Shown here: piece by piece, positions 1-64,000 of the stretch
How the letters are laid out: each line of letters opens with the position of its first letter
How positions within the stretch are numbered: position 1 is the stretch's first letter
Assembly: GCA_937930535.1 (NCBI GenBank)
Contig: CALGKJ010000061.1
Coordinates: 1-64,000, forward strand
Direction: 5' to 3'
From: an uncultured Clostridia bacterium
GTDB lineage: Bacteria; Bacillota; Clostridia; Lutisporales; Lutisporaceae
DNA length: 64,000 bases
Made by a program: the position numbers and the translations under genes
Notes under the pieces: model-generated
What the model saw: the letters and a program-made list of their open reading frames with translations, nothing else
What the model was told of the DNA's origin: nothing
Databases searched by the model: none

Positions 1-654
1 ATTGAAAATGGTAATAAAATCAGCCTCAAAAGAGTTCAAAGGCTAATGCGTAAATTAGGCATTAGATCTATTGTCATGAAGAAATTTAGACCACAGTCCT
101 CAAAGTCCAAAGTTGAGGATAAGGTAAACATTCTAGATAGGGACTTTTCGGCAAATAACTTAAATGAAAAATGGGTAACAGACATCACCTATGTTCATAC
201 AAAGCGTAATGGCTGGTGTTACTTAGCCTCGGTAATGGACTTATGTACAAAAAAGATAATAGGGTACAGTTTTTCGAAGAATATGGATACAGATATGGCT
301 CTAAAAGCCTTGGATAATGCTTTAAAGGCTCAGAAACCATCTAATCCAGTTATATTACATAGTGATTTAGGAGCGCAATATACAAGCTCTAAGTTTAAGG
401 AATACATCGAAAGAAACGCTATTATACATTCATTCAGTCGTAAGGGCAATCCTTATGATAATGCCTGCATAGAGTCCTTTCATGCTTCACTTAAGAAGGA
501 AGAAGTAAATTTAGTTACATATTATGACTATGATGCTGCAAGGCTTGCTATATTTGAATATATCGAGGCCTGGTACAATAGAAGAAGAATCCACAGCAGC
601 ATCGGATACCTAACCCATCAGCAATATGAGGACAGACTAAATAAATCTGCATAA
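1..654 (+). CDS. IS3-family (IS150-like) transposase OrfB, 5' end outside window
   Basis: DDE transposase of an IS3-family insertion sequence, which catalyses strand transfer of the element. The frame is open from base 1, so the gene starts upstream of the window; the Met at 46 is internal. The visible part holds the end of the HTH_21 region and an rve integrase core with the expected acidic triad: the Asp in WVTDITYV, the Asp in LHSDLGAQY and the Glu in ESFHASLKKEEV, followed by the usual YNRRRIHSSIGYLTP-like C-terminus. A likely terminal inverted repeat follows the stop at 671-695. No frameshift is visible in this part, so the copy may be intact; OrfA would lie to the left. Confidence 0.93.
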   Translation: MENGNKISLKRVQRLMRKLGIRSIVMKKFRPQSSKSKVEDKVNILDRDFSANNLNEKWVTDITYVHTKRNGWCYLASVMDLCTKKIIGYSFSKNMDTDMALKALDNALKAQKPSNPVILHSDLGAQYTSSKFKEYIERNAIIHSFSRKGNPYDNACIESFHASLKKEEVNLVTYYDYDAARLAIFEYIEAWYNRRRIHSSIGYLTHQQYEDRLNKSA

Positions 655-670
655 ATTGTTCGAGTTTTTG

Positions 671-695
671 TGTCTACTATATTGACTTAAGTCCA
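671..695 (+). repeat. probable right terminal inverted repeat of the IS3-family element
   Basis: The sequence downstream of the transposase stop ends in TTGACTTAAGTCCA, read outward as TGGACTTAAGTCAA. This is the TG...CA end form expected for IS3-family elements about 20-40 bp after orfB. The matching left repeat is outside the window, so the exact boundary is inferred. Confidence 0.6.
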
Positions 696-702
696 GATAC
701 AG

Positions 703-1065
703 TTTAGGCTTTTAAAAGAGCCAGCACTTGCATCTACAATATTTCTCAAGACTCCGGGACGAATAGATGCGCTAATGATGTTACTGAATGTTTCGCTGCT
801 GATTCGAGCACTCATTCAGTATAAGGTTAGAAAAAGTATTAGTGAATCACAAGAGGAAGCTCCTAAAATTGGATGGAATAAAAATAAGACAGATAAACCG
901 ACCATCACTCTAATTCTTGAAATACTTCAAGGAACAAGCTTTGAAAGAGTAGCTGAAAATTCTTATAGTTACAGTTTCTACAATACTATAATTGAGTACA
1001 GAGTTATAACGATTCTTGATTTACTTGGAATTACCATAGATAGTTTGCTAGACCCTGTTAGTTAA
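703..1065 (+). pseudogene. C-terminal remnant of an IS1634-like transposase
   Basis: An open frame runs without a plausible start from about 703 into the Met at 775 and stops at 1065. The product contains the pattern FLKTPGRIDALMMLL followed by VSLLIRALIQYKVR, which resembles the C-terminal region of IS1634-type (IS4 superfamily) transposases, where a FLK.P.RI.AL segment precedes a hydrophobic helix. Only about 120 residues of an expected 500 or more remain, and the IS3 end abuts it directly. It therefore looks like an older element truncated by the newer insertion. Family assignment is by motif memory. Confidence 0.6.
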
Positions 1066-1267
1066 TATTTCACATAAATATTACTGTGTACTGGAAAGGA
1101 TTGCCGATGAATTGGTATTCCCGGGCATTCTATTGACTTATCTAAGATGTAGCAGATCGAAAAGCATTTCTACATCTCAATAAAGCAATTATGTAAACTT
1201 CTTTTAAGGGTGCGGAATGTGAGATATAGTTCTTTTGTTGTATGTTTGTTTTTTTGCATAAAATTTG

Positions 1268-1308
1268 GGCTGCTGCACCCTAACTATTTTGTTAGTTGTG
1301 CAACAGCC
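1268..1308 (+). terminator. hairpin, possible intrinsic terminator
   Basis: Arms GGCTGCTGCAC and GTGCAACAGCC pair with one C-A mismatch, and an inner CTAAC/GTTAG pairing continues the stem. The sequence after it is T-rich but not a pure T tract (TCTTATATTTTAT). It could end transcription coming from the IS remnants to the left. Confidence 0.5.
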
Positions 1309-1337
1309 TCTTATATTTTATATAACACTTGTTTACA

Positions 1338-1351
1338 CGAACATAGGTTCG
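1338..1351. promoter_or_regulatory. LexA (DinR/SOS) box candidate
   Basis: CGAACATAGGTTCG is a perfect GAAC-N4-GTTC palindrome with flanking A/T extending the symmetry, which is the Firmicute LexA operator form. It overlaps plausible promoter elements about 140 bp before the start of a YcaQ-type DNA repair glycosylase, so SOS induction of that gene is the natural inference. Confidence 0.6.
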
Positions 1352-1384
1352 TGATAAAATTTGAATATGGTATGATTTGTTATA

Positions 1385-1455
1385 GATTAAGAATTGCTAA
1401 TCTCTTTGTGAGAAACAACTGGAATAATTCAATTTTGAAGTGGTTTCTCTATAAT
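1385..1455 (+). repeat. repeated hairpin element, copy 1
   Basis: Contains GAGAAACAACTGGA followed 16 bases later by AGTGGTTTCTC, forming an 11-bp stem with one mismatch. Related copies occur at about 15121-15172 and 16394-16456. In this copy and copy 2 the stem is followed closely by an AAGGAG ribosome binding site of the next gene. Confidence 0.6.
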
Positions 1456-1490
1456 ACAGTCAAATATTTATAAGGAGTTTGATTATTATA

Positions 1491-2708
1491 ATGGAAAAGC
1501 TGATAATTAATAAACAGCAGGCTCGACGTTTTATGCTTTCCCATCAAGGCTTATGGCCTCCATACAGCTTTAAAGGAAAGTCAGGCATTTTAGACTTTAT
1601 CAAGCGTGTAGGAAGCATACAATTTGACCCCCTAAATATAGCAGGACGCAACCCCGAAATAGTACTGCAAGCACGTATTGCAGGTTTTACGCCCCAAATG
1701 CTTAATGAGCTTTTATACAAGGAGCGAAGGCTGTTAGATGGCTGGGATAAGATGATGTGCATATATTCTCTGGAGGATTGGCAGTATTTTAAACGTTATA
1801 GAGATGCTGCATTAAATAGATATCTTAAATCAAATGACTCTATATCTGAAGTTCTTCCCCAAATGCGAAAGCTCATAGAGGAAAAAGGGCCCCTGTCCTC
1901 ACTGGATCTGGATTTTGACAACAAGGTTAACTGGGCTTGGGGACCCACCAGACTTTCCAGAGCAGCTCTGGAGGGCATGTATTTCTGGGGTGAGCTGGTA
2001 ATACATCATAAAATAAACACTCGCAGAGTCTTTGACTTTGCATATCATCATATTCCAAAAGAAATACTGGAAGCTCCCGAGCCAAATGAGACAGATCAGC
2101 AGTATAGAGAATGGCACGTACTCAGACGTATAGGAAGCGTAGGACTGCTGTGGGGAAGATCAGGAGATGCATGGATTGGAATAAAGGGAACTAAAAGCAA
2201 GGAACGCAGTGAAGCCCTCAGCGGACTGCTGGATAAGAAAAAGATACAGGAAGTTTATATTGAGGATATGACTGCTCCCATGTACATAAGAACCTGCGAC
2301 AGAGAACGCCTTAACAGCATTGTCAGCAGTGATAAAGTCTATAATAAGGCAGCAGTAATAGCACCCCTTGACAACCTTATATGGGACAGGAGGCTTACCA
2401 AGGAAATTTTCGATTTTGATTACCGATGGGAGGTTTATAAGCCGGAAAAGGAAAGGCAGTATGGTTACTATGTGCTTCCTGTTCTGTACAGAGATAAATT
2501 TGCAGCAAGATTTGAGCCAGCCAGAGATAAAGAAACAGGCGGACTTATCATAAAAAACTGGTGGTGGGAGAAGGGTGTAAAGCAGACTAAGCTTATGCAG
2601 GAAGCACTATGCGACTGCTTTAAACGCTTTTGCCGCTTTCTTGACACTGATGTGCTGGTAATCTCCGATACCGCAAAAGAAAGTGATATAAGCTGGCTTG
2701 AGGTGTAG
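1491..2708 (+). CDS. YcaQ/AlkX-type winged-helix DNA glycosylase (HTH_42 family)
   Basis: Predicted DNA repair enzyme of the HTH_42 (DUF1006) family, whose characterised members unhook interstrand crosslinks and excise bulky alkylated bases. About 405 residues, the usual family length. The N-terminus has the family pattern QARRFMLSHQGL, then SIQFDPLNI, which holds a Q-hydrophobic-D motif as in the YcaQ/AlkX branch (AlkZ has Q-hydrophobic-Q), and later LLYKERRLLDGWDKMM. I chose ATG 1491, preceded by AAGGAG at 1472-1477; a TTG at 1479 is too close to that site. The single gene is followed by about 180 bp before a MocR gene. A LexA box upstream suggests SOS control. The glycosylase role is family-based. 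Confidence 0.82.
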   Translation: MEKLIINKQQARRFMLSHQGLWPPYSFKGKSGILDFIKRVGSIQFDPLNIAGRNPEIVLQARIAGFTPQMLNELLYKERRLLDGWDKMMCIYSLEDWQYFKRYRDAALNRYLKSNDSISEVLPQMRKLIEEKGPLSSLDLDFDNKVNWAWGPTRLSRAALEGMYFWGELVIHHKINTRRVFDFAYHHIPKEILEAPEPNETDQQYREWHVLRRIGSVGLLWGRSGDAWIGIKGTKSKERSEALSGLLDKKKIQEVYIEDMTAPMYIRTCDRERLNSIVSSDKVYNKAAVIAPLDNLIWDRRLTKEIFDFDYRWEVYKPEKERQYGYYVLPVLYRDKFAARFEPARDKETGGLIIKNWWWEKGVKQTKLMQEALCDCFKRFCRFLDTDVLVISDTAKESDISWLEV

Positions 2709-2796
2709 TAAGCTGCAAAGCAGGCAAATGCTTTGGTGCTGAAGCTTTAAGGGTTTTTTATTAAAAGATTCTAGTGCAAACTGGTCTAAATAATTG

Positions 2797-2846
2797 TATA
2801 ATAAAAGAACCACTTGTAATAATAGGGTAATACAACGTGGTTCTTT
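2797..2846 (+). promoter_or_regulatory. TATAAT box and inverted repeat before the MocR gene
   Basis: A TATAAT hexamer at 2797-2802 is followed by an inverted repeat with arms AAAGAACCAC (2804-2813) and GTGGTTCTTT (2837-2846); inner TTGTA/TACAA pairs extend it. MocR regulators usually control their own or a neighbouring promoter, so this could be an operator or a leader hairpin. No long T tract follows, so a terminator is less likely. Confidence 0.5.
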
Positions 2847-2889
2847 GCTATTTGTTTCGAAAAATAAAACATAAGATAAGGTGATAAAA

Positions 2890-4335
2890 ATGTTTAACGG
2901 TCTGACCTTTAATAACAATACACCACTGCCCCTTCAAATTAAAAACCATATAAAAAATCTGATACTTAAAGGTATGCTTCCCAAAGGGGAGAGGCTTCCC
3001 TCCACCAGAGAGCTAAGCAGTATGCTTGGAGTAAGCCGCAACAGTGTGCTGAAAGCCTATGAGGAGCTGGCAGATGACGGCTTTATCAGAATAGAGCATA
3101 ATATAGGTGCTTACGTGCTGGATGTCCATGTAAATACAGGCGGAGACTGGGAGCTGGACTGGTCTGCCAGACTCAGCAGGGTGACAGAGGTTGCCGAGCA
3201 GTTTGACATTATCAAAAACGCCGTAAAAACAGACAAAAAGGTGATAAATTTCAGAGGGATAGCCCCTGACAAAGAGCTGTTTGACATTGAGAGCTTTAAG
3301 CGTGCCTTTCTTAATATCATATCAAAGGAAGGCTACAATATATTAAACTATGGATACGCAAAAGGCTACAAGCCTTTAAATGACTATCTGCTAAAATATA
3401 TGACCAACAAGGGAATAGACATAGAGGGAAAGGACATAATCATAACAAATGGTTTTACAGAAGGCTTCGAAATAGTTCTTCCTACCATTTGCGAGGAAGG
3501 AGATTCTATATTATGTGAAAATCCTACTCACAATACAGCAATAAAAATAATGAAGATGCATAACTTTAACATAATCGGTGCTGATATAAAGTCTACAGGT
3601 TTGGATATTGACGAGGTGAGAAAACTACTGGCTGCTAATAATATTAAGGCTGGATATTTTGTTCCCTCCTACCACAACCCTACAGGCACTGTTATGGATC
3701 TTGAAAAAAGAATAGAAATACTAGATATTTTTAAAGAGCATAACATCCCCATAATAGAGGACGGCTTTAGCGAGGAGCTAAGATATTCAGGAGCACACAT
3801 ACCCTCTATAGCGGCTCTGTCCGGCAAGGGCAATGGAGTAATATATATAGGAAGCTTTTCCAAAATACTGTTTCCTGGAATCAGAATAGGCTGGATACTT
3901 GCAGACAAAAGACTTATATCTGCTATTGAAAGCGTAAAGAAAAGCAAAAACATACACACCTCCTTTTTGGATCAGGCAGTACTTTATCAATACTTGATGG
4001 AGGGCAATCTGGACAAATGCATAAAGAAATCCAGAAAAATATATAAGGAACGATATGAATTTGCATTAAAGTGTGCAGAAAAATATATACCCTGTGAGGA
4101 AATTACCGGCGATGGCGGTATGTATATATTTGTAAAGCTGAAAAAAGGAACAGATGCCCATGGGGTATTATCTGTATGTCATTCAAAAGGTGTTATATTT
4201 ACACCGGGAGATATATTCTATATAGACGGCAAGGTCAGGGACACAATGCGTCTAAGCTTTGCAAACGTGGCTTTGGAGGATATGGAAAAGGGTTTTATAA
4301 TAATAGGAAACAGTATCAGGCACTTAAATAAATAA
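2890..4335 (+). CDS. MocR/PdxR-type transcriptional regulator (GntR HTH plus aminotransferase fold)
   Basis: A GntR-type winged helix (residues about 10-75, motifs RLPSTRELSSMLGVSRNSVLKAY split over the recognition helices) is joined to a fold-type I aminotransferase domain (about 110-480). The PLP-binding lysine lies in GSFSKILFPGIRIG (K325), and the Asp of IEDGFSEEL fits the ring-nitrogen contact. About 481 residues, normal for MocR proteins. ATG 2890 has AAGGTGA just before it; a GTG at 2881 lies inside that site. These regulators sense PLP or amino-acid derivatives. The next gene, a UbiA-type prenyltransferase on the same strand about 65 bp downstream, may be a target or operon partner, but this is inference. 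Confidence 0.88.
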   Translation: MFNGLTFNNNTPLPLQIKNHIKNLILKGMLPKGERLPSTRELSSMLGVSRNSVLKAYEELADDGFIRIEHNIGAYVLDVHVNTGGDWELDWSARLSRVTEVAEQFDIIKNAVKTDKKVINFRGIAPDKELFDIESFKRAFLNIISKEGYNILNYGYAKGYKPLNDYLLKYMTNKGIDIEGKDIIITNGFTEGFEIVLPTICEEGDSILCENPTHNTAIKIMKMHNFNIIGADIKSTGLDIDEVRKLLAANNIKAGYFVPSYHNPTGTVMDLEKRIEILDIFKEHNIPIIEDGFSEELRYSGAHIPSIAALSGKGNGVIYIGSFSKILFPGIRIGWILADKRLISAIESVKKSKNIHTSFLDQAVLYQYLMEGNLDKCIKKSRKIYKERYEFALKCAEKYIPCEEITGDGGMYIFVKLKKGTDAHGVLSVCHSKGVIFTPGDIFYIDGKVRDTMRLSFANVALEDMEKGFIIIGNSIRHLNK

Positions 4336-4401
4336 CAATATGGGCAATATATAAATATCACAGAAACTTTGTATACTCATAGCAAAAGAAAGGTGAATAA
4401 C

Positions 4402-5349
4402 ATGACAATAGAGAGCTTTCTTAAATTAGTAGAAATACAAACCAAGGCAGCGAGTGTTATACCCTTTATATTGGGTACGGCTTATACTCTTTACCGATAC
4501 AAAACTATTAATTTCAAAAACTTGCTGTTTATGTTTGCAGCCATGATTACCTTTGACATGGCAACTACAGCCATAAATAATTATATGGACTACAAAAAAG
4601 CACACAGACAGCATGGCTACAATTACGAGAGTCATAATGCCATAGTGAGGTATAAGCTCACTGAGTCCGCTGCATTGACTGCCATATTTGTACTGCTGAC
4701 AATAGCAGCCATATTTGGAGTATTGCTATATATGAATACCAATGCAGTTATACTTTTGCTGGGAATTATATCCTTTGCAACTGGAATATTGTATTCCTAC
4801 GGACCTATACCTATATCCAGAACCCCACTTGGTGAGCTGATGTCCGGTTTGTTTATGGGGTTTATAATCGTATTTATATCAATATATATACATATATATG
4901 ACCGTGAATTTATTGTGCTGTTATTCAGCCAAGATATTTTAAGCATAAAGCTGAATGTCTCAGAGCTGATATATGCATTCCTTATATCAATACCCACAAT
5001 ATGCGGAATAGCAAATATTATGCTTGCCAACAATATCTGTGATATAGAGGACGATCTGGAAAACAAACGTTATACACTGCCTATATATATAGGCAAGAAA
5101 CATGCGCTGACGCTTTTTAAGACGCTTTATTATATAGTATTTGCAGATATTACGCTTCTGGCAGTACTAGGTATAATTCCTGGGTTCTCACTGCTTGTAC
5201 TGTTGACCCTGATACCAGTGAGCAAAAACTTAAAGCTGTTCAGCTTGGAGCAAAGTAAAAAGGATACCTTTGTACTGTCGGTGAAAAACTTTGTAGTGAT
5301 AAATATTGTTTATGTAGTGTCAATAGGATTGGGGATTTTGCTTGTGTAA
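4402..5349 (+). CDS. UbiA-superfamily prenyltransferase (MenA-like)
   Basis: Integral membrane prenyltransferase of about 315 residues with eight or nine hydrophobic helices. The first Asp-containing motif is NNYMDYKKAHR followed by HGYN, and the second is NNICDIEDDLENKRYTLP, which matches the N..D.E.D...G/KR.TL motif of MenA (1,4-dihydroxy-2-naphthoate polyprenyltransferase). Start ATG 4402 follows AAAGGTG at about 4388-4394. No other menaquinone genes are nearby, so the acceptor substrate cannot be fixed; it could serve another aromatic acceptor. The gene ends at a bidirectional terminator shared with trpP. Confidence 0.8.
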   Translation: MTIESFLKLVEIQTKAASVIPFILGTAYTLYRYKTINFKNLLFMFAAMITFDMATTAINNYMDYKKAHRQHGYNYESHNAIVRYKLTESAALTAIFVLLTIAAIFGVLLYMNTNAVILLLGIISFATGILYSYGPIPISRTPLGELMSGLFMGFIIVFISIYIHIYDREFIVLLFSQDILSIKLNVSELIYAFLISIPTICGIANIMLANNICDIEDDLENKRYTLPIYIGKKHALTLFKTLYYIVFADITLLAVLGIIPGFSLLVLLTLIPVSKNLKLFSLEQSKKDTFVLSVKNFVVINIVYVVSIGLGILLV

Positions 5350-5362
5350 CAACTTTAATAAG

Positions 5363-5394
5363 AAAAGGTACAGATGCATACGTCTGTACCTTTT
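5363..5394. terminator. bidirectional intrinsic terminator between convergent genes
   Basis: Perfect arms AAAAGGTACAGA and TCTGTACCTTTT around an 8-base loop lie between the UbiA-type gene (+) and trpP (-). A/T runs on both sides suit termination in both directions. Confidence 0.88.
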
Positions 5395-5400
5395 ATAAGT

Positions 5401-5919
5401 TTACTGCACAAATTTGATTTTAGTTGCTTTTATAGCCAGCCTTGCAGCATTATATACAAATAGTGTTACAAATATATTGGTAAGTGCCGTAGGCAGTACG
5501 ATCCCTGTGAAAAGCACTGTAAAAGGTGCGGGCAAGCCAAAGATCAGCAAGGCTGTGCCTAGGAAAACAGTACCGCTGACTATAGTGCCAATAAAGGCTA
5601 CTATTCCAATAGAAAGCTGATTAAGATTAAAACGGCTTGCGACTTTAATCAATACATACACTACAAGACAGGTTGCAAGCTTGTCCACCACGTTAGCTAT
5701 TTGACCGCCCGGAAATGTAGTTGTCATAGCTGTTATAGCTCCAGTTACAAGAGCAGTCAGCAAAGTGCCTTTAAAATCCTTATTAATAAATAATGCCACA
5801 AACATAAAGGACAGCATCAAATCAAATTTCATGCTCCCGATTACTCCAGGGACAACCTGATGCATAACAAAGCCTATAGCAAGAAGCAGTGCCGTTAAAA
5901 TATTTTTTCTCAAATTCAT
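5401..5919 (-). CDS. trpP: TrpP tryptophan transporter
   Basis: Small hydrophobic membrane protein of 172 residues with about five helices. The N-terminus NILTALLLAIGFVMHQVVPG and the stretch GSMKFDLMLSFMF are typical of the TrpP (YhaG) family, tryptophan importers related to ECF S components. The start ATG at 5919 has GGAG about 10 bases upstream on the minus strand. A Trp-specific T-box leader precedes it, which agrees with a role in tryptophan uptake under starvation. It is monocistronic and ends at the shared terminator. Confidence 0.9.
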   Translation of the reverse strand: MNLRKNILTALLLAIGFVMHQVVPGVIGSMKFDLMLSFMFVALFINKDFKGTLLTALVTGAITAMTTTFPGGQIANVVDKLATCLVVYVLIKVASRFNLNQLSIGIVAFIGTIVSGTVFLGTALLIFGLPAPFTVLFTGIVLPTALTNIFVTLFVYNAARLAIKATKIKFVQ

Positions 5920-6004
5920 AAATCATTTCTCCTTCACATATTAAAATATTTTTCCAAAATTCTTCTATCTCTGATACAGTTCACATCACGGTTATCACCT
6001 CCTT

Positions 6005-6345
6005 TTCAAAAACAAAAAACCTTCCATCCCAATGAAGGGACGGAAGGTAAATATCCGTGGTACCACCCAAATTAGACAGCTTGCCGAACAAATCAGCAGA
6101 CAGTCTCACTCTACAGATACGAAGCTAAATATGAAATATGTAAAATTGACAACCATACATATTTGCTTTATATCCTGATTCTATAACGGGAATCTCTCCG
6201 GTTTCGGCTACTGCTTATGAAATATATCTAAAGGTTCGCCTGACTTCTCACAAACCCATTCACTGCACATGTTGTTGCTGGACTTGCACCCTCTCCAGCT
6301 CGCTGTAAACTCATTGTTGCAGCTACTATTTTTGCTCAAAGAATT
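6005..6345 (-). ncRNA. T-box riboswitch, tryptophan specifier
   Basis: Read on the minus strand, this leader has stem I elements including CAGCGAGCTGG and an AGTAG segment, the specifier loop GAA-TGG with TGG (Trp) at 6258-6256, the T-box GGGTGGTACCACGG at 6068-6055, and the competing terminator with arms ACCTTCCGTCCC and GGGATGGAAGGT (6048-6019) followed by a T run. Uncharged tRNA-Trp binding would stabilise the antiterminator and switch on trpP. The specifier fits the downstream gene exactly. Confidence 0.93.
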
Positions 6346-6369
6346 TATAATTTTTGAAATATTTATACA

Positions 6370-6398
6370 ATAATAACACGTAAATATAATATAGTCAA
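6370..6398 (-). promoter_or_regulatory. sigma-A promoter of the trpP T-box transcript
   Basis: On the minus strand TTGACT (6398-6393) and TATTAT (6375-6370) are separated by 17 bases and lie about 25-30 bases before the first T-box stem. It looks like a housekeeping promoter. Confidence 0.7.
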
Positions 6399-6535
6399 CT
6401 GAAAAGGTTATCCATTTATGGTACTATTCATATATACTGTAAATAGTATAGCTTATATTACAACCTCTGATTTATAATTAAAATAATATAGGCTTGTACT
6501 ATAGATCTTATGAAATTTTTAAGGGGATGAGCTGA

Positions 6536-7684
6536 ATGAAGATTATTACATATAGTCTTAAGCCAGAGGCAAAGAGTTTTGATGGATACTATAAGGATAT
6601 AAAGCTGTTTTCGGATATTGTTATAGATGAAGGAATTAAAATGACTGCACCTTGGATAAACAGGTTTAAAAAATTTATCAGCGACAACCATTTGGAAAAG
6701 CCGCTGGCTGACAGCGAGTACATGCTTGAACTGCTGACAATGGGTGTTTTGTGGCTTAGATACAGCGACGACGGCATTGCATTGAACAAGGCTTCTAAGG
6801 ATGTGCTAAAGAAGCTGGTAGAAATGCGGCAAAAGGGCGGAGCACTAAAGCCGGGAGCGGACTTTGCAAGGGGAGTGCTAAGCACCCTTGTTTTATACTC
6901 AGAGCACAGACCAGAGCTGGTAGAGTGCTTGAAGTTTTCAACAAATAACCTGCTAAAGCTGGTAGGGTGGCTTGAGGCAGCAGGTGAGTTTGTACAGGAG
7001 GTAAAACGTATAGAAAGATGGCTGAAATACCTTGAGACTGTCAGCGCAGAGGAGACCTCGGATCTAATCTCTGCTTGTGCAGCCTTTGCGTTATGGTTTG
7101 AGCAAAAAAGTCTGGAAGAACTAGGCAAATACACAGAGGGTGTTGAAGAATATCTGAAAACAGTAGAAGAAACCCACCGCTGGAGAGAGGATCTTATTTT
7201 CTGCGGACGACAGCGTCTTGAATATCATTTGAATATGGCAGGTGCAGAGATAATGAACAGAGCTTACAGAAATGACTTCCTTATGACAAGCAGAAAAGCC
7301 ATACTCCTGCCTGCATGTATGAGGCATAGGCTGGACTCCTGCAAGGCAAAGGATGTAGAAGGTGTACTATATTGTGCTGATTGCAGCTCTCACTGTCAGG
7401 TTAGTGCAATAAAAAGCCTAGGAGATAAGTATGGATATGATGTGCTTATAGTTCCCCATGAATCCTCGGCATTTTCAAATAGCAAGATGAAGCAGGGGGA
7501 GCTGGGCATAATAGGCATCGCATGTATTACCAATCTGATGTCTGGAGGCTGGAAGGCAAAATCCCTAGGCATACCTGCACAGTGTGTGCTTTTGGATTAC
7601 TGCGGCTGCAAGAACCATTGGGATGAAAAGGGATTTTCGACGGCTATTGATATGGAGCAGTTGGAGGGGATTATGAGAGAGTAG
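6536..7684 (+). CDS. DUF116 family protein, cysteine-rich
   Basis: A 382-residue protein. The first two thirds are helical with no motif I recognise; the C-terminal third has the DUF116 cysteine signatures: LLPACMRHRLDSCKA, YCADCSSHC, then GIACITNL and LDYCGCKNHW. Roughly ten cysteines in CxxC-like groups suggest a metal or Fe-S site, but the molecular function of DUF116 is not known to me. SD AAGGGGATG precedes ATG 6536. The gene stands alone, divergent from the trpP leader, and ends at a strong terminator. Confidence 0.75.
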   Translation: MKIITYSLKPEAKSFDGYYKDIKLFSDIVIDEGIKMTAPWINRFKKFISDNHLEKPLADSEYMLELLTMGVLWLRYSDDGIALNKASKDVLKKLVEMRQKGGALKPGADFARGVLSTLVLYSEHRPELVECLKFSTNNLLKLVGWLEAAGEFVQEVKRIERWLKYLETVSAEETSDLISACAAFALWFEQKSLEELGKYTEGVEEYLKTVEETHRWREDLIFCGRQRLEYHLNMAGAEIMNRAYRNDFLMTSRKAILLPACMRHRLDSCKAKDVEGVLYCADCSSHCQVSAIKSLGDKYGYDVLIVPHESSAFSNSKMKQGELGIIGIACITNLMSGGWKAKSLGIPAQCVLLDYCGCKNHWDEKGFSTAIDMEQLEGIMRE

Positions 7685-7696
7685 ATGGGTTAAATA

Positions 7697-7732
7697 AAAA
7701 CCGCTTAAAACATTTTGGTTTTAAGCGGTTTT
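7697..7732 (+). terminator. intrinsic terminator after the DUF116 gene
   Basis: Arms AAAACCGCTTAAAAC and GTTTTAAGCGGTTTT pair perfectly around a short loop and are flanked by A and T runs. It could work in both directions and would also stop the minus-strand peptide transcript. Confidence 0.85.
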
Positions 7733-7767
7733 GCTATACACCTATATAGACTTGGCTTACAGCCTTC

Positions 7768-7917
7768 TTATTTTTGAACCATGCTAGCATACGGAACTTG
7801 TACGCAGTTTCTTCCTATAGGGTCGTGTTCTTGGGATGCAAAAGCATTAGCAGCAGATGAAGCTAACAGTATAGATACTAATAGCAATGTCAATATAGAT
7901 TTAGTAAGCTTACTCAT
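7768..7917 (-). CDS. small exported peptide, candidate RRNPP (Phr-like) signal precursor
   Basis: A 49-codon ORF below the usual size cut-off. It has a classic signal peptide: KLTKS, then the hydrophobic core ILTLLLVSILLASSA and an ANAFA end suited to signal peptidase. A mature part of about 20 residues follows, including GRNCVQVPYASMVQK with one Cys. GGAG lies about 9 bases before the ATG. It begins 55 bases after the stop of a TPR protein on the same strand. Order and size match Rap-Phr, PlcR-PapR and clostridial Qsr-Qsp pairs, where the exported pro-peptide is trimmed, re-imported and bound by the TPR regulator. The pheromone role is inference from architecture. Confidence 0.68.
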   Translation of the reverse strand: MSKLTKSILTLLLVSILLASSAANAFASQEHDPIGRNCVQVPYASMVQK

Positions 7918-7972
7918 TTTATAACAACTCCATTATTTAAAAATTTTCTGTAGATCAGTCCTAGACATTCAT

Positions 7973-8821
7973 TTAGTCCGCTGATAATGGGTCACTATCT
8001 GATGCCTCAGATAACTCTATTAAAACATTACTAAGATTTTTTAGGCAAGCTTTATTATAACTTACATTTTCGATATATCTTTTTATACGAAATACTACAC
8101 TGGTTTTATCTACATTTTTACCCTTGGTACTTAATAATATTTTGTGATACTCTTTATATAAGACTTTATTACCTAAACTTACTTGTATTTCAAGCTTTGT
8201 TTGAATACAAGCCAAATGATAAGTCAAATTATACTGTTTTTCATTTGCTTCTAAAGCCAGCTCTAAATATTTTTGTGCATTTTCATAGTCCTTCATATTT
8301 CTATACACATCAGCCATATTATTATATGTTACTACCATTGGGGATAGATTGGTTTCATCAGGATAAGTCAAGGCTTTTTCATAATATTCTAATGCGTCCT
8401 TGTATCGTTTAAGTCTTGCAGAAGCTAATCCCATATTGGAAATTGCACCTGCCTTCTCAAATTTTTTGGTGGCATAGTCTAAGGCTTTTTCAAAATGCTC
8501 CTTGGCTATACGATACTTAGTGCGCAAAAGCATAATACCCTTCCAGTAGTAGTAATAAAACATAGTGTTATTATCCAGGCAGTCTTTGTATATGTTCACT
8601 AGATCATCTATATTCTTGTACTTCTTTTCCGCTTTGTCCAGCATGTACTCTCTATAGTATATGTCCGCCAGCTCGCACCAGAAAAACACCCGTTTATTGA
8701 TCTCGATTTTAGGCAGTTCCTCAATGGCTATCTCATAACATTCAAGGCATCTAGTGATTTTATTGGTATAAAAATAGTTTGTTGCCAGTGACCTGTACAT
8801 CATGGCAGCCTCTAGCTGCAT
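7973..8821 (-). CDS. TPR-repeat protein, probably a 5'-truncated RRNPP-family regulator
   Basis: A 282-residue all-helical protein with at least four tetratricopeptide repeats (for example AISNMGLASARLKRYKDALEYYEKAL and VTYNNMADVYRNMKDYENAQKYLELAL, each read in parts). It is shorter than full RRNPP regulators, and no helix-turn-helix precedes the repeats. The only in-frame start (8821) lacks a ribosome binding site, the same frame is closed by a TAG 45 bases earlier, and a good AGAGGAG site further up has no usable start codon next to it. A 5' deletion of the HTH region is therefore likely; a Rap-like protein without HTH is the alternative. The next gene encodes a small exported peptide. Confidence 0.65.
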   Translation of the reverse strand: MQLEAAMMYRSLATNYFYTNKITRCLECYEIAIEELPKIEINKRVFFWCELADIYYREYMLDKAEKKYKNIDDLVNIYKDCLDNNTMFYYYYWKGIMLLRTKYRIAKEHFEKALDYATKKFEKAGAISNMGLASARLKRYKDALEYYEKALTYPDETNLSPMVVTYNNMADVYRNMKDYENAQKYLELALEANEKQYNLTYHLACIQTKLEIQVSLGNKVLYKEYHKILLSTKGKNVDKTSVVFRIKRYIENVSYNKACLKNLSNVLIELSEASDSDPLSAD

Positions 8822-8912
8822 TTCTTCATTTTTGAATAAACAAAACCGTATAACCTACATGTTCGGTTTATGCTATTTATCTCTCCTCTTTAATATTATG
8901 AATTGTAAAGAA

Positions 8913-8947
8913 TGCTCTGATAAAGCAACAGTTTATTCAGAGCATTC
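8913..8947 (-). terminator. terminator after the methyltransferase gene
   Basis: Minus-strand arms AATGCTCTGA and TCAGAGCATT enclose a 15-base loop, followed by TTCTTTAC. It lies just downstream of the methyltransferase stop and before the TPR gene. Confidence 0.7.
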
Positions 8948-8969
8948 CAGTGTAAATATTATAAAATAC

Positions 8970-9806
8970 CTATAGCTTTTGGATTACATAAATAATGTTC
9001 ATCCCACAGTCTAACGTCCCTGGTAACTTAGTAAATTCAATCTCTTTTCTTATAAGGAGTTCCCAAAATTCTTTATCTTGTTTTGCTTCGCATAAAGGTT
9101 CTTCTTTTGAATGCATAAATAACCCTGCAGAACTTTTTTCCAGAATCTTCACCTGCTTTCCTTCTAACAAAGCATCAAGTTCTTTACTTGTCATCATGTG
9201 CACATAATGCTTATTCTCTACTGGATAATGCTCTTTATCTTGCATCCCAGTGGTAAATAGCCATTCTGTCGCATCAATTCCGAACATGCCCTTTTCATAT
9301 ATTACCCCATTAAGATAGTACATTAATGCACCTATTAATGACATTGACCCAAGAATCAACTTGCCCTGCAGTTTAAGTATTCTCAGCATTTCATTTATCG
9401 CATTTTCCTCCTTATCGAATAAATAGTTAATAGGTCCTCCAATGCATACAGCAACATCATAAGTATTATCTGCGATGCCTTCCAGATTGGTTATGTCCAA
9501 AATCATGAAATCTTGCACTTTATCAACTAATCCAAGCTCCTCCATTTTTCTTTTATTAATTTCAATTTGAACTGGGGATAAATCAGAAGTAGTTAAGGAC
9601 TTGGACATATTTGCAATATCTTTTGTGAATCTTCCTGCACCAGCTCCTAATTCAATAACATTATCTGAATCAGAGATATATCGCTTTAATATATCAAGAT
9701 GTACATGATATAATAGTTCTCCTAATCTATCCTTTTCTAGCCGTTCCCATTCTCTATATCCATATCTATCATAGTGAACTCTTGGAATTTCTGGGTTATA
9801 CTTCAT
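8970..9806 (-). CDS. class I SAM-dependent methyltransferase
   Basis: A 278-residue protein with a Rossmann methyltransferase core: motif I VIELGAGAGRFT (residues about 52-63), the acidic post-I segment SDLSPVQIE, motif II around DVAVCIGGPINYLF and motif III LKLQGKLILGSM. The N-terminal YDRYGYREWERLEKDRLGEL is a substrate-cap element seen in small-molecule methyltransferases. I chose ATG 9806 because AAGGAG sits 8 bases before it; a GTG at 9815 is too close. It is preceded by a T-box leader and overlaps a Tyr-rich small ORF. The substrate is unknown, but the T-box suggests a link to an amino acid, perhaps tyrosine. Confidence 0.78.
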   Translation of the reverse strand: MKYNPEIPRVHYDRYGYREWERLEKDRLGELLYHVHLDILKRYISDSDNVIELGAGAGRFTKDIANMSKSLTTSDLSPVQIEINKRKMEELGLVDKVQDFMILDITNLEGIADNTYDVAVCIGGPINYLFDKEENAINEMLRILKLQGKLILGSMSLIGALMYYLNGVIYEKGMFGIDATEWLFTTGMQDKEHYPVENKHYVHMMTSKELDALLEGKQVKILEKSSAGLFMHSKEEPLCEAKQDKEFWELLIRKEIEFTKLPGTLDCGMNIIYVIQKL

Positions 9807-9879
9807 ATTTACCACTCCTTAAATAACTAATTATTGTAGTCTTTATGTAAAAAATGCCGCTAATGTCATAATCAATCAT
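9796..9879 (-). CDS. 27-codon Tyr-rich small ORF overlapping the methyltransferase start
   Basis: Read on the minus strand, a strong AGGAGGTGG site precedes an ATG at 9879. The 27 codons contain four Tyr and six Ile, and the TAA lies 10 bases inside the methyltransferase gene in another frame. This layout suggests translational coupling or a leader peptide placed after the T-box terminator. It has no recognisable homologue and may have no function as a peptide. Confidence 0.5.
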   Translation of the reverse strand: MIDYDISGIFYIKTTIISYLRSGKYEV

Positions 9880-9920
9880 TGATACCACCTCCTGAAGTTA
9901 ACTTCTTATTTTTGTGGTAC

Positions 9921-10172
9921 AAAAAAGAAAAGCTCTCATCCCTATAACAGGACGAAAGCCTAAATTTCGTTATACCACCTGATACCGCATACCAACATAT
10001 GAGTTCCTGTTAACGGCAGAAAACCGTCAGTACCTACTTAAAATTCGGTCTGAAACTCCAGAGGGATATTCAACATAATCTAATTAATACTAGGCTTCCA
10101 CTATTCCCAGCTCGCTGTGATTTTTCAAAAATGTTTACTGTCTCTATCATCGTCTTCTTTTTATTAAGTTAA
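9921..10172 (-). ncRNA. T-box riboswitch, probable tyrosine specifier
   Basis: On the minus strand the leader shows CAGCGAGCTGGG and GTGGAAGCC stem I signatures, a specifier loop GAA followed by TAT (10068-10066), the T-box AGGTGGTATAACG (9980-9968) and a terminator with arms GCTTTCGTCC and GGGATGAGAGC (9959-9932) ending in a T run. In the Trp T-box of this window the specifier lies directly after GAA, so by analogy TAT (Tyr) is read here. ATC (Ile), one base on, cannot be fully excluded. It should control the small ORF and the methyltransferase. Confidence 0.85.
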
Positions 10173-10176
10173 TTGT

Positions 10177-10204
10177 ATTATACTCTACTTTCAATATTTT
10201 GTAA
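10177..10204 (-). promoter_or_regulatory. promoter of the methyltransferase T-box transcript
   Basis: Minus-strand TTTACA (10204-10199) and TATAAT (10182-10177) with a 17-base spacer, directly before the T-box stem I. Confidence 0.65.
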
Positions 10205-10335
10205 ATAAAGATAGGTGACAGGCACGACGTTTAAACGATTATTGAAATAACATATACCTTTCGCATTTGCTGATGTTACGGTGAACGGCATCATAAATAA
10301 CGGCGGTTTTTTAAATTATTTACTTCATACCCCAA

Positions 10336-10482
10336 TCTTTTGAACTTTAGGTACACTTACCGAAGCAGTCTTCAAAACAAACTGCACAGCAGAAACATTA
10401 GTGTTTTGTTTGACACAAAGGATATTATCTTATCACCCTTTACAGAATTACTGCCAAGAACTTCATGTTCTTATTATTTATT
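10336..10482 (-). pseudogene. fragment of a YhgE-like gene (copy of 61347-61494)
   Basis: This stretch matches the part of the yhgE-like gene encoding its C-terminal region almost base for base, with small indels that break the frame (for example the shared run AAACAAACTGCACAGCAGAA). Nothing of the rest of the gene is visible, and 10200-10335 holds no feature I can name. It is a decayed duplicate in the same orientation as the intact gene at 61.3-62.8 kb. Confidence 0.8.
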
Positions 10483-10538
10483 GCAGGAGGGAGATTGATA
10501 TTGCTGAGGTCTTTATAGTGATTGTCCATTGGAACATA

Positions 10539-11027
10539 CTATAATCTAATTTTATAGTGATTAAGCAGCTCATATACAATACTAGGAGAGTGTTTATGAA
10601 AATATTCTTCATATTGCCGATTTTCCACATTTTCATCATCAATCTTTAACAGCTCAATAACTACTTGAGTACTTTCATATCCTAATATAAGATTATGATC
10701 TATTCTTGGTATATATCCATCAGCAAAAGTAATAGTTGTATATCCATAAGGATATAGCCCTTTATCCTTGCATTTATCTGTACTATAGCACTCATAAGGC
10801 TTTTTTGGTAAATATATTTTGTTAGAGTTCTTATTAATGCTATATTCCTTCTCTAAATCAGTGATAATTATAGTGGCACTCTCAATCTGCTCCTTTGTAT
10901 TCATATCTATAATTTTGACCTTGGAGGTGCTGTATACTACATGGATATTGTTGAATGTTTTTATTATACTGATTGAAGCCGTTGAAATAGCTATAACTAC
11001 TATAATAAATAACAGTTTATTCTTCAC
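10539..11027 (-). CDS. small membrane-anchored or exported protein of unknown function
   Basis: A 162-residue protein with an N-terminal hydrophobic helix (KLLFIIVVIAISTASISII) that could be an uncleaved anchor or a signal peptide. The segment VKIIDMNTKEQIESATIIITD resembles the start of a carboxypeptidase-regulatory-like beta fold, and a YECYSTDKCKDKG stretch holds two Cys that could form a disulphide outside the cell. Start GTG 11027 has a perfect AGGAGG seven bases upstream. I do not recognise a named family. It is divergent from helD and downstream of nothing obvious. Confidence 0.6.
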   Translation of the reverse strand: MKNKLLFIIVVIAISTASISIIKTFNNIHVVYSTSKVKIIDMNTKEQIESATIIITDLEKEYSINKNSNKIYLPKKPYECYSTDKCKDKGLYPYGYTTITFADGYIPRIDHNLILGYESTQVVIELLKIDDENVENRQYEEYFHKHSPSIVYELLNHYKIRL

Positions 11028-11101
11028 GCTAATACCTCCTGCATCAATATATAAATCTGTTAGTATTGACCAATCATAAGTTTCAAACCGATAAATATGT
11101 A

Positions 11102-11138
11102 AAAAAAATAATTCCAGATTTACTGGAATTATTTTTTA
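11102..11138. terminator. hairpin between divergent genes
   Basis: AATTCCAG and CTGGAATT pair around a 5-base loop and are flanked by an A run on the left and a T run on the right, giving a compact terminator shape in both directions. It lies between two divergent genes, where a terminator is unexpected; it may be an attenuator in one leader or a relic. Confidence 0.6.
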
Positions 11139-11253
11139 TGTTATACTATAAAAATAGCAATAAAATACCTAATTATAATTAAATATTTACATATATATCA
11201 TAGCATAATACAAAGTCATATGTCAAGGGTTACTTTTTAGAAGGGGTGAGAGA

Positions 11254-13479
11254 ATGAACAATTATGACATGGAGTATCAAACTGAAAAAGAATATTTGGA
11301 AAAATCACTAAGGGTAATCAAGTACGAAATGGACAAAGAGCTGGGTATACTATCCGACAGGAAGCATGAGCTTTTGGAAGCTCGAAGGGAGATGTGGGAA
11401 AGCACCGTTCACTACTCCGATGATTTTGAAAAAATGATGGAAATAAGCCAATACCTGTCCTTGATTGGCAGTCAGACTGGAAGCTATAGAGGCACAATAA
11501 GGCAGATAGAAAAATATAAAAGAATGATATTCTCTCCATACTTTGGTAGGTTTGATTTTGTAGAAGATGGTTCAGAGGAAACAGAGAAGATATATGTAGG
11601 ACTCAATAATGTAACCGATTCACGAACTCTGGATATAGTAGTATATGACTGGCGTGCCCCTATTTCCAGTATATACTATCAATACGAGCTGGGACGGGTC
11701 TTTTATAAAGCTCCCAAAAGCATAATAGAAGGAAGCGTAAATTTGAAAAGACAATACAATATTAAGAACAGCAATCTGGAATACTACTTTGACTGCAATG
11801 TAAAAATAGACGATGAGCTGCTGCAAAAAGTACTGTGCCGCAATGCTTCGCCCAAGATGAGAAATATAGTAGAGTCCATACAAAAAGAACAGGATGTTAT
11901 TATCAGAGATACTGACAACGAGCTTCTTATGGTTCAGGGGGTTGCGGGAAGCGGTAAAACCTCTATAGCTTTGCATCGTATTGCATATTTGCTTTACTAT
12001 GGCATGGATTCTCAGGTACAGTCCAATAATATATTGATTATCTCCCCCAACTCTGTTTTCGGCAGCTATATTTCCACAGTACTGCCGGATTTGGGAGAAG
12101 AAAATGTAGATCAGCTTACCTTTGACGAGCTGTCTCTTAAGCTATTGGGTACAGCCGTCACTATAGAAAAAAGAAGCGAACAGCTAGAAGCATTGATTAC
12201 AGAGCAGTGCCAGCAAAAACCTAAGCTCAGAAAAAGCAGTATTGAATTTAAGGAATCAGAAGCATTTGCAGTTATATTAAAAAGACTGCTAAGCTACTAT
12301 GAAAAGCATATGGTAGAATTTGAGGATGTATATTACGATGGAAAACTCATAGAAACCAGACAACAACTAAAAAACATGTTCTATAATGATAAGCTGGAAA
12401 GACCCATGATACAAAGGCTGAAAAGAATAGAAAGAATACTGTTTAACTCTATACACCCCTACCAAAGACCCAGAGTAAAGAAAATCGAAAAGCTGGTGCA
12501 AACACTGGAAGGACACGAATTTGATGTAAAACCCTTCAGCCGCCTTATGTCCATAAAGGAGTCCAAGAGGCTGTATGATAAGATACGAAAATTCACCGAA
12601 ATAGACTACTTTGAGGTATACAAAAAGCTGTTTACCATAGACGGGCTATTAGAAAAGCTGGCTGTAGATTTAGATTTGCCTGAGAATATTAAAGATATAT
12701 CGGAATTTACCAGAGACAGTCTCCGGCAGGGCTATGTCTATTATGAGGATTGTGCTCCGCTGATATTTTTAAAGCTCAAGCTGGAAGGAAGCACAGAATA
12801 TCTTAATATAAGACAGGTGGTAGTAGATGAAGCGCAGGACTATACACCGCTGCAATACGAGATTTTCGGTATTTTATTCAGATACGCAGGCTTTACAGTA
12901 CTGGGAGACATACAGCAAGCCATAGATAAGGAAGTAGAATTAAGCTTATATGATAAAATAGATAAGATATTAAACAAACGAAGCTCCGTTCAACTGTATC
13001 TGGATAAAAGCTATAGATCCTCTTATGAGATAAGCATGTTTACACAAAAGCTGTTAAAACCTAAACAAGCTTGTATAAGCTTTGAAAGATATGAGGAAAA
13101 ACCCCAGATAATACAAAGCAGCAACGAACCTAAGATGCTGCAAGCAGTCATAGACAGCACAAAAGAGCTTGCTTCGGAAGGCTATAAGTCCATAGCAGTA
13201 ATATGCAAATCCATGCAGGAAGCCAGTGAGGTATACCAACAGCTTGAAAAGTCAATAGAAGTTAAGCTTGTAAGCGGCGAAGAAGAAATACAAAAGGGCG
13301 TGCTTGTTATGCCTGCATATATATCCAAGGGATTGGAATTTGACGCTGTGCTGGTGTATGACGTATCAAGGGAAAACTACAATAGCGAGCTGGACAGAAA
13401 GCTTTTATATGTTGCTTGTACTAGGGCTTTGCATAGGTTGAGGCTGTTTTATGCGGGGGATGTTTCGGAGATGGTGTAA
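11254..13479 (+). CDS. helD: HelD-type RNA polymerase recycling ATPase (UvrD/Rep-like helicase superfamily)
   Basis: A 741-residue superfamily 1 helicase-like ATPase. The N-terminal part (about 1-90) is a charged coiled coil that in HelD inserts into the RNA polymerase secondary channel. Walker A is VQGVAGSGKTSIALHR (about residues 228-243), motif II is VVVDEAQDYTPLQY, and motif VI is LLYVACTRALHRL. DWRAPISSIYY before Walker A is a family hallmark. The length matches Bacillus HelD. GAAGGGGTGAG precedes ATG 11254. HelD proteins release stalled RNA polymerase and in some bacteria protect against rifamycins; nothing here shows a special role for this copy. Confidence 0.9.
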   Translation: MNNYDMEYQTEKEYLEKSLRVIKYEMDKELGILSDRKHELLEARREMWESTVHYSDDFEKMMEISQYLSLIGSQTGSYRGTIRQIEKYKRMIFSPYFGRFDFVEDGSEETEKIYVGLNNVTDSRTLDIVVYDWRAPISSIYYQYELGRVFYKAPKSIIEGSVNLKRQYNIKNSNLEYYFDCNVKIDDELLQKVLCRNASPKMRNIVESIQKEQDVIIRDTDNELLMVQGVAGSGKTSIALHRIAYLLYYGMDSQVQSNNILIISPNSVFGSYISTVLPDLGEENVDQLTFDELSLKLLGTAVTIEKRSEQLEALITEQCQQKPKLRKSSIEFKESEAFAVILKRLLSYYEKHMVEFEDVYYDGKLIETRQQLKNMFYNDKLERPMIQRLKRIERILFNSIHPYQRPRVKKIEKLVQTLEGHEFDVKPFSRLMSIKESKRLYDKIRKFTEIDYFEVYKKLFTIDGLLEKLAVDLDLPENIKDISEFTRDSLRQGYVYYEDCAPLIFLKLKLEGSTEYLNIRQVVVDEAQDYTPLQYEIFGILFRYAGFTVLGDIQQAIDKEVELSLYDKIDKILNKRSSVQLYLDKSYRSSYEISMFTQKLLKPKQACISFERYEEKPQIIQSSNEPKMLQAVIDSTKELASEGYKSIAVICKSMQEASEVYQQLEKSIEVKLVSGEEEIQKGVLVMPAYISKGLEFDAVLVYDVSRENYNSELDRKLLYVACTRALHRLRLFYAGDVSEMV

Positions 13480-13748
13480 TGGGCAATGAAAAAATATTAT
13501 CACTTTCTATATAAAATGAGAGATACAAGCGTAAAAATATATTAATGCTGTTTAGTCCTATATTAATGTATTTTAACCTTCTCTTTGTGCATGATAGGGA
13601 AAAACTGGTGACTTATCAATTGATGCCTTGATACAATGGTATTGCGGTTTAAAAATACTATAGTGTAACAAATATAGTAATAGGATTGCAGCTTAAGCAA
13701 GGAAAACAAATAACATGGCACAATATTAGCAAAAAGGGAGGGTGCAAA

Positions 13749-14201
13749 ATGGTAAACACTTACGGTCCAGTGGGAGTAGGAAATGTATTATTCAGTGATG
13801 TTGAGCAAGCTTTACAGTCAGGTAGTGCTATTACAAAATTGACAATAGGTCATGGTGATGTTGTAGATAGCATTCAGGCTGCAAATGGCAGTACTATAAT
13901 GCCAAAGCACGGAGGCAATGGAGGGGGAATTGATGTTATAGACGTAAGTAACGACCCCATTGTAGGCATTATGGGTTTTACTGGCTCATATTTTGGTGCA
14001 GAACATGTTGTGCAATTGACTTTAATAACAAAAAGCGGAAATACACACGGTCCATATGGAACAACTAATTACGCAAAAAACCCATTTCAATTTAAGGTTC
14101 AAGGAAACGAAAGTGTAATTGCTTTCTATGGCTCAACATTCATGCATACTGATGGAACTAATTTTATAGGTTCTTTAGGACTTGCTGTTAAACCAGTTTA
14201 A
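13749..14201 (+). CDS. jacalin-like lectin domain protein
   Basis: A 150-residue single-domain protein. It begins YGPVGVGNVLFSDV and carries ITKLTIGHGDVVDSI, an HGGNGGG loop, IVGIMGFTGSYFG and HGPYGTTNYAKNPF, which together match the beta-prism repeats and GxGG carbohydrate loop of jacalin-like lectins. No signal peptide or anchor is visible, so it would act in the cytoplasm or leave by a non-classical route. ATG 13749 has GGGAGGG just upstream; earlier in-frame codons lack a site. It is transcribed alone and ends at a strong terminator. The sugar ligand is unknown. Confidence 0.75.
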   Translation: MVNTYGPVGVGNVLFSDVEQALQSGSAITKLTIGHGDVVDSIQAANGSTIMPKHGGNGGGIDVIDVSNDPIVGIMGFTGSYFGAEHVVQLTLITKSGNTHGPYGTTNYAKNPFQFKVQGNESVIAFYGSTFMHTDGTNFIGSLGLAVKPV

Positions 14202-14260
14202 AGGGTATAACAAAAAATAGTAAATATATCTGTATGTGAATAATATATACAGAAATTAGA

Positions 14261-14315
14261 ACAACACCCACAAAGAAGGCTTAGATGGAGCCTGCTTTGC
14301 GGGTGTTGTTTTTGA
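14261..14315 (+). terminator. intrinsic terminator after the lectin gene
   Basis: ACAACACCCACAAAG pairs with CTTTGCGGGTGTTGT with one mismatch; an inner AGGCT/AGCCT pairing lengthens the stem, and TTTTT follows. Confidence 0.88.
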
Positions 14316-14373
14316 GTTAAATACTGAAAAGCAAGGGCATGATAAAGAGCTTATGCCTTGGTAATGGAAGACT

Positions 14374-14702
14374 AAAGCTTACTTATCAGACTTAAGCTGC
14401 ATTATACAATGGTTTAAGCAAAATAATATATCCAGCTTCGATACAAAGGTTCTCAGGGAATAAATAAATTGCCAAAGACACTTCCGTCTGTTGATATAGT
14501 GAGGCTTTTAAAATCCCCTGTGCTTGAATACGATAATTTGAAGACTGAATTTAGAAAAAACATATACATAAGGAATAATGCAATAATTGAGTTGCTTTAT
14601 TGTACTGGCGTTAGAATAGGAGAACTTGTAGGAATAGATTTGAAAGACTTAAATACCGCAGAACAAACGTTGTTGATACATGGAAAAGGAAGAGATGATA
14701 TT
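14374..14702 (+). pseudogene. tyrosine recombinase (XerC/D-like) remnant
   Basis: Two pieces of a tyrosine recombinase remain. The first (14374-14460) encodes a core-binding-like helix pair (YLSDLSCIIQWFKQNNISSF) and ends at TAA. The second, in another frame from about 14469, encodes LPKTLPSVDIVRLL and NNAIIELLYCTGVRIGELVGI, which holds the first catalytic Arg region (TGVRIGEL), then LLIHGKGRDD. The rest of the catalytic domain (H-x-x-R, Tyr) is missing, because the frame runs straight into a TetR C-terminal domain. It is a fossil integrase, possibly from a lost mobile element. Confidence 0.75.
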
Positions 14703-15155
14703 TTTGTTGATCTAATTGATGAAGCATTAGACAAGATAAATGAGGCCTCATATTATGTATATAATTTAGATATGAAGGCAAAGGAAAAAATAACCTTAAC
14801 TCTGACTGAGCTATATAAGACCATTGAAACCAGTGAAGGCTTTAGACAAACCTGCAGCTTAATAGCACAAGCCATGAACTCTGCAGCAATCCCAGAAAAA
14901 GCACAAAGAATAATTAGTGAAAAACGGGATATTTCATATGAAATCTTTGCAAAAATCATGAAGGAGGGGCAAGCGGAAAATACAATAGTAGAGGGGAATC
15001 CTGAGGATTTAGCAATTCTATTTTGGAGCACTGTCGATGGCTTAACAATTTTTAATGCTACAAGACCATTACCATGCAGATTGCCTGATAAAGGCTTTAT
15101 TGAATCTATGTTTTTTATAGCTTATAGAGAAACAACTGGAAATGCTAAATTATGA
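14703..15155 (+). pseudogene. TetR-family regulator, C-terminal domain only, fused to the recombinase fragment
   Basis: The residues after the recombinase fragment (DEALDKINEASYYVYNLDMK, then GFRQTCSLIAQAMNS and LAILFWSTVDGLTIF) look like the ligand-binding helices of a TetR-type repressor, but the N-terminal helix-turn-helix is absent. The fusion is in frame over 14469-15155, giving a 228-codon open frame, yet no start signal is evident. The 3' end overlaps the repeated hairpin element. Most likely a deletion joined two unrelated genes; a functional chimera is unlikely. Confidence 0.65.
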
Positions 15156-15172
15156 AGTTATTTCTCTACAAT
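15121..15172 (+). repeat. repeated hairpin element, copy 2
   Basis: GAGAAACAACTGGA and, 13 bases later, AGTTATTTCTC form the same stem-loop as at 1385-1455. It overlaps the last codons of the TetR fragment, and an AAAAGGAG site follows before the esterase fragment. Confidence 0.6.
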
Positions 15173-15204
15173 AGCTGTAGGAATTTTAAAAGGAGTTGTT
15201 TTAA

Positions 15205-15553
15205 ATGAGTTTAAAAGGAAAAATCTTTCATGTTATGTTAAAATATAGACATCTATTAAAGGGACAATTAAAACCAGAGATAATAGATAAAAACACATCA
15301 ATTGAAAAGCTGCGATGTGAAAGCGATGAGATGGCAGCAAAGCTGCTAAAAAAAATTGATAGGATTACCTATAGGCAGTCAGAGTTTTAAGACTTTTATG
15401 CAGAATGGGTTGAACTGAAGGGAGCATCACAGGATAAGGTGTTACTTTATTTCCATGGTGGTGGCTTTGTAATGGGCAATACAAAATCCCACCGAAATAT
15501 AGTTGGGAATATTGTAAAGTACTTAGGAGTAAATGCCTTAGTCTTCAACAACT
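15205..15553 (+). pseudogene. alpha/beta-hydrolase (HSL-type esterase) fragment
   Basis: ATG 15205 follows a good AAAAGGAG site. The frame encodes an N-terminal lid region, is broken by TAA at 15388-15390, then continues in the same frame into LLYFHGGGFVMGNTKSHR, the oxyanion-hole HGGGF motif of hormone-sensitive-lipase-type esterases. It stops making sense at about 15553, where sequence of the YhgE-like gene in the opposite orientation begins. The nucleophile elbow and the rest of the catalytic triad are missing, so the gene is dead. Confidence 0.8.
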
Positions 15554-15725
15554 TCTGCCAAAAACTCAGCTTAAAAGGATTAGATGCAACAGGTTTTGGA
15601 ACTTCGGGTAAACTTATAGAAGTATTCTTTGCCGTTTATTGTTATTAGCTCTATTTCAAAATCACGAACATCGGCTGTTACAGTAATATCATACCATTGC
15701 CCGGCAAAATAGTATAAAGTATGAA
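15552..15725 (-). pseudogene. internally deleted fragment of a YhgE-like gene
   Basis: The left part matches the 3' end of the yhgE-like gene (about 61305-61395), and the right part (about 15628-15710) matches about 62167-62255 nearly base for base, for example TTTCAAAATCACGAACATCG. The roughly 800 bases between them in the intact gene are missing. Orientation is the same as the intact copy. This fragment forms the left flank of the NRPS locus. Confidence 0.8.
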
Positions 15726-16393
15726 AAATCAATAATAGTATACTCTGTGCTGATTTTTTGTAACATGATATTGTTTTTATAAAGGCTAAGTGAGATAATT
15801 GTTTTAGGTAGTTTGTGCTAAAAATCATAAATATGAAATCTTAGTAAGTATGGGGCATGCATTATTTAGTGGTCAATCTAGGATGTAATTTTAATATTAT
15901 TGATCTGTTGATGTAAAGAAAACCTAGATTTATGAAAGTTTTATGTTGATGTTTTAATCTCAGATGGCTAAAAAATTATGATTTTGGATCGTGAATTATC
16001 TTCTTTTTATGTAGAAAATTATACTGAAACAATTGGAGAAGAGAAATTAAAAACTATTGTAAAATGAGAGTATTGTGCATATTATAAAAAATATCCCCCC
16101 ACCATTAAATAGTTGTATTGAATGACAACGAATTTAAATGGAACGTCAGAGCAATAAACGTATCTATCAACGTAGAAATTCTCAGGGTTGCAATCTGTTA
16201 TTTCCAGAAAAAAGAACCACTACATAGAGTCAAATCAGCAGCACGCAGCAGAAAAACCTTTTGAACCACAAACATAGAGCCATAAATCCAATCAAAATGG
16301 CTTACATATGATACTGAGCTCAAGTACGATAACTCCAAGAATGCTTATTTAGTGTTATAGATAAACCAACTCTAAAACTCAAAATACTTTTCG

Positions 16394-16456
16394 TTAAGAA
16401 TTGCTGATCTCTTTGTGAGAAACAACTGGATAAATTTAATGTTGAATTTGTTTCTA
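16394..16456 (+). repeat. repeated hairpin element, copy 3
   Basis: The run TCTCTTTGTGAGAAACAACT is shared with copy 1, and the similarity extends over about 70 bases, but the right arm is degenerate (TTTGTTTCTA). No gene start follows it directly. Confidence 0.6.
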
Positions 16457-16722
16457 TATATGAGAGTCTGCACAGCAAATCAATTATTCTATAATACTTA
16501 TATATTCAATTATAACAATCTTGTTTTTAAAACCCGTAGATATTGCACGTGAAACTTCTACTGGAGCAAATCCAATGATTCATTTCGAGTATAATTACCA
16601 GTATATTTCCTATGAGTTATAAAAAATGAATATTTGCTATACAAAAATTACAGAAAAAAATTGAGAAGCCTTTAATCTAATTTACTTTAAAGGTTAATTG
16701 CTTATTTAAATTTTTATTATTT

Positions 16723-16764
16723 CCACTGTCCATTTTGACAGTGGTTAGTTTAGGTGGACATATT
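16723..16764 (+). promoter_or_regulatory. candidate NRPS promoter overlapping a perfect inverted repeat
   Basis: CCACTGTC (16723-16730) and GACAGTGG (16737-16744) form a perfect 8-bp palindrome with a 6-base loop. TTGACA at 16735-16740 lies across its right arm and could be a -35 box, with CATATT (16759-16764) as a weak -10 after 18 bases. An operator covering the -35 region would suit regulated expression, but a terminator-like hairpin is the alternative. Confidence 0.45.
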
Positions 16765-16864
16765 TCCTCAATATTTTTATGTAATATCAATTCCACCAAC
16801 GAGAGCAGCATACCCGTTGATTATAAAAATAAAGTAAAAACAATATGGATGGAGTGAATCATAA

Positions 16865-19800
16865 ATGTCAAAAGTACAAGAACTGAATAAAGCTGATGTG
16901 CAGGATATATTAGCATTAACTCCTATGCAGGAAGGGATGTTGTTTCATTATATTAATAACAATAGTGAGCAATATAGTGAACAATATACTGAACAACTAT
17001 GTTTAACGCTGATAGGAGAAACTAATATTCAAGAAATCAAGAAGGCATGGACCTTTGTTGCAGAAAACAATGAAGCATTAAGGACATGCTTTAGGTGGGA
17101 TAAGCTTAGTAAACCAGTTCAGGTGATTTTAAAGAGAGCTGATTTGGTATTTTTTGAATATGATTTAACTAAAGATTTACATAGGGAAAAGCTTGCAGAA
17201 GAAATCAAAACCAAGGATTATTATAAACAGATCGATCTTTCAACTGAAACCCTGAGAATAACAATTATTATGATAGACGATAGCACCTTTGAAATGGTAT
17301 TGACCTATCATCATATACTTTTTGATGGATGGAGTACAGGTATATTATTAAAGGAGTTTTTAGAAGCTATTAATTTGCTGAACAAAAACAGTAATCCTTT
17401 TAGTATAAAGAAAAATAGGTTTAAAGAGTTCATTAAGCTGTGTCAGGGTCAGGATAAAACTCAATATAAAAAATATTGGGTCGAATATTTTAAAGGCTTT
17501 GAAGGTAATTCGCCTTTGCCGCTAAATAGTGGCAATCAGAATACCAGTAATAAAAATGAAAAAATTGTTTATAAACTGTCAGAGGAATTATCTCAAAACA
17601 TTTATGGTTTCTGTAAGGAAGAAAAAACTACAATAGCAGCATTGTTCTATACTGCATGGGGGCTACTGCTAAATAAATACAGCAATGCAAATGATATTGT
17701 ATTCGGAACTACTGTTTCTGGAAGAAATGTTCCTTTACAAGGAATAGAAGATATGACAGGGCTTTTTATTAATACCCTTCCTTTGAGAGTTAATATAAAT
17801 GAAAGTGATAATATACTTAATATACTAAAAAAAGTAGATTATACATTAAAAACTAGAAATGATTATCAGCATACTCCTTTGGTAGATATAAAGGCATGCA
17901 GCAATATAGGCAGCAGAGATGAACTATTTGATACTATAGTAGTAATTGAGAACTATCCATTAGACAGCATATTATTCAGTGCAGATGATTCTATAAAAAT
18001 AGAAAAATACTCAATAAATGAGATAACAAACTATAAATTAACGCTTGCAATTATAGATTTCAAAGGATTAAAGCTTCAGCTATCATTTAATAATAATGAG
18101 TTTTCTAGTGAAATAGCAGGTTTAATGTTAAAACATTATGAGAATATAATAGAAATAATGATAAACGAGCCGGCTATAAAGTATGCAGAGCTTGAACTAA
18201 TTACTAAAGCAGAAAAGGAGCAAATGCTAAAAGCACTTAATAGCACAAATGCTGCATATCCTAAAAATAAAACCATACATGAACTATTTGAAGAACAGGT
18301 AGAAAAGACACCTGATAATGTGGCTGTAGTATTAGGAACTAAAGCACTTACTTATGAAGAGCTGAATAGAAGGTCAAATCAACTCGCAAGGTTATTAAGG
18401 AAAAAAGGTGCAGGGTCTGAAAATATAGTAGCAATTATGGCGGAGCGTTCTATAGAGATGATTGTAGGCATAATTGGGATACTAAAGGCAGGCAGTGCAT
18501 ACCTGCCTATTGATCCGGAATACCCACGGGAAAGAATAGAGTATATGCTGAAGGATAGTGGAGCTAACATACTTCTATCACATAACAGTCTGGGGGAAAA
18601 TATATCATACTGGGGAGAAATTATAAAATTAGATGAAGAATCTGTGTATACGGAAAGTATAAATAATCTGCAAATAGTAAATACACCAAACCATTTAGCA
18701 TATGTAATATATACTTCAGGGACAACTGGTAATCCTAAAGGAGCTATGATTGAGCATAGGAATGTTGTTAGATTAATGTTCAATGATAAACTATTATTTG
18801 ACTTTACCGAAAAAGACGTATGGACAATGTTCCACTCATATTGTTTCGATTTTTCAGTATGGGAGATGTATGGAGCATTACTGTATGGAGGTAAATTGAT
18901 TATAATACCAAAGATAATGGCACAGGATACAGCAGAGTTTCTTGAAGTATTAGATAAAGAGAAAGTGACAATACTTAACCAGACCCCATCAGCATTTTAC
19001 AGACTCAGCGAAGAAATTATGAAGACTAATAAAAACAATCTCTGTTTAAGATATATCATTTTCGGCGGAGAAGCATTAAAGCCAATAATGCTAAAAGAAT
19101 ATAATGAAATATATCCTATGGTAAAGCTTGTTAATATGTATGGAATAACTGAAACCACAGTACATGTAACATATAAAGAAATTACAAAGGATGATATAAA
19201 ACTTAATGCAAGTAATATAGGAAAGCCAATTCCGACTCTGACAACCTATGTAGTGGACAGAAATGTTAAATTATTGCCGATAGGAGTACCCGGGGAATTA
19301 TGTGTTGGAGGAGAAGGTGTAGGAAGAGGATATATAAACAGACCGGAGCTGACAGATGAAAAGTTTATAGATAATCCATTTGAGCAAAATGGTAAATTAT
19401 ATAAATCAGGTGATTTAGTAAGAATGTTGCCTAATGGTGATATGGAGTATTTAGGAAGAATAGACCATCAAGTAAAGATAAGAGGCTTTAGAATAGAGCT
19501 GGGAGAGATAGAGCACAAGCTTATTACTCATCCCTCTGTAAAAGAAGCAGTAGTAATAGCAAGAGAAGACAAGGACGGCGGCAAGTATCTGTGTGCATAC
19601 GTATCCTGTACTGGTGAAATAGCTGTTGCAACAGAACTGAGGGAGCATCTGTCCAAGGACTTACCAGGTTATATGGTGCCTTCTTACTTTATACAAATAG
19701 ATAAGCTGCCACTTACATCTAATGGGAAAGTAGACAAAAAGTCATTGCCAGAGCCTGATGGAATTATCAAAACAGGAGCAGCTTATGAAGCACCTAAGAA

Positions 19801-22800
19801 TGAAGTAGAAGAGAAGCTGGTAAGGATATGGAGAGAGGTACTAAATATAGATAAGATAGGAATAAATGATAATTTCTTTGAAATAGGAGGACATTCATTA
19901 AAAGCTACGAGCCTAGCTGCCAAAATACATAAAGAGCTGGATGTAAAGATACCGCTAGGTGAGATATTTAAAAACCCCACCATAAAGGAAATAGCAGAGT
20001 ATCTAAAGATAGTAGACAAAAGTATATACTCAGAATTAAATGCAGTAGAAGAACGAGAATATTACGAAGCATCTTCAGCACAAAAGAGAATCTATACTTT
20101 ACAGCAGTTTGACACTGACAGCACAAGCTACAATATGCCGGGAGTACTTGAACTTGAAGGAAAAGTAGATGCAGAAAGGCTGAGGGAAGTATTTGATAAG
20201 CTTATACAAAGGCATGAAGTGTTAAGGACGAGCTTTGAATTAAAGGAAGAAGAAATAATACAAAAGGTACATAAGGAAGTGGAATTTGATATTTGCTATA
20301 TTGAAACGGCAGAAGAGGGCAGCACAGAAGGAATAGTAAATAACTTTATAAAGCCATTTGATTTAGGCAAAGCACCATTATTTCGGGCAGCACTCATTTC
20401 GTTATCTGAAAATAGTGGAATGCAGTCAGAGAAGCATCTGATATTATTTGATATGCATCACATAATATCAGATGGTGTATCAATGGGGATACTAATAAAA
20501 GAGCTGACAAAGCTATATGAGAGAAAAGAACTAACTCCATTAAGGATTCAATACAAAGACTTTGCAGCATGGCAGAATGAACTGCTTAAAGGTGATAGGG
20601 TAAAAGAACAGGAAGAATATTGGTTAAGACAGTTTAGGGAAGAAATACCAGTGCTTAACATGTCAACGGACTATCCGAGATCATCCGCTCAAAGCTTTGA
20701 AGGCGATAGTATAAGCTTTCTGCTGGGTAAAGAATTAACAGGAGAATTAAATAAAATAGTAAAAGAGACAGGAAGTACACTATACATGGTACTACTGACT
20801 GTCTTTAATATATTATTGTCAAAATACAGCGGGCAAGAAGATATAATAGTCGGAAGTCCGATAGCTGGGAGACATCATGCAGATTTGGAAAACATAATGG
20901 GCATGTTTGTAAACACATTAGCAATAAGAAGTTATCCAGAGGGAAAAAAGACCTTTAAGGAATTTTTAACAGAAGTAAAAGATAAAGCATTAAAAGCTTA
21001 TGAAAATCAGGATTATCAATTTGAAGAACTGGTTAGCAAGCTGAACTTAACAAGAGATATGAGCAGGAATCCATTATTTGATGTAATGTTTGCAATGCAG
21101 AATATGGATAAAAATCAATTGCAGTTAGGTGAGACAATAATTAAAGAATATAAGACGTACAATAGGATATCAAAATTTGACATGACATTGTTTGCCGTAG
21201 AAATAGAGAGTGATATAGAGCTAAGTATAGAATATTGTACAAAGTTATTTAACAAGGGAACTATAGAAAGGGTATATAAACACCTAAAAAACATTATAGA
21301 AAAAATAGTAAAGAATCAAAATATACACTTAAAGGAAATAGAAATAATTACTGAAGAAGAGAAACAACAGATATTAGCAAATTTCAATGATACAAAGGCA
21401 GCTTATCCAGGAAACAAGACAATACAACAATTATTTGAAGAACAGGCGAAAAGAACCCCGGATAATATTGCCCTAGTATTTGAAGATAAACAGCTTACAT
21501 ATAGAGAGCTAGATGAAAAATCCAATCAGTTGGCAAGGGAATTGAGAATCAGAGAAGTGGGCTCTGAAAGTATCGTAGGCATTATGGTTGAAAGATCATT
21601 AGAGATGGTAATAGGAATGCTCGGGATCTTAAAGTCTGGAGGTGCATATCTGCCCATTGATTTGGAATATCCTCAGGAAAGAATAGAATTTATGCTTAAA
21701 GACAGCAATGTAAGAATACTTCTGGCTCAGTCATGGGTTAATACGAGTTATATAAAAGGAAAAGAAATACTTAATTTAGATAGTATTATTATGTCTGATA
21801 AAGATAAGAGCAGCTTGCAGCTGGTGAATAACTCCAGCAGTCTTGCTTATGCCATATATACATCTGGTTCCACGGGAATGCCGAAGGGTGTGCTGATAGA
21901 ACATAAGGCAATTGTCAACACTTTAAACTGGAGAGTAAATCAGTACAAATTTAACTCGGATGATATAGTACTACAGATACCTTCCTTTTCATTTGACAGC
22001 TCAGTAGAAGATATATTTACACCACTTTTGTCAGGTGCACAGCTGCACATCATAAGAGCTGAAGATAGATTGAATATCAGGTATATAGGGAATTATATAT
22101 CCAGTAAAAAAATCACTCACTTTTTAGCAGTACCAAGCTTTTTTAAGACACTGCTTGATGAAGTGTATAAACAATTAAAAAGTCTAAAATCTGTGACAAT
22201 TGCAGGTGAAAGCTTTTCACACTCCTTGGTTCAGGAGCATTACAGCAAATTGCCTGATACAAAGCTGTATAACGAATACGGACCTACAGAAAACAGTGTA
22301 TGCAGCACTGTATATGAGTTTAGCAAAGATTGCAGTAATGTTACAATAGGCAGACCAATACATAATTGTGAGTGCTATATTATTAATAAATATGGAAACT
22401 TGCAGCCTATAGGGGTACCGGGTGAATTGTGTGTATCAGGTGTAGGACTTGCAAGAGGCTATATGAATAGGTCAGAATTAACAACAGAGAAATTTGTAGA
22501 TAACCCATTCAGGGAAAATACTAAGATGTATCGGACAGGAGACTTAGCTAGATGGCTGCCAAATGGGAATATAGTATTTTTGGGACGTGCAGATTATCAA
22601 GTTAAGATACGCGGGTTCAGAATAGAATTGGGAGAAATAGAAAATAAGCTTTTAAGCCACAAAGAAATAAAGGAAGCTGTAGTAATAGCAAGAGAAGATA
22701 ACAAGGGACAAAAGTACTTATGCGGTTATATTGCAGCCAATGGAGAGTTAGAAGCGGGAGAACTAAAAGCACATTTATCAAAAGAACTGCCGGATTATAT

Positions 22801-25800
22801 GATACCAGCATTTTTTATATATCTGGAGAAGCTGCCCTTAACTGCAAATGGAAAGATAGATAGAAAAGTATTAATGGAGTTAGACATAAAGGTGTCAACA
22901 GAGACGGAATATGAAGCACCAAGGAATGAAATAGAAGAAACATTGCTGGAAATATGGAAGAAAATATTAGGAATAGAGCGTATTGGAATAAATGATAATT
23001 TCTTTGAGCTGGGTGGACATTCTTTAAAAGCAACAAGCTTATCAGCAAAAATACACAAGCAGCTCAATGCAGAGGTACCCCTAAAAGAAATATTTAAGAC
23101 ACCAACAATAAAACAAATAGCAGAATATATTAATAAAGCAGATACAAGCATATATACTGAGATAAAACCTGTAGAAGAAAAAGAGTACTATCATATGTCA
23201 TCGGCTCAAAAAAGAGTATTTACATTGCAGCAGTTTGATCTTAGCAGTACAACATATAATATGCCAGGGGTATTGGAAATAGATGGTGAGCTGGATAATA
23301 GCAGAGTTGAAAATGCGTTTATGGCGTTAATAGAAAAGCATGAATCTCTTAGGACAAGCTTTGGGATGAAAGATGAAATACCTGTACAAATAATACATAA
23401 AGAAGTGAATTTTCAAATAGAGTATATGGAAAAAGCTATATACAAAGGAGTCCAGTTAGAAAAAATAATGACTGACTTCATAAAACCCTTTGACTTAGGC
23501 AAGGCACCTCTTATCAGAGTGAGGCTGATTAATGCACCAAAAGATAGCACTATTTCAAAGCATATATTAATGTATGATATGCACCACATAATATCAGACG
23601 GTGTGTCAATGAATATATTGATAGAAGAGTTTATAAATGCATATAAGATGAAAAAGCTGCCAAAGTTAAAATTACAATATAAAGATTATGCAAAGTGGCA
23701 GAGCGAATTGCACGGAAGCGAGAGAATAGCTAAGCAGGAAGAATATTGGCTGGAGGCATTTAGCGGCGAAATACCAGTACTAAACCTGCCGACGGACTAC
23801 CAAAGACCATCAATACAAAGCTATGAAGGAGATAGAGTAAGCTTTAGCCTCGAGGAAGAATTGACAAAAAGCTTAAATCATATAGCAAAAGAGACAGGAA
23901 GCACTTTATACATGGTATTGTTAAGTGTCTTTAATATACTATTATCAAAATATAGTGGGCAAGAGGATATAATAATAGGAAGCCCCATAGCGGGAAGACC
24001 TCATGCAGACCTTGAGAATATCATAGGTATGTTTGTAAATACATTGCCTATGAGGAATTATCCTGATAGAGAAAAGACATTAAGAGAGTTTATTAAAGAA
24101 GTAAAGGAAAATGCATTAAAGGCATTTGAAAATCAGGACTACCAATTTGAGGAGCTGGTGGAAAAGCTTAATGTTCCAAGAGATATGAGCAGAAATCCAT
24201 TGTTTGACGTTATGTTTGAATTGCAGAATATAAACATAAAAAGGATGGAGCTGGAAGAAGTAGGATTTAAAGCTTATGAATCAGGAAGCAGGACAGCGAA
24301 ATTCGACCTTACTATAACAGCGTCAGAATCAGATGGAATTTTAAACATAGATATTGAATACTGTACAAGGCTGTTTGAGAAAGCAAGAATAGAAAGAATG
24401 AAAGTACACTTGATAAAAATTATAGAACAAGTATCAGAAAACATTGATAAGCAGATAAAGGATGTAGAGATAATTTCAGAATATGAAAAGAAGCAGATAT
24501 TAGATGAATTTAATAACACTATGGCAGTATACCCCCAAAATAAGGTAATACAAGAGCTATTCCAGGAACAGGTTGAAAAAGCACCGAACAATATTGCAGT
24601 AGCTTACGAAGAAAGTCAATTAACATATAAGGAGCTTAATGAAAAGGCAAACCAGCTGGCAAGGGTACTAAGAGATAAGGGTGTAGGACCTGGAAGAATA
24701 GTTGGCATAATGGTAGAAAGATCGTTAGATATGATAGTAGGCATAATGGGGATACTGAAAGCTGGAGGAGCATACTTACCCATAGATCCAGATTATCCCG
24801 AAGATAGAATCGAGTATATGCTTACAAACAGTGCAGCTGAGCTTCTGCTTACTCAAAATAGCCTGCAAAATAGAGCAAGTTCGGAATTCAATATTGTGAA
24901 CATAGAAGAACCTCAAAACTATGCAAATAATAAAACCAATCTTGAGATTATTAATGAACCAGATGACTTAGTTTATATTTTGTATACATCAGGAACAACT
25001 GGAAATCCCAAAGGTGTTATGATTGAGCATAGAAACCTGGTAAATATCGCATTTGCTTGGAAAGATCATTACAAGCTAGATAAAATGGAGGTCAAATTAC
25101 TGCAGATGGCTAGTATGTCTTTTGATGTATTTGCAGGAGATTTATGCAGAGCACTGCTGTGGGGCGGGACTATGTACATATGCCCTAATGATATAAAGCT
25201 GGATATGAGGGCGTTATATCAGACTTTGAGGGAAAGAAGCATTAGTATTTTTGAATCAACTCCTAGTTTGATCATTCCATTTATGGACTATATATACGAA
25301 AATAATCTGGAATTGGAGAGCTTAAAAATTCTAATTTTGGGATCTGATGCATGTCCTATGGTTGACTATAAAAAGCTTGTTGAAAGATACGGTGAAAAAA
25401 TGAGAATCCTGAATAGCTATGGTATTACTGAGGTTACAATAGATTCAAGCTATTATGAGGAAAAATCAGAGCAAGCATTATCCATGATTAATACTCCTAT
25501 TGGAAAGCCCTTAAATAATACACAGTTTTATATACTGGACAAAGCCCTAAAGCTTCAGCCCATAGGGGTATGTGGCGAACTATATATTGGCGGAGATGGA
25601 GTAGCAAGGGGATATTATAACCAGCCTGATTTAACCAGCAGTAAATTTATTGAAAATCCATATAAATCAGGAGAAAGAATGTATCGCACTGGAGATGTAG
25701 CTAAATGGCTGCAAGATGGAAATGTAGAGTTTTTAGGAAGAGCAGATCATCAAGTAAAGATACGTGGATTCAGAATCGAAATTGCAGAAATTGAAAGGCA

Positions 25801-27685
25801 GCTGTTAAGTTGTGAAGAAATCAGAGAGGCAATCGTAATTGATAGGAACAATAGCAGCGGAGTTAAGTATTTGTGTGCATACATAGTATTAAATAGTCAA
25901 ATTACCATAAAACAATTACGCAAGCATTTATCTTTGAGTCTTCCAGAATATATGGTACCGTCTTATTTCATACAGCTGGAAAAGCTGCCATTAACACCAA
26001 ATGGAAAGGTAGATAGAAAAGCATTACCAGAGCCGGATGGAAACATTAATACAGGGGCAGAATATGAGGCACCAAGAAATGAAGCAGAAGAAAAGCTGGT
26101 AGAAATATGGAAGGAAGTACTTGCAGTAGAAAAAATGGGGATAAATGATAACTTCTTTGAGCTTGGAGGACATTCACTAAAGGCAACAAGCTTATTAGCA
26201 AAGATACATAAGCAGCTTAACGTAGAAGTACCATTAAGAGAAATATTTAATACACCTACAATAAAAGGAATATCGGAATACATAAAAGGAACGAAGGAAA
26301 ACATATATGCAGCAATAGATAAGACAGAAGCAAAAGAACATTATGAAATGTCATCGGCACAAAAAAGAATATATACATTGCAGCAGTTTGACCCTGAGAG
26401 TACAAGCTATAACATGCCTGTAGCAGTGGAAATAGAAGGAACGTTGGATAAAGAAAGATTAAAGGAAGCCTTTAAGAAACTTGTGCAAAGACATGAAAGC
26501 CTTAGGACAAGCTTTGAAGTGGCAGGAGAAGAGATAGTACAAGTAATACATGAGCAGCCGGAAATTGAGATAGAGTATAAGCAGCTTAAAATCAGTAAAG
26601 GAAAAGGCGTAGTAGACACTATAGAAGAAGAGATAAAAAGTTTTGTAACAGCGTTTAATTTAAGTAAACCGCCGCTGCTGAGAGTAAAACTTATTGAGAT
26701 TGATGTTCAAAAACACGTTTTGCTGCTGGATATGCACCACATAATATCAGATGGTGTATCAATGAATATACTCGTAAAAGACTTTACAGAAGCCTATGAG
26801 GGAAAAGCTTTCAGGGAACTAAGGCTGCAATATAAGGATTATGCAGAATGGCAGAATGTGCAGAGAAAAACGGACAGGATGAAGAAGCAAGAAGAATACT
26901 GGCTGAAGGTATTTAAAAGAATGGTGCCGATACTGAATTTGCCGACAGATTATCCAAGACCGGCAGTAAAAAGCTTTGAAGGAGATAGAATGGGCTTTGA
27001 GCTAACAGAAGAGGTGACGGAAAAATTAAAGGATATAGCCAGAGAGACCGGAAGTACCATATATATGCTGCTGCTAACGGCATTTAATATACTACTATCA
27101 AAATATAGCGGACAAGATGATATAGTGATAGGAAGTCCCATAGCTGGAAGACCACATGCAGATCTTGAAAATATTATAGGAATGTTTGTAAACACACTGG
27201 CAATGAGAAATTATCCAAGGGGTGAAAAGACAATAAGAGAATTCATAGGGGAAGTAAAGGATAATGCTTTAAAAGCCTATGAGCATCAGGATTATCAGCT
27301 TGAAGAACTGGTAGATAAATTAAAGATGCCACGAGATATGAGCAGAAATCCATTATTCGATGTAATGCTAGTAATGCAGAACATGACAAATGAAGAGCTA
27401 AACATAGAAGGGTTAAAGTTCAAAAGCTATGAAGCGGAAAATAAAACCACAAAATTTGATATTGGCATAACAGCTATGGAAACTGAGAGAACAATAGTTG
27501 TAGATATTGAGTATTGTACAAGATTATTTAAAAACAGTACTATAAGCACTTTTAAAAAACATCTGCTTGATGTTGTTCAAGCTATAGTAAATAACGATTG
27601 TATGAGAATTAAAGATATCGAATTGGACTTTGGGGTTACAGAGATGCAATATAGTGATTTTAGCGAAACTGATTTTAATATATAA
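16865..27685 (+). CDS. NRPS 1: C-A(Thr)-T-C-A(?)-T-C-A(Orn)-T-C
   Basis: Nonribosomal peptide synthetase of 3606 residues. C1 (about 15-445) has LTPMQEGMLFHY and HHILFDGW, like D-accepting C domains of GrsB/TycC, including a communication-type N-terminus. A1 (466-965) pocket DFWNIGMVH reads Thr. T1 has Ser1011 in GGHSL. C2 (1065-1495) is LCL-like (HHIISDG). A2 (1515-2000) pocket DSELTAEVC is unassigned; Glu239 and Glu322 could suit a basic side chain. T2 Ser2053. C3 (2108-2535). A3 (2557-3050) pocket DVGEIGSID reads Orn. T3 Ser3104. C4 (3158-3606) is complete and terminal, ending SETDFNI. GGAGTGA precedes ATG 16865. NRPS2 follows after 32 bases. Pocket codes were read by eye against GrsA. Confidence 0.95.
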   Translation: MSKVQELNKADVQDILALTPMQEGMLFHYINNNSEQYSEQYTEQLCLTLIGETNIQEIKKAWTFVAENNEALRTCFRWDKLSKPVQVILKRADLVFFEYDLTKDLHREKLAEEIKTKDYYKQIDLSTETLRITIIMIDDSTFEMVLTYHHILFDGWSTGILLKEFLEAINLLNKNSNPFSIKKNRFKEFIKLCQGQDKTQYKKYWVEYFKGFEGNSPLPLNSGNQNTSNKNEKIVYKLSEELSQNIYGFCKEEKTTIAALFYTAWGLLLNKYSNANDIVFGTTVSGRNVPLQGIEDMTGLFINTLPLRVNINESDNILNILKKVDYTLKTRNDYQHTPLVDIKACSNIGSRDELFDTIVVIENYPLDSILFSADDSIKIEKYSINEITNYKLTLAIIDFKGLKLQLSFNNNEFSSEIAGLMLKHYENIIEIMINEPAIKYAELELITKAEKEQMLKALNSTNAAYPKNKTIHELFEEQVEKTPDNVAVVLGTKALTYEELNRRSNQLARLLRKKGAGSENIVAIMAERSIEMIVGIIGILKAGSAYLPIDPEYPRERIEYMLKDSGANILLSHNSLGENISYWGEIIKLDEESVYTESINNLQIVNTPNHLAYVIYTSGTTGNPKGAMIEHRNVVRLMFNDKLLFDFTEKDVWTMFHSYCFDFSVWEMYGALLYGGKLIIIPKIMAQDTAEFLEVLDKEKVTILNQTPSAFYRLSEEIMKTNKNNLCLRYIIFGGEALKPIMLKEYNEIYPMVKLVNMYGITETTVHVTYKEITKDDIKLNASNIGKPIPTLTTYVVDRNVKLLPIGVPGELCVGGEGVGRGYINRPELTDEKFIDNPFEQNGKLYKSGDLVRMLPNGDMEYLGRIDHQVKIRGFRIELGEIEHKLITHPSVKEAVVIAREDKDGGKYLCAYVSCTGEIAVATELREHLSKDLPGYMVPSYFIQIDKLPLTSNGKVDKKSLPEPDGIIKTGAAYEAPKNEVEEKLVRIWREVLNIDKIGINDNFFEIGGHSLKATSLAAKIHKELDVKIPLGEIFKNPTIKEIAEYLKIVDKSIYSELNAVEEREYYEASSAQKRIYTLQQFDTDSTSYNMPGVLELEGKVDAERLREVFDKLIQRHEVLRTSFELKEEEIIQKVHKEVEFDICYIETAEEGSTEGIVNNFIKPFDLGKAPLFRAALISLSENSGMQSEKHLILFDMHHIISDGVSMGILIKELTKLYERKELTPLRIQYKDFAAWQNELLKGDRVKEQEEYWLRQFREEIPVLNMSTDYPRSSAQSFEGDSISFLLGKELTGELNKIVKETGSTLYMVLLTVFNILLSKYSGQEDIIVGSPIAGRHHADLENIMGMFVNTLAIRSYPEGKKTFKEFLTEVKDKALKAYENQDYQFEELVSKLNLTRDMSRNPLFDVMFAMQNMDKNQLQLGETIIKEYKTYNRISKFDMTLFAVEIESDIELSIEYCTKLFNKGTIERVYKHLKNIIEKIVKNQNIHLKEIEIITEEEKQQILANFNDTKAAYPGNKTIQQLFEEQAKRTPDNIALVFEDKQLTYRELDEKSNQLARELRIREVGSESIVGIMVERSLEMVIGMLGILKSGGAYLPIDLEYPQERIEFMLKDSNVRILLAQSWVNTSYIKGKEILNLDSIIMSDKDKSSLQLVNNSSSLAYAIYTSGSTGMPKGVLIEHKAIVNTLNWRVNQYKFNSDDIVLQIPSFSFDSSVEDIFTPLLSGAQLHIIRAEDRLNIRYIGNYISSKKITHFLAVPSFFKTLLDEVYKQLKSLKSVTIAGESFSHSLVQEHYSKLPDTKLYNEYGPTENSVCSTVYEFSKDCSNVTIGRPIHNCECYIINKYGNLQPIGVPGELCVSGVGLARGYMNRSELTTEKFVDNPFRENTKMYRTGDLARWLPNGNIVFLGRADYQVKIRGFRIELGEIENKLLSHKEIKEAVVIAREDNKGQKYLCGYIAANGELEAGELKAHLSKELPDYMIPAFFIYLEKLPLTANGKIDRKVLMELDIKVSTETEYEAPRNEIEETLLEIWKKILGIERIGINDNFFELGGHSLKATSLSAKIHKQLNAEVPLKEIFKTPTIKQIAEYINKADTSIYTEIKPVEEKEYYHMSSAQKRVFTLQQFDLSSTTYNMPGVLEIDGELDNSRVENAFMALIEKHESLRTSFGMKDEIPVQIIHKEVNFQIEYMEKAIYKGVQLEKIMTDFIKPFDLGKAPLIRVRLINAPKDSTISKHILMYDMHHIISDGVSMNILIEEFINAYKMKKLPKLKLQYKDYAKWQSELHGSERIAKQEEYWLEAFSGEIPVLNLPTDYQRPSIQSYEGDRVSFSLEEELTKSLNHIAKETGSTLYMVLLSVFNILLSKYSGQEDIIIGSPIAGRPHADLENIIGMFVNTLPMRNYPDREKTLREFIKEVKENALKAFENQDYQFEELVEKLNVPRDMSRNPLFDVMFELQNINIKRMELEEVGFKAYESGSRTAKFDLTITASESDGILNIDIEYCTRLFEKARIERMKVHLIKIIEQVSENIDKQIKDVEIISEYEKKQILDEFNNTMAVYPQNKVIQELFQEQVEKAPNNIAVAYEESQLTYKELNEKANQLARVLRDKGVGPGRIVGIMVERSLDMIVGIMGILKAGGAYLPIDPDYPEDRIEYMLTNSAAELLLTQNSLQNRASSEFNIVNIEEPQNYANNKTNLEIINEPDDLVYILYTSGTTGNPKGVMIEHRNLVNIAFAWKDHYKLDKMEVKLLQMASMSFDVFAGDLCRALLWGGTMYICPNDIKLDMRALYQTLRERSISIFESTPSLIIPFMDYIYENNLELESLKILILGSDACPMVDYKKLVERYGEKMRILNSYGITEVTIDSSYYEEKSEQALSMINTPIGKPLNNTQFYILDKALKLQPIGVCGELYIGGDGVARGYYNQPDLTSSKFIENPYKSGERMYRTGDVAKWLQDGNVEFLGRADHQVKIRGFRIEIAEIERQLLSCEEIREAIVIDRNNSSGVKYLCAYIVLNSQITIKQLRKHLSLSLPEYMVPSYFIQLEKLPLTPNGKVDRKALPEPDGNINTGAEYEAPRNEAEEKLVEIWKEVLAVEKMGINDNFFELGGHSLKATSLLAKIHKQLNVEVPLREIFNTPTIKGISEYIKGTKENIYAAIDKTEAKEHYEMSSAQKRIYTLQQFDPESTSYNMPVAVEIEGTLDKERLKEAFKKLVQRHESLRTSFEVAGEEIVQVIHEQPEIEIEYKQLKISKGKGVVDTIEEEIKSFVTAFNLSKPPLLRVKLIEIDVQKHVLLLDMHHIISDGVSMNILVKDFTEAYEGKAFRELRLQYKDYAEWQNVQRKTDRMKKQEEYWLKVFKRMVPILNLPTDYPRPAVKSFEGDRMGFELTEEVTEKLKDIARETGSTIYMLLLTAFNILLSKYSGQDDIVIGSPIAGRPHADLENIIGMFVNTLAMRNYPRGEKTIREFIGEVKDNALKAYEHQDYQLEELVDKLKMPRDMSRNPLFDVMLVMQNMTNEELNIEGLKFKSYEAENKTTKFDIGITAMETERTIVVDIEYCTRLFKNSTISTFKKHLLDVVQAIVNNDCMRIKDIELDFGVTEMQYSDFSETDFNI

Positions 27686-27717
27686 ATTATTAACATTACA
27701 GGTAAGGGGAAGTATTC

Positions 27718-30700
27718 ATGATAAATAATACTGCAAAGGAATTGATAGTTAATACAGGGAAGTATAACGCCGAAAAGGGCTTTTGGGTAGAAAGACTTGC
27801 AGGTCTGAGTGAGGTAACGAGTTTCTCCTCTGATTATAACAGCTATGCAGACGAGAAAAATCATTATTCCAAAAATATAATTGGAGTTAATGGAATACTT
27901 TGTAAAAGAATTATAGACATAAGTAATAGCAATATCAATAATATACATTCAATACTAACTGCTTGTTTAATACTGCTGATAAAAAAGTATTCAAGCAGTG
28001 CAAGTGTAGCAGTTGGTTCTCCCGTATTTATAGAAGGCAAAGACTGTATAGATGAATTAATAAATAAATATTTTGTCATCGTAACAAATGTGGAAGATAA
28101 TATGACCTTCAAAGAACTTTTGGTCCGAACAAGAAATAGCATTAAAGACTCCATTAGCAATCAAAGCTATCCTTTTGAGCTATTAGAAAAAGATTTAGAC
28201 AATTGGAATATAGTAAAGGAAAGTCTCAGCAGCATAGTCGTATTATTTGAAAATATACATAGCTATCAATTAGTAGAAGCTTTGAACGCAAAAATGTATT
28301 TTATGTTTAGCAAGGAGGCTGACAGCATATTTCTAAGTGTTATGTATTCAAATAGTAATTATGATAATAGTACTATAGAAAGAATAACAAAACACTATAT
28401 GGAAGTGCTGAACAATGTATTATTCAACACAGAAATTAAAGTATCAGAAGTTGAATATATGACAGAAGAAGAAAAATTGCAGTTATTGGCAGAGTTTAAT
28501 GATACAGCAGCAGAATATCCAAGGGATAAGACAATACAAGAGCTGTTTGAACAGCAAGCAGAAAAGACACCTTATAATATAGCAGCCGTATTTAAAGGAC
28601 AGCATGTAACCTATAAGCAGCTAAATGAGAGGGCAAATCAATTAGCACGAACATTGAGGCTAAAAGGGATAAAAGCAGATAGCATAGTTGGCATAATGGC
28701 AGAACGTTCAATAGAGATGATAGTGGGCATAATGGGAATTCTCAAGGCAGGTGGAGCATATCTGCCAATTAGTCCTGAATATCCTGTAGATAGAATAAAG
28801 TATGTAATTGATGATAGCGGGGCAAGCCTGCTGCTTACACAAAACCATCTCCTGGGAAAAGCTTATGGGGGTATAGAGATACTGAATCTTGAGGATGACA
28901 GTATATATGATTTGAATAGTTCAAATCTTGAGCCTGTAAGCAGTTCTAAAAGCTTGGCTTATGTAATATATACGTCAGGCTCAACGGGTAAGCCTAAAGG
29001 AGCAATGATAGAGCATCATTCAGTAGTAAATAGAATAAAATGGATGCAGAAGAAATATACCATCAGCTCAGAGGATGTAATATTGCAAAAGACTCCATAT
29101 ACCTTCGATGTATCAGTATGGGAGCTGTTCTGGTGGGCTATGGAGGGAGCCAAGGTAGTATTCTTGATACCAGGGGGAGAAAAAGATCCTTCTGAAATAC
29201 TAAAGGCAATAGAGGAACACAAGATAACTACAATGCATTTTGTACCATCTATGCTTAATACCTTTCTTGAGCATCTTGAGGGGAAGGATGAGCTATATAA
29301 TCTAAAAAGCTTGAGACAGGTATTTGCCAGCGGTGAAGCCTTGACATTGCAGCAGGTTGAAAGGTTTAATAAGCTTCTTAACAGTAAGCTTGGTACAAAG
29401 CTTATTAACCTATATGGACCTACTGAGGCGACGGTTGATGTATCATATTTTGATTGTTCAACAGGGGAAAAGCTTGATACAGTACCAATCGGTAAGCCTA
29501 TAGACAACATAAAGCTATTTATAGTAAATAAATACAATCAACTATTGCCGATAGGAGTGGCAGGAGAACTGTGCATATCTGGCGTGGGATTAGGGAGAGG
29601 TTACCTTAATAGACCAGAACTAACGGCAGAGAAGTTTGTGGCAAATCCATATGAGCAAGGTGCAAAGATGTACCGTACAGGAGACTTGGCAAAATGGAGA
29701 CCTGATGGCAATATAGAGTATTTGGGAAGAATAGATTATCAGGTGAAGATACGGGGGTTTAGAATAGAGCTTGGGGAAATAGAAAACAAACTATTAGAGC
29801 ATAAAGCAATAAAGGAAGCTGCAGTTATAGCGAGAGATGATAGTAGTGGAAATAAATATTTATGTGCCTACATAACAGCAGAAAGAATACTTGTAACAGG
29901 AGAATTAAGAAAGTATCTATTTAAGGATTTGCCGGATTATATGATACCGTCATACTTCATACAAATGGATAATCTGCCGCTTACACCAAACGGAAAGCTA
30001 GATAGAAAGATACTACCAGAGCCTAATAGAAGCATTTGCACAGGAGTAGAATATGAACCGCCAAGAAATGAATTGGAAGAAAAGCTGGTGGAAATGTGGA
30101 AGGAAGTACTTGGAGCAGACAAGGTGGGGATAAATGACAGCTTCTTTGATCTTGGAGGACACTCACTAAAAGCCACAAGCTTATCAGTAAAAATACACAA
30201 GCAGCTTAATGTAGAGGTACCGTTAAAAGAAATATTTAAGGCACCAACAATAAAAGGTATATCAGAATATATAAAAGAAACAGAAGCGAGCATATATGCA
30301 GCAATAGAAAAAGCAGAAGAAAAAGAATACTACCAAGCATCTTCAGCCCAACGCAGAATATATGCATTGCAGCAGCTTGAGCCTGACAGTACAAGCTATA
30401 ACATGCCGGGAGCAGTAGAGATAGAAGGAAAACTAGATAAAGCAAAGCTGGAGGAAGCCTTTAACAAGCTGATACAAAGACATGAGAGCTTAAGAACAAG
30501 CTTTGAATTAAGAGAAGAACAAATAATACAAATTATACATAAAGAAGTAGAATTTGAAGTAGAGTGTATAAGGCTTCAAGGGAATATAGAAAAAGAAGAT
30601 GCAGAAAAAGAAATAAAGAGGCTTGTAAGAGAGTTTAATTTAAGTAAGGCACCATTATTGAGGGTGGGACTTATTGAGATACACCCGGAGAAGCATATAT

Positions 30701-33700
30701 TGGTATATGATATGCACCATATAATATCAGATGGAATATCAATAAGCATACTTATAAAAGACTTTACAGAAGCATATGCAGGAAAGGAATTACCTCAGCT
30801 AAGAATACAGTATAGAGACTACGCAGAGTGGCAAAATAATTTGTTTAACGGTGAAAGGATCGTGGAAAAGGAGAAATACTGGTTAAAAAAATTTGAAGGC
30901 GAGATACCGGTGTTAAGCCTGCCCACAGATTATCAAAGACCAGCAATGCAAAGCTTCGAAGGTGATAACATAAGCTTTAAGCTTGGAGAGCAGCTAACAG
31001 AAAAATTAAGGCAAATAGCAAAAGAAAGTGAAAGCACACTGTATATGGTGATGCTGGCAGCCTTTAATGTATTACTATCAAAATACAGCGGACAAGAAGA
31101 TATAGTAATAGGAAGCCCCATCGCAGGACGACCTCATGCAGATTTACAAAACGTGCTGGGTATGTTTGTAAATACATTAGCAATGAGAAATTATCCAAGC
31201 GGTAAAAAGAGCTTTAGAGAATTTTTAAAGGAAGTAAAAGGAAATGCATTGAGAGCATATGAAAATCAAGATTATCAGTTTGAAGAACTGGTGGATAAGC
31301 TTAATATAACAAGAGATTTGAGCAGAAATCCATTGTTTGATGTAATGTTTGCAATGCAGAACATGGATATGGGAGAAGCAAGGCTGGAAGGACTGACAAT
31401 AAAGCCGTACAGCAGTGACAATAAAATATCCAAGTTTGATATTACTCTTACAGCATCAGAGGCAGGAAAAGAAATATTATTGAATATAGAGTATTGTATA
31501 AAGCTTTTCAATAAAGATACTATAGGAAGAATGGGCCGGCATTATGAGAACATAATAAAGAAAGTAACAGAAAATCCGGATTCAGAGCTAAGGTTAATAG
31601 ATATAATAACGGAAGAAGAAAGACACCAGATATTGCTGGAGTTTAACGATACAGAGGCGGAGTATCCTAAGAATAAGACAATACATCAGTTGTTTGAAGA
31701 ACAGGAGAAGAAAACAAGTAATAGTGTAGCAGTAATGTATGAAGATAAGCATTTGACATATAGAGAGCTGAATGAAAAAGCGAATCAGCTGGCGAGAATA
31801 CTGAGAGATAAGGGTGCAGGTCCTGAGAGTATAGTCGGAATAATGGCGGAAAGATCTTTAGAGATGATTGTAGGTATACTGGGAATCTTAAAGGCAGGGG
31901 GGGCATATCTGCCAATAGATCCTGAGTATCCACAGGAAAGAATAGAGTATATGCTGGAGGATAGTGGGGCACAGCTGCTGCTGACACAATCATGGCTCAT
32001 AGATAATATAAAGACAAGCAAGGAAAGCATAATACTTGATGATGAAAATTTATATAAAGGTGATAAAGAAAATCTATCGCATTCTGACAACCCCAATGAT
32101 CTTGCATATGTAATATATACATCAGGAACAACAGGCAAGCCAAAGGGGGCAATGATAGAGCATAATAGTGCAATAAATACACTACGGGATATTTATAATA
32201 ACTACCCAATAGCTGAGAACGAATCATATCTTTTAAAAACAGCATATACATTCGATGTTTCGGTTTCAGAGTTGTTTGGCTGGATATTTGGGGCAGCAAA
32301 GCTTGTGATATTAAAAGCTAAAGCAGAAAAAGACCCCTATGAGATTGTAAATTCAATAGAGAAATATAGGATAACTCATATAAACTTTGTACCCTCAATG
32401 TTCAATATGTTTTTGGAAATATTGGATATAAGCAAATGGAATAAAATGAGTAGTCTAAAGTACATTATGATAGCTGGAGAAGCGATAACTAAAGAATTGG
32501 TAAGGGAAATAGGAAAGATAAGCACAGATGCCATATTTGTAAATCTATATGGACCTACTGAGGCAGCAATATATGCTACAGGATACAAGTTAAATTGTGA
32601 TGACAGATACATAAAAGTCCCCATAGGAAAGCCAATAGCTAATACAAAGGTATATATAGTAGATAAAAGCAGCAATCTGCAGCCAATAGGAGTAGCAGGC
32701 GAACTATGCATAGCAGGTGACGGATTAGCAAGAGGATACCTGAATAGTCCGAAGCTGACAGCAGAAAAGTTTGTAGACAACCCATTCCGGCAAGGAACTA
32801 GGATGTATAGGACAGGAGACCTAGCGAGGTGGCTGCCAGATGGAAACATAGAGTTTTTAGGCAGGATAGATCACCAAGTAAAGATAAGAGGCTATAGAAT
32901 CGAACTAGGAGAAATCGAAAATAAGCTTGTTGAACATGGGGATATAAAAGAAACGGTAGTAGTGGCAAAGGATGATAACAGCGGAGGAAAATACCTTTGT
33001 GCATATGTTGCAGCAGAAAAAATGCTGACAGTAACTGAACTAAGAGAATATTTAGCAAAAGATTTACCAGATTATATGATACCATCATACTTCATGCAGA
33101 TGGATAAGCTGCCATTGACATCAAATGGGAAAATAGACAGAAAGGCATTACCAGAGCCTGATAATAGTGTCAGTACAGGTACAGAATACGAGGCTCCGAG
33201 AAATGAAATTGAAGAAAAGCTGGTAGAGATATGGAAGGAAGTACTTTATGTAGAAAAGATTGGAATAAACGACAGCTTCTTTGAGCTTGGAGGACATTCT
33301 CTAAAAGCAACAAGCTTGTCAGCTAAAATACACAAGCAGCTTAATGTAGAGGTACCGTTAAAAGTAATATTTAATAAACCAACTATAAAAGGTATATCAG
33401 AATATATAAAAGAAACAGAAGCGAGCATATATGCAGCAATAGAAAAAGCAGAAGAAAAAGATTACTACAAAGCATCATCTGCCCAACGCAGAATATATAC
33501 ATTGCAGCAGTTCAATCCTGACAGTACAAGCTATAACATGCCAGGAGCAGTAGAGATAGACGGAAAACTAGATAAAGCAAAGCTTGAGGAAGCCTTTAAT
33601 AAGCTGATACAAAGGCATGAAAGCCTAAGAACGAGCTTTGAATTAAGAAAAGAAGAAATAGTACAAATTATACATAAAGAAGTAGAATTTGAAGTAGAAT

Positions 33701-36700
33701 ATTCAGAACTTCAACCAAATGCATCAAAAGAGTCAATAGAAGAAGCTATAAATAAAACAGTAAGAACCTTTGATTTAGGCAGAGCACCGCTATTGAGGGT
33801 AGGACTCCTTAAAATACAAGCTGAAAAGTACATACTGATTTATGATATGCACCACATAATATCAGATGGGGTATCAATGGGAATACTGACAAAAGAATTT
33901 GCAGAAGTCTATGGAGGAAAAGAACTAAAAGAATTAAGGCTGCAGTACAAGGACTATGCAGAATGGCAGAATAGACAAAGAGAAACAGAAAGAATGAAAA
34001 GGCAGGAAGAATACTGGATAGATACCTTTAGAGGAGAAATACCAGCACTAAACCTTCCGACAGCTTATGCAAGACCGGCATTACAAAGCTTTGAGGGAGA
34101 CAGTATAAGCTTTGAAATAGAAGAAAAGCTAACGGAGAAGCTAAGAAACATAGCAAAACAGACAGAGGGTACCATGTACATGGTGCTGTTAGCTGTCATT
34201 AATATTCTATTGTCAAAATACAGCGGACAAGAGGATATAGTAATAGGAAGTCCGATAGCAGGAAGACCTCATGCTGATTTAGAGAGCATTATGGGAATAT
34301 TTATAAATACATTGGCAATGAGAAATTATCCAAGTGGAGAAAAGACAGTAAGAGAGTTCATAAAGGAAGTAAAAGTAAATGCTTTAAAAGCTTATGAGAA
34401 TCAGGACTATCAATTTGAAGAGCTAGTAGAAAAAATTAATTTAGCAAGAGATATGAGCAGAAATCCATTATTTGATGTAATGTTTATACTTCAGAATATG
34501 ATTAATGAAGAATTAAGCATAGATAGCTTAAAAATTAAAGGCTATGCAGCAGAAAATAAAACGGCAAAGCTTGATCTGACAATAACAGCAGCAGAAACAG
34601 CAAAAGGAATAAGTATAAATATAGAGTACTGCAGAAAGCTGTTTGAGAAGTCCAGTATAGAAAGAATGAAGGGACACTTTATACAAGTAGTAGAAGAAGT
34701 ATCAGAGTGCGTAGATAAGCAGCTAAATGAAATAGAAATAACTACAGGCGAAGAAAAAGAACAGCTGATAGTAGCTTTTAATGATACAGCAGTGGAATAC
34801 CTTAGAGAAAAAACAATACAAAAGCTATTTGAAGAACAGGTGGAAAAAACACCGGATAATACTGCAGTAGTATTTGGGGATAAAAAGCTAACATATAGAG
34901 AGCTTAATAAAAAAGCAAACCAGCTGGCAAGAATCTTGAGAGATAAAGGTATAGGAGCAGACAGTATAGTAGGCTTAATGGCAGAACGCTCTCAAGAGCT
35001 GATAATAGGAATAATAGGTATACTCAAGGCTGGAGGTGCATATTTGCCGATAGACCCCGAATATCCGCAGGATAGAATAGAATATATGATAGAGGATAGT
35101 GGAGCACAAGCAGCGGTTACTCAGTCTTGGCTGGCAGAAAAGCTGCCAAAGGGCAAACAAATATTATTACTGGATGAAGCAGAGTCCTATGCTGATGATG
35201 TCAGCAATTTAATTACGATTAATAAATCTGGTAATCTGGCATATGTGATATATACATCAGGTTCTACAGGCAAGCCGAAAGGAGTAATGATAGAGCACAG
35301 CTCGGTGAATAATTTTATAGTTGGAATGTCGCAGAATATAGAGTTCAAAGCTCCAAAATCAATACTGGCATTAACAACAATATCATTTGACATATTTGGT
35401 CTGGAAACACTGCTTCCATTAACAAAAGGGATGAGAATAATAATATGCGATGAAAGAAGCCAGAAGAATCCTGATGAGATAGCTGAATTAATTGACAGAA
35501 ATCAAATTGATATATTACAAGCGACACCATCACGAATGGAGTTGATACTAAATGATGATAAGGCTTCTTCTGCTTTAACCAGACTATCAGAAATAATAAT
35601 AGGCGGAGAGCTGTTTACAGAGAGATTATTGAAAAATCTGCTTGGTAAAACAAATGCTAAAATATACAATGCATATGGTCCCACAGAAACAACTATATGG
35701 TCAACATTAAAGCTGATATCGGGTGATAGCAGAATAACTATTGGAAAACCAATAACCAATACAGAAATATACATATTAGATAAAAATAAGCATATCTGTC
35801 CTATTGGGGTATCAGGAGAATTATATATAGCAGGTGATGGGTTGGCTAGAGGTTATATCAATAGACCAGAGCTGACTAACGAGAAATTTATAGACAACCC
35901 CTTTAAAGAAGGAACAAGGATGTATCGGACAGGAGACTTGGCAAGATGGCTGCCAGATGGCAATATAGAGTACCTGGGAAGAACAGATTATCAAGTAAAG
36001 ATAAGAGGATTCAGAATAGAGCTTGGAGAGATAGAGAAAAAGCTGATCGATCATGTAAGTATAAAGGACGCTGTGGTAGTGGCTAAGGCTGACAACACAG
36101 GAGGGCATTATCTATGTGCATATATTGTTGCTGATAATAAGCAAACAGATGATTTAACTATATCAGAACTGAGGGAGTATCTATTAAATGAACTTCCGGA
36201 ATATATGATACCCTCATACTTTGTAAAGCTGGAAAAACTTCCATTAACACTAAACGGAAAGCTGGACAGAAATGCACTGCTTGAGCCTGATGGCAGTATA
36301 AGTACAGGTGTAGTATATGAAGCACCACGAAATGCTATGGAAGAGAAGCTGGTTAATATATGGCAAGAAGTTTTGTATACCAAGGAAGGTATAGGAATCA
36401 GACACAATTTCTTTGAAATTGGGGGTCATTCATTAAAGGCAACTGAAGTAATAGCAAAAATACACAAGGAGTTTAATATTGAAGTGACTTTATTAGAATT
36501 TTTTAAAAGACCTTTAATAAAGGAGCTGTCCCTTTACTTAAACAGCCAGAATAAAAAGGAATATAAGCATATTGCTAGTGCTGAAAAAAAGGAGTACTAC
36601 CCATTATCGGCTATTCAAAAAAGAATGTATATAGCTAACCAGCTGGAACCTCAGTCTTTAAACTATAATATGCCCTGTGTTGTAACCTTCGAAGGTGAAT

Positions 36701-37953
36701 TAGACATAGTAAGACTTAATGAAGCCTTAGCCAAATTAGTAAAAAGACATGAAGCATTTAGAACTAAATTCAGCATACTGGAAGGTACACCAGTACAAAT
36801 AATAGAAGAAGATGCAGAGCTGCAGATAGAATATTTAGAAGAAACAAGTGAGCTTAAGGATCAACTGAAAAGGTTTATAAGACCATTTGAGCTAGATAAG
36901 CTTCCTCTTATGAGAGTAGGAGTTGTTAAATCAGAACAAATGAGGCATATTTTTATGCTTGATATCCACCATATTATTTCTGATGGTACATCTACTCAGA
37001 TAATATTATTAGAGCTGTTGAAGTTGTACAAAGGCTTGGAATTGCCTTTACTAAACATACAATATAAGGATTACGCAGTGTGGCAAAATAAATTTCAAAG
37101 CTCTGCAGAATATAAGAAGCAAGAACAATACTGGATTGAACGGTTTAAAAATATCAATACCATGGCAGATCTGCCTGTAGATTACCCTAGGGGGGGTTAT
37201 AGAAGCTTTAACGGAAGCAGATTGGATTTTGAGATTAGCAAAGAAATGACAGTGCACTTGAAGGATGCTGCAAATAGCAGCGGCATTACCTTATTTATGA
37301 TTCTGCTGTCAGCGTATAACATCTTACTATATCAATTTACAGGTAATAATGAAATAATTGTAGGAACACCTATTGCGGGAAGGCAAGCCGTTGATATTCA
37401 AAATGTTGTCGGGGCATTTATAAATACACTAGCCATCAGAGGATATGTTGATAATGACATGACTTTAGCAGATGTGTTGAAGGGTATATCAAAAAGTGCT
37501 TTAGAGGCGTATTCAAATCAAGATTATCAATTTGACGACTTGGTTGAAAGCTTGGACATACAAATAGCAAGAAACCGCAATCCTATTTTTGATACGCTGT
37601 TTATCCTTCAGAATACAGGAGACGAGCAGTTGTATGAAGAGCTTAATAGAGGAATGGGAAACCTTAAAATTCTTCCTACAGAATATAAGCTTGATGATAT
37701 AAGGGTTGACGCTAAGTTTGATATTAAGATAATGGCTTATGAAATTGACGGAGTTATAAAATTTCAGTTGGAATATTGCTCTGACTTATTCAAAAAGCAG
37801 ACTATGGAGTTGTTTTATAACAGCTATATGACAATATTAAAACAAATAACCGGGGATTTAAGTTCAAAAATAGAGGATATTGAGAATTTATTTACCAGTA
37901 TACATAGCAATACATTATCAAATTTCAATGATGATTTGGACTATGAATTTTAA
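27718..37953 (+). CDS. NRPS 2: half-C-A(Ser)-T-C-A(?)-T-C-A(Gly)-T-C
   Basis: Synthetase of 3411 residues. Residues about 15-245 are only the C-terminal lobe of a condensation domain (GFWVERL, LIKKYSSSASVAVGSPV, NQSYPFELL) without the HHxxxDG half. A4 (268-765) pocket DVWHFSLVD reads Ser; T4 Ser816. C5 (870-1300). A5 (1318-1810) pocket DVSNMALIY is unassigned; T5 Ser1861. C6 (1915-2345). A6 (2362-2860) pocket DILQIGAIW is closest to Gly (DILQLGLIW), one important change at 322. T6 Ser2905. C7 (2959-3411) is complete, with HHIISDG, and ends NDDLDYEF. AAGGGGAAG precedes ATG 27718. It is co-transcribed with its neighbours (32 and 21-base gaps). Confidence 0.95.
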   Translation: MINNTAKELIVNTGKYNAEKGFWVERLAGLSEVTSFSSDYNSYADEKNHYSKNIIGVNGILCKRIIDISNSNINNIHSILTACLILLIKKYSSSASVAVGSPVFIEGKDCIDELINKYFVIVTNVEDNMTFKELLVRTRNSIKDSISNQSYPFELLEKDLDNWNIVKESLSSIVVLFENIHSYQLVEALNAKMYFMFSKEADSIFLSVMYSNSNYDNSTIERITKHYMEVLNNVLFNTEIKVSEVEYMTEEEKLQLLAEFNDTAAEYPRDKTIQELFEQQAEKTPYNIAAVFKGQHVTYKQLNERANQLARTLRLKGIKADSIVGIMAERSIEMIVGIMGILKAGGAYLPISPEYPVDRIKYVIDDSGASLLLTQNHLLGKAYGGIEILNLEDDSIYDLNSSNLEPVSSSKSLAYVIYTSGSTGKPKGAMIEHHSVVNRIKWMQKKYTISSEDVILQKTPYTFDVSVWELFWWAMEGAKVVFLIPGGEKDPSEILKAIEEHKITTMHFVPSMLNTFLEHLEGKDELYNLKSLRQVFASGEALTLQQVERFNKLLNSKLGTKLINLYGPTEATVDVSYFDCSTGEKLDTVPIGKPIDNIKLFIVNKYNQLLPIGVAGELCISGVGLGRGYLNRPELTAEKFVANPYEQGAKMYRTGDLAKWRPDGNIEYLGRIDYQVKIRGFRIELGEIENKLLEHKAIKEAAVIARDDSSGNKYLCAYITAERILVTGELRKYLFKDLPDYMIPSYFIQMDNLPLTPNGKLDRKILPEPNRSICTGVEYEPPRNELEEKLVEMWKEVLGADKVGINDSFFDLGGHSLKATSLSVKIHKQLNVEVPLKEIFKAPTIKGISEYIKETEASIYAAIEKAEEKEYYQASSAQRRIYALQQLEPDSTSYNMPGAVEIEGKLDKAKLEEAFNKLIQRHESLRTSFELREEQIIQIIHKEVEFEVECIRLQGNIEKEDAEKEIKRLVREFNLSKAPLLRVGLIEIHPEKHILVYDMHHIISDGISISILIKDFTEAYAGKELPQLRIQYRDYAEWQNNLFNGERIVEKEKYWLKKFEGEIPVLSLPTDYQRPAMQSFEGDNISFKLGEQLTEKLRQIAKESESTLYMVMLAAFNVLLSKYSGQEDIVIGSPIAGRPHADLQNVLGMFVNTLAMRNYPSGKKSFREFLKEVKGNALRAYENQDYQFEELVDKLNITRDLSRNPLFDVMFAMQNMDMGEARLEGLTIKPYSSDNKISKFDITLTASEAGKEILLNIEYCIKLFNKDTIGRMGRHYENIIKKVTENPDSELRLIDIITEEERHQILLEFNDTEAEYPKNKTIHQLFEEQEKKTSNSVAVMYEDKHLTYRELNEKANQLARILRDKGAGPESIVGIMAERSLEMIVGILGILKAGGAYLPIDPEYPQERIEYMLEDSGAQLLLTQSWLIDNIKTSKESIILDDENLYKGDKENLSHSDNPNDLAYVIYTSGTTGKPKGAMIEHNSAINTLRDIYNNYPIAENESYLLKTAYTFDVSVSELFGWIFGAAKLVILKAKAEKDPYEIVNSIEKYRITHINFVPSMFNMFLEILDISKWNKMSSLKYIMIAGEAITKELVREIGKISTDAIFVNLYGPTEAAIYATGYKLNCDDRYIKVPIGKPIANTKVYIVDKSSNLQPIGVAGELCIAGDGLARGYLNSPKLTAEKFVDNPFRQGTRMYRTGDLARWLPDGNIEFLGRIDHQVKIRGYRIELGEIENKLVEHGDIKETVVVAKDDNSGGKYLCAYVAAEKMLTVTELREYLAKDLPDYMIPSYFMQMDKLPLTSNGKIDRKALPEPDNSVSTGTEYEAPRNEIEEKLVEIWKEVLYVEKIGINDSFFELGGHSLKATSLSAKIHKQLNVEVPLKVIFNKPTIKGISEYIKETEASIYAAIEKAEEKDYYKASSAQRRIYTLQQFNPDSTSYNMPGAVEIDGKLDKAKLEEAFNKLIQRHESLRTSFELRKEEIVQIIHKEVEFEVEYSELQPNASKESIEEAINKTVRTFDLGRAPLLRVGLLKIQAEKYILIYDMHHIISDGVSMGILTKEFAEVYGGKELKELRLQYKDYAEWQNRQRETERMKRQEEYWIDTFRGEIPALNLPTAYARPALQSFEGDSISFEIEEKLTEKLRNIAKQTEGTMYMVLLAVINILLSKYSGQEDIVIGSPIAGRPHADLESIMGIFINTLAMRNYPSGEKTVREFIKEVKVNALKAYENQDYQFEELVEKINLARDMSRNPLFDVMFILQNMINEELSIDSLKIKGYAAENKTAKLDLTITAAETAKGISINIEYCRKLFEKSSIERMKGHFIQVVEEVSECVDKQLNEIEITTGEEKEQLIVAFNDTAVEYLREKTIQKLFEEQVEKTPDNTAVVFGDKKLTYRELNKKANQLARILRDKGIGADSIVGLMAERSQELIIGIIGILKAGGAYLPIDPEYPQDRIEYMIEDSGAQAAVTQSWLAEKLPKGKQILLLDEAESYADDVSNLITINKSGNLAYVIYTSGSTGKPKGVMIEHSSVNNFIVGMSQNIEFKAPKSILALTTISFDIFGLETLLPLTKGMRIIICDERSQKNPDEIAELIDRNQIDILQATPSRMELILNDDKASSALTRLSEIIIGGELFTERLLKNLLGKTNAKIYNAYGPTETTIWSTLKLISGDSRITIGKPITNTEIYILDKNKHICPIGVSGELYIAGDGLARGYINRPELTNEKFIDNPFKEGTRMYRTGDLARWLPDGNIEYLGRTDYQVKIRGFRIELGEIEKKLIDHVSIKDAVVVAKADNTGGHYLCAYIVADNKQTDDLTISELREYLLNELPEYMIPSYFVKLEKLPLTLNGKLDRNALLEPDGSISTGVVYEAPRNAMEEKLVNIWQEVLYTKEGIGIRHNFFEIGGHSLKATEVIAKIHKEFNIEVTLLEFFKRPLIKELSLYLNSQNKKEYKHIASAEKKEYYPLSAIQKRMYIANQLEPQSLNYNMPCVVTFEGELDIVRLNEALAKLVKRHEAFRTKFSILEGTPVQIIEEDAELQIEYLEETSELKDQLKRFIRPFELDKLPLMRVGVVKSEQMRHIFMLDIHHIISDGTSTQIILLELLKLYKGLELPLLNIQYKDYAVWQNKFQSSAEYKKQEQYWIERFKNINTMADLPVDYPRGGYRSFNGSRLDFEISKEMTVHLKDAANSSGITLFMILLSAYNILLYQFTGNNEIIVGTPIAGRQAVDIQNVVGAFINTLAIRGYVDNDMTLADVLKGISKSALEAYSNQDYQFDDLVESLDIQIARNRNPIFDTLFILQNTGDEQLYEELNRGMGNLKILPTEYKLDDIRVDAKFDIKIMAYEIDGVIKFQLEYCSDLFKKQTMELFYNSYMTILKQITGDLSSKIEDIENLFTSIHSNTLSNFNDDLDYEF
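27760..28455 (+). other. N-terminal half condensation domain of NRPS 2
   Basis: Coding segment for the C-lobe-only condensation remnant. It starts where full C domains read EEYWL and ends at the MTEEEK.QLL linker before the A domain. No HHxxxDG active-site segment exists upstream in this gene; the preceding gene ends in a full C domain. Confidence 0.8.
30250..30326 (+). repeat. 77-base identical repeat, copy 1 (copy 2 at 33385-33461)
   Basis: The T-to-C linker regions of modules 4 and 5 in NRPS 2 are base-for-base identical over 77 bases (30250-30326 and 33385-33461), including synonymous positions. This points to recent duplication or gene conversion within the gene. Confidence 0.9.
33061..33163 (+). 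repeat. 103-base identical repeat, copy 1 (copy 2 at 50612-50714)
   Basis: The end of A5 in NRPS 2 and the end of A10 in NRPS 4 are identical over 103 bases, and similarity continues into the T domain. The two genes are 17 kb apart, so gene conversion or module exchange is indicated. Confidence 0.9.
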
Positions 37954-37974
37954 ATTGAAAGACGGGGTTGAATA

Positions 37975-40900
37975 ATGAGAACTATACAGTATGCATTAAC
38001 AGAAAGTTTTAGTTCATATAAGGATAATATTGCAATAGAATATGGAGCAGATTTTATTACATACAGTCAGCTAGATGAAAAAAGCAGCTATATTGCCAAT
38101 GATATTATTAATTCAGGAATAGCTGCGGGTTCAAATATTGGTATATATATTGAGAATAAAATTGAATTAATAGCTGCGGTTATCGGGGTTATTAAAGCTA
38201 GATGTGTATTTGTTCCCTTAAGCAGTGAATATCCGGACAAGCGTACAAAGCATATGATTGAAAGTGCAGATGTACATTACATTATTATGGATAAATTAAA
38301 TTTAACTAGTTACGGCGAATTACTAAATGATGTTGATGGGATTATGCAGACCATTGTAATAGATGACAGTTATTACAATGGGGAAAAACACAGCCTTGAA
38401 AGGTTTGTACAATTGGAATATTCACCAGAGGACAGTATATACATATACTTTACATCTGGCACCACCGGCAAGCCTAAAGGGATACTGGGCAGAAATATAA
38501 GTCTGCTGCAATTTATTAAATGGGAGATAGAACAGTTCCAGATAGATAGTTCTTATCGTATAAGCCAGCTTACTTCTCAATGTCACGATCCTTTTTTAAG
38601 AGATATATTTGTACCTTTATGTACAGGGGCAGCTATTTGCATACCACAAAACAGTAAAGGGCTTTTAGAGCATGGTAACATTATTAATTGGCTGGAAAGC
38701 ACTAGAATAAATTTAATTCACTGCACACCAAGTTTATTTGAGATTGTTTATTCAGGTAATATCAATGATAAAATGTTTTCAAGCCTAAAATATGTGTTTT
38801 TGGCAGGTGAACGTGTTATACCAGCAAAGCTGAAAAAGTGGTACGATACTTTTGGAGATAGAGTACAGCTGGTAAATTTATATGGACCCACTGAAACTAC
38901 GCTGGCAAAGCTTTTTTACCCTATTCAAAAGGAAGATTGTAATAAACAGATCATTCCAATAGGACAGCCCATAAAGGGTGCTAGAGTGATTATACTTAAT
39001 GATAAGGATGAGAACTGCAAGGTAGGTCAAGTGGGAGAGATATACATAAGAACACCTTATAGAACCCATGGGTATTATAATAATGCCCAGTTAACAAAAG
39101 AAAAATTTATACAAAACCCATTTAGTAATGATTTAAACGACTTGATATATAAGACTGGCGACTTAGGAAAGCTTTTACCTGACGGCAATATTGAGTTTAT
39201 TGGAAGAGTCGACAGACAAGTTAAAATAAGAGGATATCGTGTGGAATTAGAAGAGATCGAGAAGGTTTTGATGGAGCACCAGGACATAGAGTCGGCAGTG
39301 GTGTTAGAAAAGCAGTCAGGCAGTACTGAAAACTTTTTGTGTGCATACTATGTTGAAAAAAATACAGGCAATAATTTAGTATACACAGGGGAAACAATTA
39401 GAGAATATCTTAGATTTATACTTCCAAGCTATATGATTCCCATTCACTATATTAAACTAGATGAGATGCCTTTAAATAATAATAGAAAAATAGATTATAA
39501 GCTTCTTCAAGACATTCCCATAAGCTGCGAAAGGAATATAATAAAACCTAGAAATGAGGTTGAAGAAAAAATAGCTGCAATATGGCGTGAGGTTTTAAAT
39601 ATAGATCAGATTGGCATAGACGAGGGTTTCTTTAATATAGGTGGTCATTCCCTAAATGCTATGAGGGTTTTAACAAAATTATATAAAGAGTTCAATATTA
39701 ATATTAGTTTATCTATAATGTTTCAAAACCCAACAATAGAAATGTTGGCAAAGCATATTAAAGATTTTACGAAAACTCGTTTCAAGAGTATTGATAAAGT
39801 TGAAAATAAAGAATACTATGAATTATCATCTGCCCAGAAGAGGATATATGTATTAAATAACCTAGAAGAAGCTAATATCAGCTACAATATAACAAATGCT
39901 GCTGCAATTAACGGAGATATAGATATATCAAGGTTTGAGCTGACACTTAGACAGCTAATAGACAGGCATGAAGCATTAAGAACCAGCTTTGCTTTGGTAG
40001 ATGGGGTACCAATGCAAAAAATCCATGACTCTGTTGATTTTAGCATTGAGCATTTTTCAGCTGATGAAGACGAAATAACCGATGTTATTAAAGGCTTTAT
40101 CCGTCCTTTTAAGCTTAACCAGCCGCCATTAATGAGAACTGCGCTAATAAAGGTAAAACCTGACAGCTATGTTATGGCAGTGGACATGCATCATATTATT
40201 GCTGATGGCACATCCATGGGGATTCTTATTCAGGAATTTGTGAAGCTGTATAACGGAGAACAGCTTAAAGACCTAGCTATACAATATAAAGAGTTTGCTG
40301 CATGGCAAAATAACCTATTTGAGTCAAATGCTTTAGCAGAGCAGGAAAACTATTGGAAGGAGCTGTTTAAAGAGGGTGCCCCAGTATTGAATCTGCCTGT
40401 AGATTTTGAAAGACCTATCAAGCAAAGCTTTGAGGGGGATACTATTGACTTTAATATTCCAGTAAGTATAACAAATGATTTAAAGCAAATAGCAAATGAT
40501 AGGAATGTCACTTTGAATATGCTGCTTTTTAGTGTATTTTCAATATTATTATCCAAGTACAGCAAGCAGGAGAAGCTGATTATCGGCTCTCTGATTGAGG
40601 GTAGAAACCATGCAGATTTAGAAAACATTATCGGGGTGTTCCCCAACTTTTTACCTATAAAAGTTGAAATTGAAAAAAGAAGAACCTTTTCAGAAGTGCT
40701 TGATTACGTAAAGAAACAGCTTCTTTGTGCTTATGAAAACCAAGATTATCCTTTTGAAAAGATAGTAGAAATAGCTGATATAGGGGTGGATTACTCTCGA
40801 AATCCACTTTTTGACACCATGCTTATATTTCACAATCAAATTGACCCCAAGACGAATGGTGGCATTGATAATTTGCAGTTCCATGAATATGATTACAACA

Positions 40901-43900
40901 AAAAAATAGCAAATTTGGATATTAAAGTTGATGTATACTTGGATTATTCAGGGAGGCTGAGCTGCAAGCTGCAATACAGCACTGCTTTATTCAAAACAGA
41001 TACTATCAATCGGATGAAAAAACACTTTTTGAACATAATTGACCAAGTAATCAAAGAACTCGATATACCTGTTTATGAAATTGAGCTTACTACAGCAGAG
41101 GAAAAAAATCACATATTAAATGAGTTTAATGATACAAAAGTGTTCAAAGATAATAATAAGAAGCTTTATGAATTATTTGAAGAACATGCGGAAAAAAGTT
41201 CAAATAGTATTGCTGTTGTATACAAGGATAAGAGCTTTACATATAAGGAAATAAATATAAAGGCAAATAAGCTGGCTAGAGTGCTGATAGAAAAAGGGAT
41301 CGGCGAGGATGATTTTGCAGGCATATTAATGGAAAGATCTGAACTTATGCTGGTAAGTGTTATTGCAGTATGGAAAGCTGGTGGGGCATATATACCAATT
41401 GATACTGCTTATCCTAATGACAGGATATCAGATATAATGAGTGATTCAGGAGCAAAACTGCTGATAGTTAACAGCATTGATGCAGAGCAGCTTGATATAA
41501 GTGAGGATAAAATCATCGACTTATCAAAAATTGATGACTATATAAGGGATAAGGCTGAAACAAATATAGATAAAAAAACTGATATGAGCAGCTTGGCATA
41601 TGCCATATACACATCGGGTTCAACTGGGAAGCCAAAGGGGGCAATGGTAGAACACTGCGGGATGATGAATCATATGCAAGCCAAAATTGATATTATGAAG
41701 CTTGATTCAAATAGTGTTATTTCTCAGAATGCATCCCATTGCTTTGATATATCTGTATGGCAATTTTTCTGTGCGTTAGCCCTTGGTGGAAAAACAGTAA
41801 TTATCCCGAATGAAACAGTACTTAACTCAAACCAGTTTATAAGCGTTATAGAAAACCAGCAGGTAGATATTTTAGAGGTAGTACCTTCTTATCTTTTAGA
41901 GCTGTTTGAAATTTTAAGAGAAAATAAAGAATGCTTTAATAGACTAAAATACCTAATGATTACTGGTGAGGAGCTAAAGAAAAAGTTAGTTGAAACTTGG
42001 TTTAGTATATACCCCCACATACCAATTATCAATGCATATGGACCTACTGAAGCTTCAGATGATATTACACATTATGTTATGAAAGGTATTCCGGAGGGTG
42101 AAAAAATATCTATAGGAAAGCCTATACAAAATCTGAAAATAACAATAGTTACGGAGGAAATGAAGCTTTGTCCTATTGGAATATATGGAGAATTATGTGT
42201 AGAAGGTATAGGTGTAGGCAGAGGCTATATCAACAGAAAGGAGCTTACTGAGAAGCATTTTTGTCAAAGTCCGTTTACACCAGGGGAAAGAATGTACAAG
42301 ACAGGAGATTTGGCAAGATGGCTGCCTGATGGTAATATAGAATTTTTAGGAAGAATGGATAGCCAGGTTAAAGTCAGGGGCTTTAGAATAGAGCTTGGTG
42401 AAATTGAAATCAAAATACAAGGCTATAAGGATGTAAACGAGGCAGCAGTTATTGTACGTAAAGATAATAAAGGCGAAAACTGCTTGTGTGCATATATTAA
42501 GGGAGAAAAAACCTTAAGGATGCCGGAACTTAAAGAGTATTTGGCTAAAAAGCTTCCCTATTATATGATTCCCGCCTTATTTATTGAAATAGATGAGATG
42601 CCTTTAAATGCTAATGGGAAGATTGATAGAAAAGCCCTGCTGTACATAGACGGAGTAACCCATACCGGAACAGAATATATTGAACCTCAAAATGAACTTG
42701 AAAAGAAGTTGGCAGATATGTTCTGCAATATATTGGGTTTGAACCAAGTAGGGATAAATGATAATTTCTTTGAATTAGGCGGGCATTCATTAAAGGCTAT
42801 GAATTTAGCAGCAAAAATAAATAATGAATTTAATGTTGAGTTTCCTCTGGGAGAATTATTTAAATCACCTACAGTCGGCGAGATGTCAATATATATACAA
42901 GGCTTGGACAGGAATGCATTCTCCTCAATAAAGCAAATACAAGAAAAAGAATACTATTCACTGTCTTCGTCGCAGAAGCGTATGTATATGCTGCAGAAGC
43001 TTGATGTAAACAGTATCGGATATAATATGCCCGGAGTAGTAGAGATAGAAGGCAGGCTTGATACGGAAAGATTGGAGCAAGCATTTAAAGCGTTGGTGGA
43101 AAGGCATGACGGCTTAAGGACGAGCTTTGACTTTAGGGAAGAGGATCCTATTCAAAAAATACATAAAATTGCAGAACTGAAAATCCAATATATAAAAGCA
43201 GAAGAAAATCAAGTGGAAGGTATAGTTAAGGAATTTGTCAGACCTTTTGATTTAAGTAAACCGCCGCTGCTGAGAGTAGGACTAATCGAACTACATCCAA
43301 AAAGGCATATACTGATTTATGATATGCATCATATAATATCTGACGGAGTTTCAAAGGCAATACTGCTTAAAGAATTTGCAGACTTATATGAAGGCAGGGA
43401 GCTGCCTGAGCTGAAAATTCAGTACAAGGATTATGCTGCATGGCAGGATGAGCTATTTAAATCAGACAGGATAAAGAAGCAGGAGGAGTACTGGCTGGAG
43501 GTATTAAAGGAAGAGATACCCATATTAAACCTGCCGACAGACTACTCAAGACCAGCAATACAAAGCTTTGAAGGAGATAGAATAAGCTTTGAGCTGGATA
43601 GGAAGAAGACTGGAGATTTAGTAAGAATAGCGAAGGATACAGGAAGCACAATGTACATGGTTCTGCTGTCTGCCTTTAATATCCTATTATCAAAATACAG
43701 CGGACAGGAAGATATAGTAATAGGTAGCCCCATAGCTGGAAGATCCCATGCGGATTTAGAAAACGTAATAGGAATATTCATTAATACTCTTGTAATGAGG
43801 AATCATCCAGATAGAAATATAAGCTTTTCAGAGTTTTTACAAAGAGTTAAAGAGAATTCTTTAAAAGCATATGAAAATCAGGACTATCAGTTTGAAGAAT

Positions 43901-46900
43901 TAGTGGATACGTTGAATGTGAGAAGAGATATGAGCAGAAATCCTATATTTGATGTTATGTTCATAATGCAGAATATGCATAATGGAGATATATCACTAAA
44001 GGATTTAAGAATTAAACCCTATAAGCAGGAACATAATATCTCAGTTTTTGATTTGATTTTTGAAGTAAGCGAAGCAGATGATAAGCTGGTTATCTATGTA
44101 GAATTTTGCACTAAACTATTTAAGAAAGACACTATAAAGAAAATGACAGCTCACTTTGAAAGAATAGTTGAAGTAATAAGCAAAGATAAGCAAATAAAGC
44201 TGAAGGATATAGATATAACTTCCCAGGCAGAAAAGAAACAGATATTAGAAAGCTTCAACGATACTTATGCACATTACCCGCTTAATAAAACTGTTCATGA
44301 GTTGTTTGAAGAACAGGTGGAGAAAACACCAGATAATGTGGCAGTTATATTTGAGGATAATAAGCTGACATATAAAGAGCTTAATCAAAAGTCAAACCAG
44401 CTTGCAAGGGAGCTAAGAAACAGAGGGGTAAGAGCTGACAGCATAGTAGGAATAATGGTAGAGCGATCACTGGAAATGGTAGTAGGAATAATGGGGATAT
44501 TGAAGGCAGGAGGAGCATATCTGCCAATAAGTCCAGATTATCCACCGGATAGGATAGAGTATATCCTTGAGGATAGCGGAGCAAAGCTGCTGCTTACACA
44601 AACGAAGCTGGCAGACAGAGTCAACATAAAAGATTTAATTGATTTGGAGGAAGAAAACATATATAAAGCAGCTGTTGAGAACCTGGATAACATATCAACC
44701 TCAACAAATCTCGCATATGTTATATATACATCAGGTTCTACCGGCAAACCTAAAGGAACAATGATAGAGCATCACTCCTTGATAAACAGGCTGAAATGGA
44801 TGCAAAAGCAATATCCATTGTGCCAGAAGGATGTGATTTTACAGAAGACTACATATACTTTCGATGTATCAGTATGGGAATTGATATGGTGGTCCTTAGA
44901 AGGTGCCGCTGTATGTATGCTTAGCCAAGGAGCAGAAAAAGACCCTCAAGAGATTGTGAAAGCAATAGAAAAGCATAACATAACAGTAATGCATTTTGTA
45001 CCTTCTATGTTAAATATGTTTCTTGAGCATTTAAAGATAAATGGAGAACTAAGCAGATTAAAAAGCCTGAGACAAGTGTTTGCAAGCGGAGAAGCGCTGA
45101 CACTGCACCAGGTTGAAATGTTCAATAGATTAATAAACAAAAACTGCGGCACTTTACTTGCAAACCTATATGGTCCTACAGAGGCAGCAATAGATGTATC
45201 ATATTTCGACTGTACCATAGATAAAGAGCTGGATAAGGTTCCGATCGGCAAACCAATAGATAATATAAAACTATATATTGTTGATAAAAATAATAAATTA
45301 CAGCCTGTAGGAGTATCGGGAGAGCTCTGCATAGCAGGAGTAGGACTAGCAAGAGGATATCTTAACAGACCTGAGCTGACAGCAGAGAAGTTTGTCAATA
45401 ATCCCTTTGAAGAGGGAACAAGAATGTACAAAACAGGAGATCTTGCTAAATGGCTGCCTGATGGAAACATAGAGTTCCTGGGCAGAATAGATGACCAGGT
45501 AAAAATACGCGGATTTAGAATAGAGCTTGGGGAAGTAGAAAATGCACTTAATAAATGCCCATACATAAAGGATTCGGTAATTATCCATAGGAAAGATAAT
45601 TTTGGAGTTGGGTATTTAGCAGCTTATATTGCTGTAGATAAAAAAAATATGGAACTATATAACGGAAAGAAAAGATATAAATTGCCTAACAATATGTCCA
45701 TATTACATTTAAATAGAAATGAAACAGATTTTATGTATAAGGAAATATTTGAGGACCAAAGCTATTTTCAATATGGAATAGAAATAAAGGACAATGATTG
45801 TGTTTTTGATATAGGTGCAAATATAGGAATGTTTACATTATATGTAAATGGTGTTTGTGAAAACGCAAACATATATGCCTTTGAACCTATACCCAAAGTT
45901 TTTGAGGTTTTGGACTGTAATTGTCAATTGTATACAAATGGAACTAAAATATTTAACTATGGTATTTCAGATACAAATAAAGAAACCACATTTACATACT
46001 ATCCCAAGGCTACTATAATGTCTGGCTGTTATGGCAACACAGCAAAAGATAAGGAATTGTTTGAAAATTCTATGACTGATTTAAATGATTTGAAAATGGA
46101 AGAAAAGGAAAGTGTAGAGAAATACAAATCAGAGCTGATTCAGGAAAGATTTCAAAAGGAAGACTTTAAATGCCAGTTAAAAACTCTGTCAGAAGTAATA
46201 AAGGAGAATAATATAGAAAAAATAGACTTACTAAAGATAGATGTTGAGAAAAGTGAAATGGATGTTCTTATGGGAATACATAATCATGATTGGGCGAAAA
46301 TAAAGCAAATAGTTATTGAAGTGCACGAAATAAACGGTGAAATAGATAAAATCACGGAACTGCTCAATCAAAATGGGTATGTGGTATTTATAGGAGTAGA
46401 GGAAGGATTAGAAAATAGCGGATTATACACTGTATATGCAAAAAGTAGAGAACTGGCAAAGGAAGCAGCAGCAAAGGATGTATGGAATAAGAGCGAAGTT
46501 AGTATTATTCAAGATAATGTATTGACTACAGAGAAAGTAAGAAACTATTTACTCAATATATTGCCAGATTACATGATACCGTCATATTTTATCCAAATGG
46601 ACAAGCTGCCGCTGACTGCAAATGGAAAGGTAGACAGAAAGGCACTGCCAGAGCCGGATGGAAGTCTGATAACAGGAGCAGAGTTTGAGGAAACAAGGAA
46701 TGAAACAGAAGCCAAGCTTGTAGAAATATGGAGGGAGGTTCTGGGAGTAGATAAAATAGGAATAAACGATAACTTCTTTGAACTAGGAGGACACTCACTA
46801 AAAGCTATAAGCTTGGCAGCAAAGATACACAAGATCTTTGATGTGGAAGTTCCTTTAAGTGAGATATTCAAGCTTTTGACGGTAAAGGGAATAGCAGAAT

Positions 46901-48303
46901 ATATCAGTAGTGTGGAAAAGAATATGTACACAACAATAAATGCGGCTGAGGAAAAGGAGTATTATGAAGCTTCGTCAGCCCAAAAAAGAATGTATACCTT
47001 GCAGCAAATTGATTTGAATAGTACAAGTTATAATATGCCGGGTGTACTAGTGATAGAAGGTATGCTGGACATAGAAAGATTGAGGGAAGCTTTTAAAAGG
47101 TTAATACAAAGACATGAAGCTTTTAGAACTGGCTTTGAATTAGGACAAGAGGGAATAATACAAAAAATATACAAGGAAGTGGAATTCAAAGTAGAATATG
47201 TTGATTTACAATCTATAGAAGAAAAAGAAATTGAAAAAATAGTCAGCCGCTTTATAAGAAGTTTTGACTTGAATAAGGCACCGCTGCTAAGAGTGGGATT
47301 AGTTAATGTATCTAAAGATATTACATTGGAAAAGTATATTTTGATGTACGACATGCACCATATAATATCAGATGGTATATCCATGGAAATATTAGTCAAG
47401 GAGTTTGTTGAATTATATTCGGGAAAAGAACTTGCTCCTCTAAGGATACAATACAAGGATTTTGCGGAATGGCAGAATAAGTTATTCAGGAGTACAAGGA
47501 TAAAGAAGCAGGAGGAGTATTGGTTGAGTCAGTTCGCAGGAGACATACCGGTACTAAACCTTCCGACAGATTATTCTAGACCAGCTATGCAAAGCTTTGA
47601 GGGGGACAGGATAAGCTTTGAGCTGGAGGAAGAATTGACAGAAAAGTTAAGGAACATAGCAAGAGAGACAGGAAGTACCATGTACATGGTGATGTTGGCA
47701 GCCTTTAATATTTTATTATCAAAATACAGCGGACAGGAAGATATAGTAGTAGGGACTCCAATAGCGGGAAGACCACATGCGGATTTGGAAAACATAATAG
47801 GTATATTTGTAAATACCCTTGCCATGAGGAACTATCCAAGGGGAGAGAAAACTGCAAGAGAATTTATAGAGGAAGTAAAAAACAATGCTCTAAAGGCTTA
47901 TGATAATCAGGATTATCAATTTGAAGAGCTTGTAGAAAAACTAAATATACTAAGAGATATGAGCAGGAATCCGCTATTTGACATTATGTTTGCAATGCAG
48001 AATATAACAATGACAGAAGCCAGTATAGATGGATTAAAGGTAAGCGGGTATAAAACAAATACAAAAACGACCAAGTTTGACTTAATGATAGAAATATTTG
48101 AAGGTACTAGCACGATAGTATTAAACCTCTCCTATCTGACAAAGCTATTTAACAAAAGCTCAGCATATAGGATACTGGAAAATTATAAGGATTTGCTATG
48201 GGAAATAGTTAAAAATACGGATGCCAAATTGTCAACGTTCAATGTAAAGACAAATTTTAAGAAGATAAATGTAAAAAAAGAAGAGGTTGATTTTGACTTT
48301 TAA
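37975..48303 (+). CDS. NRPS 3: A(?)-T-C-A(Dab)-T-C-A(Ser, FkbM-MT inserted)-T-C
   Basis: Synthetase of 3442 residues. It starts directly with A7 (about 1-520), whose usual FDxxxWE segment is replaced by CHDPFLRDI; pocket DPRHFALLA is unassigned. T7 Ser559. C8 (613-1040), HHIIADG. A8 (1059-1560) pocket DIWEMTADD is one change from the 2,4-diaminobutyrate code DIWELTADD. T8 Ser1605. C9 (1659-2085). A9 (2102-2900) pocket DVWHFSLID reads Ser and is interrupted at about 2557-2825 by an FkbM-type methyltransferase. T9 Ser2941. C10 (2995-3442) is complete and ends KKEEVDFDF. A GGGGTTGA site precedes ATG 37975, 21 bases after NRPS2. No Dab biosynthesis gene lies in the window. Confidence 0.95.
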   Translation: MRTIQYALTESFSSYKDNIAIEYGADFITYSQLDEKSSYIANDIINSGIAAGSNIGIYIENKIELIAAVIGVIKARCVFVPLSSEYPDKRTKHMIESADVHYIIMDKLNLTSYGELLNDVDGIMQTIVIDDSYYNGEKHSLERFVQLEYSPEDSIYIYFTSGTTGKPKGILGRNISLLQFIKWEIEQFQIDSSYRISQLTSQCHDPFLRDIFVPLCTGAAICIPQNSKGLLEHGNIINWLESTRINLIHCTPSLFEIVYSGNINDKMFSSLKYVFLAGERVIPAKLKKWYDTFGDRVQLVNLYGPTETTLAKLFYPIQKEDCNKQIIPIGQPIKGARVIILNDKDENCKVGQVGEIYIRTPYRTHGYYNNAQLTKEKFIQNPFSNDLNDLIYKTGDLGKLLPDGNIEFIGRVDRQVKIRGYRVELEEIEKVLMEHQDIESAVVLEKQSGSTENFLCAYYVEKNTGNNLVYTGETIREYLRFILPSYMIPIHYIKLDEMPLNNNRKIDYKLLQDIPISCERNIIKPRNEVEEKIAAIWREVLNIDQIGIDEGFFNIGGHSLNAMRVLTKLYKEFNINISLSIMFQNPTIEMLAKHIKDFTKTRFKSIDKVENKEYYELSSAQKRIYVLNNLEEANISYNITNAAAINGDIDISRFELTLRQLIDRHEALRTSFALVDGVPMQKIHDSVDFSIEHFSADEDEITDVIKGFIRPFKLNQPPLMRTALIKVKPDSYVMAVDMHHIIADGTSMGILIQEFVKLYNGEQLKDLAIQYKEFAAWQNNLFESNALAEQENYWKELFKEGAPVLNLPVDFERPIKQSFEGDTIDFNIPVSITNDLKQIANDRNVTLNMLLFSVFSILLSKYSKQEKLIIGSLIEGRNHADLENIIGVFPNFLPIKVEIEKRRTFSEVLDYVKKQLLCAYENQDYPFEKIVEIADIGVDYSRNPLFDTMLIFHNQIDPKTNGGIDNLQFHEYDYNKKIANLDIKVDVYLDYSGRLSCKLQYSTALFKTDTINRMKKHFLNIIDQVIKELDIPVYEIELTTAEEKNHILNEFNDTKVFKDNNKKLYELFEEHAEKSSNSIAVVYKDKSFTYKEINIKANKLARVLIEKGIGEDDFAGILMERSELMLVSVIAVWKAGGAYIPIDTAYPNDRISDIMSDSGAKLLIVNSIDAEQLDISEDKIIDLSKIDDYIRDKAETNIDKKTDMSSLAYAIYTSGSTGKPKGAMVEHCGMMNHMQAKIDIMKLDSNSVISQNASHCFDISVWQFFCALALGGKTVIIPNETVLNSNQFISVIENQQVDILEVVPSYLLELFEILRENKECFNRLKYLMITGEELKKKLVETWFSIYPHIPIINAYGPTEASDDITHYVMKGIPEGEKISIGKPIQNLKITIVTEEMKLCPIGIYGELCVEGIGVGRGYINRKELTEKHFCQSPFTPGERMYKTGDLARWLPDGNIEFLGRMDSQVKVRGFRIELGEIEIKIQGYKDVNEAAVIVRKDNKGENCLCAYIKGEKTLRMPELKEYLAKKLPYYMIPALFIEIDEMPLNANGKIDRKALLYIDGVTHTGTEYIEPQNELEKKLADMFCNILGLNQVGINDNFFELGGHSLKAMNLAAKINNEFNVEFPLGELFKSPTVGEMSIYIQGLDRNAFSSIKQIQEKEYYSLSSSQKRMYMLQKLDVNSIGYNMPGVVEIEGRLDTERLEQAFKALVERHDGLRTSFDFREEDPIQKIHKIAELKIQYIKAEENQVEGIVKEFVRPFDLSKPPLLRVGLIELHPKRHILIYDMHHIISDGVSKAILLKEFADLYEGRELPELKIQYKDYAAWQDELFKSDRIKKQEEYWLEVLKEEIPILNLPTDYSRPAIQSFEGDRISFELDRKKTGDLVRIAKDTGSTMYMVLLSAFNILLSKYSGQEDIVIGSPIAGRSHADLENVIGIFINTLVMRNHPDRNISFSEFLQRVKENSLKAYENQDYQFEELVDTLNVRRDMSRNPIFDVMFIMQNMHNGDISLKDLRIKPYKQEHNISVFDLIFEVSEADDKLVIYVEFCTKLFKKDTIKKMTAHFERIVEVISKDKQIKLKDIDITSQAEKKQILESFNDTYAHYPLNKTVHELFEEQVEKTPDNVAVIFEDNKLTYKELNQKSNQLARELRNRGVRADSIVGIMVERSLEMVVGIMGILKAGGAYLPISPDYPPDRIEYILEDSGAKLLLTQTKLADRVNIKDLIDLEEENIYKAAVENLDNISTSTNLAYVIYTSGSTGKPKGTMIEHHSLINRLKWMQKQYPLCQKDVILQKTTYTFDVSVWELIWWSLEGAAVCMLSQGAEKDPQEIVKAIEKHNITVMHFVPSMLNMFLEHLKINGELSRLKSLRQVFASGEALTLHQVEMFNRLINKNCGTLLANLYGPTEAAIDVSYFDCTIDKELDKVPIGKPIDNIKLYIVDKNNKLQPVGVSGELCIAGVGLARGYLNRPELTAEKFVNNPFEEGTRMYKTGDLAKWLPDGNIEFLGRIDDQVKIRGFRIELGEVENALNKCPYIKDSVIIHRKDNFGVGYLAAYIAVDKKNMELYNGKKRYKLPNNMSILHLNRNETDFMYKEIFEDQSYFQYGIEIKDNDCVFDIGANIGMFTLYVNGVCENANIYAFEPIPKVFEVLDCNCQLYTNGTKIFNYGISDTNKETTFTYYPKATIMSGCYGNTAKDKELFENSMTDLNDLKMEEKESVEKYKSELIQERFQKEDFKCQLKTLSEVIKENNIEKIDLLKIDVEKSEMDVLMGIHNHDWAKIKQIVIEVHEINGEIDKITELLNQNGYVVFIGVEEGLENSGLYTVYAKSRELAKEAAAKDVWNKSEVSIIQDNVLTTEKVRNYLLNILPDYMIPSYFIQMDKLPLTANGKVDRKALPEPDGSLITGAEFEETRNETEAKLVEIWREVLGVDKIGINDNFFELGGHSLKAISLAAKIHKIFDVEVPLSEIFKLLTVKGIAEYISSVEKNMYTTINAAEEKEYYEASSAQKRMYTLQQIDLNSTSYNMPGVLVIEGMLDIERLREAFKRLIQRHEAFRTGFELGQEGIIQKIYKEVEFKVEYVDLQSIEEKEIEKIVSRFIRSFDLNKAPLLRVGLVNVSKDITLEKYILMYDMHHIISDGISMEILVKEFVELYSGKELAPLRIQYKDFAEWQNKLFRSTRIKKQEEYWLSQFAGDIPVLNLPTDYSRPAMQSFEGDRISFELEEELTEKLRNIARETGSTMYMVMLAAFNILLSKYSGQEDIVVGTPIAGRPHADLENIIGIFVNTLAMRNYPRGEKTAREFIEEVKNNALKAYDNQDYQFEELVEKLNILRDMSRNPLFDIMFAMQNITMTEASIDGLKVSGYKTNTKTTKFDLMIEIFEGTSTIVLNLSYLTKLFNKSSAYRILENYKDLLWEIVKNTDAKLSTFNVKTNFKKINVKKEEVDFDF
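45647..46450 (+). other. FkbM-family methyltransferase inserted in Ser adenylation domain A9
   Basis: Between A8 motif IRGFRIELGEVE and the final A-subdomain (VRNYLLNILPDYMIPSYF) lie about 270 extra residues with FkbM signatures: VFDIGANIGMFTLYVN (SAM motif I), AFEPIPKVFEVL and LLKIDVEKSEMDVLMGI (usual LKID.EG.E). FkbM enzymes are O-methyltransferases, so O-methylation of the tethered Ser side chain is the likely outcome; the kutzneride enzyme KtzH is the precedent I recall for an O-methyltransferase inside a Ser A domain. Confidence 0.88.
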
Positions 48304-48328
48304 GCTGCAGCTATAAAAAATGCTCAGT

Positions 48329-48376
48329 AAAGGGTTTTAAGCTAAGGCTTAGTTTAAATATAGCTTAAAGCCCTTT
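48329..48376 (+). promoter_or_regulatory. 16-bp hairpin between NRPS 3 and NRPS 4
   Basis: AAAGGGTTTTAAGCTA (48329-48344) pairs with TAGCTTAAAGCCCTTT (48361-48376) along all 16 positions, with one G-U pair and a 16-base loop. No T tract follows, so it is not a standard terminator. It sits 43 bases before the NRPS4 start and could be an mRNA processing or stability element. Confidence 0.7.
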
Positions 48377-48418
48377 ATGACAAACAAATATACTAGGTCA
48401 GGAAGGTGTAAACACATA

Positions 48419-51400
48419 ATGGATAGACTGGAAAGACAAGCCTTGATATATAGTGAAGATACTAAGATAGAGAAAGAATTTTGGGAAAACATACTTGGTG
48501 GGATAGAAGAAATAAGCTGCTTCCCCTATGACAATGCAAAAACTTCACTAATAAATTGCTTAGAGAGAAGTCAGATTAACTTTAATCTGCCAGACAGTGT
48601 AAGTGAAAAAATAATAAAAATAGCAAAAGCCTCAGACGAGAATATTTACTGTATATTGTTAACAGCAGTAAAAATTTTGTTATACAAATATACTGGAAAC
48701 AGAGATTCAATAACAGGTTCAACAGTTTACAGGCAGGAAGCTGAAGATGATTTAATAAATAAAATTCTGATACTTAGAAACTCGATAGATGTGAACATGT
48801 CGTTTAAAGAATTCCTAATAAATACAAGAAAAATTTTTAATGAAGCTTTATCTAATCAAAATATACCATTAGATGTACTGATTGAAAACACAAAAGCACT
48901 TAGTGTCAATAATATATCAGATTTCTTTAAAACAGTAGTACTTTTAAAAAACATACATGAAACAGATTATCTAAAAGGTTTAAGTCCAAATATCGTATTT
49001 GTTTTTAAAAAGGATTATGAGTCAATAAGCTGTGATATAAGCTATAATAAGCAATTTTACTCAGAAAGCACAATTCAAAGAATAACTAAGCATTTAATTA
49101 GTCTGCTTGATATGATGCTGGATAATCTTGATATTAAGCTTGAAGACATACAAATACTTACAAAAGAAGAATGGCAGCAACTGCTGGTTTCCTTTAATAA
49201 TACAGCAGCAGAGTATCCCAAAAATAAAACAATACATGATATATTCAGAGAGCAAGTACAAAGAACACCTGACAATATAGCAGTAACATTGGAGGACAAG
49301 AAGTTAACATACAAGGAGTTAAATGAAAGGGCAAATAGGCTAGCAAGAACTTTAAAGAAACTGGATATAAATAACAATGATATAATAGGTATATTATTAG
49401 ACCGTTCAATAGAAATGATAGTGTCAATCTTAGCAGTATTAAAGGCTGGGGGCGCTTATCTTCCAATAGACCCGGAGTATCCGCAGGATAGAATAAAATA
49501 TACATTAGAGGATAGTAAAACAAAAATAGTACTGACAAATAAGAAATTTGAAGCTTTAGTGAAGTTTACCGGACAAGTATTATATGTAGAAGATGAAAAT
49601 GTATATGATGAAATTATGACAGAACTGCCGGATAAAAGCAGTCCTAATGATCTTGCATATGTAATATATACATCAGGGACAACAGGCAAGCCAAAGGGTG
49701 CGATGATAGAGCACAAGAATGTAGTCAGATTAATGTTCAATAACAAGATACAGTTTGACTTTACCAGCGAAGATGTATGGACAATGTTCCACTCTTTTTG
49801 TTTCGATTTCTCGGTATGGGAGATGTACGGTGCATTATTTTACGGAGGAAAGCTGGTAATAGTGCCAAAGTTAACAGCCCGTCAGCCAAGGAAGTATTTG
49901 GAGCTGCTGAAGAAGGAAAAAGTAACGATTTTGAACCAAACACCAACAGCCTTTTATAACCTTTCAAATGAAGAGGTAAGCATAAAGGAAAAGGAACTTT
50001 CCATAAGATATGTAATATTCGGCGGAGAAGCATTAAAGCCAATTATGCTAAAAAGCTGGAGGGAGAAATATCCCGGCACAAAGCTGATAAACATGTATGG
50101 AATAACAGAGACCACAGTACATGTAACCTATAAGGAAATAACAGAGCATGAAATAGAAAATAATATAAGTAATATAGGCAAGCCAATACCTACACTGACG
50201 GCATATGTAATGGATAGAGATATGAAGCTGCTTCCCATAGGGGCTGCCGGAGAGCTATGTGTAGGTGGAGACGGTGTATGCAGAGGATATCTAAACAGAC
50301 CAGAGCTTACAGCAGAAAAATTTATTAATAATCCATACAAAGAAGGAGAACGCTTGTATAAATCCGGTGACTTGGTAAGAATGCTTCCAACTGGGGAAAT
50401 GGAATATCTAGGACGTATAGACCATCAAGTAAAGATAAGAGGACATAGAATAGAACTGGGTGAAATAGAAAATAAGCTTATAAGGCATGGGGCTATAAAG
50501 GAAGCGGTAGTATCAACTAAAGATGATAGCAGCGGAAACAAGTATTTATGTGCATATATAGCAGGGACAAGAGAATTAACAATAGGAGAGCTGAGGGAGT
50601 ATTTGTCCAAGGATTTACCAGATTATATGATACCATCATACTTCATGCAGATGGATAAGCTGCCATTGACATCAAATGGGAAAATAGACAGAAAGGCATT
50701 ACCAGAGCCTGATAAAAGTGTCAGTACAGGTGCAGAATACGAAGCTCCGAGAAATGAAATAGAAGAAAAGCTGTCAGAGATATGGAGAGAAGTGTTGGGG
50801 GCAGATACAATGGGAATAAATGACAGCTTTTTTATGCTGGGAGGAGACTCTATAAAAGCAATACAAGTATGTTCGAGACTCCAAAGATATAAGATGAAGC
50901 TAGAGGTAAAGCATATTCTGCAATATCCATCAATAAAGGAAGTATCAAATTATGTAACTTACAATACGAATATTGCAGAGCAAGGTATAATAACAGAAGA
51001 AATAGAATTGACGCCAATACAGAAATGGTTTTTTGATAATGATTATATAGACAAGCATCACTGGAATCAGGCAGTAATGCTGTACAGCAAGGAAAGCTTT
51101 GATGAAGAAGCACTGAATAAAGCTTTTGAGAAGATAACAGAGCACCATGATATACTAAGAGCGGTTTATAAAATACAAGAAAATAAAGTGATACAAATAA
51201 ATAGAGGTATTGAAGGACAGTTGTATGAGCTTAAAGTATTTGACCTGAAAAATGAAGAAAATTATGGGGATATAATACCTACCGAAGCAAACAAAATACA
51301 AAGCAGCATGGATCTAAGAAATGGACCACTGGTAAAGCTGGGACTATTCAAGACAAGTGAAGGCGATCACCTTCTGATAACAATACATCATCTGGTTGTG

Positions 51401-54400
51401 GACGGTGTATCATGGAGAATAATATTTGAAGATTTATCCAAAGCATACAGTCAGGCAGTAAAGGGAGAAGAAATAGTACTTCAGGATAAGACAGATTCCT
51501 TCAAACTATGGGGTGAAGAACTAAAAAAGTATGCAAATAGCAAAAAACAATTAAAGGAGCTTGATTATTGGAAACGCATAGAAGAAACAGAAGTATTGCC
51601 GCTTCCTAAAGATAATATAGTGAATATTGGAAAGACAAAGGATACAGCAGCAGAATCAATAGAGTTATCAGAAGCAGAAACAGAAACTCTGCTGAAAAAA
51701 GTAAACAGTGCATACAATACTGAAATAAACGATATTTTGCTTACATCACTAGGAATGACAATAAACAAGTGGACCGGATGTGATAAAGTACTGATAAATC
51801 TTGAGGGGCATGGCAGAGAGCTGGAAATAAAGGGCATAGATATAACTAGAACAGTTGGCTGGTTTACATCCCAATTCCCAGTAATACTGGACATGCATGG
51901 CACAGAAGGTCTTTCGCATTCAGTAGTAAAGACAAAAGAAACATTGAGACAAATACCTAATAAGGGAATAGGCTATGGAATATTAAAATACATAACATCA
52001 CAGGAAAATAAAAAAGGTTTAAGCTTTGAAAGAAGTTCAGAGATATGCTTTAACTATCTGGGACAGTTTGATAAGGATATAAATACAGAAGTATTTCAGG
52101 TATCACATATATCAGCAGGAAACAGCATAAGCTTGGAGGCACAAAGGAACTACAGTCTGGATGTAAGCGGTATGATAATAAACAAAAAGCTGTACATGAG
52201 CTTTAAATATGATAGGAATGAGTATAACAAAACTACAATAGAAGAGTTGTCAAAGAACTATGCTAAAAATCTGATAGAGCTGATTAAGCACTGTGCAGAT
52301 AAAGAATATACAGAGCTTACACCAAGTGATACAACTGGAAAAAGAATAGCATTAGAAGAGTTTAATTTAATAAAGAAAAGATTAGCTGAAATAGGAATAA
52401 TAGAGCCTCAAATATCCGATATATATACGCTGTCGCCAATGCAGGAAGGAATGTTGTTTTATACACTCCTTGATAACAAGTCAAATGTATACTTTGAACA
52501 AATGGTACTAAATATAGAAGGTAATATAGATATAAAGCTGTTCGAGGAAAGCTTTAATAAAGTAATAAACAAATATGATGTACTAAGAACTGTATTTGTA
52601 CACGAAGGGGTAAAGAAACCTGTACAGGTAATTCTAAAAGATATAAAAACAGCAATACATTATGAGGACATAATGGCACTTGAAAAAGAAAAGAAAGAAG
52701 AATATGTAGAAGAATATAAACAAAAAGATAAAGAAAAGGGCTTTAATCTAAAAATGGATATTCCAATAAGAGTATCTATCTTAAAGCTAGATCATGATAA
52801 ATATGCAGTTATATGGAGCTTCCACCATATAATTATGGATGGATGGTGTTTAAGCCTCGTAATAAAAGACTTTTTTGACAGCTATATAAGTATAAAAGAA
52901 AGAAAAAAAATAGATATAGAAAAAGTAGAAGCATATGGCAGGTATATATCCTGGCTGGAAGAACAGGACAAAGAAGAAGCAATAGCTTATTGGAAAAGAT
53001 ATCTTGAAGGCTTTGAACATAAATCATCAGTGCCAGTAATAAAAACATCAAAAAATGGTGAAGAATACCAAAATAGAGAAAAAGTAATGGTGCTTAATAA
53101 AGATATAAGTAAGGGCTTGGTTAAGCTTGCTCAAGGAGCAGAGGTCACATTGAGTACAGTTATTCAGACTGTATGGGGAGTTATACTGCAAAGATACAAC
53201 AACACAGAAGATGTTGTGTTTGGGGCAGTAGTATCGGGAAGACCTTCTGAAGTAGCTGGGATAGAGAATATGGTGGGGCTATTTATTAATACTGTACCTG
53301 TAAGGTTCAGGGTAAGCGGACTGGAAAGTATGGAAGAAGCAGCAAAGAAGCTTCAGAGGCAGGCAGCCGAATCAAGTAAATACGAATATATATCCTTGGC
53401 GGAAGTTCAATTAATAAGCGAATTAAAGAATGAGCTTATAGACAATATTTTAGTATTTGAAAATTATCCTATGGAAAAAGAAATAGAAAATAGTACGCAG
53501 GAGAATAGACTAGGTTTTGAAATAAAGGCTGTGGAGGTATTTGAACAGACAAATTATGGAATTAACATAATAGTATCACCTGGGGAAGAAGTAACAATAA
53601 GAATAAGGTACAATGGTGCAGTATATGAAGATGCACAGGTATTGAACTTGCTAAGCCATATAAATCAAGTAATAAATACAGTAGTAAGTAGGCCGAGCAT
53701 AATGCTGCGGGATATACAGATACTTTCAGAGGAGGAAAAATACCAGATGCTTGTATCGTTCAATAATACAGCAGTTGAATATCCTAAGCATAAAACTATT
53801 CAAGAGCTGTTTGAAGAGCAAGCAGAAACAATACCTGATAACATAGCATTAGTATATGGAGAGCAGCGGCTAACCTATAAAGAACTAAACGAAAAGTCAA
53901 ATCAATTGGCAAGAGTGCTGAAGATGAAAGGAATAAAAGCTGAAGATGTAGCAGCACTAATGGTAGAGCGTTCTCCGGAAATGGTAATAGGAATTCTAGG
54001 AGTACTTAAAGCTGGAGCAGCTTATTTGCCCATAGACCCGGAATATCCTAAAGATAGAATAGAATTTATGTTACAGGATAGCAACGCAAAACTACTTCTG
54101 ACACAGGCTGAGTTTGTAAATAGCTCTAATGAAAAACTAGAAAAAATAGGATTAAAAGATATAAAAATATATACAGGGGATAGCAGCAATCCATGGGTAT
54201 TAAATAAAGCGGAAGATCTTTGCTGTATTATGTATACATCTGGCAGTACAGGAAAACCAAAGGGTGTAATGATTGAACATAGGAACGTAGTCAGATTGGT
54301 TAAAAGTACAAATTATATAGAATTCAGAAGTGATGATAGAATATTGCAAACGGGAGCAATAGTATTCGATGCATGTACCTTTGAAATATGGGGAGCGTTA

Positions 54401-56209
54401 CTGAATGGTCTTGAATTACATCTTACGGATGCAAGTAATATATTAGATGCAAATAAGCTTGGAAAAATCATAGAACGAAATAAAATAACAATACTATGGC
54501 TGACTTCTTCTCTATTTAACAGACTAGTTCAGCAAAGGGAAGATATATTTAACGGGCTTAGGTATCTTTTAGTAGGCGGCGATGTATTATCACCAAAGCA
54601 TATAAATACAATAAAAGATAAATATAAAGATATAAAAATTGTTAATGGTTATGGACCTACAGAAAATACTACTTTTTCAACCTGTTATGTTATAGATAAA
54701 GAACACAGTAATAATATACCTATAGGAAAACCTATCAGTAACTCAACAGCATACATAATAGACAAAACCAATAACCTACAGCCAATAGGAATAAAAGGTG
54801 AACTATGTGTCGGCGGAGATGGATTAGCTAGAGGATATCTCAACAGACCAGAGTTAACCACGGAGAAGTTTACAGATAACCCATTTATACCTGAAACAAA
54901 AATGTACCGTACAGGAGACCTTGCAAGATGGCTTCCTGATGGCAGCATAGAATTTCTAGGACGTATAGATCATCAGGTAAAGATAAGAGGCTTTAGGATA
55001 GAACTAGGGGAAATAGAGAATAAGCTTCTAGAACATGATCTGGTGAAAGAAGCGGTAGTAGCTATAAAAGAAGGTAAAAATAATGACAAATACTTGTGTG
55101 CTTATATAATAGGCAAAGGAGAATTTAACGCAGCAGAACTAAGAGAATATCTTTCTAAAGATTTGCCAGGATATATGATACCATCGTACTTTTTAAAACT
55201 AGAGAAACTGCCGCTTACACCCAATGGAAAGGTAGACCGAAAGTCGCTGCCGGAGCCGGATGGAGACATAACAACAGGAGTGGAATATGAAGCCCCAGGA
55301 AATGAAATTGAAGAAAAACTGGCAGATATATGGAAAGAAGTATTAAACATACAAAGAATAGGAATAAATGATAACTTTTTTGAGGTGGGAGGACATTCTC
55401 TGAATCTGATATCTCTTGCAAATAAAATTAACCAGGTGTTTAAGGTTAATGTAAAGATGACAAATCTATTTAAGCACCTTACTATAAAAAATATGTCCAG
55501 TTTAATAATTAAAGCATTTATAAGTGAGGATGAACAGTTGGCAGCACTTTTAAATGAGGAAAAGGACAATAAAATCTTTTGCTTTCCACCTATTCTTGGG
55601 TACGGTATAGCATATAAAGAGGTAGCAGAAAAGCTATCTAACTATGCGGTATATTCATTTAATTTCACTAATAAGCAAAACATAGTAGAAGAATATACTG
55701 ACTATATAGTAAAAACTCAGTCTGAGGGTGAATATATTTTGTTTGGGTATTCAATAGGTGGAAACATGGCATTTGAAGTTGCTAAAGAATTAGAAAAAAG
55801 AAACAAAGTAGTTAATAAGTTAATTATTATGGATTCTGCTGTTGTGACTGATGAAGTAAAGAAAAGATTCAATGAAAATGAGAATCAACGAATAGATGAA
55901 TTAAAGGAAAAGATTGAAGAATACAAAATATACGATGTTCATAGTCATGAAATATTAGAAAAGACAATTTCTTACGGAGCATATTTTAGAGGTATTGTAC
56001 ATCAAGGGACTATAAATGCAGATATTCATTATATACAATCAAGCATATTAGATAATAGTGAAATACGAAAATGGGATTTATATACGTCAGGCAAATGTGT
56101 ATACTACAATGGGTATGGGGCTCATATTGATATGTTATCAGGGGAGAATTATTCAAGAAATATTGAAATAATTGAGTCCATACTAAGAAATACTAGCTTA
56201 GAATTATAA
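48419..56209 (+). CDS. NRPS 4: half-C-A(Thr)-T-E-C-A(Val)-T-TE (termination)
   Basis: Synthetase of about 2596 residues from ATG 48419, which has GGAAGGTG ten bases upstream; ATG 48377 has no site and overlaps the hairpin. Residues about 15-245 are a C-lobe-only condensation remnant as in NRPS2. A10 (268-765) pocket DFWNIGMVH reads Thr. T10 has LGGDSIKAI (Ser811), the form found before epimerases. The E domain (863-1290) has HHLVVDGVSW and EGHGRE, giving D-Thr. C11 (1337-1770) has YTLSPMQEGMLF and HHIIMDGW, a D-accepting type. A11 (1790-2290) pocket DAFWLGGTF reads Val (DAFWIGGTF). T11 Ser2327. A type I thioesterase (2383-2596) has GYSIGG (Ser2445), Asp2472 and His2569 and should release or cyclise the chain. 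Confidence 0.95.
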   Translation: MDRLERQALIYSEDTKIEKEFWENILGGIEEISCFPYDNAKTSLINCLERSQINFNLPDSVSEKIIKIAKASDENIYCILLTAVKILLYKYTGNRDSITGSTVYRQEAEDDLINKILILRNSIDVNMSFKEFLINTRKIFNEALSNQNIPLDVLIENTKALSVNNISDFFKTVVLLKNIHETDYLKGLSPNIVFVFKKDYESISCDISYNKQFYSESTIQRITKHLISLLDMMLDNLDIKLEDIQILTKEEWQQLLVSFNNTAAEYPKNKTIHDIFREQVQRTPDNIAVTLEDKKLTYKELNERANRLARTLKKLDINNNDIIGILLDRSIEMIVSILAVLKAGGAYLPIDPEYPQDRIKYTLEDSKTKIVLTNKKFEALVKFTGQVLYVEDENVYDEIMTELPDKSSPNDLAYVIYTSGTTGKPKGAMIEHKNVVRLMFNNKIQFDFTSEDVWTMFHSFCFDFSVWEMYGALFYGGKLVIVPKLTARQPRKYLELLKKEKVTILNQTPTAFYNLSNEEVSIKEKELSIRYVIFGGEALKPIMLKSWREKYPGTKLINMYGITETTVHVTYKEITEHEIENNISNIGKPIPTLTAYVMDRDMKLLPIGAAGELCVGGDGVCRGYLNRPELTAEKFINNPYKEGERLYKSGDLVRMLPTGEMEYLGRIDHQVKIRGHRIELGEIENKLIRHGAIKEAVVSTKDDSSGNKYLCAYIAGTRELTIGELREYLSKDLPDYMIPSYFMQMDKLPLTSNGKIDRKALPEPDKSVSTGAEYEAPRNEIEEKLSEIWREVLGADTMGINDSFFMLGGDSIKAIQVCSRLQRYKMKLEVKHILQYPSIKEVSNYVTYNTNIAEQGIITEEIELTPIQKWFFDNDYIDKHHWNQAVMLYSKESFDEEALNKAFEKITEHHDILRAVYKIQENKVIQINRGIEGQLYELKVFDLKNEENYGDIIPTEANKIQSSMDLRNGPLVKLGLFKTSEGDHLLITIHHLVVDGVSWRIIFEDLSKAYSQAVKGEEIVLQDKTDSFKLWGEELKKYANSKKQLKELDYWKRIEETEVLPLPKDNIVNIGKTKDTAAESIELSEAETETLLKKVNSAYNTEINDILLTSLGMTINKWTGCDKVLINLEGHGRELEIKGIDITRTVGWFTSQFPVILDMHGTEGLSHSVVKTKETLRQIPNKGIGYGILKYITSQENKKGLSFERSSEICFNYLGQFDKDINTEVFQVSHISAGNSISLEAQRNYSLDVSGMIINKKLYMSFKYDRNEYNKTTIEELSKNYAKNLIELIKHCADKEYTELTPSDTTGKRIALEEFNLIKKRLAEIGIIEPQISDIYTLSPMQEGMLFYTLLDNKSNVYFEQMVLNIEGNIDIKLFEESFNKVINKYDVLRTVFVHEGVKKPVQVILKDIKTAIHYEDIMALEKEKKEEYVEEYKQKDKEKGFNLKMDIPIRVSILKLDHDKYAVIWSFHHIIMDGWCLSLVIKDFFDSYISIKERKKIDIEKVEAYGRYISWLEEQDKEEAIAYWKRYLEGFEHKSSVPVIKTSKNGEEYQNREKVMVLNKDISKGLVKLAQGAEVTLSTVIQTVWGVILQRYNNTEDVVFGAVVSGRPSEVAGIENMVGLFINTVPVRFRVSGLESMEEAAKKLQRQAAESSKYEYISLAEVQLISELKNELIDNILVFENYPMEKEIENSTQENRLGFEIKAVEVFEQTNYGINIIVSPGEEVTIRIRYNGAVYEDAQVLNLLSHINQVINTVVSRPSIMLRDIQILSEEEKYQMLVSFNNTAVEYPKHKTIQELFEEQAETIPDNIALVYGEQRLTYKELNEKSNQLARVLKMKGIKAEDVAALMVERSPEMVIGILGVLKAGAAYLPIDPEYPKDRIEFMLQDSNAKLLLTQAEFVNSSNEKLEKIGLKDIKIYTGDSSNPWVLNKAEDLCCIMYTSGSTGKPKGVMIEHRNVVRLVKSTNYIEFRSDDRILQTGAIVFDACTFEIWGALLNGLELHLTDASNILDANKLGKIIERNKITILWLTSSLFNRLVQQREDIFNGLRYLLVGGDVLSPKHINTIKDKYKDIKIVNGYGPTENTTFSTCYVIDKEHSNNIPIGKPISNSTAYIIDKTNNLQPIGIKGELCVGGDGLARGYLNRPELTTEKFTDNPFIPETKMYRTGDLARWLPDGSIEFLGRIDHQVKIRGFRIELGEIENKLLEHDLVKEAVVAIKEGKNNDKYLCAYIIGKGEFNAAELREYLSKDLPGYMIPSYFLKLEKLPLTPNGKVDRKSLPEPDGDITTGVEYEAPGNEIEEKLADIWKEVLNIQRIGINDNFFEVGGHSLNLISLANKINQVFKVNVKMTNLFKHLTIKNMSSLIIKAFISEDEQLAALLNEEKDNKIFCFPPILGYGIAYKEVAEKLSNYAVYSFNFTNKQNIVEEYTDYIVKTQSEGEYILFGYSIGGNMAFEVAKELEKRNKVVNKLIIMDSAVVTDEVKKRFNENENQRIDELKEKIEEYKIYDVHSHEILEKTISYGAYFRGIVHQGTINADIHYIQSSILDNSEIRKWDLYTSGKCVYYNGYGAHIDMLSGENYSRNIEIIESILRNTSLEL
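50612..50714 (+). repeat. 103-base identical repeat, copy 2 (copy 1 at 33061-33163)
   Basis: Identical to the end of A5 in NRPS 2 over 103 bases, covering the DYMIPSYFMQMDKLPLTSNG region through the A10 motif. Confidence 0.9.
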
Positions 56210-56220
56210 GTGTATAACTT

Positions 56221-56351
56221 AAACCGACATTTTCTAATAGTTTTATAATAATTCTTGGAATATGTTGATTTGTGATTTTGTTGTGTGATAATATGTATAA
56301 TTATTGGCAGTAGATTTTGTACTATGAAACAGTATCAGAAAATGCCGGTTT
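56221..56351. repeat. 131-bp segment bounded by inverted repeats (MITE-like) before rlmA
   Basis: AAACCGACATTTTCT (56221-56235) is inverted at 56337-56351 (AGAAAATGCCGGTTT) with one mismatch. The AT-rich interior holds no gene and has possible promoter hexamers. It may be a small non-autonomous element or a long-range RNA structure at the end of the NRPS transcript. No target duplication is evident. Confidence 0.5.
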
Positions 56352-56447
56352 TAACAAAAAACTATAGAGTAGCAAATTTATCAAAAAATCAAGTCTTTCT
56401 AATAAAAAGAATAGTATCCTGCAATTCGGGATGTTTTTGGAGGAAAA

Positions 56448-57332
56448 ATGAAAAACAGTGATTTAGCCAAAACACTTATAAAGCAAAACGAAAAATTGTT
56501 TTTATGTCCTAAATGTAACAAAAATATAAGAGTTATTAATGGTAAAAGCTTAGTATGCAAAAGTAAGCATTGTTTTGATATATCCAAGACTGGATATATC
56601 AACTTTCTGCTTAATTCAGTAGATACTCACTATGATAAGAAGCTGTTTGAATCAAGAAACAAGGTATGTAAGCAAGGTGTATTCGACCAAATGATAACCA
56701 AGATTACCAGCTTGGTAGATACATATTATTTGAAAGATTGTAAAGAAAGCAGCATAAACATTTTGGACGTTGGATGTGGAGAAGGCTCACATTTAGCCAA
56801 TACTATTGAAGCTTTGAAAAACAAATACACTATGAATTTTAGAGGATTAGGTATAGATATTGAAAAGGAAGCCATAAAAATAGCGTCTAGAGAATATGGT
56901 GATATAATTTGGTGTGTGGCAGATTTAGCCAAAATCCCCTTTATGAGCAAGCAATTTGATATTGTATTTAATATTTTTACACCCTCAAACTATTCTCAGT
57001 TTAATAGAATTTTAAAAAAGGATGGTATTTTAATAAAAGTAATACCTAATAGTAACTATCTAGTAGAACTAAGAAATATATTTTATGATGACACAGATAA
57101 ACAAAAATATTCTAATGAAAAGGTTATTAAGCACTTTTCTGACAATCTTAGAATCATAGAACAAGATAATATATTATATACTGTTGAGCTAGATAGAGAG
57201 AATCTGGAAAGGATCATTCAAATGACACCACTTTCTTGGGAAGTAAGCAGTGAAAAAATTCAAAAAGCATTGGATATGAAAATAGATAGTATAACCATTG
57301 ATTTATGTTTTATAGTAGGAACGCTCAGATAA
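56448..57332 (+). CDS. rlmA: RlmA-family 23S rRNA (guanine-N1)-methyltransferase
   Basis: A 294-residue enzyme. An N-terminal zinc-binding motif (C20, C23, C37, H41 in CPKCNKN...CKSKHCFD) followed by ISKTGYINFL is the RlmA hallmark, and a SAM-binding domain follows with LDVGCGEGSH (about 107-116), GIDIEKEAI and the NIFTPSNYSQFNRILKKDG region. The family methylates G745 (RlmA-I) or G748 (RlmA-II/TlrB) in helix 35 of 23S rRNA; TlrB gives tylosin resistance. SD GGAGG precedes ATG 56448. It lies between the NRPS genes and the exporter pair, so a self-resistance role is a reasonable inference. Which guanine it modifies cannot be told from sequence. Confidence 0.85.
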   Translation: MKNSDLAKTLIKQNEKLFLCPKCNKNIRVINGKSLVCKSKHCFDISKTGYINFLLNSVDTHYDKKLFESRNKVCKQGVFDQMITKITSLVDTYYLKDCKESSINILDVGCGEGSHLANTIEALKNKYTMNFRGLGIDIEKEAIKIASREYGDIIWCVADLAKIPFMSKQFDIVFNIFTPSNYSQFNRILKKDGILIKVIPNSNYLVELRNIFYDDTDKQKYSNEKVIKHFSDNLRIIEQDNILYTVELDRENLERIIQMTPLSWEVSSEKIQKALDMKIDSITIDLCFIVGTLR

Positions 57333-57642
57333 ATTAATTTAAGCGGATATTTGCTTAAAAAAACATTACAGCTTCTTTGTTATAGAGAAACAACTTTAAA
57401 ATTAGATTTAATACGAAAATAAAGCTGCGTCTGTCTTGGGTCACTTCCCTAGATTTGCTTTATTTTCGTTGATTGCTGATGAAAAGCCGGGTAGACCGTC
57501 TTTTCATTCAGGTTATATAGTTGGTTATCTATAATATAATGTGGATAGTTCGTGGACAACCATATCTATTAACACAGGTGCGGGTAATATGATTAAATAT
57601 AGTACAGTTTCTAAAAAACCATATATAATTAAGGGGGCATCT
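57333..57642. other. structured leader before the ABC exporter genes
   Basis: No gene is apparent. It holds a 13-bp perfect inverted repeat ACGAAAATAAAGC (57413-57425) / GCTTTATTTTCGT (57457-57469), a second hairpin at about 57480-57506 (GAAAAGCCGG / CCGTCTTTTC) and TATAAT-like boxes near 57530, so the exporter may have its own promoter. The AAGGGGG ribosome binding site lies at 57631-57637. Confidence 0.55.
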
Positions 57643-59388
57643 ATGAAAGTTTCTATAAAAGAGTATATATTACTTTTGAAAAAATACCTAAGACCTTACA
57701 AAAAAAAATTAATAATATTGGCGGCACTGATGACAGGAAGTATTGTGTTGCAGCTAATCAACCCGCAAATAGTGCGTTTTTTTATAGACGAAGCAGCTAA
57801 GGGTGATTCTGCCAAGCACCTGATATCAGCCGCACTAGCTTTTATAGGTATTTCTCTTATAAAGCAGTTGGTTGTTGTTGCATCCACATATGTAAGTCAA
57901 GATGTAGGCTGGTCTTCAACAAATGCTTTAAGAGAAGATTTATTAGAGCATTGTATAAGCTTAGACATGTCTTTTCACAAATCCCACCTTCCGGGAGAAC
58001 TTCAAGAAAGACTTGACGGAGATGTCTCTTCATTATTCAGTTTTTTCTCCAGGCTTTTATTTAATCTGATTAATAATTTTGCATTGATACTAGGCATAAT
58101 TACATTGCTATTTATTGAGGATTGGCGTGTAGGTCTTGGTCTGTCTATGTTCTGTATCATTGGAACTACCATACTGTATAAGGTGCAGCCCATTGCAGTA
58201 AAAAGCTGGAGTAGCTCTAGAGAGATGAGTGCAAATTTTTTCGGATTTATCGGCGAACAGATTTCAAGCACAGAGGACATTCGTTCCAGTGGGGCATTTC
58301 ACAATACAATGCATAGGTTCTATGAGTTTTTACGCAGGTGGTATCCAATAAGAAGAAAGTCTGGCACCATGGGCTATTTAGTATGGATAACTATAATAAT
58401 TGTATTTGCATTTGGAAATATTGTTGCATTTGGAATAGGTGGTTATCTATGGTTGAAGGGTGCCATAACAATTGGTACAGTTTATCTTATATTTTATTAT
58501 ACGGAACTACTGAACAGACCAATAGAGCAAATAAGACACCAGCTTCAAGAACTACAGGTAGCAGGAGCCAGCGTTACACGCATCAAAGAGCTTTTCGATA
58601 TGAAGCCCACGATAAAAGAAGGGGAAGTGCCTCTGAAATGTATGGGACCTGTATCAATAAAAATAGAAAATTTACATTTTGAATATGAAATTAATGTACC
58701 TGTTCTTAAAGATATTTCAATTGAATTAGAGCCGGGAAAAATATTAGGAGTTCTTGGGCGTACTGGAAGCGGTAAAACCACACTTGCAAGACTGCTGGTA
58801 AGGCTTTTTGAACCCACCAATGGAGAAATATATATAGATGGAAAGTTGTTAAGCTCTATTCAGTTAAAAAGTTTAAGAGAGCATGTAGCTTATGTTACTC
58901 AGGATGTCCAGTTATTTAATGCAACTGTTAGAGAAAATTTAACATTATTTAATCATAATATTGGGGATGAAGTAATAATTAATGCAATAAAGGATGTAGG
59001 TCTTGATACATGGCTAGACAACCTGCCTGATGGACTTGATACAATGATTGATTGTTCCGGCGGAGGCTTATCGGCAGGAGAAGCACAACTGCTTGCCTTT
59101 GTCAGAGTCTTTCTAAGAAATCCAGCATTTATAATACTTGACGAGGCATCCTCTCGACTCGATCCAATTACTGAGAAGCTAATCGAGAAAGCTATAGACA
59201 AGCTGTTAAAAAATACAACCTGCATGATAATAGCTCACCGTATATCTACTGTTGAGAGAGCGGATTATATATTAGTGCTTGAAGACGGCTGTGTAGCAGA
59301 GTTTGGAAACCGCATAGAACTGATGTCTGATAAAAATTCAAAATTCAGCAAGCTATTAAGAATGGGTATAGAGGAGGTGCTTGCATAA
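57643..59388 (+). CDS. ABC exporter subunit 1 (half-transporter with canonical catalytic residues)
   Basis: A 581-residue membrane-spanning ABC half-transporter. Six helices (residues about 15-320) are followed by a nucleotide-binding domain with GRTGSGKTT (Walker A, about 372-380), Walker B IILDEA with catalytic Glu501, and H-loop AHR (His532). Its signature motif is LSAGE (476-480) instead of LSGGQ. ATG 57643 was chosen because AAGGGGG lies five bases before it; upstream in-frame GTG and ATG codons lack such a site. The stop overlaps the start of the next gene by one base. It probably exports the peptide made by the adjacent NRPS genes. Confidence 0.9.
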   Translation: MKVSIKEYILLLKKYLRPYKKKLIILAALMTGSIVLQLINPQIVRFFIDEAAKGDSAKHLISAALAFIGISLIKQLVVVASTYVSQDVGWSSTNALREDLLEHCISLDMSFHKSHLPGELQERLDGDVSSLFSFFSRLLFNLINNFALILGIITLLFIEDWRVGLGLSMFCIIGTTILYKVQPIAVKSWSSSREMSANFFGFIGEQISSTEDIRSSGAFHNTMHRFYEFLRRWYPIRRKSGTMGYLVWITIIIVFAFGNIVAFGIGGYLWLKGAITIGTVYLIFYYTELLNRPIEQIRHQLQELQVAGASVTRIKELFDMKPTIKEGEVPLKCMGPVSIKIENLHFEYEINVPVLKDISIELEPGKILGVLGRTGSGKTTLARLLVRLFEPTNGEIYIDGKLLSSIQLKSLREHVAYVTQDVQLFNATVRENLTLFNHNIGDEVIINAIKDVGLDTWLDNLPDGLDTMIDCSGGGLSAGEAQLLAFVRVFLRNPAFIILDEASSRLDPITEKLIEKAIDKLLKNTTCMIIAHRISTVERADYILVLEDGCVAEFGNRIELMSDKNSKFSKLLRMGIEEVLA

Positions 59389-61151
59389 TGCAGGAGATTG
59401 GGAAAAAGAAGCCATTGAAGCTTATGTGGAGAATGATATGCTACTGCCCGTTTTTATATTTTGCAGACTGTTTGGTATGGATACTTATATTTACCTCTCC
59501 ACTAATACCAGGACTACTAGCTAAGAAGTTTTTTGATATTTTAAGCGAAAATGCGGTTGTAGATACAAACTTATGGAGCATATTGGCAATGATAGCTGTT
59601 GTTGCTATTAGCAGAGCTGTATTAATATATATGGGAGCAAGAATAGACATTTTCTTTCGCTTTAAGCAAAGCTCTCTTATCAGACGCAACCTGCTTGAAA
59701 TCTTGATGAAACGACCTGGAGCAAATCCGTCAAAAACATCTACTGGTGAAATACTGAATAGTTTCAGGGATGATGCCAGTCAAATTGAGGATGCTGTAGA
59801 TTGGATAATGGATTTGTTAGGAAACCTTATATTTGCCATTTGTGCTATTGCTATACTTATGGGAATAGATGCAAAAATTACACTATTGGTATTTACGCCC
59901 TTAGCATTAGTTATAGTAATAGCTAATAAAGCAAATGGCAGGGTTGAAAAATATAGGCGTGATAGCCGTAAAGCAACAGGTGCAGTAAATGGAATAATAG
60001 GAGAAATATTCAGCACCGTACAAGCTGTAAAGGTATCTGGAGCAGAGGAGCATATAATAAAGCATTTTCAGTCCTTAAATCAAAAAAGGCATAAGCTCAT
60101 GCTCAGAGACACCCTATTTACACAAATGCTTGAATCAATATATGAGAATACTATCAGTTTGGGAACCGGTCTTATACTTTTGCTTGTAGCACAATCAATG
60201 AAAAACGGAAGCTTTAGTGTAGGAGATTTTGCGGTCTTTGTATATTATTTAGGATTTGTAGCAGATTTTACTCAATTTTTTGGTAAATATATAGCACACT
60301 ATCAGCAGACCTGTATATCCTTTCAGAGAATAGCAGATTTGATGGAAGATACACCTATTGAAGAAATAGTTCAACACAATCCTTTATACCTAAAAGGACA
60401 GCTTCCCGTAATAGAACGGATACAATTATCAGAGGATGATAAATTCAGAGAACTTGAATTGAAAGGACTGTCCTATCGTTACCCTGCTACTGGGGGAGGC
60501 ATATCAGACATAAGCTTTAATTTAAAAAGAGGTTCCTTTACAGTAATCTGTGGGAAAATAGGTTCAGGCAAGACTACACTGATTAGAGCTATTCTCGGAT
60601 TACTCCCTGTTGGGTCAGGGGAGATTTTATGGAATGGCAAAAGGATAAGTGATCCTTCCAATCATTTTGTATACCCCAAAAGTGCTTATGTAGCGCAAGT
60701 ACCACGGCTTATGAGTGAAACAGTGAGAGATAATATACTGCTAGGGATATATGAAGACGATATGGATTTGAACAAAGCAATTTATCTGGCAGTTATGGAA
60801 AAGGATATTGAGACACTTGAGAATGGTCTTGAGACCCTCGTAGGTTCTCGCGGTGTAAAGCTTTCTGGTGGTCAGATACAAAGGGTTGCAGCAGCACGTA
60901 TGTTTATAAGAAATTCTGAACTGATGGTTTTAGACGATATATCTAGTGCTCTTGATGTAAATACTGAAAGTACCTTATGGAATAGGATTTTTGAACTGAA
61001 GGAAAAAACCTGCTTGGTGGTTTCCAACCGTAAAATAGCATTACAGTATGCAGACCACATAATAGTTATGAAGGATGGAAGTATAGAGGCTCAAGGTACA
61101 TTAGCTGAACTTCTGGAAAGCTGTAAAGAAATACAGTCTATATATGTATAA
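59388..61151 (+). CDS. ABC exporter subunit 2 (degenerate ATPase site)
   Basis: A 587-residue ABC half-transporter, translationally coupled to subunit 1. Transmembrane part about 20-320; Walker A GKIGSGKTT (389-397); canonical signature LSGGQ (492-496). Walker B reads LMVLDD with Asp517 where the catalytic Glu is expected, and the H-loop position reads SNRK (Asn547 for His). Combined with the LSAGE signature of subunit 1, this gives one consensus and one degenerate ATP site in the dimer, the pattern of asymmetric exporters such as TM287/288 and BmrCD. Substrate assignment to the NRPS product is by context. A strong terminator follows. Confidence 0.9.
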   Translation: MQEIGKKKPLKLMWRMICYCPFLYFADCLVWILIFTSPLIPGLLAKKFFDILSENAVVDTNLWSILAMIAVVAISRAVLIYMGARIDIFFRFKQSSLIRRNLLEILMKRPGANPSKTSTGEILNSFRDDASQIEDAVDWIMDLLGNLIFAICAIAILMGIDAKITLLVFTPLALVIVIANKANGRVEKYRRDSRKATGAVNGIIGEIFSTVQAVKVSGAEEHIIKHFQSLNQKRHKLMLRDTLFTQMLESIYENTISLGTGLILLLVAQSMKNGSFSVGDFAVFVYYLGFVADFTQFFGKYIAHYQQTCISFQRIADLMEDTPIEEIVQHNPLYLKGQLPVIERIQLSEDDKFRELELKGLSYRYPATGGGISDISFNLKRGSFTVICGKIGSGKTTLIRAILGLLPVGSGEILWNGKRISDPSNHFVYPKSAYVAQVPRLMSETVRDNILLGIYEDDMDLNKAIYLAVMEKDIETLENGLETLVGSRGVKLSGGQIQRVAAARMFIRNSELMVLDDISSALDVNTESTLWNRIFELKEKTCLVVSNRKIALQYADHIIVMKDGSIEAQGTLAELLESCKEIQSIYV

Positions 61152-61172
61152 TTGAATAAAGAATAGGTGAAA

Positions 61173-61210
61173 GACGGCTAGGGTGACTTTATACCCTAGC
61201 CGTCCTTTTC
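61173..61210 (+). terminator. intrinsic terminator ending the exporter operon
   Basis: Perfect 12-bp arms GACGGCTAGGGT and ACCCTAGCCGTC with an 8-base loop, followed by CTTTTCC. Confidence 0.92.
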
Positions 61211-61239
61211 CGCTTAGACTTTTCTAAAACACAAATCAA

Positions 61240-61266
61240 GCCTTTGGATCCAAACAGTCCAAAGGC
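61240..61266 (-). terminator. terminator of the yhgE-like gene
   Basis: GCCTTTGGA and TCCAAAGGC pair perfectly; on the minus strand the stem is followed by TTGATTTGTGTTTT. It lies seven bases after the stop of the yhgE-like gene. Confidence 0.8.
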
Positions 61267-61272
61267 TTCAAT

Positions 61273-62814
61273 TTACGCATATTTAAAGCCAAACAACTTC
61301 AATAGCTTCTGCCAAAAACTTAACTGAACAGGTTTTGGGGCAGCAGCTTTTTGAACTCCTGGTACACTTATCGAAGCAGTCTTTAAAACAAACTGCACAG
61401 CAGAAACATTAGTGTTTTTGTATGACACAAAGGATATTACCTTATCACCCTTGCCGGAAATACTGCCAAGCATTTCATCGATCTTATTATTTATTTCCAA
61501 ATCCATATCAGATGTGCCATTCCTTAATTTTTTTGTGCCGTCCTTATAAGAAGCAAGACCCTCACGAAGCTCTTTTATTGCGGCATTCAGCTCCGCTCCT
61601 GCGCTGTAAAGCTCATTTGCGGATGCTGCTATTATAGAGGATGAGGACTTAAATTCCGATGTACCTTTTGCCAAATCCGACGCACCTTTGCCAAGCTGTG
61701 ACACACCTTCCGTATATCCTTTCAAGCCCTGTGTAAACTGTACCGCACCATCAAGCTGTTTTTTCACAGCAGAAAGGTCGGGAATAGATGACAATACTAT
61801 GCTGTAATTCTCAGGCGTGAGAGCAGGAAGACCTAACCCCATTTCACTCAGCTTTCCATTGACCGAATCAAATGCAGCTTGCTGTATTGCCAATGCACCC
61901 TTTATTAAAGCATCATTCTGCTTTGCTAATTCGGATAAACCGTTTTTCAATGCCGCTGCTCCGGTATCCAGCTTATCCGCACCTCCTGAAAGCTGTAAAA
62001 GACCGTCATTAAAGGACTTCATTCCATCAGTATATTTTTGCATTCCCTCTGATAACTGACTAAGACCCTTCAATAATTCAAAAGCACCGTTATCAAGTTT
62101 TTTTATGGCATCAGAAAGCTCTTGGATCTGGTTCGTAAATTCATCGCTGTCAACGGCTATACCAAGGGATAGCTTGATGCCGTTTATTGTTATCGGCTCC
62201 ATTTCAAAATCACGAACATCGGCTGTTACAGTAATATCAATACCGTTGCTTGGTAAAACAGTGTAAGAAAGCTGCTTTTTGCTTCCTGCTTCGGCAATGG
62301 TGGCATTGTCGGTTTTTATATTGGAGCACAGCTTGTTGTCAAGGGATAGTGCAATTTGCAGAGCATAATTATCAAAAAAAGTGCTGTTGATCTTGTTGTT
62401 TTGTTTTACCGACATATTAATTTCTAACTTGCCGCCTTTTCCTGCAAGATCACTTCCCGAAATTTCTTTACCATCCAAAAAAAACTTTATAGCAATATCC
62501 CAAGGCAGATCCTTCTTTTCTAAAGTTCCTTGATAATAAAACTTATCAGCATTAGTATTTATTGTTATTTGTTCTCCATTCTGACTGAGCTTTTCGGAGG
62601 TTGTCATATTGCGTATATCAGAATAACTGCCATAATCGGTAATTGCACCGCCATTAAATATATTCACTACATAAAGACTGTTCACACTTCCGTCTAACTT
62701 AAGTATGCCGTAAACGACTTCTTCTTTTGGGGAAGGAATACCTTCGGATGATGCCGAGATAGCCGAAAATAACAAAGCGAATACCAAAACAAAGGATAAT
62801 ATCTTTTTCATCAC
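61273..62814 (-). CDS. YhgE/Pip-like exported coiled-coil protein
   Basis: A 513-residue protein with an N-terminal signal peptide (KKILSFVLVFALLFSAISA). After a beta-rich part it has long heptad-like X-x-G repeats (for example LDNGAFELLKGLSQLSEGM, LDTGAAALKNGLSELAK) typical of YhgE/Pip extracellular domains, and a C-terminal SFWQKLLKLFGF segment. Classical YhgE proteins have several C-terminal membrane helices, which are missing here, so this is a shorter MMPL-associated form. It follows an MMPL transporter gene on the same strand after 40 bases and likely works with it at the cell envelope. Two decayed partial copies lie at 10.3 and 15.6 kb. Confidence 0.75.
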   Translation of the reverse strand: MMKKILSFVLVFALLFSAISASSEGIPSPKEEVVYGILKLDGSVNSLYVVNIFNGGAITDYGSYSDIRNMTTSEKLSQNGEQITINTNADKFYYQGTLEKKDLPWDIAIKFFLDGKEISGSDLAGKGGKLEINMSVKQNNKINSTFFDNYALQIALSLDNKLCSNIKTDNATIAEAGSKKQLSYTVLPSNGIDITVTADVRDFEMEPITINGIKLSLGIAVDSDEFTNQIQELSDAIKKLDNGAFELLKGLSQLSEGMQKYTDGMKSFNDGLLQLSGGADKLDTGAAALKNGLSELAKQNDALIKGALAIQQAAFDSVNGKLSEMGLGLPALTPENYSIVLSSIPDLSAVKKQLDGAVQFTQGLKGYTEGVSQLGKGASDLAKGTSEFKSSSSIIAASANELYSAGAELNAAIKELREGLASYKDGTKKLRNGTSDMDLEINNKIDEMLGSISGKGDKVISFVSYKNTNVSAVQFVLKTASISVPGVQKAAAPKPVQLSFWQKLLKLFGFKYA

Positions 62815-62854
62815 TATTAAACTCCTTATTATTAATTATTACAATCTACGATTA

Positions 62855-64000
62855 TTACAATCTATGATTGTTGTAAAATTGATTTTTCAGGGTGGTCTTT
62901 TGTATAAGTTTGTCAAACAACAGCAGCAGGGCTGGAAGCACACATGCCACCATAATAAGGGACAACAGTGTTCCTCTGCCCAGCAAGGTTCCAAGCTCAC
63001 CAATAACCGGATTGCTTGTAGTAAAAGCCAATGTAAAGCCTGCGGTTGCAAGAATACCGGCAGATGTAAGGATTGCCACCAGATTATCCCCTATGGTTGC
63101 TTGCATAGCTTCTTTTTTCGGAAGCATTTTTCTATTATTCAAATAAGCATTGGTGAACAATATAGCATAGTCCACTGTTGCCCCAAGCTGCACCGTGCTT
63201 ATTATTAAGTACCCAATAAAGCTTAAGGGCTGATCGGTGAAATAAGGAAAGGAAAGATTAATCCATATTGCCGTTTCAATTGAAAACAGTAAAAATAACG
63301 GTATACTCAGAGAACGGAATGTAATAAGCAGTACAATAAATATACCTATTACAGCTATGAGATTAATAAGCCCTGTGTCCATTGAAACAACATTCTTCAT
63401 ATCGTACAGTGTGGCACTTTGTCCTGCCAGATAATACGTGTCGTAATACACCGCTGCCGTATCCAAAACATTCTGCACAGTATCAAAGGCATCTGTACCC
63501 TCCTCGGCGGTGTCTGTGTAAAGGATAATTCGGGCGTAATGCTCAGAGTAGAACTGTTCAACCGCTTCCTTTGGTACAAATTCCGGCGGTATCTCCGCTC
63601 CTATAGCCGTAGCAAAGGATACAACACTTGTTATATGAGGAACTTTAGAAAGTGCATTGCAAAGCTCGTCTTCCTTGCCCGCATTTTCCTTTGATACCAG
63701 TAAAACAAGTGCATTTTGTCTGTGAAAGCTTTCTTCTATATATATGGTATCCTTTCCAACTCGTGATGCATTTGTAACACTCCCCATTCCGTACATAAAC
63801 TGTGTATCGGCTTGAGCAAGGAAGCTAGGTATCACAGCTGCAAATGCGAGTATCAAAAAAGGTATCCTTACTTTCAGCAGCCAATATCCTGACTTTTTAA
63901 AGTCTGGCATAAGCTTACGGTGTTTGGTTTTGTCAATAGCCTTATAAAATATCAGTGTAATAACAGGTAAAAACAGCATAACCGAAATAAAGCTAAGTAC
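62855..64000 (-). CDS. MMPL-family (RND superfamily) membrane transporter, 5' part outside window
   Basis: The frame is open to the end of the window, so only the C-terminal half is seen. It has a membrane helix, an extracytoplasmic domain (about 160 residues) and then five to six helices including GATVDYAILFTNAYLNN, the GxxxDY segment characteristic of MMPL proteins, and ATAGFTLAFTTSNPVIGELG near the end. MMPL proteins export lipids or hydrophobic compounds by proton motive force. Together with the adjacent YhgE-like gene it forms a common Firmicute envelope pair. A Met at 63979 is internal. Confidence 0.88.
   Translation of the reverse strand, partial: VLSFISVMLFLPVITLIFYKAIDKTKHRKLMPDFKKSGYWLLKVRIPFLILAFAAVIPSFLAQADTQFMYGMGSVTNASRVGKDTIYIEESFHRQNALVLLVSKENAGKEDELCNALSKVPHITSVVSFATAIGAEIPPEFVPKEAVEQFYSEHYARIILYTDTAEEGTDAFDTVQNVLDTAAVYYDTYYLAGQSATLYDMKNVVSMDTGLINLIAVIGIFIVLLITFRSLSIPLFLLFSIETAIWINLSFPYFTDQPLSFIGYLIISTVQLGATVDYAILFTNAYLNNRKMLPKKEAMQATIGDNLVAILTSAGILATAGFTLAFTTSNPVIGELGTLLGRGTLLSLIMVACVLPALLLLFDKLIQKTTLKNQFYNNHRL

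What the first reader, a model, noticed from the sequence alone, without database searches (positions are those of the whole stretch)
16865..56209. Eleven-module NRPS line for an apparently undescribed Orn/Dab/O-methyl-Ser peptide
Seen: 11 A, 11 T, one E and one TE domain over four collinear genes. Pocket residues read against GrsA give Thr, ?, Orn, Ser, ?, Gly, ?, Dab, Ser(+FkbM), D-Thr, Val. Inference: an undecapeptide with two cationic residues, released or cyclised by the TE (side-chain OH of Thr or Ser, or Orn/Dab amine as nucleophile). I do not know a peptide with this order. No MbtH, PPTase, regulator or Dab synthesis gene is in the window.
Basis: partly seen in the sequence, partly recalled or inferred. 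Interest (0 to 1): 0.85.

Follow-up and report, generated by a model that had tools for sequence, protein, structure and literature searches.

The report
NRPS line with half-condensation subunit junctions
Four genes in an uncultured anaerobe-like bacterium encode an 11-step enzyme assembly line for an apparently undescribed cationic peptide, and the way its proteins seem to join (a half-sized condensation domain facing a short "DFNF" protein tail) recurs in many bacteria, including what looks like the line for the well-known antifungal iturin, yet I found no description of it.

Summary
In detail: four collinear NRPS genes with 11 A, 11 T, one E and one TE. Pockets read Thr-His-Orn-Ser-(small)-Gly-(2-aminoadipate-like)-Dab-Ser[FkbM]-D-Thr-Val. 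Two things change the interpretation. (1) The proteins are cut between C and A. N1, N2 and N3 each end in a complete C domain; N2 and N4 begin with only the C-terminal lobe of one. Half-Cs form one clade (58 of 59; the exception is a contig-edge artefact) across Bacillota and Acidobacteriota/Aminicenantes. The preceding subunit ends in [DE]-[IV]-[DE]-F-x-F-COOH (33 of 34 junctions fit the loose form). A genome whose module order matches iturin A has the same junctions. I read this as an undescribed C/A-boundary docking pair. AlphaFold did not place the tail. (2) N1's first C is DCL-type with a COM acceptor, so N1 is probably not the start. The cognate initiator (acyl-ligase-T-C-A[Asn]-T-E) sits in its own operon with an exporter and a membrane peptidase of ClbP-like layout. 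In G006 and G892 the same operon lies directly upstream of a line with this acceptor. The product is therefore probably an acyl-D-Asn-primed prodrug peptide. MIBiG could not be searched.

The parts
16865..27685 (+). N1 (3606 aa): C-A(Thr)-T-C-A(His)-T-C-A(Orn)-T-C
16886..18180 (+). First C domain of N1 (HHILFDG) with COM-acceptor N-terminus (KADVQDILALTPMQEGMLFHY); DCL-type clade shared by ten line-opening or stand-alone C domains of the genome
27659..27682 (+). C-terminal tail of N1, ...SETDFNI-COOH, facing the half-C of N2
27718..37953 (+). N2 (3411 aa): halfC-A(Ser)-T-C-A(small residue?)-T-C-A(Gly)-T-C
27718..28464 (+). Half-C domain of N2: C-terminal lobe only, no HHxxxDG, start at Met1
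37927..37950 (+). C-terminal tail of N2, ...NDDLDYEF-COOH, facing a subunit that starts directly with A
37975..48303 (+). N3 (3442 aa): A(2-aminoadipate-like)-T-C-A(Dab)-T-C-A(Ser, FkbM-interrupted)-T-C
45808..46383 (+). FkbM methyltransferase (PF05050) inserted between A8 and A10 motifs of the Ser A domain; expected O-methylation of Ser
48277..48300 (+). C-terminal tail of N3, ...KKEEVDFDF-COOH, facing the half-C of N4
48377..56209 (+). N4 (2610 aa): halfC-A(Thr)-T-E-C-A(Val)-T-TE (true start may be Met at 48419)
48419..49159 (+). Half-C domain of N4
50996..52342 (+). Epimerization domain of N4 (HHLVVDG, RTVGW); Pfam Condensation hit
52415..53752 (+). C domain after E (DCL-type, SPMQEGML)
55571..56206 (+). 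Thioesterase (PF00975)
56448..57332 (+). RlmA/MyrA-like 23S rRNA guanine-N1 methyltransferase homologue (below NCBIfam cut-off); possible self-resistance, untested
57541..59388 (+). ABC exporter half-transporter 1 (MsbA-like)
59388..61151 (+). ABC exporter half-transporter 2

Best explanation
This is a four-protein, 11-module type I NRPS. Shown from sequence: domain order, pocket codes, and that subunits are cut between C and A, with a half-C lobe at the start of N2 and N4. Inferred: (a) at N1|N2 and N3|N4 the acidic-aromatic C-terminal tail (DFxF/DFNI) of the upstream subunit docks on the downstream half-C. The half-C sits on its A domain where a C lobe normally sits, and the complete catalytic C is delivered in trans by the upstream protein. 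(b) N2|N3 uses a related tail but a bare A domain. (c) N1 accepts, through its COM-acceptor/DCL domain, an acyl-D-Asn starter from a separate FAAL-T-C-A(Asn)-T-E subunit (contig C159), or from a second C-A(Asn)-T-E subunit (C112). Both are shared with other lines of this genome. (d) The full chain acyl-D-Asn-Thr-His-Orn-Ser-X-Gly-Aad?-Dab-Ser(OMe)-D-Thr-Val is released by the TE and exported by the two ABC proteins, and the acyl-D-Asn cap is removed by the PF00144 membrane peptidase encoded next to the initiator. Rough confidence: (a) as a dedicated docking pair 0.6; (c) initiation in trans 0.6; (d) cap removal 0.4; residues Thr, Orn, Ser, Gly, Dab, Ser, Thr, Val 0.85 each.
For: Half-C: 15 of 15 in the own genome are monophyletic (support 0.97), and 58 of 59 across genomes (support 1.0; the one outside is cut at a contig edge). 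The floor-loop residues G, R, G and F, 92-100% conserved in full C domains, are absent in all half-Cs. In the own genome 11 half-C subunits follow a C-ending subunit and all 11 tails match the motif, against 1 of 8 C|A junctions without half-C (Fisher p 1.6e-4). Outside the own genome 22 of 23 listed junctions match the loose motif, background 44/427. A genome with module order Asn-Tyr-Asn-Gln-Pro-Asn-Ser, i.e. iturin A (order from PMC11751314), has C(tail IQLNF)|half-C and C(tail IELNF)|half-C, so this junction lies in a line known to make its product. The half-C model has blocks of pLDDT ~95 and matches C lobes; half-C+A superposes on the Txo1 C-A didomain, TM 0.77, rmsd 3.2 A. Initiation: the best PDB hits of N1-C1 are post-E C domains (SrfA-C, BacC, TycB, PvdL C3; McyB-C1 also follows an E, from memory). 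C1 groups with the C that follows, in cis, the orthologous initiator in G882 (clade support 0.89). COM pairs in cis agree in G882, G921, G803, G006, G892 and G655. C159 operon: TEII-initiator-MFS-PF00144 peptidase with signal peptide and 3 TM, then a terminator (z -5.9). The same operon precedes a COM-acceptor line in G006 and G892.
Against: AlphaFold2 on stop-read-through tail+half-C (C125) and tail+half-C+A (L115) left the tail at pLDDT <50, so docking is not predicted; single-chain, shallow alignments, weak test. Two half-C subunits (C46, C207) follow a TE-ending gene, so half-C can occur without a visible partner; thermoactinoamide ThdA has a truncated C in its starter module (PMC7253712). 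N2|N3 has the tail without a half-C. The C159 contig ends about 70 bp after the peptidase gene, so a line in cis beyond the terminator cannot be excluded. The peptidase assignment rests on fold family and topology; ClbP itself was not among the PDB hits listed. Sequence is from a MAG of 252 contigs.
Confidence: 0.58

Rival explanations
1. The half-C domains are vestiges of gene fission within a C-A pair; subunits find each other by other means and the tails are unrelated.
For: AlphaFold gives no tail docking; half-C also occurs at line starts (C46, C207) and as C* in thermoactinoamide; N2|N3 works, presumably, without one.
Against: One clade across phyla rather than many independent remnants; half-C-specific conserved residues; near-perfect coupling to the C-terminal tail motif in genomes not used to define it.
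Confidence: 0.25
2. N1's first C is a starter C that acylates Thr directly from acyl-CoA, giving an N-acyl undecapeptide from N1-N4 alone.
For: It opens the line after non-NRPS genes, as do several clade members; the clade is separate from the internal post-E C domains of the same genome.
Against: Closest solved domains are post-E C domains; the RzmA starter C is barely hit (26 bits); it carries a COM acceptor of the type that in six other loci follows an acyl-loading E subunit; the genome's own true starter-C-like domain (C112 initiator, YPLTHPQKRIWYIENIYPGTS) looks different.
Confidence: 0.25
3. The line is a siderophore synthetase (Orn, His, Ser, Dab, Thr are common in siderophores).
For: Polar composition with Orn, His and an acidic residue.
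Against: No Orn N-hydroxylase, beta-hydroxylase or iron-uptake gene in the window; ABC exporters only.
Confidence: 0.08

Closest known systems
Iturin/mycosubtilin synthetase (ItuA-ItuB-ItuC)
   Same: In a genome whose module order equals iturin A, both subunit junctions are C-ending subunit with [LF]xF tail followed by a half-C-A subunit; TE-released peptide.
   Different: Different residues, 7 amino acids, beta-amino fatty acid starter in cis, no FkbM module.
COM domains (E-COM-D / COM-A-C) of Bacillus NRPS
   Same: N1 carries a COM-acceptor-like N-terminus on a DCL domain; initiator C159 carries a COM-D-like tail (FTPSDFETLDIDQEDLDSLFL).
   Different: COM works at E/C junctions (PMC9113145, PMC12402864); N1|N2, N2|N3 and N3|N4 are C/A junctions and have no COM.
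beta-hairpin/SLiM docking of NRPS and PKS-NRPS
   Same: Short acidic C-terminal linear motif proposed to bind an N-terminal globular element.
   Different: Acceptor here is a C-domain lobe next to an A domain, not a beta-hairpin next to a C domain.
Acyl-D-Asn prodrug systems (xenocoumacin XcnA/XcnG, colibactin ClbN/ClbP, zwittermicin; from memory)
   Same: Asn-loading module ending in E, next to a PF00144 peptidase with signal peptide and three TM helices.
   Different: Initiator and peptidase lie apart from this line and seem shared by several lines; Bacillota; link to the window inferred.
Thermoactinoamide ThdA starter module C* (PMC7253712)
   Same: N-terminal truncated C domain before A.
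   Different: There described as probably inactive, in a starter module, with no partner tail proposed; clade membership not tested.
Interrupted A domains with methyltransferase
   Same: Methyltransferase nested between A8 and A10 motifs.
   Different: FkbM family (mostly O-methylating in natural-product clusters, one N-methylating RiPP enzyme, PMC9259500); product not known here.

Membership tests
Type I modular NRPS | Repeated C-A-T modules with intact core motifs | tested here: met
Type I modular NRPS | Terminal release domain | tested here: met
   PF00975 at end of N4
COM-type subunit docking | E-ending donor and COM-acceptor C at the junction | tested here: not met
   N1|N2, N2|N3, N3|N4 are C|half-C or C|A
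COM-type subunit docking (N1 entrance) | COM-acceptor-like N-terminus on a DCL-type C domain | tested here: met
   the physical partner is inferred
Half-C/DFxF junction (as in iturin line) | Downstream subunit starts with a half-C of the single clade | tested here: met
   N2 and N4; N3 lacks it
Half-C/DFxF junction (as in iturin line) | Upstream subunit ends in full C plus [DE][FYLW]x[FIL]-COOH | tested here: met
   N1 DFNI, N2 DYEF, N3 DFDF
Half-C/DFxF junction (as in iturin line) | Tail binds half-C | tested here: inconclusive
   AlphaFold2 tail pLDDT <50 in two read-through models
Acyl-D-Asn prodrug NRPS | Acyl-loading, Asn-specific, E-ending initiation subunit | tested here: inconclusive
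   present in the genome (C159, C112); use by this line inferred from COM type
Acyl-D-Asn prodrug NRPS | Membrane PF00144 peptidase that removes acyl-D-Asn | tested here: inconclusive
   family and topology met; activity not testable here
Starter-C lipopeptide NRPS | First C groups with starter C domains | tested here: not met
   PDB comparison places it with post-E C domains; no large reference set of starter C domains was available
Known peptide cluster (MIBiG/Norine) | Same module order in a described cluster | not testable with these tools
   no MIBiG or Norine access; FkbM module has no relative in 290 other genomes of the class at E<=1e-20

The most novel reading that the evidence does not exclude
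Two undescribed assembly rules operate together. First, a dedicated C/A-boundary docking pair (C-terminal [DE]-[IV]-[DE]-F-x-F tail plus N-terminal half-C lobe on the A domain) joins NRPS subunits across Bacillota and Acidobacteriota, including iturin synthetase. Second, in this genome one or two acyl-D-Asn initiation operons (initiator, exporter, activating peptidase) feed about ten separate elongation lines in trans through one COM code.
Probability: 0.4. Interest if true: 0.85.

Novelty: new variant of a known kind. Interest (0 to 1): 0.68.

Why it matters
Reviewed NRPS docking types act at T/C or E/C junctions. A natural, widespread C/A-boundary junction would add a docking class and a natural cut point at the C-A border for NRPS engineering, and it can be tested in the tractable iturin/mycosubtilin system. 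A shared acyl-D-Asn primer would mean that a line's product cannot be read from its own cluster alone, which affects genome mining in NRPS-rich anaerobes (this MAG has about 114 C-type domains in 4.7 Mb). The predicted peptide (Orn, Dab, His, O-methyl-Ser) matches no order I know.

Tried and rejected
A scan of genome contigs with the half-C alignment failed for lack of conserved stretches; a single protein was used. FkbM-region DNA search in the family found only repeats of A/T domains elsewhere. AlphaFold on the C125 and L115 read-through junctions did not place the tail. A first pooled half-C tree looked non-monophyletic only because of one locus cut at a contig edge. Code-table searches for His, Dab and A5 signatures found no paper. 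I first read N1's C as a starter C because it opens the operon, then dropped that on PDB hits, COM motifs and loci in cis. Siderophore reading dropped: no hydroxylase or uptake genes in the window. The organism could not be named; a Bacillota (Firmicutes) placement is my inference from gene content. The automatic pocket script misread positions 330/331 for A8; the hand alignment was kept.

Full report
Observation. The window is the first 64 kb of a 115,670-bp contig (C61) of a 4.69-Mb MAG (252 contigs, 97% complete). Four NRPS genes run on the + strand. Domains by Pfam and window-built HMMs: N1 C-A-T-C-A-T-C-A-T-C; N2 halfC-A-T-C-A-T-C-A-T-C; N3 A-T-C-A-T-C-A(FkbM)-T-C; N4 halfC-A-T-E-C-A-T-TE. 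No further Condensation-family hit lies on the contig.

Residues. Hand alignment to GrsA motifs gives DFWNIGMVHK Thr, DSELTAEVCK His (memory), DVGEIGSIDK Orn, DVWHFSLVDK Ser, DVSNMALIYK small residue (uncertain), DILQIGAIWK Gly, DPRHFALLAK, DIWEMTADDK Dab, DVWHFSLIDK Ser, DFWNIGMVHK Thr, DAFWLGGTFK Val. A7 is one residue from DPRHLALLAK, reported for 2-aminoadipate (PMC12283262, PMC3547906). The Dab call gains support from a Dab aminotransferase gene (TIGR00709, 489 bits) inside another cluster of this genome whose A domain reads DIWELTADDK. FkbM sits inside the A9 domain; FkbM enzymes of natural-product clusters are mostly O-methyltransferases, with one N-methylating RiPP enzyme (PMC9259500), so O-methyl-Ser is likely, not proven. 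Only one other FkbM-interrupted A domain exists in the genome (C14, 46% identity) and none was found in 290 other genomes of the class.

Junctions. N1, N2 and N3 end in complete C domains (HHIISDG). N2 and N4 begin with about 245 aa that match only the C-terminal lobe of a C domain (HMM positions ~180-435). This is genome-wide: among subunits with readable ends 27 end in C, and neighbouring junctions are 11 C|half-C and 8 C|A, against 5 E|C. Half-Cs of this genome are one clade in a tree with 120 full C/E lobes. Adding other genomes, 58 of 59 half-Cs form a pure clade with support 1.0; the outsider is an ORF cut by a contig start. They occur in Acidobacteriota/Aminicenantes MAGs, in other Bacillota classes and in the window's own class. 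Several floor-loop residues nearly invariant in full C domains are absent, so these lobes look non-catalytic.

Tails. The subunit before a half-C ends in an acidic-aromatic motif. In the own genome 11 of 11 C|half-C tails match [DE][FYLW]x[FILM]-COOH, against 1 of 8 C|A tails (Fisher p 1.6e-4). The motif was seen first in this genome, so other genomes are the test: 22 of 23 junctions match the loose form, against 44 of 427 ORF ends as background; related genomes are not independent draws. Over 34 junctions the last residue is F in 32, position -3 is F/L/W in 33, and -4 is D/E in 28. N2|N3 is an exception: tail DLDYEF, but N3 starts directly with A; C84 looks similar.

Link to a known line. One hit genome (G318) has a cluster with order Asn | Tyr-Asn-Gln-Pro | Asn-Ser with three E domains at the iturin positions and proteins of 4001, 5365 and 2632 aa. 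This equals iturin A (L-Asn-D-Tyr-D-Asn-L-Gln-L-Pro-D-Asn-L-Ser, PMC11751314). If right, the junction works in a line whose product is known. In the papers I could search, a truncated N-terminal C is mentioned once for a starter module as 'probably inactive' (thermoactinoamide), and the docking review lists COM and PAX docking domains at E/C and PCP/C junctions. I found no description of the half-C/tail pair; subscription papers, including the original mycosubtilin work, are not held.

Structure. The half-C folds confidently and resembles C-domain lobes. A half-C+A model superposes as one unit on the Txo1 C-A didomain (TM 0.77, rmsd 3.2 A), so the half-C occupies the seat of a normal C lobe and the upstream full C must be held elsewhere. 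In both models the read-through tail stayed disordered (pLDDT <50). Docking by the tail is therefore an inference from co-occurrence, not from structure.

Entrance. N1 starts with a C domain whose best solved relatives are C domains that follow E domains, and with a COM-acceptor-like N-terminus. In the full C-domain tree it groups with C domains of nine other contigs of this genome, most opening a line, and with the C that in G882 directly follows an initiator ending in E. The orthologous initiator here is on contig C159: acyl-ligase-T-C-A(DLTKIGEVGK, Asn)-T-E with tail FTPSDFETLDIDQEDLDSLFL. It is followed by an MFS exporter and a PF00144 protein with signal peptide and three C-terminal TM helices, then a strong hairpin with a U-run (z -5.9); an Sfp-type PPTase fragment and a type II thioesterase precede it. 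In G006 and G892 the same operon runs straight into a line with the same acceptor type; G882, G921, G803 and G655 show the COM pair in cis. A second E-ending C-A(Asn)-T-E subunit with a related tail lies on C112. I conclude that N1-N4 is probably primed in trans with acyl-D-Asn and that the cap is later removed, as in known acyl-D-Asn prodrugs (from memory). The C159 contig ends soon after the terminator, so a line in cis cannot be excluded.

Verdict. The NRPS is real and looks like a new member of a known kind. The junction architecture is an apparently undescribed variant of subunit docking with wide distribution. The trans-initiation hub is a second, less certain novelty. Neither has been shown experimentally.

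Noticed in passing
L034 (G000:C159), 74-10659, minus strand: Operon of Sfp-type PPTase (cut), type II thioesterase, acyl-D-Asn initiator NRPS, MFS exporter and ClbP-layout PF00144 peptidase, ending in a terminator, with no elongation NRPS on the contig.
   Followed up: partly
L182 (G000:C112:28001-41215), 1604-6136 +: Second orphan Asn initiator (C-A-T-E, 1511 aa, starter-C-like first domain) followed by two membrane proteins that look like ABC half-transporters (not tested against families).
   Followed up: partly
G000 contigs C105, C50, C74, C85, C196: Third junction class: C-ending subunits with basic tails (KKKKKFKKS, RVLKRN, KLRRS). Where the downstream A domain's code was read (C105, C50, C74, C85) it has an unusual DA[VMI]HVGLYNK pocket.
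   Followed up: no
L013 (G000:C14), 11739-15269 +: One-module halfC-A-FkbM-T protein, code DLKNFGTICK; FkbM 46% identical to that of the window.
   Followed up: no
L020 (G000:C105), 14801-29590 +: FkbH-like, acyltransferase-like, hydroxyacyl- and acyl-CoA-dehydrogenase-like genes and a lone Ser A domain before a COM-acceptor line; resembles a zwittermicin-type extender-unit cassette (read by eye).
   Followed up: no
G000 whole genome: About 114 Condensation-family domains in a 4.7-Mb MAG, an unusually NRPS-rich genome; no MbtH gene.
   Followed up: partly
window 56448-57332: RlmA/MyrA-like 23S rRNA methyltransferase directly after the NRPS genes; could be self-resistance if the peptide hits the ribosome.
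   Followed up: no
window 13686-15155: A 171-aa ORF without Pfam match and an integrase-fragment ORF just upstream of the cluster, hinting at past mobility.
   Followed up: no

Follow-up and report, generated by a model that had tools for sequence, protein, structure and literature searches.

The ninth adenylation (A) domain, A9, of a nonribosomal peptide synthetase (NRPS) assembly line harbors an FkbM methyltransferase within its own sequence, and by analogy with characterized synthetases we consider it probable that A9 is a bifunctional, a8–a9-interrupted A domain whose embedded methyltransferase makes O-methyl-Ser at position 9 on the peptidyl carrier protein (PCP). The assembly line is encoded in the window analyzed here, 64,000 nucleotides of DNA from an uncultured Clostridia bacterium. 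A9 would adenylate L-serine and load its own PCP; the FkbM domain would then use SAM to methylate the side-chain hydroxyl of this serine while it is bound to the PCP, and O-methyl-Ser would be formed before condensation. The methyltransferase activity, its oxygen target, and methylation at the PCP-bound stage are what we infer from the parallels with KtzH and TioS. The original prediction placed O-methyl-Ser at position 9, and this is still what we infer as the best reading, now supported by a survey of substrate codes and by precedents. A9 adds one more case to a class already known, methyltransferase-interrupted A domains, and does not constitute a new kind of system; one residue of the peptide product becomes predictable as O-methyl-Ser.

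Architecture of the interrupted A domain

A9 is encoded by the third NRPS gene of the cluster (37975..48303, on the forward strand, as are all features of the assembly line given below), which specifies a 3442-residue protein with the domain order A-PCP-C-A-PCP-C-A[FkbM]-PCP-C. Pfam recognizes three A, three C, and three PCP domains and one FkbM methyltransferase (PF05050) in this protein, and PF13193, corresponding to the C-terminal A subdomain, passes for just two stretches, as expected if an insert splits the third A domain, which is A9. A condensation domain (42949..44247; PF00668, aa 1659-2091) is followed by the N-terminal core of A9 with motif A8 and the first strands of the C-terminal subdomain (44293..45633), the insert, the remaining C-terminal subdomain with motif A10 (46525..46647; NGKVD, harboring the catalytic Lys), and the PCP predicted to receive serine (46714..46905; PF00550, aa 2914-2977). 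The core and catalytic motifs A3 (at 44725), A4 (44854), A5 (45163), A7/A8 (45427-45540), and A10 (46609) are all present and flank the insert on both sides. Both halves of A9 are in one frame, with the auxiliary domain between motifs A8 and A9, the arrangement by which interrupted A domains are recognized, and the reading frame is open across the whole NRPS, insert included, with no decay.

To read substrate codes, we used an alignment in which a Thr domain of standard code DFWNIGMVHK served as anchor. The code of A9 is DVWHFSLIDK, which we assign to Ser. By the same code table, the A domains of the assembly line would read, in order, Thr, His, Orn, Ser, DVSNMALIYK (no assignment), Gly-like, DPRHFALLAK (no assignment), Dab, Ser (A9), Thr, and Val-like. 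The fourth of these, domain A4 in the preceding gene (28489..30303, including its PCP; code DVWHFSLVDK), is an uninterrupted Ser A domain and provides an internal control from the same assembly line. Over the core, it shares 74% identity with A9, and it has no insert, so that alignment of the two fixes the borders of the inserted segment (≈297 residues) at about 45634-46524, between the strand YLAAYIA (ending at 45633) and the helix before motif A9, TTEKVRNYL (starting at 46525). This is the standard a8–a9 interruption site. Corresponding comparisons for domains A7 and A8, in which the search pattern extended into A9, were discarded as invalid. The insert had been expected after motif A8, as found, and ahead of the C-terminal subdomain, whereas the alignment with A4 places it inside that subdomain; likewise, a proposed extent of 45647-46450 located the FkbM domain (45808..46383; aa 2612-2803) correctly but fell slightly short of the borders of the insert. 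An assembly artefact is an unlikely source of this architecture judging from its distribution, since an identical architecture is found in Clostridium cibarium and in many other genomes. A4 and A9 belong to one assembly line and share a Ser code, but only A9 has the insert, which makes them a clean natural pair for the engineering of interrupted A domains.

The presence of an FkbM domain inside a Ser-coded A9 is borne out by the profile search that had been proposed as a check, with a match of the insert to PF05050 at 71.4 bits (cut-off 22.7) and a further match to TIGR01444 (fkbM_fam) at 98.8 bits (cut-off 37.7). A structural model, likewise proposed, is in agreement: in the AlphaFold model of the complete A-M-A-PCP unit, pLDDT averages 83 and exceeds 90 across much of the methyltransferase core, and the A core of the model can be superposed on those of Ser A domains, for example, Txo1 and FscH, at 1.2-1.4 Å. 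Foldseek matches to this model include the interrupted A domain of TioS (5wmm; 944 columns), which like A9 is interrupted at a8–a9 by a class I methyltransferase, presumably not of the FkbM type. Modeled separately (pTM 0.83), the methyltransferase best matches the FkbM protein 2py6 (Z 15.7, 2.1 Å over 169 residues), with other class I methyltransferases within 1 Z; 2py6 is a separate protein, whereas the FkbM domain of A9 sits inside an A domain, and the Gly usual in the signature is replaced there by KS. When the methyltransferase part was searched by sequence against the PDB, no clear relative emerged.

Substrate codes of FkbM-interrupted A domains

Beyond A9, we found approximately 20 A domains with an FkbM interruption, distributed over Bacillota, cyanobacteria, Acidobacteriota, Proteobacteria, and Streptomyces, with one IMG/VR contig also among the sources. 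Those of C. cibarium, Nostoc, Acidobacteriota, Eleftheria, Methylocystis, Rhizobium, Bradyrhizobium, and Paenibacillus share the a8–a9 architecture and motifs of A9, and their methyltransferase parts are 32-49% identical to that of A9, with C. cibarium at 49%; many differ from A9 in their A code, which is of the Thr, Asp, Asn, Glu-like, or Cys-like type or has no assignment. Within Bacillota such domains are rare, with a match in this genome only (1 of 398) at the cut-off used. In a tree of the methyltransferase part, the deeper forks are weakly resolved and the embedded domains form no single supported clade, their grouping following code in some cases and organism in others.

Full codes are available for 20 FkbM-interrupted A domains, A9 included, and correspond to Ser (5), Thr (4), Asp (3), Asn (1), Glu-like (3), and Cys-like (1) residues, with three unassigned; outside this set are one partial Ser case and one partial code (L063), the readable half of which fits Asn. 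All assignable codes thus belong to residues whose side chain contains a heteroatom; codes for Ala, Gly, Val, Leu, and Phe are absent. As a control, we collected A domains interrupted by N-methyltransferases (N-MT). A search with PF08242 returned mostly other methyltransferases, and the one interrupted A domain recognized by motif pattern among 20 long open frames became the query for a set of 25 cyanobacterial N-MT-interrupted A domains. Two of the 25 codes are Thr and none is Ser, with many of the Leu, Ala, Gly, or aromatic type. Ser and Thr together account for 9 of 20 FkbM-interrupted domains vs 2 of 25 N-MT-interrupted domains (Fisher p 0.006, or 0.04 for distinct codes only), values that serve as guides since the sequences are related and unevenly sampled and the FkbM set spans several phyla, whereas the N-MT set is cyanobacterial only. 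At the level of sequence, this pattern supports side-chain methylation by FkbM inserts, and the restriction to heteroatom codes, unlike the cyanobacterial N-MT interruptions, lends support to side-chain O-methylation in particular.

These data bear directly on the main rival reading, that the FkbM domain methylates the α-amino nitrogen of the PCP-bound serine to give N-methyl-Ser, as in classical A8–A9 N-MT interruptions. N-Methylation takes this place because EreM, which belongs to the FkbM family, N-methylates the backbone of a ribosomal peptide (PMC9259500), and the insertion site in A9 is the same as that of N-MT domains, among them TioS A4 (5wmm), the methyltransferase of which is an N-MT (PMC11355689). 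Beyond the contrast in codes, however, the N-MT control domain is of another sequence type, found with PF08242 and not with PF05050, and we consider N-methyl-Ser unlikely. The survey also yields a testable rule, namely that an FkbM domain in an A domain means side-chain and not backbone methylation.

The acceptor of the FkbM family does not appear to be one fixed group, since related domains also interrupt A domains of the Asp, Asn, Glu, and Cys types. A broader proposal, which we put forward tentatively and hold to be doubtful, is that FkbM a8–a9 inserts may be a widespread portable cassette for side-chain methylation, joined with Ser, Thr, Asp, Asn, Glu-like, and Cys-like A domains and also giving side-chain methyl esters or S-methyl residues, with A9 representing the O-methyl-Ser branch.

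Several of the relatives merit individual mention. In C. cibarium (L003), the FkbM domain lies in an A domain with the Cys-like code DLFNMSLIWK, from which S-methyl-Cys or some other Cys modification would be expected. Three Acidobacteriota (L060, L061, and L062) have FkbM in A domains with the Asp codes DLTK(V/I)GHVGK, for which a methyl ester on the side chain would be expected, or methoxy-Asp following hydroxylation. The source genome itself encodes a second FkbM-interrupted A domain (G000:C14:13935-14795; L002; L146:5788-9273) in a C-A(FkbM)-PCP arrangement with the code DLKNFGTDIK (no assignment), adjoining genes for PKS, radical SAM/B12-like, and KAS-III-like proteins; a Rhizobium plasmid (L034) harbors a matching code, DLKNVGSDVK. 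On a plasmid of Nostoc sp. C052 (L028), a MupA/Atu3671-type luciferase-like monooxygenase and an FkbM domain are found within one A domain, a double interruption. Our search of the open literature found no direct study of FkbM in interrupted A domains, which may already be covered in the KtzH paper or in Lundy et al. 2020, reportedly the paper that classifies interrupted A domains; no O-methyl-Thr module was found in the puwainaphycin paper.

Conservation of the SAM-binding site

The class I SAM motifs (DxGANxG, FEP, and LLKID) are all kept in the FkbM domain of A9. In motif I, VFDIGANIGMF (45802..45834), the residues D, G, A, N, and G are invariant among 13 embedded domains, as is FEP of the acidic loop after strand 2, AFEP (45871..45903), which by homology to class I methyltransferases would contact the ribose. 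The FkbM signature DLLKIDVEKSEMDVL (46225..46269) contains LKIDVEKSE and retains the LLK that is nearly invariant among the 13. The original prediction correctly noted that the signature Gly is changed here. Stand-alone cyanobacterial FkbM relatives retain EGEE at this position, whereas EKSE, EKAE, ENAE, or QKAE is usual in NRPS-embedded domains; by sequence comparison, LKIDVEKSE is therefore the usual signature of embedded FkbM domains and not decay, and the replacement, common to most of them, is no warning sign. This replaced glycine is what might suggest a folded but inactive relict or a structural spacer, with Ser entering unmodified. We regard this as very unlikely, given how common the replacement is, the open frame, and the invariant SAM-site residues, the loss of which had been named as grounds for rejecting the original prediction and all of which the alignment shows to be kept.

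Precedents for O-methyl-Ser formation

KtzH was originally named as the closest precedent, and this holds: in module 4 of this kutzneride synthetase (A4-Ms-A4), a methyltransferase between a8 and a9 of a Ser A domain O-methylates the Ser side chain, ColG is a further precedent, and methylation in interrupted A domains comes after PCP loading (PMC11355689). The other FkbM enzymes of MIBiG clusters are listed as O-methyltransferases, either demonstrated or likely (PMC9259500). It is highly improbable that the FkbM domain of A9 methylates another target, either a neighboring chain residue or a partner substrate in trans: CysQ, a separate O-methyltransferase of cystobactamid, does methylate a residue carried by the NRPS module CysH (PMC7966384), so methyltransferases can serve carriers in trans, and FkbM inserts interrupt A domains of a broad range of codes, but embedded M domains tested to date act on the residue of their own A domain (PMC11355689) and the interrupted-domain codes are enriched for side-chain acceptors. 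O-Methylation of the serine loaded by A9 itself also has a parallel in thiamyxin module 10, which, as its module description has it, combines Ser with an oMT domain, the proposed source of the O-Me-Ser in the NMR structure (PMC10100342). By its description, thiamyxin module 10 resembles A9 as a Ser module with an O-methyltransferase domain, and O-Me-Ser is seen in the thiamyxin product; the thiamyxin system, unlike A9, is myxobacterial. It is on the KtzH and thiamyxin precedents that A9 is read as a probable maker of O-methyl-Ser on the PCP.

KtzH and A9 are both Ser-specific with a methyltransferase at a8–a9; KtzH O-methylates Ser, as A9 is predicted to. KtzH is said, in the Zolova paper, to need the MbtH-like protein KtzJ, whereas a PF03621 search found no MbtH homologue in the source genome (97.2% complete), which has three phosphopantetheinyl transferase-type matches. 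For want of a PF03621 match, A9 is likened to KtzH, taken here by its description, only in its manner of working and not as a homologue. Directly 3′ of the last NRPS gene is a gene for an RlmA-like rRNA methyltransferase (56448-57332), followed by two ABC exporters; RlmA-like enzymes can confer ribosomal antibiotic resistance, and this may therefore be a self-resistance gene.
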